Positions 1 to 64,000 of a DNA stretch of 64,000 nucleotides are shown here, piece after piece. The notes beneath the pieces are model-generated. The model had not been told where the DNA came from. It saw nothing but the letters and a program-made list of their open reading frames with translations, and did no database searches. Within the stretch, counting starts at the first letter, position 1, and each line of letters opens with the position of its first letter. The stretch is from Mytilus galloprovincialis (lineage: Eukaryota; Mollusca; Bivalvia; Mytilida; Mytilidae), in contig NC_134843.1 of assembly GCF_965363235.1 (NCBI RefSeq), positions 49,843,535 to 49,907,534 of the forward strand, written 5' to 3'. Made by a program: the position numbers and the translations under genes.

Positions 1-2208
1 CACCGTTCAGAAGCGTGCAAAAAGTAAAAATATATCCACGCTTTATATATTTGACATTGGGAGGATACACTTGACGTCACAATATTTAATTGTCCAAGAC
101 GATGAAATAGTTTAGCGGAATTTTTCATTTATGGCATTTTAAAGCCAAAATATTCATTAAAATAAGTAATTTGTTTTACTATGTTGCTTCAGAATGTAGA
201 TTACTGTGCTGTATTTCAATATGCCACATATTAAAACAAATTCCATTTTTCCAAGATATCTTGGCTTAAAAATGCACTAAATTAAAAAGATCCGCGGGAC
301 TATGACACCTGATTCTGCGACAGAAAAATATGTAATACAACAATCATTTTTGATATGTGTCTATAATTGTAGATCAAAAGATCAGGGTCATATTTGAAAA
401 GTCCAGTGCTGTAGATAGTTATCACCAGCGCGTTACTTTATATTTACATCACTTGCTATATATATGGACCTTTAATGTTGATTCAACAGTCTGATTTTGT
501 CCTCGGTTAATAAATAGAATCTCAACATATATCATATTGACCTCTTCAAGAGTTCATAATTGATAAATTTTTGAGGCTGTCGTTTAAATTAGTCAAAAAT
601 AATCATAATGGTTGTTTAACAATAAACTAGTTTCCCTACATCATACATAGTCTACATAGAAGTTGATTTATGTGCAATGTCATGCTATTATACTTGTAAT
701 GTTGTGAACACTTTATTTATTAACAAATACGTTGTGTAAAGAAACTTGAAAAATGGGTATTTAAAAATCTTTTTATCATTTATATACATATATTCATTTC
801 AAAAATGTTAAATGACAGCTTTGTAAAACATATTATTAATTCAACAGTGTAATCAGAGTATTATATCAATATGTTTTATGTTTGAATAGGACCAAATGAT
901 TTATAAGCTATTATTTATTTTTCATTTGTTTTTTGATAACCATTGGATATATTTTTCAAAACTTCCTTGTTGAGTCTAAAAGTACCTGTTTCTCATTGGA
1001 TCACAGCACATGTTTGAATTAAAAATGTCGACGCAATTATCTTTTTGTTATGTTTTCAAAAATGTAGAAAACATATTGCAACCAAGGAAGACAAACATTT
1101 TCAATCTAAAAATGTCATTTTTTTTAAAGACGAAAAGAAATAAAATGACCCAGTACTAGAAAAATACACGAAGCAAGTTATTGTGAAAGTCCAAATAACT
1201 GTTTATTCCTGTTAAATAAATAATGGAGTGGATATCTGTGAGGTCGATGTTTTTATTCCCAGGAATTGGTATATCAATTCGATTATATTACGCTTTTCTG
1301 TTGAAATGGACTAAAAATCCTGCCAATTTTTGTTTTCACAAATCGTCTTCTAATGTTATCCATACACCCTCACATTCTTTTTAATGATACTTTATTCAAA
1401 TTAGAACAACGCAAAATCAAATATTTTATAGAATATGCCATTTTGACTACTTCAGTTCTTGGACCATTTCTTTTATCTAACCGCATTATTAGCAATTTTG
1501 TTTTTAATGTAGATATCAAAATGCAACAAACGATTTTTGCTGAACAAAATCAAAATACAACATTTCAAATTTCAAGGAAATGGTATCATAAACAGTTAAA
1601 ATATTAGCAAATCTGTAAACGAAATATATCTGTAGCGATTTCATTTTATTGAATAATGTTAATGTGTTCAATATATCAAATTCATTCAACTGATTAAACC
1701 CATTTGCAAAGAAGACGAATGGTAATCAATGAAAAATATTTGTGTTTACCCTCTTTGTACTATCAGTGACAGAATAATGTAGCCAACATTTCCATTTGAA
1801 TATGAATTGTGGACAATGTTGTTGAATTCTAGTGAATACGATACTATAAAATAAACAATAAACAAATTACGACTCGCAAATAAAAGTAGTTTGTTAATAA
1901 TGATATTTTTGGTGTTCATTATTTTCAAAAGATTCCAGATTTAAAATAAAATCCAGTAACAACCGTTTTAGTAAGTTGTCATCTTCATTCCATATCGCGT
2001 TACGCCCCCAAGAATTATTTCCAAGGGTGAACACTTTTCATGGGGTGGCTTCGGTAAAATTTAATTTCTAAATAATACATAGATGTATAAATGTATCATT
2101 TTACATTGAAAATTGAAAAAAAATACTGTTCCGGGTACTGAGGGTCCCAAAAGTCCCATACAATATTTACGAATATTAGTGAAAAACGGCACATGATAGA
2201 CCCCTCAG
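1..2208. other. AT-rich upstream region, no gene seen
   Basis: I see no exon, RNA gene or recognisable repeat here. The open stretches are short, start in AT-rich sequence and show no family resemblance. An 8-bp TGACGTCA (CRE-like palindrome) lies at 72-79, but it is too far from the gene and too short to be called a regulatory site. This is probably the 5' flank or far upstream promoter region of the gene starting near 2.2 kb. Confidence 0.5.
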
Positions 2209-2218
2209 TATAGTATAA
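2209..2218 (+). promoter_or_regulatory. possible TATA-like element upstream of the large gene
   Basis: TATAGTATAA lies about 70 nt upstream of the first ATG of the gene model. In such AT-rich DNA this may be chance. It is recorded only because its distance is plausible for a core promoter with a short 5' UTR. No initiator or other core element could be supported. Confidence 0.2.
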
Positions 2219-2286
2219 TTAAAGATTTAAAGAGATGACACACTTGTTCGTTAAAGGTTGGAGCGGTATGTTCACATTAAAAACAC

Positions 2287-2458
2287 ATGCTAATTTCGAC
2301 AGAAAGTATATGTGACGAAATAATGATGGCAGGAATTCAGCAAATTTTAATTTTGCAAATGATTTTCTTGACGTTTGCAAGTGGGCAACAGTACATGAAT
2401 TGTTGCTGGATAACAGGTGGTTGTAGTCCAAAGCCAAGGTGTGGTACACATTCTTCAG
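2287..2458 (+). CDS. exon 1: signal peptide and short Cys-rich N-terminus
   Basis: The hydrophobic stretch IQQILILQMIFLTFASG directly follows the ATG at 2326, a standard signal-peptide layout. The upstream ATG at 2287 adds 13 polar residues, so 2326 is the likelier start. The mature start is probably near QQYMNCC. The exon ends at CAG followed by gcaagt, a textbook GC donor, in phase 1. A same-phase alternative GT donor (gtacac) lies 15 nt earlier and would drop five residues. Intron 1 is about 8.5 kb and full of repeats. Confidence 0.8.
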
Positions 2459-5400
2459 GCAAGTATATAATTTATCGTTTTTAATTGATGCATAATAGTT
2501 ATCAGATAATATGTATGTACAGAATTTTTAACAAGCAAAAGAACAAAACAAATAAAATGAGCCCTTCTGCTTTCTCGTATGATGTTGTAACCTATAATGA
2601 ATTAAAAAAATGATTTAAACATAATTTAATTAAAAAATAAAAGAAATAAAAGTAAGAGAAACACATCAAAGTTACTGTTTGTAGTAGCACGTAGATTTGT
2701 GTTATTCGAACAAGGCTAACAGTATGAGTTAACAGAACTATATCTTTAGTATCGACATATGTATATGTTAGATAGTGGATATCAATTTTGAGATATGATT
2801 ACATAGCAATAGTATGATTCCCCTGACCAAATATTTCTTACTATTTCTCTCTTTTTACTCTGCAAGCAACGCATTTATTGATGGACAGAAATTATAGCTA
2901 TCTAATTCACTTAATTTCATGACAGTCGCATAGAATTCCATTATATTGACAATATGTAAGCAATATAAACAGACATATAATATGAAATTTACAAAAAAAT
3001 GAAAGTACAGCAGTCAACCATATGTTGCAATTTTAATCACCATCAAACACTTTTAAAATAAAAACAAAAATGACCAAAGTACAATCAAACAATTATAGGA
3101 TGTATAAATAGCCAAAAGTATATCAATTTTATTTTTCTAGTTTGAATGTTTATATACCAGTAATTTTTGGGGACCTGTATATTTTGCTGTTAAGTGAGAA
3201 CCAAGGCTCCGTATTGAAGGCCGTTCTTTGACTTATTATGGTGTACTTTTTACAAAATGTGACATGGATGAAGAATTGTCTCATTCACTCTCATACCACA
3301 TCTACTTATTTATATATACACAGTTTACGTTAAAGATATACAAAGAATAATAGAAATAATGTAATAAAATGTAATTAAGATGATAAAAAACAACAGTATC
3401 TAGAATACATACGTAAAAACCTTCCCAATTTTTGTGAACTTGATACGGAATATTTATCCAAAAGATCCTAGTATCTTCCGATGATTGCTTTAGAAAAAAG
3501 ACGTTGCGTTGGTTGATAAAGTATAATGCTTGTTTTTTTCCTCAGTTATAATGTACTTTCCGCTTTTTTAAAAAAATATATACAGAAATTGATAATTTTT
3601 ACTTTTCTATATCAATATAATTTTAAAAAAAGTTTGCCGTTACACCTTTTATCAGAGAAAAATAAATTGATGAAATGAAACATCATCTACAAATCATAAC
3701 ACACACTGATACACTGATTCAGGCAAACCACATCAGTTAAACAATTCATGTTCTGTTTTATATTTGACACCTATCGGATTGGTTTATCCATTAACAAAAT
3801 TATGGAAAAGGGCATAAAGAAAAGAAATTCGACTTGGAAAAAATGGAAGCTAAAATGATATACATTTACCCTTATCATTGCAGTTTGTATTTCGAACATA
3901 TATATATATTATAGAGTTATAAAGTATATTCCATAAACTATGTTTACCCAAACTACATTAATTAATTTTAGAATGAGGAATAGAAATCATAGATACAAAA
4001 ATTACAATTTAGTACGCCAGACGCGCGTTTTGTCTAAACAAGACTCACCAGTGACGCTCATATCAAAATATTTATAAAGCCAAACAAGTACAAAGTTGAA
4101 GAGCATTGAGGATCTAAAATTCCAAAAAGTTGTGCCAAATACGGCTTAGGTAAATCAAATAGGATTTCACTTTTTCTACATATTAGCACTACTTTATTAA
4201 CATTGGGTATGACGGAAGGAATATGATAAAGCAAAATTTACCAATTAAAAATTACAAGAATACTGTTTAAAATCAGATACTATTTATTCTAAATAAAATA
4301 CACAATAATATTTAATATATCATTCGAAGATAAAACTTCAGTAATATGAAAAAGCCTAATTAGAAAAAAAATCTTAAATTTAACTTTGTTAACGTCTAGA
4401 GCAATTTAAATTGATTTTAGTTAAAATCACTTGTGAGTCTTCCTTGTCGGTAACCTTGATTTTTGTTTAAACTTTTGTGTCTGAAAACAGTGTCAACCGT
4501 CATGACCGTTTATATACTCATTCAGTTTAAATATTTCAGTTGACAGTTCACTTTGGTTATATTTTGATAAAAGAATGAACGCTGTGAGAGGTAACAAAAA
4601 TTATTTGAATGGTCAATAGAATCATTTAATTTGTTTTATACATATCACCGTAGTATGTTTTAGAGTCATAAAATAGAATGATTCTTTTCAAAATCATTAA
4701 ACAAGATTATATTTGTCAATGACGTATCGATCCCTAAAACGTCTCTGATCCTCAAACGAATTCATATAATTTTACTGAACACCAAAACAACACGTTTAGC
4801 GGATGACCAAAACGTGTCCATTGACAAACACCAAATCATGTTCATTTTTTTTGGTAAAAGCAAAATATGTAATTTTTTCTTCAAAAGTGGTTCGTTACCA
4901 CAAATGTACTTTGAAATCAAATCTAGTCCAGATTATTACAGGGACCTTAGACGTAAATAGTTTTCCTAAAGCAAACGATATCGGGAGTGTCTAAATGGTA
5001 ATTATAAAAATGGGTTTTATTAGATTTTAAAGAAGAAAATTCAAAATAATCTTCAAATAAATAAACCGTTTATAAGCTACAGATTAAAACGAATTGGATT
5101 ATTATATGTTGTTTGAAATGTTTAGTGGTATCATATTTGAGTGTCGATGGGAAAATTTACGATCCAAAATTTTTATTCTAACATTGGAAAATATTAATTT
5201 ATTTAAGGGACGACAACTCGGCAGGCCTGGGGTAATGGTAATTTGTAATTGTAATGCATTGTAATATTACATTTTTTGGATGTAATGCAAAGTAATTTGT
5301 AATGCACATTTTCTGCATTACAATTACATGTAATGTAATGATTACTTTAGTTAAAAATTGATGTAATGCCTCCATTACAGTACATTACTTTTCATTACAA

Positions 5401-8400
5401 ATTGGTAAAATACATAAAATTGAAGAATATTGTATAATAAAAATAGAATATTAACAAAAACAAAAGAAAGTATGGAATAACATTTTTGTCATAGTTAATT
5501 ACTGTATTAAATAAATTACATTAATCTTTAAAACACACATTAAGGTAATAAATATAAAATGGTAAAAATTATCAAGTCTTGATTTTGGTTTAAAATGATA
5601 TTAGGAATATTTTGGTGTTTGATGGTTTGGTGTTCAATGAAAAATCTTATAAAAATTTATCAAACAAAACTATATAGATGAATGGAAAAAATATGAAGAT
5701 GAAATTTTCATAATTCTATACACACCTTACATGTATTTCAGTGAAATATTGAATATGTCAAACAACATTTTTACACCAAACTGTGGTTTGGGTCCTGTCT
5801 GTGTTGTTATTTCACCTAATTAATATCAAAATGTTTTTATTGCAATCAAATCTTCTCAACTTATGTTTGTCCTCACAGAGCCCTTAAGCATTTCAAAAGA
5901 TAATCCTTTAATGACACATTTATTGTATTCCTTTGAAATTCCTTAATGATGTCTTAATGATAATTTATTTTTTACCACCACCTAAGAATCTTAAAAGTGA
6001 CTTTTCCACTTTCATGCCTCCTACTACTCCATCAAAGAGTATAGACACAGGTATGGTGCAGTACATGATGTTGACATCTACTTGTCTGAGCCATGTGCAG
6101 AAATTTCAATCAATGCACTGGAATGATGGAAGTCAAATTCAGAGTGCCTTTCTTCTTTGACTATCAAGTATTTAGCCATTTCACACACATCAGCAGCTGT
6201 AGAAAGGCTTTTTAGTATTGCCAGAAAGGTGACAGAACTGATCGCTGTTCTCTTAATGACATCACTTTTAAACCTCTTATGATAATAAAGTTCAATGGAC
6301 ATATTGATTAACCAGTAATTTAAGTCTATATCACTAACACTGTATATATATCTACATAAACCCCTGTAATATTTATCAATTTCTTATAAAAATCTGTTTT
6401 TAGAAATGTTTCTAGTTTTTATATTGAAAAAGTAATGTGTAATGTAATGCATTACACAGGCAAAGTAATTGTAATGTAATGCATTATACAGGCAAAGTAA
6501 TTGTAATGTAATGCATTACATGTGAGAAAAAATGTAATTGTAATTGTAATTGTAATGGAAGAATCACAAAGTAATTGTAATGTAATGCATCACATTGCAA
6601 TGTAATGGCCCCAGGCCTGCTACTCGGTGAAGATTAAATAATCGATTACTCGTTGGATTTACCGAGCGATACTCGAGTACTCGCTCGGTTAAATAAAATA
6701 CAAAATGAAAACACAAAATAATAGGTCGTTGTCTTATGAAAGTAAAACCCTCATTATTATAAATTAGGACAAGATAATAGTCCAAGAAATTTTATACTAT
6801 AATTAATATGTACTAATTATGTAATATGGCTATGATTTAATAAAGTAATTAATTCATATCTATAGAACAGTGATCACTCTAACAACAGTGTTTGAGAAAC
6901 CTCTATAATAACTTTTAATAATCAACAAAAGGGTGCATGATAATTATAATTAACGGATGCCTTTAATCATTTTCTAGGGGTCAACACAGTAAGCAACACA
7001 TTTTTTGTTATTCAAAATCTTATTTTGTCAATTTTTTCTAGAACGAATCGATATGCAACTTTGTTAGTTAATTATCAGTCCTGCTGATGAATATATATGT
7101 TCTGACGATACAGAGACAAGGGCATTACTAATATTAGCTAAAAGTGAAAGCTTTTGAAAAGAGCTCTTGTTCATATATATTCAACATCAGTTTTGAGGAA
7201 ACTAAATGCCAGTAAAACGCAAAAATTGGAATGATATTTTAACTGTAATTAATAATTTCTGGAAGGCGCTCTAAAAAAAAATGTTTTTTGTTTTAGCTTA
7301 AGAAAGCAACAATATTCTAATATGAGACCGATTAGTCGAGTTTCTATTTGTTAACCGATACTTGGTATTACTCGAATACTTAAGTACTCGTTGACATCCC
7401 TTAAATATTTAGTGTTTCTTTTGGATCGTTGTTTTATTTGATGTGTTTCCGTCAGTCTTAGTTGTTAACCCGGATTTTTTTAATTCTGAATCGATATATG
7501 ACTTCCGAACAGCGGTATACTACTATTTATTTCACTGAAAAGAAGTAACAAATATATTGAACTCCAAGGCAAACAAGTAGGCCCAGTAATACCCCCTTTT
7601 GCCCCCAAAATAAAACAGGTTTACACAAATGTTAAAATGTAAAATGTTAGCTATCTATTGGAAAGCAGAATACTTCTGTAACATACATATGACAAGTTCT
7701 TGACAATACAATGCATACGTATCGGGTACTAGCATCATTAAGTCATGCTAAATTACTGAACTCTCCGAAATTTTAGCCTGTAGGTGAATTTTTAGACGGT
7801 TTCCGTCTGAAATGAAAGTGTCCGCCTTTGTGTTCATTCTTAATATTTAAATGTAAGTTAAATTTGATGATAATACATGACATATATAAAAGTTGAGAAT
7901 GAACACGGATGTGGCCACTTTCATGTTTGACATTTTGTGGCATATTTCATATATTTTTCATATTTAAGCTAGAATTTTGATGTCTTTAATGACTAAATAA
8001 GTTAAAATCTTTCATATAAACCAATTGAATCGACTGTGAACACTTAAGAATTTCAAAAATCTCTCAGCAGATGAACTTTAATTTTGAGGCCATAATCGGC
8101 CCTTAACGGACATTCAAAAATGAAATTGAAAGAGTTGGTATTGCGTTGTTTCATAAAAAAATAGGCCAACGTACTTATAAGTATCTGGTCCAAGGGAGGG
8201 ATAAATCCCACTTTGTAAAGAATCACCTTTATTCAGACCAAAAATTCTCTGAAATTGACATTATCAAGATGCTTGATTTCTTGATTGACAACATAATTGT
8301 TTCGTTTAGAGAACGTGTTTTTTTTAACAAAACTATCGGCATACCCATGGGAATTGATTGTGTCCTTCCTCTTGTCGACTTTTCTTTATTTTTTTGAGGC

Positions 8401-11400
8401 CGAGTTAATATAAACACTTCGTAATAATAAAGAAAAGAAGTGAGCAATATCCTTTAACTTTATATACATCCAAGATGATGTTTTCTCACTAAATAATTCT
8501 ATGTTTGGTGACTATGTTGAACTCATCTATCCCATCGAACTAACGGAACTAGCGATGAAGACATTGACCTCTAATGGTTTATAAATTGTGACTTGGAAGG
8601 AGAGTTGTCTCATTAGCACTCATGCATCTTCTTAAATATATATACAATAGTACACAAAACACAGCATGGAAAACTAAAGACTAAGCAACACGAACCCCAT
8701 TGAAAACTGTGGATGATCTCTGGTGCTCCGGAAGGGTACACAGATTCTGCTCCACATGTGACACCCGTCGTGTTTATCATGTTATTACCACACCGGTAAA
8801 TAGTTTAATTTGGTATGTCACATTGTGATAAAGGGGACGTGATTGTGGCTACGACAAAAGGAACATATTATTACTATTATAACACATGGTTGACCGCTGT
8901 TTTTCAAATTTTTTTTACATGTTTACCTATTTTGTCTGTTACTTTTGCCAGCACAATGGAATTCTACTCGAATGTTATACTAGTAATTATTTTTACTAGC
9001 TTTACTACCTGATTTCATCCATCATTTTCTTCATAAGGCAATGCCTGTACAAAGTCAGGAATATGTCAGTTATTTTGCCATTTGATTGATATGTTATGAG
9101 CTTTTGATTTTGTGTTCCTTTGTTACATATTTGTTTGTTCAATAGTGATTAAGATTAAAACACAATATCGACTACTGTTCCAATATTTCTGACAGTTTTA
9201 CCTATTTTGTCTGTTTGCTATGTTTGCACATCGTTGTCAATGGTATGGCATTATATGCAACTGTCAAACAAGTGAGAGGTTTAGCTACATGTAGCTATAA
9301 AATCAGGTTTAATCCACTATGTTCTACATAATAAAATACATGTATTGTAGATGTGTGTATTGGTTATTCCCAAGTACAGAAATGTCGTTATTATTGTATT
9401 AAGAGAGTGTATATAAGTTATCAGAAGTTATTTCTAGTATTTAGTATATTGAATGAGTAATTAACGTACGTTTTACTTTATGTTATTAGCTGTATCGATT
9501 ACGTCATCCAAGGCGCAACTTTGTCATGCATTGATCAGAACGTTACCGATAGGTCAATATTTTAAGCGTGAACCAAAAAGTGTTCAATTGTGAGCTCTTA
9601 ACGAGAGAATTAAGCAGGATCTGCTTACCCTTCCGGAGCACCTGAGATCACCCCTAGTTTTTGGTGGGGTTCGTGTTGTTTATTCTTTAGTTTTCTATGT
9701 TGTGTCGTGTGTACTATTGTTTTTCTGTTTGTCTTTTTTATTTTTAGCCATGGCGTTGTCAGTTTGTTTTAGATTTATGAGTTTGACTGTCCCTTTGGTA
9801 TCTTTCGTCCCTCTTTTAATATGTCTAGATTTGTTTATTCATAAAAGTGTATAATTAAAACATTTTGAGTCGAGGACTCGTATATTTAATGTCAGCGTTT
9901 GACGTTATGTTTTTCTTTCGGTAATTTGAAATAAATACCAGTGCAACGTCACGTTCGTCAGTCATTGCTGTGTTTACATTTGGCTTGCAGCTAGGCTCAT
10001 CCCGGGGTTCCTAGAGGTAAGAAGCAGCGCATTTAGCTGTATGCCTCGCAGTTTATTTTATGAGTAAGGGTCGTAGTTTAGAGGTAAGAAGCAGCGTAGA
10101 TAGCTATATGGCTTGCATTTAATTTATTTATATTGTCATTGAAATATTTAAGATAATCCCAGTTGACCCATACGAAAATACATGAGAAAGAATATTATTT
10201 AAGTATCTTCGCCCCGTATGTAAATTATATATTATTGTTGGAATATTGTACTTGTATGGAAATATATCGGCTGTTCAAGAAATTTAATAAAATCTTCATT
10301 TTTACTATTGATTATTTATCTATTTATTCACGCTACTAATGATGAGAGAACAGACAGCAGAAGTGACGGGGGTATTTACTTATTACCCCGTGTATTTACT
10401 AGTTTTATGAGATATTCGTATTTGCTGGCTTTATACCTATATCAAAACATAGCAAGATGCAGAAATTACGACAGCCTGTATCAAGTCAGGAATATGTCAG
10501 TTTTTATCCATTCGTTTGATGTGTTTGATTTATTTTAGCGTTTCCTTTTGCCATTTGATTAGAGACTTCCCTTTTGGCATTCTCCACGGAGTTCGGTACT
10601 TTTGTCTCTATCTAACTTATCTGTTTCATCGTTTACCTTTAATTTGTACAGACGATGTGATTTGATGCTGACTTTTTTATAAAACATTTGTTATCCATGA
10701 AGGTAGTATGTTGACCTACATGTATTGATGACTTGTTTTTGGTCTATTTGGCTTGAATGCTGTATCCGACACCCCCATATAGGTCTTATCATACTTGTGG
10801 TCACATTATAAAATATCATTTAACTGCATTTACAACACCGATTATATAGACATACATTGAAATTTAATTTACTACTTCTTCTTAACAAAATTAACTTTAA
10901 ACGCTGTACAAAGAATAAACAATAATTTGAAATATGAATGTTTTTCTGTTGTAGTTACGGGGGCTAATTCGATAGTTCTAGACTGGGATAGAATGTATTT
11001 AGTAAATCTAAACGAAACCACAGTAACTAAACTTGTAGTTGGAATACAAAGACGCACACATGACAGTCTCAAAATAGATTATCATCAAACCAAGCCATAT
11101 ATCTATTGGGTAGATTCGTATTATGGTACTATACACAGGTAGGTAAACAATACAAAAACGAATGGGCTTATCAAGGAAAATTTCCGAATAATATTGCATA
11201 TAAAATAGTTAATGTAGTATGAATGCCAATGAGACAACACTTCACAAGCGACCAAATGACACAGAAATTAAAAACGATATGTCATCGTACGGCCTACAAA
11301 AATGATCAAAGCCCATACCGCATTGCTAACTATAAAAGGCCCCGAAATGACAAATGTAAACAAGCCCAATAAGAAAGCTAGACGGTTCAAACATATTACC

Positions 11401-14400
11401 TGTTTATGTACAAAAAATGAACAAAAAAATAAATATGTCTGGCAGTAATAGTTAATAAAGAGAAAAACAAACTAAACTTTACATTTATCATATTTTCACA
11501 AAATGGAATTATTAAGATGTAGTCATATGAAATAATGTCATCATAACGTTGACACAATGCAATGTACACTGACAACAAAAATGATTATTTTTTAGACTAA
11601 TTGTTCATTATCTTAAGCTACTTAGTTTGAGGTTGTTTCTGATGATGTGCATCGCTAGATGCCTAACTAAGCTTGGTCAAAAGCGCGGCAACAGCAAAGA
11701 AATAAAATTTGACACACAATGGTCTGATAATTTGATACTTGACAAAGGTATGAAAAGTGTACAATTTTGAAGATAGAATACTTATAACAGAATGCTTGAT
11801 TATTACGACGAAACACCGTTAACAATATGTGATATGCTAATAAAAAAAAACCTGTTAGTATGGTTTAGTAATGCCTTTTCATCTGTACGTGGAACACGCT
11901 TTCGATCATTCTTATTTTATTTTAAAAAAGTTGAAATCACTGTCTCAGGGAGAAACATTTTGTTCACTTTGAGTGATAAAAAATATCAATTTAAGGTCGA
12001 ATAAGTTTATAAAAATTCAACACTATATTTCAATAAAAACTTTACATTTTTATACAAATTTTAAATGTCATATTAATATTTTTTTGTAAAAATATTGGCC
12101 TGAACCTACTTCAGCCTCTCCGATTTGTTAGTTCACCATTTGTTTTTGTTTAAGTGTTCCATGGAACATTTGAACGTATTTGTAATGTATTCTTGTATAA
12201 AAGTGTTTACTTGTATTTGTGTTTGCATTGCATGGAAAACATTTACATGAACTGGTCAGGCCATGTTCTGTTTTCTTAACCCAAAAAGTAATATATAACA
12301 GATAGATAAAAAACAAATGCTTACTCTATGATTTATACATATTAAGAAATGTAACTGACGCTTAGTATATTTGAATATCTTTTGGGTTCATAAAACTCCT
12401 AAAGTATTCAAGTAATAGTATTTATACGAATAAGTTTTAGGATTCGAGCGTTCCTGTTTAAAATGTATGAAAAAAGCTTTTAATTTAGTTGAATGTTACT
12501 TTAATTCTATGAATTTTCCCGACTACTTTTCAACTTTTATGAATCAAATTATTCAGTTTGTTTTTAAAACAAATACTTTAAATTATTTCTATTTTATAGA
12601 ACCTGCTACCCATGTTACGAAAATGAAAGGAAGATCGAAGAAATAATTACAAAATCGTCGTTATATCATCCACACAGTTTAGCCATAGATTCTGAGCATG
12701 ACAATATATATTGGTCTGACAAAAATCACAAATCCATAATACGATCAGAGCTAGACGGTTCAAACATATTACCTGTTTTAAACAGCACTGCTGGAATTGG
12801 GCATATTGCTGTGGATTCAAACAACGGGTAAATATAAAGAAAGTTTTTTCCAGATGTCAATTTAAATATGTATTAAACATCAAGCTCCAGTTAACCTTGC
12901 ATGTATTGAAAAAACTTCGATAACAGAGTAATCATAGGACTGGTATAAATACAAATAAAAAATAAAATACGGACAACAACAAAATTACAAAAGACAAGCA
13001 GTAAAACACCAGTGTATGAACCATCATATGAAATATACGTTTAAAATACTTGTGCTACACCTAACGGGTAGGAGTCCTCACTAAACGGGTAACCATTACA
13101 AACAACTGTAGTACACCATGTAGTACCCGTGTTGTTACTTCAATCGTATTCAGTTGATCTGTAATTGCCAGTAAAAATTTACGAAGTATATTGAATAAGA
13201 CATTACCTGAATTATAAATCTTTCATTGGATTTTCCTTACCATCTTGCAAAACTGTGAACTGAAAAAAAAAGACTTCTTAAAAATATGACTTTTACATGA
13301 AAAAGATTTTAAAATAAGAAATAACAACAATAAAGGAAAAATCAATGCAAAATATAACAATATAATAGCATCTGTCCATATAAGCGTTGAAATTTCACAA
13401 ACACAGCTAGGTACTTCTTAAAAAGTATTTAGGTAACTGTTACGAAACTTTTTAAGTACATGCTTCTTCGTAGCATAACTGTGAATCCAAAATTGTCATG
13501 TTTTTCGACACAAAAAAAAAAAGGATGACAATTTTACAATGTCCTACAATCCTTAATGTCTTTATGAAATATCATAACATCAAGCTTCACACAACAGGAA
13601 AAGTAAATGTAGGATTTTTGAAACATTCACAAAACGAGTGAAAAAAACCCAAAAACATACAGTGTAGCTTCTCTTATTACACACACTATTCTGAAGCAAT
13701 GGTTATTGTTGGTTGAGTTTTATGGTTAAATGAAAGTACTGCAATACTGGGATTAATTAATATTGAAAAATGATATTCACAAAATATATACATAAGCAAC
13801 AAGAAGAATGTCACTAACAGTTAAGGAACTGCTAAATGTGACATATGAGGAGCACCTGAAATCACCAGAAGTTTTTTGTGGGGTCTGTATTGACCAGTCT
13901 TTAGTTTTCGATTTTGGGATTCGTATACTTATGCGTGTCTTTTTGTATTTGTCGTTATTTTTACCATTGCTTTGTACTCTATTTTCGAATTATGAGTTTG
14001 GATGTCCTTTTTGTATATTTCGCCTCTGTTTCATGAGCAAATGAGTTTGTTAGTATATATTTGGTTTAAATAATTATTTAACTATATTTTGTTGTGCCAT
14101 TCAAACTATACTTTAAAGTCATGATACTAAATGTCTTCTATGAATATTTTTCTTTTGTCCATGTGGTACGTGTAATCCTTTAAATTATCAAATAATATTA
14201 AGTGAACAGATGACTCGTGATGCTATGGATCATATAATTGCTTTGTTTTCAAGATAGACTAAAATCAATATTAGTATGTAAAATATACCAACAATTTTTT
14301 TTTTAAATTTTTTTAATCAGATGGATTTATTTCATGGATGATGAAATTGGGTCAATTGACAAGTGTTCATTAGATGGAAACCACAAAACTATAGTTATAA

Positions 14401-17400
14401 GTGACTCTATGCTGACAAGAGATTCCCGTATAGTATTAGGTTAGTAATTAACAGTCTGCTTAACTTATGTGCGGTTTGGTATCTTAATATATTCCATGAA
14501 AATACCCAAAATATTAACCAAGCCTTAATCTATGATTTTGTTATCTCTAATAAAAAAAAAATTAGTGTTGCTTTGTTCTGCAATAGAAACGTTGATAAAT
14601 GTACTTCCAACTTAAATATTTGCTAAATATGTTTGAACTTTTGACATGTAAAATTTAATATGTTCATTTGAAGAAAAAAAACCTGTTAGAATTTTTAGAA
14701 TATTTAATGTCACCAGGTGTTGCAATATTTTTTTTAATCAATTTTGCGAGGGACATTTAATTATAGAAATATTTTGTATAACATGATAGAAGTTTGACTG
14801 TGCGATCAAAGATAGTAAAAATATTCGAGTTAATAAGCACGATAAGAAAGACTGAACTAAATGTTGCTTTACACTTTACAAGTCTTACGAGGGACATCTA
14901 AATATATAGAAATATTTTGTATTACATAATAAAAAAATATGACTTTCTGACCAAATATTATAAAACTATTTGAAGTAGTTTATAATATAAATATAGAAAG
15001 ATGTGGTATGAGTGCCAATGAACCTCTCCATCCAAGTAACAATTTATAAAAGCGATCCATTATGGGTCAAAATACGTCCTTCAACACGGAACCTTGGCTC
15101 ACACCGATCAGCAAGGTTTAAATATATCACGATAAATAGACAGTACTAAATGTTGCTTTGCATTGAACCAGTTTTATGAGGGCATTTAAACATGGAAATA
15201 GTTTGCATTACATGATAAACGTTTGACTTTTTGATCAAAGATTATAAAAATATTCGAATTCATAAGCACGATAAGAAAGTCAGTACAAAATCTTGCTTTA
15301 CTTCTAGACCGTTTACAACGTCATATACATGCCAGGTATTATTATTGACTCCTTCGTGTTCTTCCTGACTCAAAGTTAAGCTGATTTCATATTTTTATTT
15401 CATAGCATATCGAAATTTAGACCTTATTGTTTATTGTTATGACTTTATCCATAAATTCATATGATCCGACCATATCAGTCAACTAGATCGCCTTTGTTAT
15501 CAAAGGGTCAAATCATATGTAATCATATGTCTTTTAATTTTAAGACGTTGTCCCCCCCTCCCCAGAATTAATGAGAAACGTTTCATAGCGTCAAGCTGGG
15601 CCACACCTTTATAAGACATTTCATGTCAGTACATATGATTTAAATCAACTTTTATTAACCAAAATGCCAAAAATACTGACCTGTACACGCATCAATTGCT
15701 TTTGAAAGTTTGAAATACGATAATTATGGATGACAAAATCAGTTATTTTCACTGATTGTATTCTTGCATGTGCGTTTAGGAAGGTGTTTACTTTCCAAGA
15801 TACCACTGCTTTTCAGCACGGTCCTTACAATTACATTTAATTCATTGTGTAAATGTCTCTGGTTGATATAAGTCTTCAAAATCGTTACATGACTGGTGTC
15901 CAATATATTTCAATTCCGATCTTAATCATCTTCGAAATTTTTTTGTGCCAATTTAAAGCGTATTAATTCTGTCAACTGTTTCATCAATTGATAAGTTCGA
16001 ATACCTGTATCTGGAACATTTATGTATGCATACATACATGCGTGTGTAGGTAGTTTATTATCGTTGAGTAACAAAAATACCGATCTCCGAGGAAAATTCA
16101 AAACGAAAATTCCCTATACAAAATTTAAAATCAAGACTTCAAACATCGTAAACAAATAGATAACAAACAAGCCTTTAATACCAAAAAGTATGTTTTGACT
16201 TGTATACGATGAAAAATCAAATAAATGGGATAAATATTGTCTATGAACAAGTCTTTTATTTTGATACATATGAAATAAATTAAACAAATTGTAAAAACAC
16301 ATTGAAAATGATTTTCCTTTCAGGTAAAAAAGAAAATTAATAAGATGACTTTTAATGTCTAAAGGATTAAATAGTTCTATGTTTTCAATAAAAGTCTTTT
16401 TTAACAGATCCGACTGGAGGAAGGATTTATTATACGATTGGAAAAATAATACGATCTTCAACATTCGAAGGAAAATTTACAGAAGAAATTCAAGCATACG
16501 GTCATCAGTATTCAGGGTATAAAGTAACTGGAATTGATTTACATGGCGAATTTGTGTATTACAAGGACAATTGGTGGAACGACGTGTATAAAGTAAACAA
16601 ATCTGGAGGAACAAATGTCAGAGTGGCTTATGTTTACAAAACCGCTGGAGACGTAAGGACATATAATGGAAAAGGTAAGTAAGAATTTAAAAGAAAACAA
16701 TATTACATTATGTTTTCAATTCTTGTATGTTTGATGAAATAGATATATCTTTTGCCTTTAGAAGTATGATAAAAAAAAAAGATGTCCTACAAATGTACAT
16801 TTTTGCAAATATTTGTTCATATATGCAGATTAATAAGGGTAATGTAAGCTGAACATATTTGTTGAATGTTTCAGTTATTCAGGATCCATGCAATATATAC
16901 AGAAGTGTGAACGATACCGAGAAGCGTTCCACAGGATTTTATGTTGATTGGACGGTAGATGATCCCATAAGTGATGAAATGCTGGAAGAAGATTGGTATA
17001 GATTTTTCAGCAATAATGGTGATGATATGCCGACATCTCCGCCGGGAATAAAGAATTGTGGAACAATTAACCCTCTTTGGTTAAATGGTACGTTTTTTTG
17101 CAATTATATGATATTTTGCTCTTGTCGACAAACCCGTATTCGTTGCCTTTGGAATATTATTGGGTCTTCTTTCAACTATATTTTCTGAAAAAGTCCATTG
17201 TTATTGTAGCAACAATCTACTGTAAACTAATATATAATGCATCTCTTAATGGATAATACGCTTTCACACTTGCAGTAAAAGAAGTGAGTAAATCCGAGGT
17301 GTTGAAAACATTTTCAAAAACACAAATCTCGCCATTCTGATGAAACACAGGAATCGAATACAAAAGGTTGTCTACATTTAGTTTGTTAAACAAGGCAATT

Positions 17401-20400
17401 GTGTGTGTTTTTACAGGAACTCTACCAACCTTTGTTGATGGAAATATGACTGCTATAGCCTGTATGCAGACAAACAACAGTGTTTGTGAACAGTCGTATA
17501 ATATTGTAATAAGAAATTGTGACGGGTATTATGTATACCATCTGCCACCATCAACCTCAAATTCATCGTATTGTTTTGGTAATGTATAACGTTAACATTT
17601 ATTTTAAGTTGGTACCACAACTTGATAATAATCTGAATGTTGATATTTAATCATATTTGTTAGTGAAACATTACGAAAAAAACTTTAAGTAGCTTAAGGA
17701 AATAAAATGTAATATAATAAAATATAATGTGAACTGCAGGTTTTTAATATTGACATATTATCACCCATTGATAAAATTGTAGCTCTTAGTTATTCTCTTA
17801 CCCGTAAAGCCGATGGAGAGTACATTTTTACCCTCCTGTTATCTGTTAGAATTTATTATTCCCAAATTATTTGACTTGATTTTTTAGTTCAAAGTCGTGG
17901 TAAATGAAGATACATATCAAAGTTGGAGTTTTGATATTTATTTATATATATAAAATATAAGATAACTGCTATCAATTTTTCTAGTTGAACAATAATTGTT
18001 TTTGTTATGTAAGGGCTTTGAACTTAAAAAACGTTTGTTTGTGTATTTCGAAATCATATCCTAAACAAATTGATGGGAAAATCGAAATTCTTTTTTATTT
18101 AAGAAGCAATTCTAACCAATTATGATAGAAATTCACTAGATATAAAAAGGAAGATGTGATATGATTGCCAATAGGACAACTGTCAACATGAGACCAAACG
18201 ACACAGAAACAGTCATAGGTCACCGTACGGCCTTCAATAATGAACAAAGCCTATACCGCAAAGCTAAAAAAAACCAAAATCACAAAATTAATGTAAAACA
18301 ATTCAAATGAGCAAATTAGTAGCCTAAAAAATCATGAAAAAAACTAACGAAACAAAAATATGTAACACTGCAAATAACGACAACCATTGAACTACAGGCT
18401 CCTGACTTCGGACAGACACATACATACAGAATGTGGCGGGGTTAAACATGTTAGCGGGATCAAAACCCCCTAACCTTGGACAGTAAACATAAGAACGAGC
18501 TATAAAATCAGTTATCATATGGATACACATAGAATAACCTCTAACTGCCTGTTTTATTCCAGAATTTTTGTGATCTTAATGCATTTTATGCTTAAGTAAA
18601 ATTTCATTCTGGCAGATCAAACCTAATTATAAATGATTAATTCAATATGCGGTAATTGTTTTCATTCAAATATTAGAAAATTAACCTACTTATTATGTCT
18701 TATTCTTCAGGAAGTGGCCCGGTAAAATGTCCACATGAAATGTCGTCAGAAACAGAACACTATCCAGGTTGCAGTTGTAAGTTTAAAGAATATGATTCTT
18801 TTATGTTTTCGGATGTATGAATAAAAAAGAGTATCTAATACGTTTGTTGAAATTCTTCTTAATTGCACAATGAAATTGCACATATATATGTTAGCGGCAA
18901 TAAGTGAAATTAGGCATTTAGCTTAAATACTAGGCAATAAGCTAACGCCTAGGCAGTAAGTATATTGCCTGAATGATGTTAGGCATTAGTCTTAAATCCT
19001 GAAAATAAACCTATATACTCAATACTTCAAATATTCTATTTTATTACTGCAATTAACACACGTTTGAATAGGAACAAAAGATAAACATGTATTTTTTTAA
19101 ACCAGAGGGCCCAGTTTCGTCCTAAATATAAAAAAGAAAGATGTGGAAATAAAATCACAAATAGCATATTTTATTTATGTTAAAACGCATATAATAATAA
19201 TTAAAGAAATGAAAACTTGATAGAAATTTGTGTTAAAATCATTTTGTTATCACAAGTTGTGGAACTGTTAACAAAGAAAATTAACTTATCGAATAACAAA
19301 AAATGGAAAATGGTGTGAGCAAAAAAATCATATCTTAATTTTGTCAAACCAGCTCAACTAGTGAATGTACAATTTTCAAATAAATATTATAATTGTTCTA
19401 TAGAATCTCCCTCTTTTTTAATTGGATACAATCACTTTTTTTTAAAAATCTTTTTAATATTTTGTAATACCACACTAACACCAAAAAGTATGAATTATTT
19501 TTGTTTTTTAGCTGTCAAAATGACTAAATAAACTTATTTTTGAAGATCTGTCAAATGAATGTATGTTTATACATGTACTATTAGAAATGTAATTAAGAAA
19601 CGACTCTATATCAAGAATAAATCACAAAATACGCATAAATTCCAGAGTTTACTTATTGTTTAAAATTATGTTCGGCAATAGGAAGAATAACCATCATCAG
19701 ATTTCAGGCAATAAGCTTAATGCCTGAAAATTTCAGGCAATAACTTAATGCCTAGGCGTTAGATTATTGCCTAGGATTTAAGCTTAATGCCTAATTACAC
19801 TTATTGCCGCTAACATATATACATATGTATTCATTTATATATATAAAAATTCTACCACTGCATCGAGTGTGATACGATATTTATCCAAAATGTTCTTTTT
19901 TATTAGATATCGTTGAATATTTTTGTAGATATAAAGTAAACAACGTAACATCCTTAAAAACTAAACGGATATCAATTAAATTCAAGTCTCAAACAAAGTG
20001 AACAAATACAATGCTTAATTATTAAAAAATGTCTACATTAATTTATTATAGCAGAAAAGACAAAGTCGATTTCCTTATCAAAACGTTTTACGATATATAT
20101 ATTTTTAAAGACACGAAGGTATATTTTTATTCCTCACTTATAAGTGCAGCATGGTCATTAACGACTACCTTTAAAGAAGAGTATAATTGAGATCACGCTA
20201 TTATATTTTGATGTTGATCAAAACTCAGTTGTCTCATTGGCACTCATACCTATATCTATCTACAGATGTTCTATAATGTATCAACAATCGGAATAAATAA
20301 ATAATAAAATGTTTTCCTAGCTATCATCACGTAAATAATTTCAAAGTGTCAATGTTTTAGCAAACTTTCCAACAGACACCATGTTGGTGGAGGTAAAAGC

Positions 20401-23400
20401 AGTTTTAACAGAAGGTGAAAGCTTTAAAATAGCAGATTATGAGCCAACACCGAGCTTGATACCAATTTTTAAATGCGAATTCGATGACAAATCAAACGGA
20501 ACTTATGGTTATGATGTTTATTGGTATATATGTGCAAAACATGTAAAGAATAGTACAAACTTGCTATTTAAAGATATTGATGATGCGGTTGTTCTACGCG
20601 AGGCTGACTGGATTGGTAAATACAAGATGAACATGGAGGTATAGCTGTTGTTTTTATAATTTCGTTTCTTGACATTTGATACATATACTTATGTATATGT
20701 ATAATAAGCTCATGAGAATCTTTCTTCATATAGTGTGTTCATTTCAAGAGAACTGAAGATATACAGGACCCTCTATTTTTAATGGAAAAACAAATTATCT
20801 CTAAAATTTAAGCCCCGTTAAATCAACTGTGATTACCTTCTAGTTCCGGTGGTGTATCTCCTCGAATTTTTAAAGAACTCAATTTAATATTGTAAACTAC
20901 TTCCTTTATTAATGAATATATTTCTGCAGGAAATGCTTACCCTTCCGGAGCACCTGCTTTCACTCCAGGATTTTGGTGGAGTTCGTGTTGTTTCTTAATT
21001 ATTTTTTATAACTGTTGATGTAAATGTCCTTTGGTTTTGTGAGTCTGTGTTTACTCCTTGGTTTTGATTGTTATTGTATATTTCTACAGTTAGAAATGTT
21101 TCCATGTTCATGGAGAATGTATTATGTCACCTATGTCACTTAGACTCACCTAATGTTTAAGCGAAAGGGGAGAAGTCATGATGGCGATAATAACGATTTT
21201 TTCGCAAATCATAGCTTTGTATGAAAAAAAATAACGGTGAGAACTGTTATTGAAATTATCTATTTAATTACATGTAAGAACACCATTTACTATCTGGAGA
21301 TTTATGAGCAGTAAGTTAACTTACAGAAATATATATAAGTAACTTTAATTTTTATTCTAAATGTTCACATGATGCAATGAAAGGTTGTGGTATTCATTAT
21401 CATGATAGTAATTTGGTTGACTGAAACGAGATTTGAATGAGATCACATAGCTTACAAATGACATAAAGCTCTGTTGTATACATTTTATTCATCTCAAAAT
21501 GGTATCAGGTAAGGTGTACCCCAAAGACTCTGTACTCGGTGCTTTCCGTTTGTGTTACTTACATGAATGACATTATGGAAAATATGATATTAGATTTTTC
21601 GCAGATGACTCCTATTTATCTGCCATTACTGATGATGATAACGATACTGTTTCTAATTTATTAATTGATACTCCTGAGAGAAAAAAATGGACTCTTACTA
21701 TTAATAAAAATAATTTCAAAGTCAATGTAAGCTAGGTCCTAATTTTGATAGTAACCCCAGTTCGAAAGTACGTGCAAGAGCAATTATAGGAATATATTAT
21801 TTCAAAATAGTTGAATTTTGGAGCGAAAAAAAACCGAGATGGGATAATTGGACTTTACAAGAAACAACTGTATCTGAAAATGTTAAAACTGAACAAGTTG
21901 ATGATTTTATTGTTACAACATTAACCTTTCTTTCAACAGATTAAATGTGCCATACGAATGAGAAATTCAAGACAATCAACACCCGGACCATATCTGTATA
22001 GTCCTCGTTTCAAAGCAGGATTGTTTGTAAGCTTTGTTTAATTTATTTTGGTGTCAATCTGCAGAAAACATATGTATTGTTAAATACACAAAAAAACCAA
22101 CATGTAAAATACAATTTTGTAAAAGTAATAAATCTATACGTTAAATGTTTTAATTACATGGGGATAATATGTTCGTTAATATATATATTTTTTTTAAAAG
22201 TGTTCATTTTGGAATACTTGTATTACCCTAACAAGCTACAGAAAAAATGAAAACAAACCGACAAAATGAGCTTGACGCTACCTGTCTTACGGCAAATTCA
22301 TTTTTAAATGAATTAGTTTATGTATCAAGAACTATTACTTAACGGATAGAACTGTTTATAGTTGTGAATATTTTAATTGACTAATACACGAAACACTTAG
22401 ATTGTTCTTAATTAATAAAAGGGGGTCCAAACGTATTGTTTGTACAATCATCTTCTTAACTTACGGAAATAGTTTTTTAACTGTCTGTAAAATTTTGAAA
22501 TTGAAAATGACCCGGTCTTGTTCTCCAATTTCATATGTGATAGCTGTTGGTTTAAACTATTAAGATCGAACTAAGCAGAAATAGGAAAAATTGAAATTGA
22601 ACTAAATAAAAATTGAACGAATGACATTATTCGGCAGCGTACATCAACGGAATGTCACGAATGGACTTTTCGTGTTACTTCTCACGTATATACGACAAAA
22701 AACTTGTCTGCTCGTAATTTTTCGTGAACACGAAAATGACCGAAAAGTGTCAGTAATTTAATCGATCACATGCGGAGAATTAACTTCCATGCCAGATATT
22801 AAACCAATTAACTATTAATCGTAAGATGGGCGGTAACGCAGATGAAACCTTTGATGCGACGACGTTGTTATTCCTGTCAATGTTACTTCCATGATGTGTT
22901 TGACATTATTTCTTTAAAATTTTAAGCATAACACTTTTTTAACGAAATTTTCAGAAAAACGACACAAACGAATGGTCGGTGCAATAGCACAATAACAATT
23001 TAGCACATTTATGGTTCTCTTCAAAATATTGTCGTATAAATTGTTTTACGTAAAAATTGGTTTGTAATGGATTATGATATTTACACATCTTTTGATAAAG
23101 TCATACACATGATATAAATCATCTCGGTGCTCGACTCTATCGTGCTTGTAGATGTAAGGCTCAGTTGGGTAAAGCAAAAGACTTGATAATAGGTATTTGC
23201 CACATCTTCTATAATAACGTCGCACAAAGTGGTACACAAAATACTTGTCAGCTCGGAATCTGAATAATGTGGGGCTGGGAAGAGTAACATGTTTTGTGGA
23301 CTGTTGCCTTAAGTACTTAGACGTTTAAGTGAGGCTATGCGTGTCCGTTTCGTGAAAAGTTCATATTATATTAAATTTACATGTTCTCGTCCTTACTGTA

Positions 23401-26400
23401 TACTTAAATAGCAATTGGACGTAACAGTAACCCATTTACTACGTTTGATTAATATCATTTAATTTACCAAAACATTTGAAAACAAACTTACTTTTAACAA
23501 TGTAAATACGTTTTTGATTTTAGCCCAATAGTTATGATAACACCGTGAATGAAGGGGAATCAATAAACATTACATTTACGTCAACAGTTCCGGTTGGATG
23601 TATTGCATCAAATGACGCAATAAGATCTCAATGTGATCAGAACTTCTACATATTTCGACCGAGTTATTATACGTCATCTTGCACTAATAATGTTCTGAAA
23701 AGAGATTTCCTATTCAATGCTGAATTCTGTGGATTTAGACTTGGAAATCTCGACTGGATGGACAAGAAAGCATTGGAAGTGTATGGATATAATGACGGAA
23801 TCTACAATGTAAACAATAGATATGCATACATCAAACTGTCAACATCATCGATTTCAGCATATAATAATATTTGGAAAGATGTTGATGTATATCAAATAAG
23901 GGTATTTACCTTTAATTTATATTTTGTTATTTTCAAAACGATTACACATGACATTGTATTATATACAGAAATTCACTGTTTTATGATAAAAATAATAAAT
24001 GATTGGAAATAGGAAATTAAAGAAGATGTGGTATGATTGCCAATGAGACAACTCTACACAAGAGATCAAATGACGCAAAAATTAACAACTACAGGTCACC
24101 GTATGGATTTAGACGAGCGATGGCAGAAATTTGACAAGGACTAACAGCTTCTATAAGGAAAGTACGGAAAGTCCATAACATCGCTATTTCAAAATGAAAA
24201 AGACGCAAAACTAAATCCTTAACACGACAAAGATTTCTTAAGCAATTAATGATTTGTTTCTCTTTTTTAAGTTTGTGCTTGCTTACCCATAAGTTTAATT
24301 AATAATAAAATGTCCAACCGTGTTTTGGACGAGTGGTATCACGTACCGTGTTGTTTTCAGATTCTTCTCATTTTGTTTTGTTATTTAATTGCGTTATTTT
24401 TGTATTACTCCCAGACCACATGTTTTGATAGTTTATACATTAAAAAGATATTCCCTACGTTAAAAAAATGTGTACAATATATGCAAAAATGGATCTACTC
24501 CATTGATAAGGAATGGTCGTATTGCATAGCATATTGATTAACAAACTATATATATCTATACACATGTTACATTTTTGAATTTCAGGTATTAACATATCTT
24601 ATCAGCAACCAAAATCCTCTTCAACTAGTAGGACTAGTTAAATCATGGAGCCATTTTTTTTTCATTAGGCAGTTAAATAAGTTCAATAACACTAAACAAT
24701 AGTGGTATGAAATTTTAAAATATCTTTAAACAGGGGTATTACGTTATATAATTAGTAACATAATAACGTTTTCACGGTATGAAATAAATAAACACTATGT
24801 GTAATAATGTGTTTGGAAGGCTATGTTTTCTGAGATTTTAAATTTATAGTTTGTATACAGGTAGTCATAACGTAAACATAAAGTACTTTGCAGGTAGAAG
24901 TCAGAGACAAAGATTCTACTTTGAAAAACAGGCTATGTCAGTCGTACAACGATCCACATTTTCGGACATTTGATGGAAAGTACTATGACTACATGGGGGT
25001 CGGGGAATTTGTTATGTACAAGAATGACATTGGTCCATTTTGGGTAGGTACTAATAAACACTTACACTTTTTATAAGCATGATATACACAAAAGACCCTT
25101 AAAATTGAAGTACTTAACTTTGAATTTGAAACAGCACTTACGACAACGTGTTCAAAAGTTTAATATCGTCCATGATGCTGAGCAAGATGCTATGTTATCA
25201 TTTGAGTGACCAAAAATATTATTCAAATCCTGTAAATTTTTTTCCATGTTGATAGGTAATCCTTTCTTTGTTTTGCACATTTCTGTAGTTTTGTTGTTTT
25301 TAAAAATCGTTCAGTGAACAGAAATGGAAATGATAAATTGAACACACGCAGTTTTAGAATTAACTGTTTATTCAATGTCCAAATGTTCATTCAACTCTTT
25401 TGTTTAAAAAATAAAAATCACAGAAGTACTGATTCCCAAGGAATAATTGTAAAAGTGAGAAGAAACAATGCATCTACAAATTGCCCGTGGTCATAATATA
25501 ACAGTTTTGGATACTGTTGTTGATTGGTATATCGATAAAAACAATAATCATACTGAGATCCTTTGATAGGTATCTTAACAAGATTATCAAAATGGGAACT
25601 TAACGGACTTTAACAATTAATCAGAAAACTTAAAAAACTTGGGTTTATTTGAATTTATTACAAAAAAAATATATGTTCAAATAATACTTTATAAATTATT
25701 TTCGTTTAAAAAGCTTTTCTTGATTTACATGCTTCATGAGCGAACAAAATTAATCATTCGAAAGCTGATCATATGTTAAAATTAAAAAAAATGTATACAA
25801 CCAAAAGGAACACAAAACAATAGCCAAAATACTAGTATATCTAAAGGTCCTCTTTGCCTGAGGGAGTTTGAACCTAAGTCATTATCAACTGATACACTTC
25901 ATTCGCAATACAGGTTAAATTGGAAAAAAAACATGTTTTAAGAATGCTTGGTACTCTTGGTTCTGTCTTTTTTCAGAAAGTCAGTTCTAGTTTTATTCAT
26001 ATATTGTCAATAACATTGTCCAGCTTTTTCTTTTTTAATTTAATTACAGTTAAACATTATAATTAAAAAAAGTCAATTCTCTATTTACTAAGATAATTAG
26101 CATAATTATAAAACACAATGTGATTGTTGCATCAATTAGTAATGAAAAAACAAGACATAAATGATATCATTTACATTAAATTCTTTTTACCATATTAGTA
26201 AGTGCTTACAGAAAGAATTACTAAATGTACATGTATTTTAGCTTTCTGTTAGTCATATAAAATATATACAAATAATCTTTAAAGACGCAGAATGATCTTT
26301 ACTACAGAAATATTTTAAAGATCTTCCAAACAAGAACCTTAGTATCTGATTAGTAATCAAACAATATTAATATTGTAGCATGGTATTTCTGAGAGATTAT

Positions 26401-29400
26401 AGTAAAAGTGTTTGATTGTGCCTTAAAGATACAATAGTATGTCTTTTCGTTTCAGGTCCATGCATTATTTACTAGTTGTGGCTCTGGCTTGCCTGGTACG
26501 TCTTGTCTTTGTGGAATAGCAATAAGGAGCAAAAACTCACTGTTCGTTCTACGCACATGTGAGAGGATTTCTAGGAAAGAATTACATTTGCTTCAGCAAC
26601 CTGTTGTCACGCTGACGTCTTGTGACGAAAGTGATATGTCAATCAGTAACACGAACAACAACTACAAGGTGAATACAGCTTTACAGTTTAAAATGACGAG
26701 AGTATAATAATAGGATGAAAATATGTTTTTTTTTCTGTTTTCCTTGGTTAAAATATCTCTCCTCTAAATACAAAATGCAGCATATTCAATTTAGAAACAG
26801 CTAACACCTCTTTGCTCGTTTTTATTTTTGTTCATTAATTTAAACAAAAAATGCAGTTCGTTTACTGTACAGTACCTACCTTTTCCTTGTACATGTTGTA
26901 ATATTAATTTTATTTTACTGCTACCTATACTGCCAATGATACAGTTTACGCATTCCTTGAAAACAAACATCACATGAAACTAAAACTGACATCTTTCGAT
27001 TAAGAAATAACTAAAACACACACATGGGTGATATTTTTGTAAAAGATATTATGTATGGAGAATTTCATAAAAGACATCAAAAGCCCTCTCCCTTTTTCCA
27101 AAGTTCGATGTTCGATATTTGTTTCCTTTCTGTTAAATTCAATTATTTTCGTGTTTCTGGTCTCAGACCACAATTATTTTTCTCCTTTGCTGCAATGCAT
27201 CTTTTGATAAAAGTCAAATTAAATTAAAAATTTGCACCACTTCAAACATGAAATAATTGTAACTGCTTATATATAGATTATTATTAGTCTAATAAAATAT
27301 GCTTCTAGGACAATCCATCAGTGCTTTTTCTTTTGAGAGCCTTATAAACATGGCAATGGTAGGATATGAATCTTGTTTGAATGACTAAGAACGACCAATG
27401 TAAGGCTTATTTGAGGGGTGGTCGTATGGGTTCTGATCCTGAAATCCTGGGCTTACAAACATGAAATCCCTAGATGTAGAATTTAAAGAAATTCATATCC
27501 CGAAATCGACAAATATATTCCCGGATCCTGTAAGGACCAATCCCCAAATCCCGACCTTAAAAAAAACCCGATCCCGACGTCCCAAAAAAGGTCCTGCCTC
27601 CCTCTAATCTCTACCCTTCTTTCATATTTGCCGGACTGTCCGGAATTTTCCGGAGTGAGGGAACCGGGATGCAGGCGGAGGGAATCGGGATTCAGGCAGA
27701 GGGAGGATCCCCAAATCCCGAGCTTGAAAACACCCGATCCCGACGTCCCGAAAAAGGTCCTGCCTCCCTCTAATCTCTACCCTTCTATCATTTTTGCCAA
27801 ATCACTACTTCCACTTTCAGCATTAAATTTCAACGCCCCATTAATGGGCATCATATGTCCTAGTCTGTGCATCCGTGCGTTCGTTCGTTCGTCCGTCCAT
27901 CCGTCTGTCCTGCTTCAGGTTAAAATTTTTGATCGAGGTCGGTTTTGATGAAGTTGAAGTCCAATCAACTCGAAACTTAGTAAATATAGTGCCGATGTGG
28001 CATCCGTGTACTATGGACACATTCTTGTTTCCACATGTTTTACTTATTTTAATATATATGCAACTGGTATGAACTCTTCAATAGTAAACTTTTCAAAGAA
28101 AACAGTAGACAGAATATAGAGAGTCTCTATACATTAAAGTAGTATAATCGTAGTTTACATTCAGATACACGTGAAAAATAATTGCTCTCTCTAAGCAGGT
28201 ATAATAGTTGTGGTTTTTTCCACATGTTTTGCTTATTTTAATTAATATGCAACTGGTATGACCCCTTCAATAGTAATCATTTCAAAGAAAGCAGTAGACA
28301 GAATACAGAGTCTCTAAATATTAAATTAGTATAATCGTAGTTTACAAGTAGACAAAAGCGAAAACTAATCTAAGGAGGGATACAAGTTTTGGATCTTGCG
28401 ATTTAAACACCATGATATAGAAAACGCTCTGATTGGATTATTTATTTTTTCATTTTTGTTATCTTTCATACGATTGGTTGTACTTGTGCATGTTTCAAAC
28501 CGGAATTCTTATCTATGACTAAAAGTCAGTCTGATGACGTAATCAATATCCGGACTCCTTTTTTTTGTCGTTTTTCTCCAAAAGTAACTCAATCTGAATA
28601 ATCATAAGAATGGATGACAAATGCGACTATGCATGTTACCTATAGAACACAGAGGCATGATAATTAATTTATCATGGAAGGAAGAGAATCGACACACAAA
28701 ATGAGGTCTTCTCGTGTAATAGTATAGATGCATGGGGGTTGAATTTATAGTGATTTTAACATAATTTAATCCTTTATTCCAAATATGTTACAACGAGCGC
28801 TAGCGATTATCATTACAATTAATTTGCTACATAATTACATAGTGGTTTTGGTGATATCAGCTTAAAATGTAAAAATCATACATATCAGACGGGAAAATGT
28901 AGAACATTGAACAAATTCAATTATCAGAAAAATTTATGCCTCCAGTCTCAAGAATTATAATTAGAATTGCTATATCGTTTATTTTTTTAAAGTGGTGTAT
29001 AACCAAGGCTGAATGATATACAATTGTATCTCCAGTGCCTGAAATGGTATCTTACTATACGTGTCATTCCTTTTTACCATTTAAGCAAATGCAGCAATAA
29101 CAAATCTCAATTTTCAATTCAGATAATCTTACCAATTGCAACAGAAATACAATTTTCAATAGCTAGACGATTCATAAGTGTGATTTCAATCAAACCATCC
29201 GTAAAGGACATCAATACGGCAAGAGGTCTATGTGGAGTTCCTAGTACAACAAAGGATCCATTAGATGACTTGACACATCGTGTAAATGGACCAATCAAGG
29301 ATGAACACATTTTCGCCGACTCCTGGAGGTATTAACATCAACATACTACATTTCACTATACTTTTTCATGAGGATCCTGTTGGTGTGTAACATTTTCGAA

Positions 29401-32400
29401 ATACACATTAATATTTTATTTAAATCAAATACATTATTAAAGATATAGGTATTTTAACATAACGTTAATATATTAGAGAATATACGTTAATGTTTCTAAT
29501 AATAAAATCGAATTGTCCGAAGAGAACGCCACTGCAAATATATTGATATTCGCAGGCTGAAGAGTCATTGAAGGGTCTTTATGAAGTTATATTAATGTAA
29601 GATTCCATGTGTTAAATAAAATACATTTTATTTTTCATTGGTTACAAATTAATTGTTTTCGTTAAACACGTGTCTAATGCATAGAAATTAATATGGTTTG
29701 ATTATATTGATATCAACATGTGCAAACAATTTATTTTCACGATGTACAAACACATCTCTCTGAGTAAGGTATGAGTATCAATTTCAGTTATATATATACA
29801 TGTTTGACATAATTTAAAAAAAAAAACATTGTTATAGGATCACAGAAGGTATGGTTGAGGAGCAGCTATTTGTTGAAGAACCCGCATTCCTAAAGAAAGA
29901 CAACGATGTTTATGAACAGATTGTAGTTGTTGAAAACATTGAGAGCAATCCCAACTCAAAAACATTTTGCGCATGTGAACAACAAGCTGGCAGTTCCGAC
30001 TCACTAGATGATTTTAACAGCGTACATTGTAATTTGACAGATAGCACTGAGCAATGTTCAGGTTCACCAAGCCCTTCTAGCGCATATGTTCAATACCAAT
30101 CTTGCTTTCAGCCTCTACGGAAAAGACGATCAGTAAATTTTCCTCATAAACTAAGTAAACGAAGTTTAAATAATAATGATGATGAGATTGATTTCAAGCC
30201 ATTAGCGTACAGTGATGACGTCAATGAAACAGAGATTGAGGTAATTTCAATTTCCAGACTGAGTAAGACTTTTTTTTATATCTAAGATAAAACAATGTTA
30301 AAAGAATAACAAATTTATAATAAATTTTGAACAGCAGGTAAAGAAAATTTACCTCTGTATTAATTTGAATGTTTAAAGTGGTACCTGACCCCTTAACTAA
30401 AATCAATTTGGCTCGTTTAATTTTCCTAAAATTTTGACAAAGTATTTACTTTGACCCTTTGACAAAAATATAAAAAAAATCAAAAAAATTGAACCAACCG
30501 TTTAATCAGAAAAAATACACTGGTTATATAGCAGTTTGAAAAACACTTATTTTGATCATTGAGAAGCTTAATATTCCCTTAAGAACACAACGTCATTTAA
30601 ACATTCTGCTGATTTTACAGAGTTATCTCCCTGTAGTGTTAGGTTCCACATTAAAAAAAATGTTTGAAAATGTTCGCATTTATGGCAAGAAAACGCATTT
30701 AGAAACAACATTGCGTGTATGTATACTACATGTACTTTCTTTTACAGTCAACAGCAACCTTTCGAAATGGTTGGACGTCAGACAGAGCATATAACATATG
30801 TTTCAACAGCATAAACGATGCATTGCAGAATGATATGTACAAGGATTATGTTGATGTACCTGTCGAAAAGTTCATCGAGGCGTGTGTTAAGGATATAGAA
30901 GTATGGTTTTTTTTCATTATTGAAAAACGGGGATACGAAAACAAACCAAAACCTTTTCCATTCACAAGGAGAAACTTTTGCACAGAACCAGAATGGATCT
31001 TAAAAATTTAATATAAAATAATATCAGACAATATTTACTCTCACAAACTCTTTAGGTTTTTTTAAAACTTGCGTTTAAAATTTTCCTAATTTGCACAAAA
31101 CATTAATTGGTACATGTAGAAAATTTCATGAAAAGTAGTCGTAAAGATCCAAAGGACAGCAATACAAATTGTTAATACAATGATCTCATTAACATAAAAA
31201 AAGTTCTCCAATTTGATGTATTCATATGAAGATCCAGGCTTACTCTATTATTATTTAAGTTTTTCTTATTTTTGTCGTCTGTTGTTTTGCCATAAATCAG
31301 ATCACTGGAACTTTATTTATATTGTTCCACGTTAATTTTATGTGGAGGCCCCTTAAGTTTACTACATGTATTTATTATGTTCATTATTTAAGGCTATACG
31401 ATGATCTGTAAAGGTTAAAATCTGCTTATTTTTTACTCTGACGGATAAAAGAGGGACGAAAGATACCAAAGGGACAGTCAAATTCATAAATCGAAAATAA
31501 ACTGACAACTCTATGGCTAAAAATGAAAAAGACAAACAGACAAACAATAGTACACATGAAACAACATAGAAAACTAAAGAATAAACAACACGAACCCCAC
31601 CAAAACTAGGGGTGATCTCAGATGCTCTGGAAGGGTAAGCAGATCCTGCTCCACATGTGGCACCCGTCGTGTTGCTTATATGATAACAAATCCGGTAAAT
31701 AGTCTAATTCGGTAGGTCACATTCATGACAGGGAAAGGGATTGTAGTTACGACGTAAGGAACATATCCGATATCATTTGTGAAACAGTAATTCCATAACG
31801 GCCAACAAACTCGTGATGGCGTCCGTAAAATTTACGAAGGGGTGATTTCAACTTCACCATTTGGAACTCTTGGTGTAATAGCTTCCTTGTGAGCAGCAAC
31901 CCTTTATCAAGAAAGTCATGATACGAAATGCAAGCACGGGAATATCGTATCAATTGGGAGATATATACCTCGTATGCAGGTACTGCTGGAATGTTGCTAC
32001 TTAGACATGGAAAGTTCACAATTGGAAAGCTGAAATCATCTCTTTTGTCATAAAGTTTTGTTTTTAACCGACCCTCATTGTCAATTTTTAGATGTAAGTC
32101 AAGATATGAGGCTGACTTAACTGTATCTGTAGTATCCTTTATCTCTAGTTCGATGGGATAGATGCGTTCCACATAGTAACCAAATTTTGAATTATTTAGT
32201 AAAAGAACATTATCTATATATATAGCGGAAAGTAGAGTTAAAGGATATCGCTAACTTCGTAGATTTCTTCCTAAGAAGTTCCTGCATGAAGTCAGCCTCA
32301 TAATAATACAGAAACAAGTCGTCAAGTAGAGGGGCACAATTTGTTCCCATTGGATCGCCGATAAGTATCTATATAATATTATGGATCTTCATCGTGCTTT

Positions 32401-35400
32401 ACCCGAAATTGAATTAATAACTAATTATGTTCAATTGGTTTTTTTCCGTTACATTTTAGAAATACATATTTCAAGCTAATTCATAATGGTACTTGCTGAA
32501 TCATGTATAAGTTAAATATGTTTTAATAATATGGTTATAAGCTCGTTAATGTTGAGGTTATACCCTTAGGTTGCAGGCGACACAACGTTTCTTACAGACA
32601 CAGTAAATGCCATGGTAACGAGCATTATGACAGAGCTTGTGAAAACTGAATCTCTGTATACACAAAAATCTGCCGACGGATCACAGACATTGTTAGAATA
32701 TTTTGCCAGTGGATTATGTCTGAACAACTGCAGTGATAATGGAATTTGTAAAGAAGGTTTGTTCAGAGAATTAAATAAAGCGATTAATTCATAAATGAAA
32801 ATAACAATTATACTTCTTTTCCTCATAAGCTCTGTAAAAAGAAAAATCACAAAAATACTGAACAACGAGGAAAATTCAAACCGGAAAGTCCCTTATCAAA
32901 TTTCAAAATTAAAAGTTCAAACATATCAAACGAATGGAAAACAGCCGTCATATTCCTGACTTTAATTAAAACTGGCTTTATAGCTAGCTCAACATCTTAT
33001 TTGTATGAAAGTCGCAACAAATTTCATTATATTGACAACAATGTGTGAACAAAACAAACAGACATAAAAGAATACAATTTTTCAACTACCACTTGTTCAT
33101 TAAACACTTGAAATAAACAGTGTTGTGTGCTCACAATTGTAGGGGTTTGCATTTGTGACAGTGGATATGTAGGGGAGGATTGCTCTTATAACACTTCGTC
33201 ACCACCGACTGGTATCAGTCTTCCTTTCAATGGTGAATGTAAACTCACAGCTCGTTCATGTGAAGCAATGAATGTATTTGGAGAATTTGTATCAACCTCT
33301 GTATGGTGTAAGCGGAGACATTTTCAGGTATAGTTTTACATATATGTTTTATACCAATCAAAATTTGTGTTAATTTCTTATTCAATGAAGTGATTAAATT
33401 TACAAATCTAAAAAGCAGTTTCCGTCCTCACCTTTCGATATTCGAGTTGAATGCAATTGAAGACAAAGAATCTTCTATATTTTAGAGCTTAACTATTCGT
33501 TTTACGGATCAGTCTTGGTTAATCCCAAAACACATAGACATACATAGCATCATAAAATGTTTCAGGCGTCTGGCGTATCAACTTATAAGCCTGGTACCTT
33601 TGATAGCTAATGCCAAACATTGGATTCTGTTGACAATATTGCATTTGAAATATATTTCATATTTTCAGATTTTAGAAAATGATCTGCTGTACACAACAAG
33701 CAATGAAGTTGTTTCAGTTGAATACAGAAACCCCTTCATGTTAACCCTAGATCTTCCAACGTCTAGGAAGAAAAGATCAGTAGACAGCAACGTTTTGTCA
33801 GAGGGTTACGACATCAGTTTTTCATATGATGGCCAGAATTTTGGGAAGGAAACCAGTATCATCATTTACGATGATCTCAAGTATTCATGTAATACAACGA
33901 CAAAAACGTGCATACCATTGGTATGTAAATGTTCTACTATCCCTGTTTCATTTTGTGTTTCAGTCTTTTCCGGTTTGCTTCATTACGAACTAATAAAGCC
34001 TTGTATTTAAATTTGGTAATATTATAGATAATAATGAATAAAAAGGAACCTAGACTCACCAAAGAACAAACAAAAAGTGAGATCTCTATATTACTAGTAC
34101 TTCATCTATGTATCACCTTCATCTAGACGATGACCAAAATCTTACACAAACGTCATAATTTCAATAAATCAACAATGAATTACTTCAACGAAAAAACTAA
34201 AGAGAAAAAGAAACCATTTAAAAAAAAGTAAAAGAGAGAAACAAAAAACAAACCATTTAGCTATTTATCGGCTGAACAGACAACTTTTACACAAAATGAT
34301 AAAATAACAATACACAATGATTATTTGATTTGAAAGACTTTTCCATGGTATATTGACAACATTAAACCCAACATACCTTAGAATCGTTTTAATTTGCTAT
34401 TTTATTATTATTACCGGCAGCAAAGAAACTTATTCATATTAGTTAGAATATGCTTTCACAAAAAAGTAGGCTTTCAACTTCCTTAGATAAACTGAAATAC
34501 ATTGTCTATACTGGCCATTGAATATTTACTTTCTTAGTTCTAATATTTAACTATTTGTTTTAATATTGTCATACCGGTATTTTAGAGTCTGTAAGATTAT
34601 TCGCTTCTAGATCAATGTTTTATAGCAAATTTGAAAGAATATGATATCGAAAATCTATTTTCAGATTGTGAACGAATCAACAGAAACCAAACAGAGTAAA
34701 TACCTTTTTCCTTCTTTTATTTATATTCTACAGATAATCTTTATCTCTATATCATGTATATATGGCATAGCTTTCTATATATCAACTAATGATACCGTTA
34801 ATAGTTACTTTAAAATTTTAAAATTTACGTGTGTAAGACATATAATTGTGATTAAGCAATGCTTATTACATATTCACATTAAGTAGAAATTAAGAAAAAT
34901 TCTTTGAGAATCGAAGACGGAAAGTCCCAACTCAAATAGTAAAAGTTCAAACACATCAAACGAATGGATAAGATTATCATATTCCTAAGTTGGTACAGAA
35001 ATGTTCCTATATTTTCCTAAACGGAAGGTTATACAGGCAGAAGAAGTGTACTCAGATGCCAATTTGTTTTCGTTCATCTGTGTATAATTTTGATATTACA
35101 AATGCCGTAATTTTTTCCCCAAGTTGATGTTTTTCTGAAATTGTTAAGCATTTCACAGCGGTATAATACTCTTACTTTAAATATTCATCCCTTATTTTTA
35201 TTAACGTTTTATTCACATTGTATCAGATCAATTGTATTCGTTCAGTGTATGTTCATTCGTGGTACCTTGTACTACGTCTTTTGATTAAGGTAAGCAATCC
35301 CAACTTATATTTTATAGTGTGTTTTTTCATGTTGTGATGTTACACTATTGTTTCAGATAAGAGTGAAGGTTAGGTACCATTACAATGTTTAAACCGGCTG

Positions 35401-37478
35401 CAATTGTTTTCATCTGTCCTAAGACAGGAAACTGGTGTTTAGTAGTTGTGGTTTTTTGATATGGTTGATAAGTGTTTCTCGTATTTTTATATAGACTAGA
35501 TTGTTGGTTTTCGCGTTTGAATGGTTTTAAACTAACTTGTAATTGTTATAGCTTGCTGTTCGATGTGAGCCAAGGCTCCGTGTTCCTTGAACAATGATGG
35601 CTTACTTTTATAAATTAGATGGGGAGTTTTCTCATTGGCATTCTAACCACATCTTCCTATATCTAATTATCTACTTCAGATGTTTGATGTATACAACTTA
35701 ATATTACACAAAATATTAATCTCAAAATTAATTAATAGCCTTTCAGTTGTTGATCTATTACTACATGTCAACTCGATTAAAACAAAAAATTTAAATATTT
35801 TCATTAATAAAAGGCAAAAACATTTATGGTGAAATACCTCCCCTGAATTTCCTAGTTCTCGTCAAATTTATTTTGAATGCTCATCTTTTGAAGTGCAAGT
35901 CTGTAATGATATCAATGTTTTACTTATATGTAGTTCATTAATGCTATATGGCTGCTTCATGTATTTTATAGATGTCATTATGATTTTGGTCCCAGTTACA
36001 GTATCAGTGGTTGTTATACTTGTGATAATAGGTGTTATTTACTTTAAGTTGACGACCAAAGCTTCAAAGTAAGTTACAAAATGAATATTTTAGTTGTTAT
36101 CCTCTTATTCCATATTATTGCCAAAGTTGACATTTTAAAACATTTCTTTACATATGATATGTATAAAGAGTGAAGATGTGGTATGATTGCAAAGAAGACA
36201 ATCTTCACAAGAGACAAAATGATATAGCAATTTACAACTATAGGTCTACGTTAAGACCATACCGGATTGTCAGCTATGAAAATCCCAAAAATGAAAAATG
36301 TAAAACAATTCAAACGAAAAAACTATCGCCTGATTTATCTACAAAATAATGAAATAATGAAAGATAAACAAATATGTAACACAGCAACAAACAACAACCA
36401 CTGAAAAACAGACTTTGGACAGACACATAGAGGAGAGAATGTGGCGGGGTTAAATATGTTAGCGTGCGCCAAATCCCCCCTAATCTGGGACAGTGTTGTA
36501 ACTGTACACCATAGGAACCAACCATGAAAATCAATTTAAAAAGCATAACTTACCAAATAGAACAAATTAAAAAACTTATAACAAAAAACACAGAGTTAAA
36601 ATGACATGTATACAATTGTGTATAGATTGTTAAGTTCGGACAGTAAAAGTCATAGAACACATCTTTTTTCCAAAATGCGAGAAACAAAGTTGAGGGGACT
36701 CCTCGACCTAAAATAAAGATCACATGACTCATAAAACATTGCAAATTTTCAAACGAGAAAACATTTTAAATAACGTAAGGCACAACTAACTAATGAAAAA
36801 GCATGCTCGAATATAAAGATAAATTCTATGGTTCCTTATGATAATATTTAGTTAAGAGGTCAAAGTGGAGAGGTTTAGTTACGGTATTGACATGTTGTTC
36901 AAAATTGTTTGTCTTAGTTGCATGCTATGTTTTCAATTGTATTATTTTTAGCACCGCGCATTATTGTAACATTACAGATAAATACACAGGCGAGACACAA
37001 TTTAAGATCATCTGACTTATATCGTATACAAATAGTAAAAGATGGGCGAAAGATACCAGAGGGACAGTCAAACTCATAGATCGAAAATTATATGTTATGC
37101 ATCTTGTTTTTCATTTGTGATATATTTTGGTAAACGGGAGAATATTGAGTTCGAAAAATGTTTTATCGCACGTTATATATGCACACGTTTGATACTTACG
37201 TAATATATAAATTATGCATGAATATCGTTTGTAACGAACACATACATTAAACATTTTGAGCTTCTCAAATGATATTTAACAGGGTGAAGATTGCTTCCTA
37301 TGGAGATGAACCTGATCAGAAGCTCACGTCATCAGACAATTGGAAAGGAAGAGAAAATACTGTTAGCGAACTTGAATTCAGCTTTGAAAAGACCACAGAT
37401 GTGGATGTTTTCGCTGTGCAGTATCCTCCGCGAAAAGAGAATGTCAATGTGTGGAACGGCGGATTTAAGACTTCTTAA
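2287..37478 (+). CDS. YWTD-propeller / D8C / VWD / EGF transmembrane protein (VWDE-like), 22 exons
   Basis: Exons: 2287-2458, 10955-11138, 12600-12827, 14321-14439, 16408-16674, 16875-17087, 17417-17578, 18711-18776, 20361-20638, 21940-22026, 23524-23901, 24894-25043, 26456-26668, 29123-29328, 29838-30240, 30748-30900, 32570-32756, 33143-33327, 33669-33920, 34665-34695, 35972-36068, 37283-37478. The sum is 4227 nt (1408 aa plus stop) and all phases match. Introns are GT-AG except intron 1, which is GC-AG. Residue numbers below use the ATG at 2287; an in-frame ATG at 2326 gives a cleaner signal peptide and 1395 aa. Domain order: signal peptide, YWTD propeller (about 60-323), D8C (about 327-449), VWDE-like linker, VWD (about 733-905), RKRR site (1002-1005), EGF (about 1140-1166), RKKR site (1250-1253), TM (about 1313-1335), cytoplasmic tail of about 73 aa. 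The order from D8C to EGF is that of VWDE; the propeller and TM are additions. The likely role is a cell-surface adhesion or ligand-binding glycoprotein, which is inference. The phase-consistent assembly makes a decayed pseudogene unlikely. Confidence 0.9.
2880..3065 (+). repeat. interspersed repeat family R2, 3' part
   Basis: The stretch with catgacagtcgcat, attatattgaca and acagcagtcaacc is the tail of an interspersed repeat that recurs in this window (8920-9360, 10455-10610, 16070-16330, 32830-33065, 34905-35030, 54480-54725). It lies in intron 1. The class is unknown; I recognise it only as a very common mussel-type repeat. Confidence 0.6.
3165..3315 (-). repeat. short interspersed repeat family R3
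   Basis: On the - strand this reads as the GATGTGGTATGAGTG...GGAGCCTTGG...unit seen again at 15000-15120 (+), 35540-35670 (-) and 42115-42245 (-). The unit is about 130-150 bp and its outer edge is often ATATA-rich. It is probably a SINE or MITE; no A/B box or clear TIR could be supported. Confidence 0.6.
4005..4150 (+). repeat. interspersed repeat family R4
   Basis: It contains gccagacgcgcgttttgtct, gtgacgctcat and tacggcttaggtaa, which I recognise as a frequent mussel interspersed repeat. A diverged end of the same unit, in the other orientation, is at 33555-33610. It is in intron 1 and carries no coding capacity. Confidence 0.55.
5222..6619. mobile_element. hAT element with 8-bp target-site duplication
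   Basis: Terminal inverted repeats CAGGCCTGGGG (left) and CCCCAGGCCTG (right) bound 1398 bp. The flanking octamers are caactcgg (5214-5221) and ctactcgg (6620-6627), an 8-bp duplication with one mismatch, as expected for hAT. The subterminal regions are packed with GTAATGTAATGCATTAC motifs in both orientations. It sits inside the outer element's left end. The interior keeps a fragment of hAT transposase. Confidence 0.8.
5935..6300 (+). pseudogene. decayed hAT transposase C-terminal (dimerisation) fragment
   Basis: The + strand reads TSAAVERLFSIA (about 6185-6225), the hallmark of the hAT C-terminal dimerisation region (family form SAAVERLFSIAGKV). Upstream, MHWNDGSQIQSAF and PPPKNLKSDFSTFMPP fit the segment before it. 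After VERLFSIA a frame change is needed to reach RCSLNDITFKPLMIIKFN. Several stops and shifts interrupt it, and the catalytic N-terminal two thirds are absent, so it cannot supply transposase. Confidence 0.7.
7811..7926. repeat. imperfect inverted repeat (hairpin)
   Basis: A 28-bp arm beginning ATGAAAGTGTCCGCC at 7811 faces a complementary arm ending GGCCACTTTCAT near 7922, with five or so mismatches and a loop of about 60 bp. It may be a small foldback or MITE relic within intron 1. Confidence 0.4.
8090..8580 (+). pseudogene. Penelope-like reverse transcriptase fragment
   Basis: The + strand reads FSEIDIIKMLDFLIDNI...TIGIPMGIDC, matching the RT segment before the catalytic YIDD region in a retroelement family that is very common in mussels. 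A second copy of the next segment lies at 31747-32390 on the - strand. Only a short part of the RT is present and it is broken. Assignment to Penelope-like elements is by general resemblance and is the uncertain part. Confidence 0.6.
8640..8870 (-). repeat. 3'-tail sequence of the Penelope-like family
   Basis: The stretch with cacgaacccc, ctccacatgtgacacccgtcgtg and ggctacgac matches 31590-31765 closely and, in reverse, 9600-9680. In the 31-kb copy this lies just after the RT ORF, so it is the downstream part of the same element family. Here it is in the opposite orientation to the RT fragment at 8.1-8.6 kb. Confidence 0.6.
8920..9360 (-). repeat. two adjacent diverged copies of repeat family R2
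   Basis: Two stretches (about 8920-9130 and 9185-9360) repeat the same landmarks on the - strand: tttgtctgtt, a short AT-rich part, atgcctgtacaaagtcagg in the first and cgttgtcaat, aagtgagaggtttagct in the second. They look like one R2 copy inserted in or duplicated next to another. No coding content. Confidence 0.5.
9600..9823 (+). repeat. 3' tail of the Penelope-like family
   Basis: It contains gcttacccttccggagcacctg, ggtggggttcgtgttg, ttagttttctatgttgtg and the terminal gactgtccctttggtatctttcgtccctc. The same sequence is present inverted at 31440-31700. Shorter copies occur at 13840-14040, 20936-21075, 37032-37090 and 50835-50915. The consistent right end suggests 5'-truncated retroelement copies. 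Confidence 0.6.
10015..10130 (+). repeat. two-copy tandem duplication (about 65 bp)
   Basis: The block tagaggtaagaagcagcg with tagctgtatg/tagctatatg and a gcctcgca/ggcttgca end occurs twice in a row. It has no recognised function and lies in intron 1. Confidence 0.5.
10455..10610 (-). repeat. repeat family R2 copy
   Basis: Contains cctgtatcaagtcaggaata, ccattcgtttgatgtgtttga, gccatttgattagagacttc and ctccacggagttcggtact, the - strand form of family R2, in the distal part of intron 1. Confidence 0.6.
10955..16674 (+). CDS. exons 2-5: LDL-receptor class B (YWTD) beta-propeller
   Basis: Four exons (10955-11138, 12600-12827, 14321-14439, 16408-16674) encode about 265 residues with recurring YWTD-type blades: YIYWVD (residues 106-111), NIYWSD (154-159), WIYFMD (196-201), RIYYT (240-244) and VYYKDN (284-289). 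Several are followed by the usual basic and LDGSN-like stretch (RSELDGSN in exon 3, CSLDGN in exon 4). The size is about right for one six-bladed propeller of the LDLR/LRP/nidogen type, which normally binds ligands or packs against EGF modules. No flanking EGF module is visible on the N-terminal side, which is unusual. Introns join in phases 2, 2 and 1 with clear acceptors. Confidence 0.85.
11210..11450 (+). repeat. interspersed repeat family R1 with an exon-3-derived patch
   Basis: It begins gtatgaatgccaatgagaca and includes gtcatcgtacggcctac and aaggccccgaaatgaca, the R1 unit also seen at 18140-18545, 24012-24240, 36170-36560 and, inverted, at 39628-39690, 43600-43720 and 54885-55060. Unlike the other copies it contains, at 11376-11405, 30 bases identical to exon 3 (12749-12778) of the surrounding gene. 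Confidence 0.65.
13840..14045 (+). repeat. diverged tail of the Penelope-like family
   Basis: Contains gaggagcacctgaaatcacc, tgtggggtctgtattg, cagtctttagttttcgat and gagtttggatgtcctttttg in the same order as 9620-9820, more diverged. The open reading frame over it is an artefact of this repeat. It lies in intron 3. Confidence 0.5.
15000..15122 (+). repeat. short interspersed repeat family R3
   Basis: It runs from agatgtggtatgagtgcc through ctccatccaagtaacaattt and ccttcaacacggaaccttgg to gatcagcaag. It is the + orientation copy of the family at 3165, 35540 and 42115, in intron 4. Confidence 0.6.
16070..16330 (+). repeat. diverged repeat family R2 copy
   Basis: gagtaacaaaaataccgatc, gaggaaaattcaaaacgaaa and aaaatcaagacttcaaacat match the start of R2 as seen at 32830. 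It ends shortly before exon 5. The - strand open frame over it has no family support. Confidence 0.45.
16875..17578 (+). CDS. exons 6-7: D8C (uromodulin/VWDE/OIT3-type) domain
   Basis: Exons 16875-17087 and 17417-17578 encode about 125 residues that begin DPCNIYRS and carry WYRF, MPTSPPG, NCGT, PLWLNG, the run of cysteines AC...VCEQSYNIVIRNC, YYVYHL and YCFG. This is the signature order of the D8C domain found in uromodulin, GP2, OIT3 and at the N-terminus of VWDE, so I am confident in the family. Both outer boundaries and the internal intron are phase 1, so the domain is a symmetrical 1-1 exon cassette sitting directly after the propeller. Confidence 0.9.
18140..18545 (+). repeat. repeat family R1, near full length
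   Basis: Contains gaagatgtgatatgattgcc, gtcaccgtacggccttcaat, caggctcctgacttcggaca and gtggcggggttaaacatgtt, about 400 bp, in intron 7. It is the most complete R1 copy together with 36170-36560, and carries no ORF of note. Confidence 0.65.
18711..23901 (+). CDS. exons 8-11: VWDE-like middle region
   Basis: Exons 18711-18776, 20361-20638, 21940-22026 and 23524-23901 encode about 270 residues between D8C and VWD. Exon 8 is a short Cys-containing linker. Exons 9-10 read as an extracellular beta-sandwich-like region: SLIPIFKCEF, DVYWYICAKH, IKCAIRMRNS, PRFKAGLF. I recognise this arrangement (F/C-x-C, YSVYW-like, CxV/IR, FFAGI-like end) from VWDE proteins. Exon 11 has NEGESINITFTSTVPVGC, then a Cys-rich and aromatic stretch with no domain name I can give. 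Several N-x-S/T sequons fit a secreted glycoprotein. Confidence 0.75.
18883..19821. mobile_element. long-TIR DNA element with repeated GGCAATAAG/TTAGGCATT motifs
   Basis: The ends TATATATGTTAGCGGCAATA (left) and its complement at 19802-19821 are exact. The inverted similarity continues for roughly 110 bp on each side and consists of alternating AGGCAATAA and AGGCATTAAGCTTAA-type blocks. The interior is AT-rich without coding signal, so it is a non-autonomous element of about 0.94 kb in intron 8. A target duplication cannot be separated from the TATATA flanks. Superfamily unknown. Confidence 0.7.
20936..21075 (+). repeat. short tail copy of the Penelope-like family
   Basis: gcttacccttccggagcacc, ttttggtggagttcgtgttg and tttggttttgtgagtctgtg follow the order of 9620-9760. 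Intron 9. Confidence 0.5.
21508..21735 (+). pseudogene. non-LTR (LINE) reverse transcriptase fragment
   Basis: The + strand reads GVPQ and, after a one-base shift, SVLG. About 90 bases later it reads FADDSYLSAITDDDND, the catalytic FADD box of non-LTR retrotransposon RT with its usual downstream acidic linker. It then runs on to KKWTLTINKNNFKVN, matching the W...FNPNKTE-type segment. It resembles the Jockey/CR1-like groups. The fragment is about 75 codons, shifted at least once, and lies in intron 9. Confidence 0.7.
22027..23523. other. intron 10, no recognised element
   Basis: Two overlapping - strand open stretches (about 23046-23290) contain aromatic and charged residues but no motif I can name, and there is no start context or homologous copy elsewhere in the window. 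They may be a relic of a mobile element. The rest is AT-rich with nothing recognised. Confidence 0.4.
24012..24240 (+). repeat. repeat family R1, 5' part
   Basis: agaagatgtggtatgattgc, gagacaactctacacaagag and acaggtcaccgtatgga give a 5' R1 portion, then the sequence departs from the other copies. Intron 11. Confidence 0.6.
24894..29328 (+). CDS. exons 12-14: von Willebrand factor type D domain
   Basis: Exons 24894-25043, 26456-26668 and 29123-29328 give the classic VWD start CQSYNDPHFRTFDGKYYDY (residues 733-751), GEFVMYKN, a middle strand region with paired cysteines (exon 13: SCGSGL, SCLCGIAI, RTCERIS) and the late GLCGVP motif (874-879) followed by FADSWRI. In VWDE-type and apical proteins this last part reads GLCG..., then SWR. 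The domain length of about 170 residues is normal. The intron phases are 0, 0 and then 2 at the exit. VWD domains mediate multimerisation or matrix adhesion; which applies here cannot be told from sequence. Confidence 0.9.
25044..26455. other. intron 12, nothing recognised
   Basis: About 1.4 kb of AT-rich sequence between the two first VWD exons. No repeat family of this window, TIR pair or plausible exon was found. Confidence 0.5.
27400..27800 (+). repeat. tandem duplication of a C-rich unit (about 180 bp)
   Basis: A block with ccccaaatcccga, acccgatcccgacgtccc and gtcctgcctccctctaatct occurs at about 27537-27625 and again at 27708-27795. The intervening bases contain gaaccgggatgcaggcggag/gaatcgggattcaggcagag, itself a small duplication. 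It is strikingly GC-richer than its surroundings. The frame over it is not a gene. Confidence 0.6.
27824..28370 (+). repeat. bivalve-type repeat with (GTTC)/(CCGT) run and internal duplication
   Basis: It begins caacgccccattaatgggca, then a short cgttcgttcgttcgtccgtcc run, gcttcaggttaaaatttttg and tgaagttgaagtccaatcaa, which I know as a common bivalve repeat. It is followed by a unit of about 187 bp present twice (from about 28025 and 28212; shared blocks ttccacatgttttrcttatt and gtagacagaata). It lies in intron 13. Confidence 0.6.
29838..30900 (+). CDS. exons 15-16: acidic/Cys linker with furin-like RKRR site
   Basis: Exons 29838-30240 and 30748-30900 encode about 185 residues after the VWD domain. 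The first half is acidic with paired cysteines (FCACEQQ, VHCNLTD, EQCSGS). Residues 1002-1005 are RKRR followed by SVNF, a good R-x-K/R-R proprotein-convertase consensus, with a weaker SKRS a few residues on. VWDE-like proteins of invertebrates often carry such basic sites in this place. Exon 16 continues with a helical, Cys-containing segment (ICFNSINDALQ, EACVKDIE). Both exons end in phase 0. Confidence 0.8.
31440..32390 (-). pseudogene. Penelope-like retroelement copy, C-terminal RT plus 3' tail
   Basis: On the - strand, reading from 32390 downward, it has DPMGTNCAPLLDDLFLYYYE, then the remains of the YIDD region, RIYPIELEIKDTT, SASYLDLHL, LYDKRDDFSFPIVNFP, YISQLIRYSRAC and KFYGRHHEFVGRYG, followed by the shared tail that ends at gactgtccctttggtat (about 31470). 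This is the RT palm to thumb portion. It is broken, 5'-truncated, and sits in intron 16 opposite to the host gene. Family assignment is by resemblance to abundant mussel copies. Confidence 0.7.
32570..33327 (+). CDS. exons 17-18: EGF-like domain split by an intron
   Basis: Exon 17 (32570-32756) ends and exon 18 (33143-33327) begins inside one EGF module. Together they give six cysteines in perfect EGF spacing: C-x3-C-x5-C-x4-C-x-C-x8-C, ending GYVGEDC (residues about 1140-1166). There is no D-x-D/N-E calcium-binding signature before it, so it is probably a non-calcium EGF. After it comes a Pro/Ser linker and CKLTARSCEAMNVFGEF, a Cys-rich stretch that I associate with the C-terminal part of VWDE-like proteins. 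Splice phase is 1 between the two exons. The acceptor of exon 17 (cccttag) has a second AG seven bases later but only the first keeps the frame from exon 16. Confidence 0.9.
32830..33065 (+). repeat. repeat family R2 copy
   Basis: gaacaacgaggaaaattcaa, ggaaagtcccttatcaaatt, caaacgaatggaaaacagcc and gtgaacaaaacaaacagaca follow the R2 order. Intron 17. Good match to 54480-54725. Confidence 0.65.
33669..33920 (+). CDS. exon 19: membrane-proximal segment with RKKR site
   Basis: This 84-residue, phase 0-0 exon carries SRKKRSVDS (RKKR at residues 1250-1253), a second proprotein-convertase consensus about 60 residues before the membrane helix. It then has YDISFSYDGQNFG and a CNTTTKTC pair. If cut, the ectodomain would be released or held only by disulfides or non-covalent contacts. 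The cysteine pair after the site seems to form a local loop, so it does not obviously tether the ectodomain. Confidence 0.85.
34665..37478 (+). CDS. exons 20-22: stalk, transmembrane helix and cytoplasmic tail
   Basis: Exon 20 (34665-34695) is only 31 nt; it is supported by acceptor ttttcag, donor gtaaat and exact phase match on both sides. Exon 21 (35972-36068) encodes a hydrophobic run, VIMILVPVTVSVVVILVIIG and VIYF, followed by basic KLTTK, giving a single type I membrane helix. Exon 22 (37283-37478) gives the last 65 residues: a charged tail with several Ser/Thr and a YPPR segment, ending GGFKTS and TAA. No kinase, ITIM or PDZ-ligand motif is evident. Reading through exon 20 without splicing gives a short alternative end in the following intron. 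Confidence 0.85.
34905..35030 (+). repeat. repeat family R2, 5' part
   Basis: gacggaaagtcccaactcaa, cacatcaaacgaatggataa and atattcctaagttggtacag give the 5' half of R2, in intron 20. Confidence 0.6.
35540..35672 (-). repeat. short interspersed repeat family R3
   Basis: ttcgatgtgagccaaggctc, cgtgttccttgaacaatgat and ctcattggcattctaaccac match the - strand form of R3 (compare 42115-42245). Intron 20. Confidence 0.6.
36170..36560 (+). repeat. repeat family R1, near full length
   Basis: gaagatgtggtatgattgca, gaatgtggcggggttaaata and tctgggacagtgttgtaact. It is similar in extent to 18140-18545 and lies in the last intron. The - strand open stretches here are by-products. Confidence 0.65.
37032..37092 (-). 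repeat. terminal fragment of the Penelope-like tail
   Basis: gatgggcgaaagataccaga, gggacagtcaaactcataga equals the very end of the tail in reverse orientation (compare 31446-31500). Only about 60 bp are present, just upstream of the last exon. Confidence 0.55.
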
Positions 37479-40002
37479 TAGGGAATTTTATTTCGTATTT
37501 GAACAATAAGATATTATGTGCTGTCATGCGTTTTCAATTCTTATACCATTGTTTTTATTATATCATTTAATTTGATAGCATATAGTTATGACAACATCTT
37601 ATAATATTTTATATTCTATCACGTGTGCATGTAAAGTATTGATGCATTTGGTTATTCTTTTTTTTTTTTACATTACATTATAATCGTCGACAAAATTTAT
37701 CAATAATTGCAACTATATAATAGCACTACACAGTGTGTCAAACATTGGCTCAATATTTCCACCCAGTAGAACCTCAGTATACATAATCATTCTACAAGTA
37801 AGTTTGGTTAAATTGAAATATAAAAATGCACAAATACTTAAAGAGACATTAGCTACGAGACCTGAAATAAATAGAACATGATTCAGTTTGGTTTAATCAT
37901 TGATAAAGTGAAATAATGTAATAACAATTCGCTATTAGCAGCCGATCTATTTAAATTTTGTATAATGACGCAGAGAAATATTGCCGACGTTTCATTCACT
38001 TGCAAACAAATAACTCGACCTTATTGAATACGTATTCATGTGACCTTTGATTTAATTCACTAACAAGCTAGAGACTGGTTTTGTACGTTTAACCGTATTA
38101 TCCAAAGACGGTCAACATTAAAAGTGAAACTAAGGTGAACCATCTAACTGACTATTTTTTTTCATTCAACCGAATCCGTTTTGATCAGTTAAATTAAATA
38201 TTAATTGTTTTACTGACAATTGTGTTTGAACTTGGGGTTTTTATGTAAAAAGTTCATGTAAATCTACATGTAGATGTAAGATTTACTTGCAGAAGAACAT
38301 GATGTATCCATTTATGACACAAAATCACTACATGCACATAGACCTAGATAAAGGACTTTAAAAAATACACCATCACTGCAGTTATCATCTTAAAGTCACA
38401 GTAAGGCCTTCAATATACGAAAAATAAAGTCACTGCAGGTTTGCTTATCATTTCGAAAAACAATAATGCGCAAAATGAAACTCGTAAGGATCACGAATTG
38501 TTAATGAATTATAATCGATAATTCACAATAATTTGGACCTTTAGGCAACTATACCTGTTATCATGCTCTGTGTTAACAAAAAGAAATCTACACAAATGCG
38601 TTAACACCATTTGGAATGTTTTACAATGACTACTGGGAGTTTTTTTTTTCCTAAAATTAGTTTCGTTTTCATCATAAATTCAATAGAGATGTAGTGCATT
38701 GATGGTATAAGAGACCTTTTTTTATTTAGAATTCAGTCAAATATAATGGCATATGACACTAAATTGATATTGAATTAGGCTATACAAACTAACAGATCAA
38801 GGTTTTCTGAAAAAAATATCATGCTTTTATAAAATGTAATTGGTGAGGTGATTTGTGTCTTGTGTGTGTTTTTTTTTATCAACATTGTTTTAAGAAGTGT
38901 ATATTCTTGCAATTATAATAAGACAATAAACGGAAAGCGTATTGCAAGTTTTTAATAAATCACATAATCTTCATTATACGTTAGTCTTTTTTTATTTTCT
39001 ATTGGAATTATCAGATTTGACGACTTGCATATTAATTTGATATCGTGTTTCTACGGAAACGTTAATAATTATATAAATTGAGAGTGGCATAATGCAACGT
39101 TCTTGTCCGTTCGTCCATACTTTTGTCCGAAAATTCCAAATCATAATTTAGAACTGTACAGTTCTTTGTTTTACTATAAAATAGTTTCATGATGAATCAC
39201 AAAAAATCGGTATGTGAAATCAAATGTTTAGGTTTGCCTTATCCCCCTTTGTACCTGATTGAGAGTTTCTAGAAAAGAAATCAAATGAACAAAAAAGTTA
39301 GGAGCTCAACACACTCGTGTCGAAAATTTAAACCATTGTCCGTACATACTCATCCTTTGATGTCAGGGGAATATGTGTCTCATTGGAAATTATACAACAT
39401 ATCCTTATGATTTATAATATTGATTAGATTCTAGGTGGGAATACAACGAAATAAAAAAAAACGAAAACAAAAAAACGAAAAAAGAATTATGGTTCAGAAA
39501 CGAAAAAACAAAACACCAAAAAACGAAACATAAAAAGCACATTATCAAATTATATGCGAGAATTTTTTATTATTTAAAGATATATGCAAAAAAGTTCCTG
39601 GTTTTAATTCTACATTCTTGACGTTGTTGAAGGCCGTATAGTTACCTATAGTTGTTAACTGTTAGGACTACATCGTTTGGTTCCATTTTCAAATGAAGTA
39701 TTTTTTTTAATCTGAAGTTCTTCATTCACGATTGCTTTGTTTTTGAGACGTGATCTTCTCGAATAAAATATTACAACAAACTTTGTGGAGTCATTCTCTT
39801 TTCCCCTAATGGTTAAAAGTCAAAGTTAAAATACATTAATTTTATTAGATTTAACAATTTTCCGGTTACACAACATTGAGCTAATTTCGTCCATAATTTA
39901 ATTTTTTTTTTTAACACTGTCAAAAGCCTTTTTATGATCAATCAAATAACAATAAATTATAATGGCAGTCAAAAATAAGAGATACGAGCACTTTGTTACC
40001 AT
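37479..40002. other. 3' flank, no gene seen
   Basis: The first several hundred bases are presumably 3' UTR of the large gene. The rest is AT-rich without supported exons. An A-rich low-complexity stretch of acgaaaa units occupies about 39445-39540, and a diverged inverted R1 fragment (gttgaaggccgtatagttac) is at 39628-39690. Confidence 0.5.
37866..37871 (+). terminator. possible AATAAA polyadenylation signal
   Basis: This is the first canonical AATAAA after the stop codon of the large gene, about 390 nt downstream. No closer canonical hexamer is present (only AATAAG near 37505). In AT-rich DNA this may be chance. Confidence 0.3.
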
Positions 40003-40470
40003 CACTACTGGACGAAAAAACGTCTGTCCATACCAGTAACAGTCGTTCTAAGACTGTTAATGTTTGTTAAAGTTGTAACAGTTGTTAAATTTCACTGCTG
40101 CAGTTATTTTGTAACTGTCCCAACTTTAAAAGTGTTTGTCTACAACATAAATCGACTGCAACAACGCAAGAAATAACTGTCAAAGTCATTAAAGGACTGA
40201 TACAACTATTTCAAAGTTGTAACAGTTGATTTACAACTGTCCCAACTCGAAAAACGTTGCAACAGTCATAAATAAACTCATTAAACGCCTAAAGGGTTGT
40301 CACAGTCGTAATAAAACTGATGCAACCATTTGAAAGTTGTAACAGTTTTTTAATTACTGTCCCAACACGGAAAACGTTGAAACAGTCATAAATAAACTGT
40401 TTAAACGCAGAAAAAGTTGTAACAGTTAAAATATGATAGCTACAACCATTGTATAGGCATAGCTAATTTA
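40003..40470 (+). repeat. left terminal/subterminal repeat array of the CACTA-type element
   Basis: After the CACTA end, ccataccagtaacagtcgtt follows, then many degenerate copies of GTTGTAACAGTT and AACTGTCCCAACT in both orientations with spacing of about 50-60 bp. Such subterminal motif arrays are transposase-binding regions in CACTA elements. The array fades near 40470. Confidence 0.75.
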
Positions 40471-40499
40471 TAAGCGTAGCAACTTCCAAACATTGATCT

Positions 40500-41228
40500 T
40501 CATGTACATTTAAAAGTCACGGATACAAAATGTCTAACAGTCAGGAATATAGGTTCAATTATTTGTAAAACAATTTTACCGTGTGAAATATTAGGTTGTG
40601 ACAAAGAGAAACAACCATCACTCTCATTTAATACATTACTTTTAGATAGATATTGATTTAAAAAAAAAATAGTATTTTGAAATATTTGCCGCTGAACACA
40701 TTTTTTTATTCCTCGGTTATTTAGTGAATGTGATGAATTTATACATTTTTTTAACACTTCATCGCCCTTATCTCTTCGAACAAATAAAATCAGAACCAGC
40801 ACTAGATACCTGCAATTTCACTAGATAAAAGATAACTACTAACAGAAAAATCGAAAACGTTACCCAATATATTTGTAACCAAATGTATCTTTATAACTGA
40901 ATTAAAAGTTGACAATTTTTAATATTATCTAAATAACAAATTTAAATATTTTTTATTAAATTAGTTAGGTGTGAAATCATTCATGCATACACGGTTGTTT
41001 TCAATATCCGTAGTTTTACGAATCACATTACTTCATAATAACGCGCTCAATATACATGATATACTCTAAACCTAGCGAGGAACTCCTAATACACACACTT
41101 GTCAAACTTATCCCCATATAAAACTGCTTTATATTTTCTTGAGGGCTTATTTCACACACGTATTCTGAGCTTTTATTTGGGGCTACATTTTTTTCTTGTA
41201 AAATTATAAATATTGCCGTATTAACCAT
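40500..41228 (-). other. two - strand open stretches, unknown
   Basis: Reading leftward, 41228-41028 and 40802-40500 encode 66 and 100 residues with fairly protein-like composition (for example KSSEYVCEISPQEN; ECINSS-like KKCINSSHSLNNRG, ISHGKIVLQIIEP). I recognise neither. Their position just inside the left end of the CACTA-type element could mean a remnant of an element protein, but no motif supports that. Chance is possible in this AT-rich DNA. Confidence 0.2.
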
Positions 41229-41359
41229 TTTGATTTCTATACAATGTAAAAAAAATTAATCAGACATTTAACACATCTTTTGCAGCTATGGAAAACAAAT
41301 CTTAAATCTATCTAAATTTAATTTTTTTTTTTTTACCGTATTTTATTTTTGAATAGTTC

Positions 41360-41514
41360 CAGGGGCGGATCCAGCCATTTTAAAAAGGGGGGTGGGTGGG
41401 TTCCTAACCCAGGACAAAGGGAGGGTTCCAATTACATGTCCCCATTCAAATGCATTGATCGTCCAAAAAAAAAGGGGGGGTTCACCCCCCCCCCCCCCCC
41501 TGGATCCGCGCCTG
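41360..41514. mobile_element. short MITE with CAGGGGCGGATCCAG ends
   Basis: The terminal inverted repeats CAGGGGCGGATCCAG and CTGGATCCGCGCCTG bound 155 bp, flanked on both sides by agttc (41355-41359 and 41515-41519), a perfect 5-bp direct repeat. The inside has G and C homopolymer runs. I know this end sequence from short elements widespread in invertebrates. The two frames over it are not genes. Confidence 0.75.
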
Positions 41515-42114
41515 AGTTCAATATTCACTCGACTTTGTATTGTATATTGTACGGAATGGTCAATTTGAAGTTCAATTGTAATTGATACACATGATACATG
41601 TAAATAGCACGTCAGCATTCATGATTGAGGTAAAAAAGTATTATCACTCGCAAGAAAAATTAATATTTTCACCGGATTTTTCGCAAACAATTTACCATAA
41701 ATACTAGTAGATTGACGTACTGTACATGTACAAGACCCGACAAAAATAACTAGCGCCAGTGAAAGTTCAAATGTTCAAAACAAGAAAACTCGCTTTATTT
41801 CAGACAGGGAAATCAAATCTTTTTTTTTATATTTTTCACATCACGGTAGAGAACTTGATGTATTCTTTAGACTCCGGTCTTATTAAATTCTAAAGACTGA
41901 CATCGGATTCTCTTATGTGGTTTCAGTTGATCAGATGTCGTACTAACGTTTATCCAAAATATTTTCCCATTTCAATTGTTCAAATTCAAATTATTTAATC
42001 TTATAAATGCTTGTACAATAATGACATATTATTCAATCAGTAAAGAAAACTAACAATGTTACTATATATATATATATATAGCTAGATGTACAGACAATAT
42101 TTTGGGTCCCTTTC

Positions 42115-42245
42115 TTTTTTTTGTTCGGTGTGAGGCGAGGCTCCGTGTTGAAGGCCGTACATTGACTTATAATGGTTCACTTTTATAAATTATTTGAATG
42201 GAGAGTTGTCTCATTGGCACACACACCCCATCTTCCTATATCTAT
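42115..42245 (-). repeat. short interspersed repeat family R3
   Basis: ttcggtgtgaggcgaggctc, gttgaaggccgtacattgac, ggagagttgtctcattggca and catcttcctatatcta. It is the cleanest R3 copy in the window. A (TA)9-like run lies just before it at 42064-42080. Confidence 0.65.
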
Positions 42246-42969
42246 GACAGTATAGTACTGGAAATTTTAAAAATGGTCACATTTATAAATTAGGCAAATG
42301 GGTCCAATATTTTGAATATATACACCTTAGAAAAAAAATTAAAATCATAAAAAATTGTTGGACTCACTTTAAGAGAAGGATGGACTGAAAACCAACCTTG
42401 ATCGATTGCATTACCTGTTCTTTAGCCATTTGATGGACAAGGTGCAGTTAGTTTTGGTTTTGAATATAAAATGCAAGTGGGAATAGAAATGTGGTCATTT
42501 TGGTCTTCTTCCGACTGCCAGTAAACCCTTGCCAAAGTTGGACATACATCTGGTTGCGCGGGATGTATACTTTTTCACAAATATCAGAGTGGTGATATTA
42601 TATCCTGGTTCTTTGCAGGTTAAGAACCATTGAAACAACTCTTTGCGGGGGCGTCAGTGTAACCTCTTGTCTAAGCCTGCTGAACGGCAAAATTCGGACT
42701 GTATTCAATATAGTAGTTACTTTCATTGTCCATTATCAGTCAAAGATTCAGTGACTCGTTTCATCCCGGATGGCAACTATTAAAGAACCTACCAAGTGTA
42801 TTAATTGTTAAATTGTTCTTGTCCTGAACGTGCATGTAATATTTGCTACTGGACAATAAGCAACATTATAATATTGTAAGTAATTTTGAGACTCTCATGA
42901 AGATCAATTCAAAATAATTTAATTAACCTCTTGAAATACAGACTATATATTTAAAATATTGTTCAATTA

Positions 42970-43070
42970 TTTCGTGCCGGACTATCATGACTATTGGGGT
43001 GTCGGACTAATGGGGCGTCAGACCATAGGGGTGTCAGACTAACGGTGTGTCGGTATAATGGACGTATATA
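42970..43070 (+). repeat. short tandem repeat of a GGGTGTCGGACTA-type unit
   Basis: Four to five imperfect copies of about 20-22 bp (ggggtgtcggactaat, ggggcgtcagaccata, ggggtgtcagactaac, ggtgtgtcggtataat) stand in a row. Confidence 0.65.
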
Positions 43071-43599
43071 TATACAATGTGTTGATGTCTCTTTCAAATA
43101 ACACTGCACTTTACTCAATTTCACAAGGTTAGTATTTTCTTTTGCTAGAAGTTTTTAAAACAATGGCAAATTAAAACCCCAAAAATATGCTTCCAAACAT
43201 AAATATTATAATTAAATTATAACAAACAGCTCACTAATAGTGCATTTATATACATTTATGACTTTGTAATGCTTATTGTGTTTATGGAAAACAATGGGAA
43301 AATGTTTCTTAACATCTGGGGATATATATTTAGAAGGCATTTATTCAAAAGCAGATAGAAAGGATTTGTAGAAAAAAACACGAATAAGGGCAGATGATCA
43401 CCTATTATAGTACAAGTCTTTGGTTAACCACAATATATTTGTCATCACTGATGTACATGATGTATCAATGTTGCTTTTGTATACATGGTATAAAAATCAA
43501 ACTTAGGTTTCTCATCTAAACTTGCTTACATTGTGTTACATCATCCAATATGGCTAGGCCGGTTATAGGTTTTTCATAATCACACTTATGCGGAACTGA

Positions 43600-43720
43600 T
43601 TTTGCTCATTGTTGAAGGATGTACAGTTACATGTACTAACAATTACATCACTTGGTTTACGGTTGATGGTCGTCTTATCGAAATTCATACCACATCTCCT
43701 TATTCTGGTTATCATACAGT
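43600..43720 (-). repeat. diverged repeat family R1 fragment
   Basis: tgttgaaggatgtacagtta and ttcataccacatctcc follow the order of an inverted R1 start (gttgaaggccgtac..., cataccacatctt). It is heavily diverged. The 72-codon frame over it is a by-product. Confidence 0.4.
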
Positions 43721-43818
43721 ATACATGTTATACAAGACTACAATACTAGTATTATCAAATGAACTAGATACCATTGAGATGGGAGCCATCTCTGTGGGCC
43801 CCGCTGTCAATAACGTAT

Positions 43819-44160
43819 AGAGCGAACACGATCTTCACCACAGGACACGGGGTTGTCAACTGAAACCAGTTTTTTTACCTTGACCTTTGACCTAGGAAGT
43901 TGTACATACATCATGACACGCCCTCTGGTGGTGGTTAAAATGAATGTCAAGTATAAACTTTGAAATCATAACGGTTCTCAAGATATAGAGCGGACACGAT
44001 CTTCACCACAGGACACGGGGTTGTCAACTGAAACCAGTTTTTTTTACCTTGACCTTTGACCTAGGAAGTTGTACATACATCATGACATGCCCTCTGGTGG
44101 TGGTTAATAAACATGTAAAGTATAAAGTATGAAATCATAATGGTTCTCAAGATATGGAAC
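43819..44160 (+). repeat. two-copy tandem repeat (about 170 bp) with DR1-like motif
   Basis: Two near-identical units (43819-43988, 43989-44158) start at agcgaacacgatcttcacca/agcggacacgatcttcacca and include tgacctttgacct at about 43880 and 44049, then ccctctggtggtggtta and ggttctcaagatat. The second copy runs on into the longer diverged array. The motif is the complement of AGGTCAAAGGTCA. Confidence 0.75.
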
Positions 44161-45004
44161 GGACACAAAAAATAGTGATCAAGCATGAACATGTAATTTA
44201 TACTGTAGTAGTATCTGAGAAACATTTGGAAATAGATCAAACCACAACAAGAGTGCATACACTGAAATGTCTCGCCTTCTTTACTTATCATTGATATTAT
44301 GTTGATAGTTCTAACATGTCTAAGTATAAATCTTTATTAAAAACTGTCACATAAACTTTGCATTAACCAAGATAACTAAACAAAGACCAATGAACCATGA
44401 CAAAGAGGTCAAGGTCAGATGAACCATGCCAAGCAGACATGTACAGCTAACAATGCTTCCATACAGCAAATATAGTTGACCTATTACTTATAGTTTCAGA
44501 AAAATAGACCAAAACACAACAAGAGTGCACACGCTGAAATGTCTCGCCTTCTATACTAATCATTGATATTATGTTGATAGTCCTAAGTTTAAAGCTAAGC
44601 TTTATTACAACTGTCACATAAACTTAACATTAACCAAGATAACTAAATAAAGACCAATGAACCTTGAAAATGAGGTCAAGGTCAGATGAACCATGCCAGG
44701 CAGACAAGTACAGCTAACAATGCTTCTATACAACATATAGTTGACCCATTACTGATAGTTTAAGAAAAATAGACCAAAACACAAAAACTTAACACTGTGC
44801 AATGAACCGTGAAAATGAGGTCAAGGTCAAATAAAACCTGCGCGACTGACATAAAGATCATAAAATATTTCCATACACCAAATATAGTTGACCTATGGCA
44901 TATAGTATTAGATAAAAAGACCAAAACTCAAAAACTTAACTTTGACCACTGAACCATGAAAATGAGGTCAAGGTCACATGACATCTGCCCGCTAGACATG
45001 TATA

Positions 45005-46059
45005 CAGTACACACAGAGAGGATGTAATCTCATACTCCCTACACTGTGTAAAAACTTGGTGTCACACCAGGAAACTCCAGCAACACTCTCCAAAAAATGG
45101 GAGGAAATTGGGAGAAACTTGGAGTAATTCCTCCCTAAAACTCCTTAATTGTTTATTACCTTGGTGTGGTTTCTCCCAACACCATGATTTTTATTGCTAT
45201 GTTTACCTTTGAAGTGTGCTAGTAGTTGATGACTACAATAAACATTTCTTGTGTTTCCTGTCATTAAATGACAGTCACAAAAAATCATTTAAATGAAGAA
45301 AAGTGTGAGATTTGTTAAATTTAATCAAAGATATATTATAATCTGATTTTATTAAAGAATCCTGCACAACTTATTTATTTAAAATATATTCAGCATTTGT
45401 TATGAAAGTGTTAGTTTTTCATATCTAAAAAACATAATTAAAACAAAAAAAACATCACCTGTAAGTGGAGTATAATTGATAGAAAATAAAGACATATTCT
45501 AATTGAATTTATTCAATCTTTTTTCTTTATAAATTTAAACAATAAATGAAGATTATATAAATATAATATGTACATGTATGTCATTCATTGTCATTTATCT
45601 ACATTATTTTATTCATTTTTTTTGTATCATTACTATTATTTTTTAAACCATGTATATACATGTATCAATATCTATATGTTTAAACTGACTATAAATACAA
45701 CTTATTGTAAATAATTTTCCAATCTAAAAATACTTTTTGTATACAATTTTTAAAAATCATTTTATTAACCTTTTTTTTATTTTATAGCTTTCAGAAATAA
45801 AATTAAATAGGAAATGATTGAAATAGGAAGAAGTGAGAGAATAGTTGACCTGTAATTATATGTCACTGTCAGACCATGTAGTTATGCTTTGTTGATTTTT
45901 ATTACCTTTACCTGCAATCAACAGGTCATAAAACCCTCCCAGATGGGAGTAATTACTTGGTGTTTTTTGGGAGGGAAAATCTGTGTTTCACAGTGTGACA
46001 CTGTGTAACACCAGAATCAGTGTTGGGAGTATGAGATTACATCCTCTCTGTGTGTACTG
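45005..46059. mobile_element. Tc1/mariner-like non-autonomous element
   Basis: The ends CAGTACACACAGAGAGGATG (left) and the complement at 46040-46059 are part of an exact inverted repeat of about 36 bp. TA dinucleotides flank both ends (45003-45004 and 46060-46061), the Tc1/mariner target. The interior has no transposase frame. The flanking array sequence joins up across it (gacatgta before, gcttacaatc after), which confirms an insertion into an array unit. Confidence 0.8.
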
Positions 46060-46603
46060 TAGCTTACAATCATTCCATACAACAAATATAGTAGACCTAT
46101 TGCATATAGTATGAGAAAAACAGACCAAAACACAAAAATTTAACTATAACCACTGAACCATGAAAATGAGGTCAAGGTCAGATGACACCTGTCAGTTGGA
46201 CATGTACACCTTACAGTCCTTCCATAGACTGAATATGCTAGCCCTATTGCTTATAGTATCTGAGATATGGATTTGACCACCAAAACTTAACCTTGTTCAC
46301 TGATCCATGAAATGAGGTCGAGGTCAAGTGAAAACTGTCTGACAGACATGAGGACCTTGCAAGGTACGCACATATCAAATATAGTTATCCTTTTACTTGT
46401 AATAAGAGAGAATTCAACATTACAAAAAATTTGAACTTTTTTTTCAAGTAGTCACTGAACCATGAAAATGAGGTCAAAGTTATTGGACATGTGACTGACG
46501 GAAACTTCGTAACATGAAGCATCTATATACAAAGTATGAAGCATCCATCTTTGTCCAGGTCTTCCACGTTCTAAAATATAAAGCTTTTAAGAAGTGAGCT
46601 AAC

Positions 46604-46655
46604 ACCGCCGCCGCCGCCGCAGTAGCCGCCGCCGCCGCCGTAGCCGCCGCCGGAT
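46604..46655 (+). repeat. (CCG)n microsatellite
   Basis: gccgccgccgccgc and interrupted repeats with agtagcc/gtagcc spacers. It produces Ala/Arg-rich open frames on the - strand that are not genes. Confidence 0.85.
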
Positions 46656-47289
46656 CACTATCCCTATGTCGAGCTTTCTGCAACAAAAGTTGCAGGCTCG
46701 ACAAAAACTTAACACTGAGCAATGAACCATGAAAATGAGGTTGAGGTCAAATAAAACCTGCGCGACTGACATATAGATCATAAAATATTTCCATACACCA
46801 TGTACACCAAGTATAGTTGACCTATAGCATATAGTATTAGATAAAAAGACCAAAACTCAAAAACTTAACTTTGACCATTCAACCATGAAAATGAGGTCAA
46901 GGTCAGAAGACATCTGCCCGCTAGACATGTACACCTTACAATCATTTCATACAACAAATATAGTAGATCTATTGCATAAAGTATGAGAAACATGAGAAAA
47001 ACAGACCAAAACCATGAAAACACAAAAACTTAACTATAACCACTGAACCATGAAAATGAGGTCAATGTCAGATGACATCTGCCAGTTGGACATGTACACC
47101 TTACAGTCCTTCCATATACCGAATATACTAGTCCTATTGCTTATAGTATCTGAGATATGGACTTGACCACCAAAACTTAACCTTGTTCACTGATCCATGA
47201 ATGAGGTCGAGGTCAAGTAAAAACTGTCTGACAGGCATGAGGACCTTGCAAGGTACGCACATACCAAATATAATTATCCTATTACTTAT

Positions 47290-47405
47290 AACAGGAACTT
47301 CATAACATAAGGAAATATCCAGGCCTTTCAGGTTCTAAAATGTATCTGATGAAGCTTTTAAATATCCAGGCCTTTCAGGTTCTAAAATGTATCTGGTGAA
47401 GCTTA
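47290..47405 (+). repeat. two-copy tandem repeat (about 56 bp)
   Basis: aaatatccaggcctttcagg and ttctaaaatgtatctgrtga occur twice in succession at the right edge of the array. Confidence 0.7.
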
Positions 47406-49665
47406 AATACAAAACAGTACGCTGTAGCCACTGCCAGATTGTAATATTGAAGTACATGCATGATTTATTTGTTTCAAATACTTGGCCACTAATCATGCTA
47501 ATTAAGATTTTTATTTAATTCTAATTCAGACTTTAATAATTTAAGTACAGCAAGCAGTCATTTGACACTAAACAATTGACACGGACTGCACGAGACCCTC
47601 ATAGTTGGTTAAGATCTTTTACACACCCTGGACATGCTGGCGGTAGTTAACGATTGCAATGCCAACATAAACTTAGATGTGATATACTTGTACTGTTTTG
47701 TAAATTTCACTGAAACTAGAAATTCACATTATCCATATTGTTATTATATTAAAATGACTGATTATCCACTAATTAAAAGTATTCATGAATTCAGATATGA
47801 TGCACTATTATTAGTAGTATTCACTGAAACTATGAATTTTCATTATTCCAAATTGCTATTTCAAATGAATAATTATCCTGGGTATTCGTGGAATACAGAA
47901 ACAATGTACATGTATGATTGCACTATTAATATGCACTGCAACTATGAAATTTTGTTATTCCTAATTCACAATTGATCATGATTGATATAGCAAATTAATA
48001 ATTATCATGATAATCCAAGGTATTTAGTCCTCCAGTAATGTGGTCCTCCTTTAAACAATTTGTAAGTTTCCTATTTGTACAAGGCACAATTTTCTTCTTG
48101 TCCAATTTAATCAGAACATCAGATCATCATCATGGAATAATGTTGCACACCGTATTCATTATTTCCAAAAACAATAGATAACTAGCATAACATAATGAAT
48201 TAATCCATTGTTTCACAATTTGCAGCTATAAGAGCGACTCAGTGACATCTATATTTCCTATGCATCGAAGTGCACATGTACTAGCAGGCGTCATATATAT
48301 TCTAAGTGGGAATCATGGTCAAACCAATGCATATTCAGTATGATTCTACAAAATAAAATATACATTTAGACTCGAGTACAGTAAATTTTTAACTAATAAT
48401 AAATATATAATACTACATGTATATATACATTGTGCAATAATAAGAAAGTCAATTACAATAACTGTATAAATACCTAGATAAAACTAGCACTTCTCATTTG
48501 ATTGACCAAAAAATTCTAGCACTTATACAATTCTATTTTCAAGTGCCTATTAACAAGAAAAATAAATCTTTTAAGGGGGTCTAAATTCTATATAGTGTTG
48601 TCTTTTTTCCAGCATTAATGATTTTTTAAGTGTGACTGTGTACTTTCATTGAAGAGTTACTATCTTATTGAGGCTCTCATCATACTTTATTTCATCAATT
48701 CTTTAAAGTCAGACATCATGGACATAGACATAGTTATTCCTCTCTAAAACACAACAGGTTATTTCTTTTGTTCATTTTAATTTATATGTTAATCATTTAA
48801 CATGTTTAATATGAAATATATTGATACTACAAACATGACAAAGAAAAGTTTAAGGAATGAAAAAAAAAATGCACTGTTTTATTCAGATAACTTTTAAAAT
48901 TTGCATTTTTATATATCATGATTATAGTATATCCTGCTGTTTCATATTTTTCTTAAATTATAATTTGTTTTGAAAAAGTTATCAAAATTTTGATTCAAGA
49001 TTCAAGATTTTATTCATAACCTCAGACACATACTTGTGTACAAGAGGACAATTTTAATCATAATTTGTGAACATTATTATAAAATCATATTCAATATACC
49101 CATGACAGATTAAATGTCATCCCCAAGGCAATAAACTATTGTGTCTTAATTTGTATATTAGCTACATCATGTATATAAGAATTTCTGATTATTACCTATC
49201 CAGTGTTGATTATATAAATCATCCTGATTATCATGATTATTACCTATTTTAATGTCATATTCAGTAAATACAAATATTTTAATTATTTATCATGTTTATT
49301 TTGAATTTGAATAAAAAAATTTTTTAGACACATGTACAACATGTACAATGCAGTTAACACAGTAAATTTTATGACAACTTACTGGATAATACACATAATT
49401 TAAAACAATCTCCTGACTAACCGGGGCTTTGAATTTAATCCCGGCCTTACTTTTAATCAAATGAAGGACAAGCACGAGAAATTAAGAGTACCGACACGAA
49501 ACACGGAAAATAAATAAAGGAGAACACGAGGCATGCACGTCGAGCCAAACATGAGAAAACGAGAAATAAAACTACAAAACACGAAAACACATGAATTAAA
49601 AAGGCGTAAAACTTGCACGAAAATAACCCTTTACCACCCTCATTAACATACAATATGTACACTAC
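47406..49665. other. AT-rich stretch within the CACTA-type element, no gene supported
   Basis: A 113-codon + frame at 47634-47975 rests on imperfect repeats of tgaaactatgaattttcatt and has no recognisable motif. Near 49005 attcaagattcaagatttta begins a segment that resembles 3' tails of mollusc retroelements, but there is no coding part. A stretch at 49450-49620 rich in cacgaga/aacacgaaa is low complexity. Confidence 0.45.
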
Positions 49666-49674
49666 ATGATGTAT

Positions 49675-49880
49675 AGGTCAGTAGCAGATCCAGAACTTTT
49701 CATAAGGGGCCCCTATATTATCAAACAAATTTTTCCCACAAAAAAGGAGGAAGATATAGAGTACCCTTTTTTGTATTCCACTCAGGGTGATGTATGCAAA
49801 CTAAATAAGGGAATAAATGACATACACATGATAAAAGGGGGAGGGGAACGGTGTCCTTTATGACTTTCAATGATTTGTTA
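49675..49880 (+). repeat. diverged GGCGGATCCAG-type MITE relic
   Basis: gtcagtagcagatccagaac, then aaggggcccctat resembles the left end of the 41360 family. The right end is not clear. The short frames here are by-products. Confidence 0.35.
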
Positions 49881-50012
49881 TGATGCACAACTAACAAGCT
49901 CAACGCCTATATTTTCCCTGGAATATGCAACTATGCACGAGTGTGGTAGTATAGAATGTCGATTCATAGCTATATAGTCTATCGGAGTATCTCAATATGG
50001 AATCTGTAGGAT

Positions 50013-50170
50013 CAGTGGCGGATCAAGCCATTTTACATGTTTTAAAAAGGGGAGGTTTCCAAAGGACAAAAAAAGGGGGGATTCCAACTGTATGTCCACA
50101 TTCAATTGCATTGAGCGGCAAAAAGAAGGGGGTTCCAACCCTCGGAACCCTCCCCCTGGACCCGCCAATG
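50013..50170. mobile_element. second MITE of the CAGTGGCGGATC family
   Basis: The ends cagtggcggatcaagcc and ggacccgccaatg (inverse of cattggcgggtcc), with an inner ttttaaaaaggggaggttcc-like part and ccaactgtatgtccacattc, align well with 41360-41514 (which has ccaattacatgtccccattc). No target duplication is seen. Confidence 0.65.
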
Positions 50171-50834
50171 AGTTTAAACAAACTGTACATGCTGTAAGGT
50201 CTGTAAGCTGACAAATGTGCACATTTTTTCCCTTCAAAATTATGAAACCATATGATTATTCGATAGACATTCTTTAAAATATTGATAATTTCTACTCACC
50301 GATTGTAATTTCCAGCTCAGATTATTGTACATGTCATTGTGGTCTAACATCTAGTTTTCTGTGTAAAGATGTACTTAGAAGTTTGCCGACCTGAGGTCCG
50401 TTTTTTTTGCCGACAAAAAATTAAAGAGGGTAAATCGTTTACGGTGAAGAATTGTTTTCCGTTTTTAATGAAACTTGACAGATTTTACTAATTATTTTTT
50501 TAATCATCGGAAATGTCCGCCTCGGGGTGTAATTCAAATTAAAACTGTATTATTATGCTGTACAATATTGGTAACTTAGTCATAATCTTTAAATTTATTT
50601 CAGGTACACCCATAGTACATTTTTCTATTCCGCAGAATCTATCCGGCAAAACTTTTTCAAGTATAAATTTGAATGCATATTGGAATCCATTATCATCTTC
50701 TCATTTTTCTGCAATAATATTAAAACTCCATTTTAAACAACAGCTTCTGGTTTTTAAAACCAGTTATGAACGACAGATATTATAAAATGAAAAGTAAGGA
50801 TTTCAAAAGAATTATTTAAAGTCAAACGCACATG

Positions 50835-50920
50835 ACTGTCAAAAATAAACGGACAATGCTACGGCAATAAATGGAAAACGACAAAAGACAAACAACGATC
50901 GCAAAATAAATGAATAAACA
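50835..50920 (-). repeat. tail fragment of the Penelope-like family
   Basis: gactgtcaaaaataaacgga, caatgctacggcaataaatg and acaaaagacaaacaacgatc resemble the - strand tail at 31470-31560, strongly diverged. Confidence 0.4.
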
Positions 50921-51146
50921 GCAAAACAAGTTTACAATCGCACAATAGACGATAATAGTATATTAAGTTATGGACTATTTCACAACTAAATAAAATCTTG
51001 AGAGCCGGGTGAGACGTGATTTTTTGTTTACAATGATCGACTACCGTTACGCTAAAATATTTGCATTAAAAACATTTATTAATTAACTACACTGTTATTG
51101 GACTTAATATGATGAAAACTGCCAATGCAATATAAGGTGTAAACTG

Positions 51147-51214
51147 GGCCAATACAGAATAACTAGGCCAATATAGATTTTTTTCTGTATTGGCCGAGTT
51201 ATTCTGTATTGGCC
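51147..51214. repeat. hairpin with CTGTATTGGCC arms
   Basis: A 30-bp arm starting ggccaatacagaataacta and its complement ending gttattctgtattggcc match with two mismatches around a short T-rich loop. The same words recur in the larger palindrome at 52585-52724. Confidence 0.75.
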
Positions 51215-51443
51215 GAGTTGACACAAGTGCAGGATTTCGGAACGTCTCTAGACTTTACATCGAAAGACACGATAAACACAAACTGAAAGTAAACAGTTGT
51301 TTTGAAGACGCAGTTGTCATTTAGTTATCTTAAACATGCTGAAAATGTCAGTATGGCATACAATTCAGGCGAAAGACGGTCACATTCATTTAAAAGGTAC
51401 TTTGAAAGCAGACGATAGAACTATTTCAGGCTTGGGGAACGAG

Positions 51444-52236
51444 GGTATCGGGATCGTTCGCCCTGATTACATGTTCGCCCTAGGTTCGTTCGCACTGAGT
51501 TTGTTCGCCCTGGTAATCTGTTCGCCCTGGGTTCGTTCGCCCTATTTTCATTTATGATAATTATGTACAATGGATACGTTACATTAATGAAAGAAATATA
51601 TATTTATATATATTAAAATTTATGTATATCTATTAAAAGTTAAATACAGAATATTAATTAAATAAAATTCTTGGCTGCATTGTTACACCTTATTTTTAAT
51701 TACTGTTGATTGAATTTTGATTGCTGATAATTTGAAATCTTTGATATCACTGATTGTTATATGAATTGTCTTTGATGGATTAATAATGAAAATAACATTT
51801 TTCTCAAATAAAATTTTTACAAAGTTATTGCCAAACTGTACAAGCCGTCCGACAACCCACTAGACAACGTTCAGCCGCTGCAGTAAAGAATTTCAGATCA
51901 AGTAACACTTTGAACTTTGAACACTTTCTTATGTATAACTTTAGTGCTCCTAATGTATCATTTTTATTGATCAAATCATGTGTGGAAATGTAAAGTAAAA
52001 GGACGTGTGATAGTGATTTCCTAGTAACGTAATTACATACAGATACTAACTTAGTTCTCAATAGTTCGTAAATATTCGGCGAAATTGTAGACTGACTTCA
52101 ACATATTCAATTAAATACACACAACACAACACTATAATAAAAAATAAAAATCAGGGCGAACGGTCTCAGGGCGAAACGGAACTAGGGCGAACAGTAACTA
52201 GGGCGAACCGAAATCAGGGCGGACGGACCCGGATTC
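51444..52236. mobile_element. 793-bp element with ends made of GTTCGCCCT arrays
   Basis: Flanking 9-mers gggaacgag (51435-51443 and 52237-52245) are identical, so this is a clear insertion with an 8-9 bp duplication. The left end has about five copies of GTTCGCCCT or a close variant within 100 bp. The right end has about five in inverse orientation (AGGGCGAAC). The outermost 25 bp also match as inverted repeats (tatcgggatcgttcgccctg versus atccgggtccgtccgccctg). The interior is AT-rich; a 78-codon - frame at 51825-52061 is not recognised. The duplication length fits hAT. Confidence 0.75.
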
Positions 52237-52584
52237 GGGAACGAGTAGATTATCACAAAGTTCATTTCTTCACGACCTCATAATTTCACATCGATTTTAA
52301 ATTAGTTTCTGCATAACACATGCAATGGCAGTACCTTTCCAATTACTATTTATGTGTTGCGTCTAAATTTAAGTTGTAACACTTTATAGTGACTGAAAAG
52401 GGTAGAAAAATTCATCAGATGAGAAAATGCTGAAGACACCTGGAAACAGCACCAGATCATTATGTATTGCATCTAATAAAAAGAAACAAACTGAGATTTG
52501 GATAGTTCCACTTCAAGGTAAAAATATTTATCTCTTTTGAAATGAAATTAAACAAAAATTGTAACACTGTAGTTAATTAATAAA

Positions 52585-52724
52585 GATATTATTACGCGTA
52601 TTTCTGTATTGGCCTTGTTATTGGTCCTCGGCCAGCTGTATTGGCCTTCGGCTTCGCCTCAGGCCAATACAGCAAGCCTCGGACCAATAACAAGGCCAAT
52701 ACAGAAATACTTACGTAATAATAT
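52585..52724. repeat. 140-bp near-perfect palindrome
   Basis: Arms of about 50 bp run from gatattattacgcgtatttc through tgtattggccttgttattgg to tcctcggc and mirror exactly apart from a few bases. A second, inner hairpin (ctgtattggcc...ggccaatacag) sits around ttcggcttcgcc. It lies directly beside the right CACTA-type terminal array. Confidence 0.8.
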
Positions 52725-52734
52725 CATATTACCG

Positions 52735-53231
52735 ACTGTATCAACCTATGAAGTGTTTGTTTTAAACATTTTACGACTGTGTCAACCTTTTATAAGTTGT
52801 AATAAACATTTAATGACTGTGTCAACCTTTTGAAAGTTGTAACAAACATTTAATGACTGTCCCAACTCTAAAATCGTTGTGACAAATATTTTTTGACTGT
52901 ATCAACGTCTGAAAAGTTGAAACAAACAAATTTTAACTGTCCCAACTATTAAAAGGTTGGGACGGACATTATGCAACTGTCACAACTATTAGAAAGACTG
53001 TAATAAATAAAGTTTGACTGTGACAACACCGTAAACCACTGCGCCAGTTCTGAAATGACTGATGGTAGCATTTTTTGACTTTCACAACCCGTAAAAAAGT
53101 TGGGACCGACATAAATGAACTGTTGCAACGAAATATGACAGATTTGACAGTCGTTACTTGTCTTTCACAGACTAAGACAGTCGTACAACGACTGTTACTG
53201 GTATGGACAGTTGTTTTTTCGTCCAGTAGTG
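52735..53231 (-). repeat. right terminal/subterminal repeat array of the CACTA-type element
   Basis: This is the mirror of the left array: units of gactgtgtcaaccttt, gttgtaacaaacattt and aactgtcccaact, then aacgactgttactggtatgg and the TAGTG end at 53231. The inverted match to the left end is strongest over the outer 50 bp and then loose, as expected for subterminal repeats that evolve by unit turnover. Confidence 0.75.
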
Positions 53232-53387
53232 CATGTGGAATGCATTTAAAGAATTATTTTTATAATCCAATTTATCATTGGTTTTTCAGGTACTTATAGT
53301 CAAAACTAACATTATATATTATTGTATCTAAAAGCACACATTTTATTTACTAAAAATCTAACAGGCTATTGATAATCCTATTTTATA

Positions 53388-54065
53388 CCCCCGCTTTGAA
53401 AAAAGGGGGGTATACTGTTTTACCTCTGTCTGTCCTTCCGTCAGTCCGTCAGTCCATCGGTCCATCAGTCCGTCAGTCCGTCAGTCTGTCAGTCAGTCCG
53501 TCCGACCCATGAATATTTTTCGTCACATTTTTCTCAGGAACTACACTACCAGGATTTCTGAAATTTGGTTTCAGGCTTGATATAAGTCAGCTATACTGTG
53601 TGATTCGTTTTCAGATTCATCACTCGACAACTTCCTGTTTACCGAACACTTGTGTTATTTTACACATGATAACCAAGTTGAAAATTTTTGTCACATTTTT
53701 CTCAGGAACTACAATACAAGGACTTCTGAAATTTGGTTTCAGGGTTTATATAAGTCTGCAATACTGTGTGATGCGTTTTCAGATTCATCACTCGACAACT
53801 TCCTGTTTACCGAACACTTGTATGATTTTACATATGATAGCCAAGTTGAAATTTTCGTCACATTTTTCTCAGGCATTACTATACAAGGATTTCTGAAATT
53901 TGGTTTCAGGATTTATACAAGTCAGCTATACCGTGTAATGCCTTTTCAAATTCATCACTCAACAACTTCCTGTTTACCGAAGACTTGTATATTTTTACAC
54001 TATTAAAATTATCCACTTGCGGCGGGGGTATCATCAATGAGCAGTAGCTCGCAGTTTCACTTGTT
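53388..54065 (+). repeat. bivalve ATACCCCCGC repeat with minisatellite and three-copy tandem unit
   Basis: It starts atacccccgctttgaaaaaa, followed by (tccgtcag)-type repeats (53440-53510). Then come three units of about 172 bp (from about 53517, 53689 and 53862), each with gtcacatttttctcagg, aggatttctgaaatttggtt and aacttcctgtttaccgaa. It ends cggcgggggtatcatc. I know this start and end from bivalve genomes. The two overlapping frames through the units reflect the tandem structure and are not genes. Confidence 0.75.
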
Positions 54066-54479
54066 TTTTTATATAAAATACTTTACCCTTCTCATGTGCA
54101 ACACAGTAGTACGTGTACAGTTAACTTAATGATTTTTCTTCCGTGTTTATGTTCTTTCTTCATATAGATATAAAAATGAATTTTCAACTATTTTTTTGAT
54201 AATAAACAAGAAATCTTTTGGACGATGCTCGAGGTAAAAATGTTTAAAAATCCCAAACCGTGGCGATGATATGTAAAAAGAATAATTTTCTATATTTTTC
54301 TATTGTGTTTAAGTTTGATTTTAATAATAACATTAATCCATTATCTTAATTCATGGTGTAAATGTAAATAATGGATTTACATAAGCTTGTTGTTGACATG
54401 TTTTTTTTCCATAGTTGTCTCAACTATTATCTTATGTGGAAAGTTATCATGACTCAGAAGCGGATCCAGCTATTTTAAA
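54066..54479. other. AT-rich, nothing recognised
   Basis: No exon or named repeat. A left-end fragment agcggatccagctatttt of the GGCGGATCCAG MITE family is at 54459-54478. Confidence 0.4.
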
Positions 54480-54725
54480 ATTTATGAACAGCCGAATCAC
54501 AAAAATACTAAACTCCAGGCAAAAATTCAAGATGGAAAATCCCTAATCAAATGGCAAAATTAATAGCTCAAACACATCAAGAGAAAGTGACGACTTTCAT
54601 ATCCCTGACTTGGTACAGAAATTTTCGAATAAACCTAGTGTCAAAGCTAGCTAAACCTTTAACTTGTATGACAGTGGCATAAAATCTTATTATGTTGACA
54701 AAACAAAACAAACAGACTGAAAACA
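54480..54725 (+). repeat. repeat family R2 copy
   Basis: aaaaatactaaactccaggc, ggaaaatccctaatcaaatg, aaacacatcaagagaaagtg, gacttggtacagaaattttc and caaaacaaacagac follow the R2 order closely. Confidence 0.65.
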
Positions 54726-54884
54726 GAAGTCTTGAGCTGCTAGTAGTCTGATGTTATTTATGTATTATTGTAATTTTTGTTTATTTTCTTTGGTTACATC
54801 TTCTGACATCAGACTCGGACTTCTCTTGAACTGAATTTTAATGTGCGTATTGTTATGCGTTTACTTTTCTGCATTGGCTAAAGG

Positions 54885-55210
54885 TATAGGGGAGGGTTGA
54901 GATCACGCAAACATGTTTAACCCATCCGCATTATTGTGCCTGTCCCAAGTCAGGAGCCTCTGGCCTTTGTTGTTCTTGTATTATTTCAACTTTTAGTTTC
55001 TTGTGTACAATTTGGAGTTTAGTATGGCGTTCATTATCACTAAACGAGTAAACATTTGTTCAGGGGCCAGCTGAAGGACGCCTCCGGGTGCGGGAATTTC
55101 TCGTTGCATTGAAGACCTGTTGGTGACCTTCTGCTGTTGTCTGCTCTATGTTCGGGTTGTTGTCTCTTTGGCATATTCCCCATTTCCATTCTCAATTTTA
55201 TAATCGTCAA
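54885..55210 (-). repeat. inverted R1-related repeat with a second mussel-type unit
   Basis: On the + strand it reads gttgagatcacgcaaacatg, tttaacccatccgcattatt, ccaagtcaggagcctctggc, then gctgaaggacgcctccgggt, gcattgaagacctgttggtg and tattccccatttccattctc. I recognise both halves as parts of one abundant mussel interspersed repeat. The short frame near its end is a by-product. Confidence 0.65.
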
Positions 55211-56381
55211 AAATAACAAAAAAGGGGTACAAAATCATTGCATGTTTAAAAAGGAGGGGATTACATCCCCGGCCCTATTTGCATCCCCCACTGCATGTAA
55301 ACATCGGAAGATGATATTTTAAAACTCTTCTGACAGGTGCAAACATATATAAATGAATTTGAAACAGTCATCTTTTCAACATACAATTTATTATAATTCC
55401 ATATCTAGTTGTACGAAGGAAGAACAAAAACAAAAGGAGAGTGGTCGTGTATATTCAACGGGGATGATGTATGTTTTATATGAATAGCTAAAACATTTGT
55501 ATGTAAAGCTTTATTATCATATTTGAATTTTAAGGACTCTTGTTCATGTTATGACATGTAAATTGTAAAGTAATTTAAGTATTTTTCGAAAGATCACTCT
55601 TTTTTAATAAAATCAATGTAATCAAAATACGGTATCTATATATTTTAAGGCAAAGAAATGTGTGACTAACTGGCGCATAAATATTAATTATATATTAACA
55701 TGATTAATGAACATTTAATCCATCAAAATTCTGATAAGAAATAAATTTCGGTATAAGTTGTCACAAAGAAACATCGATGTTTGAATTGCTTTGCATCAAA
55801 TCGATGAATCTGTGCGATATAAAATCGATTGATATGCGCTTGTTTTTATTTCAAAAAGTTGCGTACACATTCACAGAATTTTCCGCGGCAAATCTCTTTC
55901 ATATCTTTTTAATTTGAATCGAATAACATTGCTATTCAACAAGTGATTTTAACTAAGATTCTAGAAACCAACATCAATAAATATGTAAGCATTTATGAAT
56001 TTTGTATAATTTAAGACTAGACAGTACTCATCTAAAAATATATGTGACCTAATAACATTTAACGATACAAATTGTGCATTTCAATTTTTTGTTTGATCTT
56101 AAATATCTCTTCCTGATGCTAAGATAAGTTTATTCAGTGATGTTCGAGGTCAAAATATTTAAAAATCTGAAACCTTGTTTGTAAAATGTAATCAGAGAAG
56201 GTATCAATAATTTCTTATTCTATTTGAATTTTTTCATCAGTAGACATATTGTCACTTACAAAAACAAATACATTTGTATTTACATATAGTTACTTACTAA
56301 TTGAAGATATATTTAGTATTTAGTACATTCGTATGGCATGCACTCAGATATCCAAAATTGTTTAGCGTTTATTTATACTTA
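55211..56381. other. AT-rich, no gene seen
   Basis: Apart from a small pair of G- and C-rich patches at 55225-55295 (a weak relic of the GGCGGATCCAG MITE type), I see no exon, RNA gene or named repeat. Confidence 0.45.
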
Positions 56382-57129
56382 TCTATAATACTAAAATTAC
56401 GAGGTCCAATTTGTCAGCCGTCATCACGTAAAAGCGACGAATCAAAGAATTCAACTTTATATATAACTAATATAGTACAAATTACACCACTCCAGGCCCT
56501 TTTGTTTTCCACGTAATTAATATTGCCAATAATTAAGAAGTTCCGGGTCGAGTCCGATACCGATACCAATAGTATATTCACCTGTTACCTGTTACCTATT
56601 ACCTTATCTGTACGTTCCGCATCTGACAGGCGCACCACCAAACGGTGTATTCAGGATTAATATGCTATATACACGGGTCATAATCACAGGGTTGACACTA
56701 CTAAAATGTCAAATTGTTACCTATTGTAGTATTTTAATCAGTAAGACTTTCTAAGATAACAATACGAATACTAAAAATCTGTGACTAAAAATAAGGCGTA
56801 TAGGTACAGTTTTCAATGTGTTAGCGGGCATGACGTAAAACAGCGAATCAAAGAATTCAACTTTATTTATAACTCATATAGGAAAATGCTGTTGATTAAA
56901 AAATACTCAATTCCAGGAGCTTTTGTTTTCTAAATAATTAATTTTACCAATAATTGATCAGTTCCAGTTCGATGGGTTCAAACAGAAAGATTTGATAGCA
57001 GAGAAAACTGTGTATCTTATAATCCGGCATGACTTTATCAGATAACAATACTAATACTAAAATAAGGCTTGCGCATAGTAATATACTTTAATTCAGTCAC
57101 GGACCCGCGATATCACGGGTGTTTTCTAG
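56382..57129 (+). mobile_element. non-autonomous Helitron
   Basis: The 5' end TCTATAATACTAAAATTACG is the known Helitron type and starts with TC directly after an A. The 3' end has the hairpin ACCCGCGATATCACGGGT, then GTTTT and CTAG, followed by T, so the insertion is between A and T with no target duplication. The length is 748 bp with no Rep/helicase coding. Inside, a block of about 60 bp (agcgacgaatcaaagaattc / cagcgaatcaaagaattcaa) appears twice, suggesting two fused or nested Helitron pieces. Confidence 0.8.
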
Positions 57130-57790
57130 TATTTATAATGATTCAATGATTGCTATGAGATGTTTCCCCCCCTTTTCAAAGAAACTTATCAGATGTATCT
57201 TGAATGCGGTTGATGCATTAATTTACATGATAAGTGTTTTTGTCGATCAATGCAACAGGAAAAAAAACCTTGTATGATATATTAACCTACATGTACACAA
57301 ATACTTTTCAAGAATAGGGACGATTGTACCAAACACGTAAAAGTGATTTGTTTAACGAAACAGCTAGAATAGGTACGGGATTATCGATATTTTCAAGCTT
57401 TTAATCGTTTTATTTTGAAAAAGGTGAAATCTTAACAATGAAAAGCTTAGAAGAAAATTGTTTAATCTTATTTCACTACGCAACATTGATAGACCCTTTA
57501 ACATACAAGACTGATTTTGATCATTTTCAGGGTACAATAATCAACTTGTCTAAAAGTAATATAATATTTCAACTTAAAAAAATAGTTTAATATATATTGT
57601 ACTTGTTTTTACGTTTATGTTTTTTGTTAAGACCATGACTACGAGACCTCTCGTTAAAACTTCGACTACCACACAGAGGAAGTGTTCGGGAATAAACTCA
57701 TATAAGTTGCACTTGGTAAATACAGCTGTTTCTCAAACCACGCCTCTTTTGGGGAGATATGAAATATTTATAGAAAATAAATTTTGTTTA
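57130..57790. other. AT-rich, nothing recognised
   Basis: No supported exon or repeat. The 65-codon + frame at 57617-57814 lacks any recognisable motif and runs into the palindromic array. Confidence 0.45.
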
Positions 57791-57791
57791 C

Positions 57792-57975
57792 ATACTGTAG
57801 CCCTTTTCACATAAAATCTTAAGATAAATCTTACGAGTATCGTAAGAGAAATCTTAAGTCATTTTCACAAAGGCGGTCGTAAGATTATTTTTGATCTTAA
57901 GAGTATTCTTAAGTTTTTATCTTAAGTAAAAACTTACGACTAATCGTAAGATAAACAATTGCATAGCAACCTTGT
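57792..57975. repeat. palindromic TCTTAAGAT / CGTAAGAT array (MITE-like)
   Basis: Within about 160 bp there are about ten copies of (T/C)(T)TAAG(A) type words in both orientations: atcttaagataaatcttacg, tcgtaagagaaatcttaag, gatcttaagagtattcttaa, cttaagtaaaaacttacgac, cgtaagataa. It starts after gcccttttcacata and ends before gcatagcaac. It looks like a small MITE with a repetitive interior; no target duplication was confirmed. Confidence 0.5.
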
Positions 57976-58491
57976 TTCACTTTCGTTTCACATGCGCAAT
58001 GACGACTTCCGATTATCACTTATATTCACCCCTTTGCCAATACAATGTTGTCAAAACCTACGAAAAAGAAAACAATACATATAATATAATATATATTACA
58101 CGCTGCATCAATATGTAGTACACCACCGGCAAATTCCGATGTACGATTATATATGTAATGAGTGGGTAAATCGGAAAACAATATTATAAATGTGTTAGCT
58201 TTTTACTCGCAAGTAAAAGGTGGTATAACGAAAAAGGTTCGTGAACAAACAAGACGTGCAAATGCAAAAAAGCTATGGTATCGTGTGGAAGTAAATGTCA
58301 TTTTAAGCATACATGCAAGAATACAATTAGCGATGAAAACTAAGATCAGCTGACTGTGGCATCTATATTTAATGTTTTTGTAGCCTGTGAATTGTAAAAT
58401 TAATACATTTTTTATATGTACCCATCATTTTTAAGATACAGTTTATTGTATTATCTAAATGTTTTTATTGCATATTTGAAAAACAAATACA

Positions 58492-58668
58492 TATATGGTC
58501 GAAATACTCATATGGTCCGGGCCGTTAATTACCAAACGAGTATAATACTCATATGGTCTGACCATACGCGGACGGTCTGACCATACGGGTGTGGTCGGAC
58601 CATATGAGTATATGCATATGGTCATGATCATACGCGTATGGTCCAAATACTCATATGGTCCGAAATAT
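58492..58668. repeat. array of CATATGGTC motifs in both orientations
   Basis: About ten copies of ATATGGTC(C/T)/ACCATA-type words sit in 175 bp, several within actcatatggtccg and cggaccatatgagt, with gaccatacgcgg/gaccatacgggt variants between. CATATG, ACGCGT-like and GGTCNGACC palindromes overlap. It resembles nothing I can name; it could be a foldback element or a cluster of binding sites. Confidence 0.6.
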
Positions 58669-59160
58669 ATACAATGAAGAAGTGACAGTGGATAATTATG
58701 AGAGAAATATATAAAAATAAAAGAGAAGCGTATACATTATTACAGAAATCAAGTATGTGATAAAGAAGGTAATTTGTTGATCAATAGAACATTATTTAAC
58801 CTTTTTATGAGGTTATCTCTCACATAGTAATAGGATGAACATTTTAAAAGAATGTGTAGTTCATCTGCAGGTGGCAGTTAGGTCCGCTGCTGTATGCCCT
58901 GAGGTAATCGGTGCCCTGAGGTAATCGTGGTAATGCGCCATTGATTAAATACGCACGAAAATATAGTTCTTATTTAGATAGATCTTAATACCAAATTTTA
59001 ATGTGACCAAATACCAAAGATGTCAACAAACTTCCCAAATGATTTTATTATTGTATTCACCGATCATTTATTTCGTATGTACGTGTAGGGTGGGGATGGC
59101 TGGTAAAATTATAAACTTTTTTTTTTATAAAAGTTCAATTAATGATCTGAAGTATTCATT
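58669..59160. other. spacer before the satellite, with a two-copy CCTGAGGTAATCG motif
   Basis: No gene. tgccctgaggtaatcg occurs twice in tandem at about 58896-58928, and its CCTGAGGTAA core is shared with the satellite palindrome that begins 240 bp further on. The rest is AT-rich. Confidence 0.5.
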
Positions 59161-62100
59161 CATGACAGGGTTACCTGAGGTAACCCCAATTATAACAACA
59201 AATACAACCATTAAACTCAAGTCAACTGAGGTAACTTTATATATACATCCCATAAACAATACAAATCTATGAAGTCCTACATTCTAAATTAAGAAATTGT
59301 GTTATTAAAATATAAATGTATACACTAGCAAAGTATGTACTAAAAATTCTTTCATAACAGGGTAACCTGCGGTAACCCAAACAATAACAGCAAATACAAC
59401 CTATTTAACTCAAGTTAATTCAGATCACCTTTACATATACATCACATAAACAATATAATTTCAATGAATTCCTACATAACAAAAGAAGAAAATGGTTTGT
59501 TACAGCATAAATGCATATACTAGCAAAGTATCTACTAAGTATTTTGTTATGACAGGGTTACCTCAGGTAACCCATAAAATAGCAACAAGTTTTATCCATT
59601 GATATCAAGTTAACTAAAGTCGCTTTTCCGATATATCACATAAACAATACACATCTATGAGGCCTACATGTAAAATAAAGAAATTGTTTGATTACAACAT
59701 AAATGTTTTCACTAGCAAACCATCTAATAAGCATTCTTTATAACATGGGTACCTGAGGTAACCCAAGACATAATTAAAAATATAACCCACTTAACTTAAC
59801 TGAAGTAAACTGAGATCACCTTTACATGTACATCAAATAAACAATACAACTTTCATGAAGTCCTACATTTAAAATAAAGAAGTTTGTTTATTACAATAAA
59901 TGTAAACACTACCAAAGTATCTACGAAGTATTAATTCATGACAGGGTTACATGAGGTAACCCCAATAATTACAATAAATACAACCCATTCAACTCAAGTT
60001 AACTCAGGTTACATTTATATATACCTCGCATACACAGTACAAATCTAGGAAGTCCTACATTTTAGATTAAAAAATTGTGTCATTACAGAATAAATGCATA
60101 TACCAACAAATTATCTACGAAGTATTCTTTCATAACAGAGATACCTCATGTTATTTCAAAAATAACAACAAATATAATCCATTCAAATTAAGATAACTAA
60201 AGTCGCCTTTCCTGAATATCATATAAACAATACTTATCTATGAAGTCCAAAATGAAATAGTAAATGGTTTATTAGAAGTTAAATGTATACTCTGGAAAAC
60301 TATCTACGACGTGACAGGGTTACCTCAGATAACCAAAACAATCACAACAAAGATAACCCATCTAACTCAAGTTCACTCAGGTTAGCTTTAAATATATATA
60401 CATCACATAAACAGTACAAATCTATGAAGTGCTACATTTCAAATTCAAAAATTGTGGAATTACAATATGAATGTATACACTAGCAAAGTATCAACTAAGA
60501 ATTCTTTCATAGCAGGGTTACCTGAGGTAACTTAAACAATAACAGCAAATACAACCTATTTAACTCAAGTTAATTCAGATCACCTTTACATATACATCAC
60601 ATAAAAAATATAACTTCAAAGAATTCCTGCATTAAAAATCAAGAGGTTGGTTTATTACACCATTAATGCATATACTAGCAAAGTATATACTAAATATTCT
60701 GTCATGCACGGTTACCTCAGGTAACTCATAAAATAGAAACAAGTATTATCCATTCATATCAAGTTAACTTAAGTCGCCTTTCCAATATATCACATAAACA
60801 ATAGCCATCTATGAAGTCCTACATTTCAAATAAAGAAATTTTTTGATTACAACATAAATGTTTACACTAGCAAACTATCTAAAAAGCATTCTTCATAACA
60901 TGGGTACCTGAGGTAACCCCAGACATAATTACAAATATAACCCACATAACTGAAGTTAACTGAGGTCACCTTTACATGTGCATCACATAAAAAATAGAAC
61001 TTTCATGAAGTCCTACATTTAAAATAAAGAATTTTGTTTATTACATTTAATGTAAACACTAGCAAAGTGTCTACGAAGGATTCATTCATTACAGGGTTAC
61101 CTCAGGTAACCATAACAATAATAACAAAGATAACCCATCTAACTCAAGTTAACTGAGGTCACCTTTATATATATACATCACATAAACAATACAACTTTCA
61201 TGAAGTCCGACATTTGAACTAAAGAAGTTTTTTTATTACAATTAATGTAAACAATAGCAAAGTATCTACAAAGAATTCATTCATTACAGAGTTACATCAG
61301 GTAACCCAATAATAACAACAAATACAACCAATATAACTCAAGTAAACTCAGGTATCACCTTTAAATATATATGCATCACATAAACCATACAAATCTATGA
61401 AGTCCTACATTTTTAAATTTAGAAATTGTGTATTTAAAATATAAATGTATACACTTACAATGTATATACTAAGAATTCTTTCATAGCAGGGTTACCTGAG
61501 GTAACTAATACAAAACAACAAAAACAACCTATTTAACTCAAGTTAATTCAGATCACCTTTACATATACATCACATAAACAATATAACTTTAATGAATTCC
61601 TACATTAAAAATGAAGAAGTTGATATATTACACCATAAATGGATACATTAGCAAAGTATCTACTAAATATTCTGTCATGACAGGTTACCTCATGTAACCC
61701 ATGAAATAGAAACAAGTATTATCCATTCATATCAAGTTAACTTAAGTCGCCTTTCAGAAATATCACATAAACAATACCCATCTATGAAGTCCTACATTTA
61801 AAATAAAGAAATTGTCCGATTACAACATAAATGTTTACACTAGCAAACTATCTCAAAAGCATTTTCATAACATGGGTACTTGAGGTAACCCCAGACATAA
61901 TTACAAATATAACCCACTTAACTGAAGTAAACTGAGGTCACCTTTACATGCGCATCACATAAACAATACAACTTTCATGACGTTCTACATCTAAAATAAA
62001 GAAGTTTGTTTATTACAATTAATGTAAACACTAGCAAAGTGTCTACGAAGGATTCATTCATTACAGGGTTACCTCAGGTAACCATAACAATAACAACAAA

Positions 62101-64000
62101 GTTAACCCATCTAACTCAAGTTCACTGAGGTCACCTTTTAATATATATACATCATATAAACAATACAAATCTATGAAGTCCTACATTTCAAATTCAAAAA
62201 TTGTGGATTTACAATACAAAGGTATACACTAGCAAAGTATCTACTAAGAATTCTTTCATAGCAGGGTTACCTGAGGTAACCAATACAATAACAACAATAC
62301 AACCTATTTAACTCAAGTTAATTCACATCATCTTTACATATACATCATATAAACAATATAACTTTAATGAATTCCTACATTTAAAAAGGAAAAGTTGGTT
62401 TATTACACCATAAATGGATATACTAGCAAAGTATCTACTCAAAATTCTGTCATGACAGGGTTAACTCAGGTAACCCTTGAAATAGAAACAAGTATTATCC
62501 ATTCATATCAAGTTAACTTAAGTCGCCTTTCAGAAAAATCACATAAAAAATACACATCTATGAAGTCCTACATTTAAAATAAAGAAATTGTCCGATAACA
62601 ACAGAAATGTTAAAACTAGCAAACTATCTCAAAAGCATTCTTCATATCATGGGTACCTGAGGTAACCCCAGACATAATTACAAATATAACCCACTTAACT
62701 GAAGTTAACTGAGGTCACCTTTACATGTGCATCACATAAACAATACAACTTTCATGAAGTCCTACATTTAAAATAAAGAAGTTTGTTTATTACAATTAAT
62801 GTAAACACTAGCAAAGTGTCTACGAAGGATTCATTCATTACAGGGTTACCTTAGGTAACCATAACAATAACAACAAAGATAACCCATCTAACTTAAGTTC
62901 ACTGAGGTCACCTTTAAATATATATGCATCACATAAACAATACAAATCTATGAAGTCCTACATTTCAAATAAAAAAAATGTGGAATTACAATACAAATGT
63001 ATACACTAGCAAAGTATCTACTAAGAATTCTTTCATAGCAGGGTTACCTGAGGTAACCAATAGAATAACAACAAATATAACCTATTTAACTCAAGTGAAT
63101 TCAGATCACCTTTACATATACATCACATAAACATTATAACTTCAATGAATTTCTACATTAAAAACGAAGAAGTTGGTTTATTACACCATAAATGCATATA
63201 CTAGCAAAGTATCTACTAAGTATTCTGTCATGACAGGGTTACCTCAGGTAACCCATAAAATAGCAACAAGTATTATCCATTCATATCAAGTTAACTTAAG
63301 TCGCCTTTCCGGTATATCACATAAACAATACACATCTATGAAGTCCTTCATTTAAAACAAAGAAATATAAATGTTTACAATAGCAAACTTTCTAAAAAGC
63401 ATTCTTCATGTCATGGGTACCTGAGGTAACCCCAGACATAATTACAAATATAACCCACTTAACTGAAGTTAACTGAGTTCACCTTTACATGTACATCACA
63501 TAAGCAATACAACTTTCATGAAGTACTACATTTGAAATGAAGAAGTTTGTTTATTACAATTAATGTAAACACTAGCAAAGTATCTACGAAGAATTCATTC
63601 ATTACAGGGTTACCTGAGACAGGGTTACCTCAGGTAACTAATAATAACAACTAATACAACCCTTTTAACTCAAGTTTACTCAGGTAACATATATCTATAC
63701 ATCGCATAAACAATACAAATCTATGAAGTCCTACATTTTAAATTAAGAAATTGTGTAATTACAACATCAATGCATATACCAGAAAAGTATGTACGAAGTA
63801 TTCTTTCATAACAGGGTTACCTCAGGTAACCCCAAAAATAACAGTAAATATAATCAATTCAAATAAAGTTAACTTAAGTTGCCTTTCCTAATATCATATA
63901 AACAATACACATCTATGAAGTTCAAATTTATAAAAAAGTAAATCGTTTATTACAACTTAAATGTATATTCTGGAAAACTATCTACAAAGTATTCTTACAT
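59160..64000 (+). repeat. 194-bp satellite array with four-monomer higher-order repeat, continues beyond window
   Basis: About 25 monomers of roughly 194 bp, each starting with acagggttacctsaggtaac, followed by a variable stretch, aactcaagttaactsagg, cacctttacatatacatcac, ataaacaatacaac, atgaagtcctacattt, a gtttatta box and acactagcaaagtatctac. Monomers fall into types: A (ttaattcagatcacc), B (cataaaatagcaacaagtat...aagtcgcc), C (catgggtacctgagg, ccagacataattac), D (cataacaataacaacaaaga). From about 61.5 kb the order A-B-C-D repeats: A begins at 61489, 62264 and 63041, giving a period of about 777 bp. Earlier copies include extra types and are less regular. The small frames in it are by-products. 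Confidence 0.9.

Follow-up and report, generated by a model that had tools for sequence, protein, structure and literature searches.

The window analysed here, a 64,000-nucleotide stretch of Mytilus galloprovincialis DNA (C6:49843535-49907534), carries on its plus strand a multi-exon gene spanning positions 2323-37478. Our best model comprises 21 exons with 4,104 nt of coding sequence, stop included, and encodes 1,367 aa in the order signal peptide, Cys-rich N-terminus, YWTD propeller, D8C, VWD, one EGF, stalk, transmembrane helix, and a 72-aa tail. It was built from open frames and splice sites with phases fixed and boundaries mended by paralogues; all 20 introns are phase-compatible (19 GT-AG, one GC-AG), and neither a stop nor a frameshift interrupts the 21-exon reading. 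An earlier note on this DNA had claimed a signal peptide, YWTD propeller, D8C, VWD, EGF, and transmembrane helix in one phase-consistent model; phase consistency and every one of these elements stand, with 21 exons and 1,367 aa replacing its 22 exons and 1395-1408 aa. Position 2287, which it gave as the start, is an in-frame upstream Met, and Met 2323 was chosen instead.

Exon structure of the gene

Exon 1 (2323-2458; this and all following exons lie on the plus strand) encodes the signal peptide and a Cys-rich start (NCCWITGGCSPKPRC), with a CCWxxGGC segment after the signal peptide. It is followed by an apparent GC-AG intron (2459-10954) with a strong donor motif, AG/GCAAGT. Ending exon 1 at 2462 and starting exon 2 from 10914 also fits the phase but was rejected for its weak acceptor, unlike those of the paralogues. 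Because a genome search with exon 1 matched the window alone and returned no other copy, this exon is the least supported part of the model. A similar Cys-rich signal-peptide first exon (SCCWRHGGC...; L023:217-) was found by eye in the paralogue P5 (C6:41.31 Mb), where the equivalent codon has an ordinary GTAAGC donor and splicing to exon 2 keeps the phase. No exon 1 was detected in the paralogue P4, a signal-peptide-like frame just 5' of exon 2 in the paralogue P3 was discarded for want of a good donor by eye, and a scripted search for a signal-peptide exon found none in the copies at C1:115.1 Mb (propeller-less), C1:50.4 Mb, and C5:41.4 Mb.

The propeller is spread over exons 2-5: exon 2 (10955-11138; YWVD) encodes blades 1-2 and has an acceptor region that aligns in paralogues, exon 3 (12600-12827; YWSD) is backed by paralogues and contains a Pfam Ldl_recept_b match, and exons 4 (14321-14439; YFMD) and 5 (16408-16674; last blades, ending in a phase-1 GTAAGT donor) are placed by the model and paralogues. 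Exons 6 (16875-17087) and 7 (17417-17578) encode the first and second halves of D8C, both supported by Pfam and paralogues, and are followed by exon 8 (18711-18776; VKCPHEMSSETEHYPGC; model and paralogues), whose end was revised to a GTAAGT donor at 18776; an end at 18814 was rejected for a phase clash. The middle region between D8C and VWD, without Pfam match, comprises exon 9 (20361-20638; model and paralogues) and exon 10 (23524-23901; model and P4).

VWD begins in exon 11 (24894-25043; DPHFRTFDGKYYDYMGVGEF), continues through exon 12 (26456-26668), and ends in exon 13 (29123-29328), all three placed by Pfam and P4. A linker follows in exon 14 (29838-30240), which contains a furin site, RKRR, and exon 15 (30748-30900), whose matched part shares 96% identity with P4 (both from the model and P4). 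Exon 16 (32570-32756) combines linker and EGF start, and exon 17 (33143-33327) EGF end and a Cys-containing stretch, again on the strength of Pfam and P4. The membrane-proximal region with a further furin site, RKKR, lies in exon 18 (33669-33920; model and paralogues), and a short stalk in exon 19 (34665-34695), placed by DNA alignment to P4; the exon 18 end and this form of exon 19 are both kept in two paralogues. Reading exon 19 as 34596-34695 clashes in phase with the transmembrane exon and breaks the frame in P2, and was dropped. Exon 20 (35972-36068; MILVPVTVSVVVILVIIGVIYF) encodes the transmembrane helix, recognised from hydropathy, P2, and P4, and exon 21 (37283-37478; paralogues) encodes the bulk of the 72-aa cytoplasmic tail together with the stop.

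Domains, membrane anchor, and processing of the predicted protein

A domain search of the product had been proposed in the earlier note; run with Pfam on an initial draft of 1,309 aa that lacked the transmembrane helix and tail, it placed VWD, D8C, and EGF each over the cut-off. VWD (PF00094) scored 48.7 bits (cut-off 22.9) at residues 707-852 of the draft, after D8C_UMOD (PF23283; 37.0 bits, cut-off 27), and the EGF after VWD scored 26.0 bits as EGF_Teneurin (cut-off 24.3) in the draft and 23.9 as EGF_2 (cut-off 22.1) in the C-terminal piece. Because Ldl_recept_b remained under its cut-off of 21 in the full-length draft (16.5 bits; 24.8 in the isolated head), the propeller call depends chiefly on similarity to LRP propellers at the profile level. 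A profile was built from six heads, five of which match Ldl_recept_b at E up to 0.1, and it matched LRP6 chains with whole-chain E values of 9e-40 and 2e-37, each summed over three stretches, the best of which cover positions 14-244 and 8-263 of 264. The window propeller itself matches LRP2, LRP4, LRP6, and LDLR. From this profile match and the spacing of its YWTD-like motifs (residues 96, 144, 186, 230, and 273), the predicted propeller is read as six-bladed.

The transmembrane helix occupies residues 1274-1295, and the Kyte-Doolittle mean over 19 residues peaks there at 3.29. In the window gene and in four of the five C6 paralogues (P2, P3, P4, and P6), the gene body is followed by a tail exon. 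The window gene also has a transmembrane exon, as do P2 and P4, which are the two paralogues whose tail DNA was examined. Such recurrence behind the same gene body makes it unlikely that the transmembrane exons are not joined to the rest, an outcome that the earlier note had named as refuting its model. No tail exon was found for P5 or for any copy off C6, and the 3.2 kb behind exon 18 at C5:41.4 Mb contain no spliceable transmembrane exon, only one hydrophobic stretch without splice sites. The predicted membrane anchor is well supported for the C6 group only. Taken with the conserved junctions described below, the recurrence of tail and transmembrane exons also supports the combination of VWDE-like body, LRP-type head, and membrane anchor first suggested in that note, and we consider it highly probable that the locus is one gene encoding a single-pass cell-surface VWDE-like protein (D8C-middle region-VWD-EGF) with an N-terminal LRP-type YWTD propeller.

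Two furin-type sites are present in both full models (window and P4), which suggests processing or shedding of the predicted protein. One, RKKR, occurs in the window, P4, and P2, in the window 61 residues before the helix; the other, shared by the window and P4, lies after VWD and reads RKRR or RRRR. Vertebrate VWDE is secreted, has several EGF repeats, and has no transmembrane helix, and both this and the furin-type sites would suit a mainly secreted or shed product, its ectodomain freed by furin at RKKR or its transmembrane exon alternatively used, that acts as a soluble humoral factor as is thought for vertebrate VWDE. However, the transmembrane and tail exons are kept, with the frame open and splice sites intact, and the tail ends in a conserved C-terminal motif, PPRKEN-VWNGG, that would be needless in a purely secreted protein. 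We therefore regard a mainly soluble product as possible but doubtful, and a membrane protein as the preferred reading.

The D8C domain is homologous to those of uromodulin (UMOD; 7.8e-12) and GP2 (1.6e-10), with which it has a WLNGT sequon in common. A figure legend of PMC8930769 places VWDE among the D10C proteins, and the same paper identifies UMOD N275 as the decoy glycan site. The window protein could be an antibacterial decoy offering high-mannose glycan to bacterial adhesins, as the D10C module of uromodulin and GP2 does, and PMC9679248 names nine VWDE-annotated genes whose expression changes in oysters carrying Marteilia. This idea is weakened because the N275 position aligns with His in the window protein, such that the FimH-binding glycan site of uromodulin is absent; GP2 uses another glycan site, N65, and other positions can thus serve (PMC8930769). 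The window protein also has no Pfam match to a ZP module, and it differs from uromodulin and GP2 in having a transmembrane helix in place of a GPI anchor. A decoy function of this kind appears improbable to us, and a propeller-headed membrane protein remains the favoured account.

The propeller-D8C unit across the genome

The intron between exons 5 and 6, which joins propeller to D8C, is in phase 1 in all five close paralogues (P2-P6). Exons 2-7 and 9 are present in P2, P3, P5, and P6, and their phases agree; exon 8 was not found in the gapped P5 sequence examined. This comparison imposed the reading frame and used the closest AG or GT in frame; boundary shifts were 0 apart from an in-frame shift of 6 nt for exon 2 of P2, P3, P4, and P6 and a 6-nt shift for the second of the two exons 6 in P6. 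In a deep paralogue at C1:50.42 Mb, the propeller is LRP-like (Ldl_recept_b, 46.9 bits) and the propeller-to-D8C junction, read by eye, is again in phase 1.

P6 (C6:55417838-55412254, minus strand; loci L049, L047, and L066) contains the D8C exon set 6-7-8 twice in tandem and in phase, and may encode a protein with two D8C domains. Further YWTD-repeat exons lie near the C1:50.42 Mb gene, at C1:49942849-49944826 and C1:50559740-50563799, with no match from the examined D8C set within 40 kb downstream. Elsewhere in the genome, the mussel adhesive decapeptide AKPSYPPTYK matches a long repeat on C4 at up to 100%, in keeping with a Mytilus mussel as the most likely source.

Among 61 D8C first-half exons, 12 have a propeller match at most 25 kb upstream on the same strand. 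These represent 11 genes on C1, C5, and C6, P6 having two D8C units. None of the 61 has a propeller match downstream on either the same or the opposite strand; one C1 exon has a match 16.6 kb upstream on the opposite strand, and one C4 D8C match has a propeller match 38.9 kb upstream. The 61 exons are those of 62 matches covering the D8C first half, one partial C8 match being left out, and their total is a lower bound, since 150 of 287 candidates were scored. The propeller set comprised 39 matches and a further 6 of 150 from another search, near D8C genes or members of the first set; the first set alone, for the chromosomes concerned, again gives 12. Distant heads may be missed, the query being the window's own head. 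By this count, the window gene is one of at least 11 genes in the genome with predicted propeller-D8C linkage and not a single oddity. Because related genes contain the same fusion, it looks like a member of a real duplicated family, not a misread gene.

These observations bear on whether two adjacent genes, one for a secreted propeller protein and one for a D8C-VWD-EGF protein, were duplicated together and wrongly joined in our model. An in-frame stop does occur shortly past the exon 5 donor, where an unspliced message would end, but the phase-1 GT-AG junction is kept in P2-P6 and in the deep paralogue on another chromosome, the linkage in the 11 genes is polar, and the frame of exon 6 offers neither a start nor a separate signal peptide. 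A false join is very improbable, and transcripts in which exons 1-5 form a separate mRNA, as the earlier note had envisaged as a refutation, are unlikely given the conserved junction.

Other D8C genes (e.g., C1:115 Mb, C4:39 Mb, and C7:52.6 Mb) have D8C in two exons and exon 9, all open, with no propeller match within 40 kb upstream; the 8.6 kb upstream of the C1:115.1 Mb copy, read directly, contain only two short exon-2-like matches (E ~0.07). In a tree of the 21 genes with exons 6, 7, and 9 assembled, other D8C genes being left out, the propeller label changes three times (range 2-4 on bootstrapping, with a single change in none of the 200 bootstrap trees). Shuffled labels averaged 7.2 changes, and 1 of 500 shuffles was as low as the observed three. 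All 11 propeller genes and five without fall into one group of 16 (support 93/87, not starred). Under midpoint rooting, this is compatible with a propeller gained once and twice lost or overlooked, bearing in mind that a propeller not seen is not the same as one absent.

The closest view of constraint comes from P4, whose exons 2-21 lie at C6:50054931-50082134, ~200 kb downstream when measured from exon 2 to exon 2. A usable tblastn match was available for 19 exons, and the splice sites stand exactly at the predicted place for 18 of 18 donors and for 18 of 19 acceptors, the 6-nt-shifted exon 2 acceptor being the exception; exon 19 was placed by DNA alignment. The P4 frame is open from exon 2 to the stop (1,329 aa) and is 71% identical to the window protein over 1,313 aligned codons. 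By the Nei-Gojobori method, with segment borders off by up to ~20 codons, dN/dS is 0.18 for the propeller, 0.15 for D8C, 0.19 for exons 9-10, 0.11 for VWD, 0.17 for the linker, 0.22 for EGF and stalk, and 0.35 for the transmembrane helix and tail. This range of 0.11-0.35 across seven segments shows, at the level of sequence comparison, purifying selection on the window gene. A decaying pseudogene, to which the search-wise single-copy exon 1 and its GC-AG donor might point, is scarcely credible against a 21-exon reading free of stops and frameshifts and dN/dS <0.4 in all seven segments.

Synonymous divergence between the window gene and P4 drops along the gene, from 1.94 (propeller) to 0.33 (transmembrane helix and tail), a pattern that gene conversion homogenising the 3' half, or an exchange of the 5' half, could produce.

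Possible function and relation to known proteins

The window gene resembles VWDE in having D10C/D8C, VWD, and EGF in the same order, and differs from it in its N-terminal YWTD propeller, its transmembrane helix and tail, and the single EGF found. With the LRP/LDLR family (LRP2, LRP4, LRP6, and LDLR) it shares a YWTD propeller on a single-pass membrane protein; it differs in having D8C and VWD, with no EGF match beside the propeller. In the 1,309-aa draft, Pfam at E up to 1 matched no LDL-A repeat, and no NPxY motif occurs in the window or P4 protein, which argues against LRP-style endocytosis via that motif. Because it has neither LDL-A repeats nor NPxY, the gene is probably not an LRP; most simply, a VWDE-like lineage would have taken up an LRP-type propeller once and then multiplied.

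We infer from this architecture a ligand-binding receptor. As a type I membrane protein, it would present the propeller as its outermost head, binding a protein or glycan ligand, with propeller and D8C together forming the binding end and the D8C-VWD-EGF part serving as a disulphide-rich stalk for further contacts. Furin cleavage at RKRR, after VWD, and at RKKR could yield a multi-chain receptor or release the ectodomain, and the tail may signal or anchor through its C-terminal PPRKEN-VWNGG motif and not through endocytosis of the LRP NPxY type. That the copies stand in tandem and are diverging suggests a repertoire for recognition or adhesion. More tentatively, and with rather little confidence, the fused genes could form a mussel or bivalve repertoire of diversified surface receptors, in which heads diverge between tandem copies, the membrane-proximal half is homogenised, and furin gives membrane and soluble forms.

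No description of the YWTD-D8C-VWD order was found in the literature, including the available parts of PMC8930769, PMC9117669, PMC9679248, PMC12207488, PMC8174845, and PMC7737619; the novelty of the architecture is provisional because the literature search did not extend to animal protein databases. VWDE variants appear in Mytilus, by annotation alone, in the accessible parts of PMC12207488 and PMC8174845. Propeller-headed VWDE-like membrane proteins would be a class masked by the standard labels "VWDE-like" or "LRP-like", and some of the VWDE-annotated genes that appear in studies of bivalve infection or environment may encode surface proteins with a propeller head; the meaning of those studies could therefore shift, and ligand searches would become possible.

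Several other features lie in the window, in which Rfam at gathering scores gave 0 matches. A 167-aa open frame on the minus strand inside intron 15 (31747-32250), without Pfam match at E up to 0.1, looks like a retroelement fragment. Positions 53517-54000 hold ~2.9 copies of a 168-bp repeat that is open in two frames, and a long array of ~194-bp (387-bp) units with strong strand skew occupies 59149-64000 and runs off the window end.
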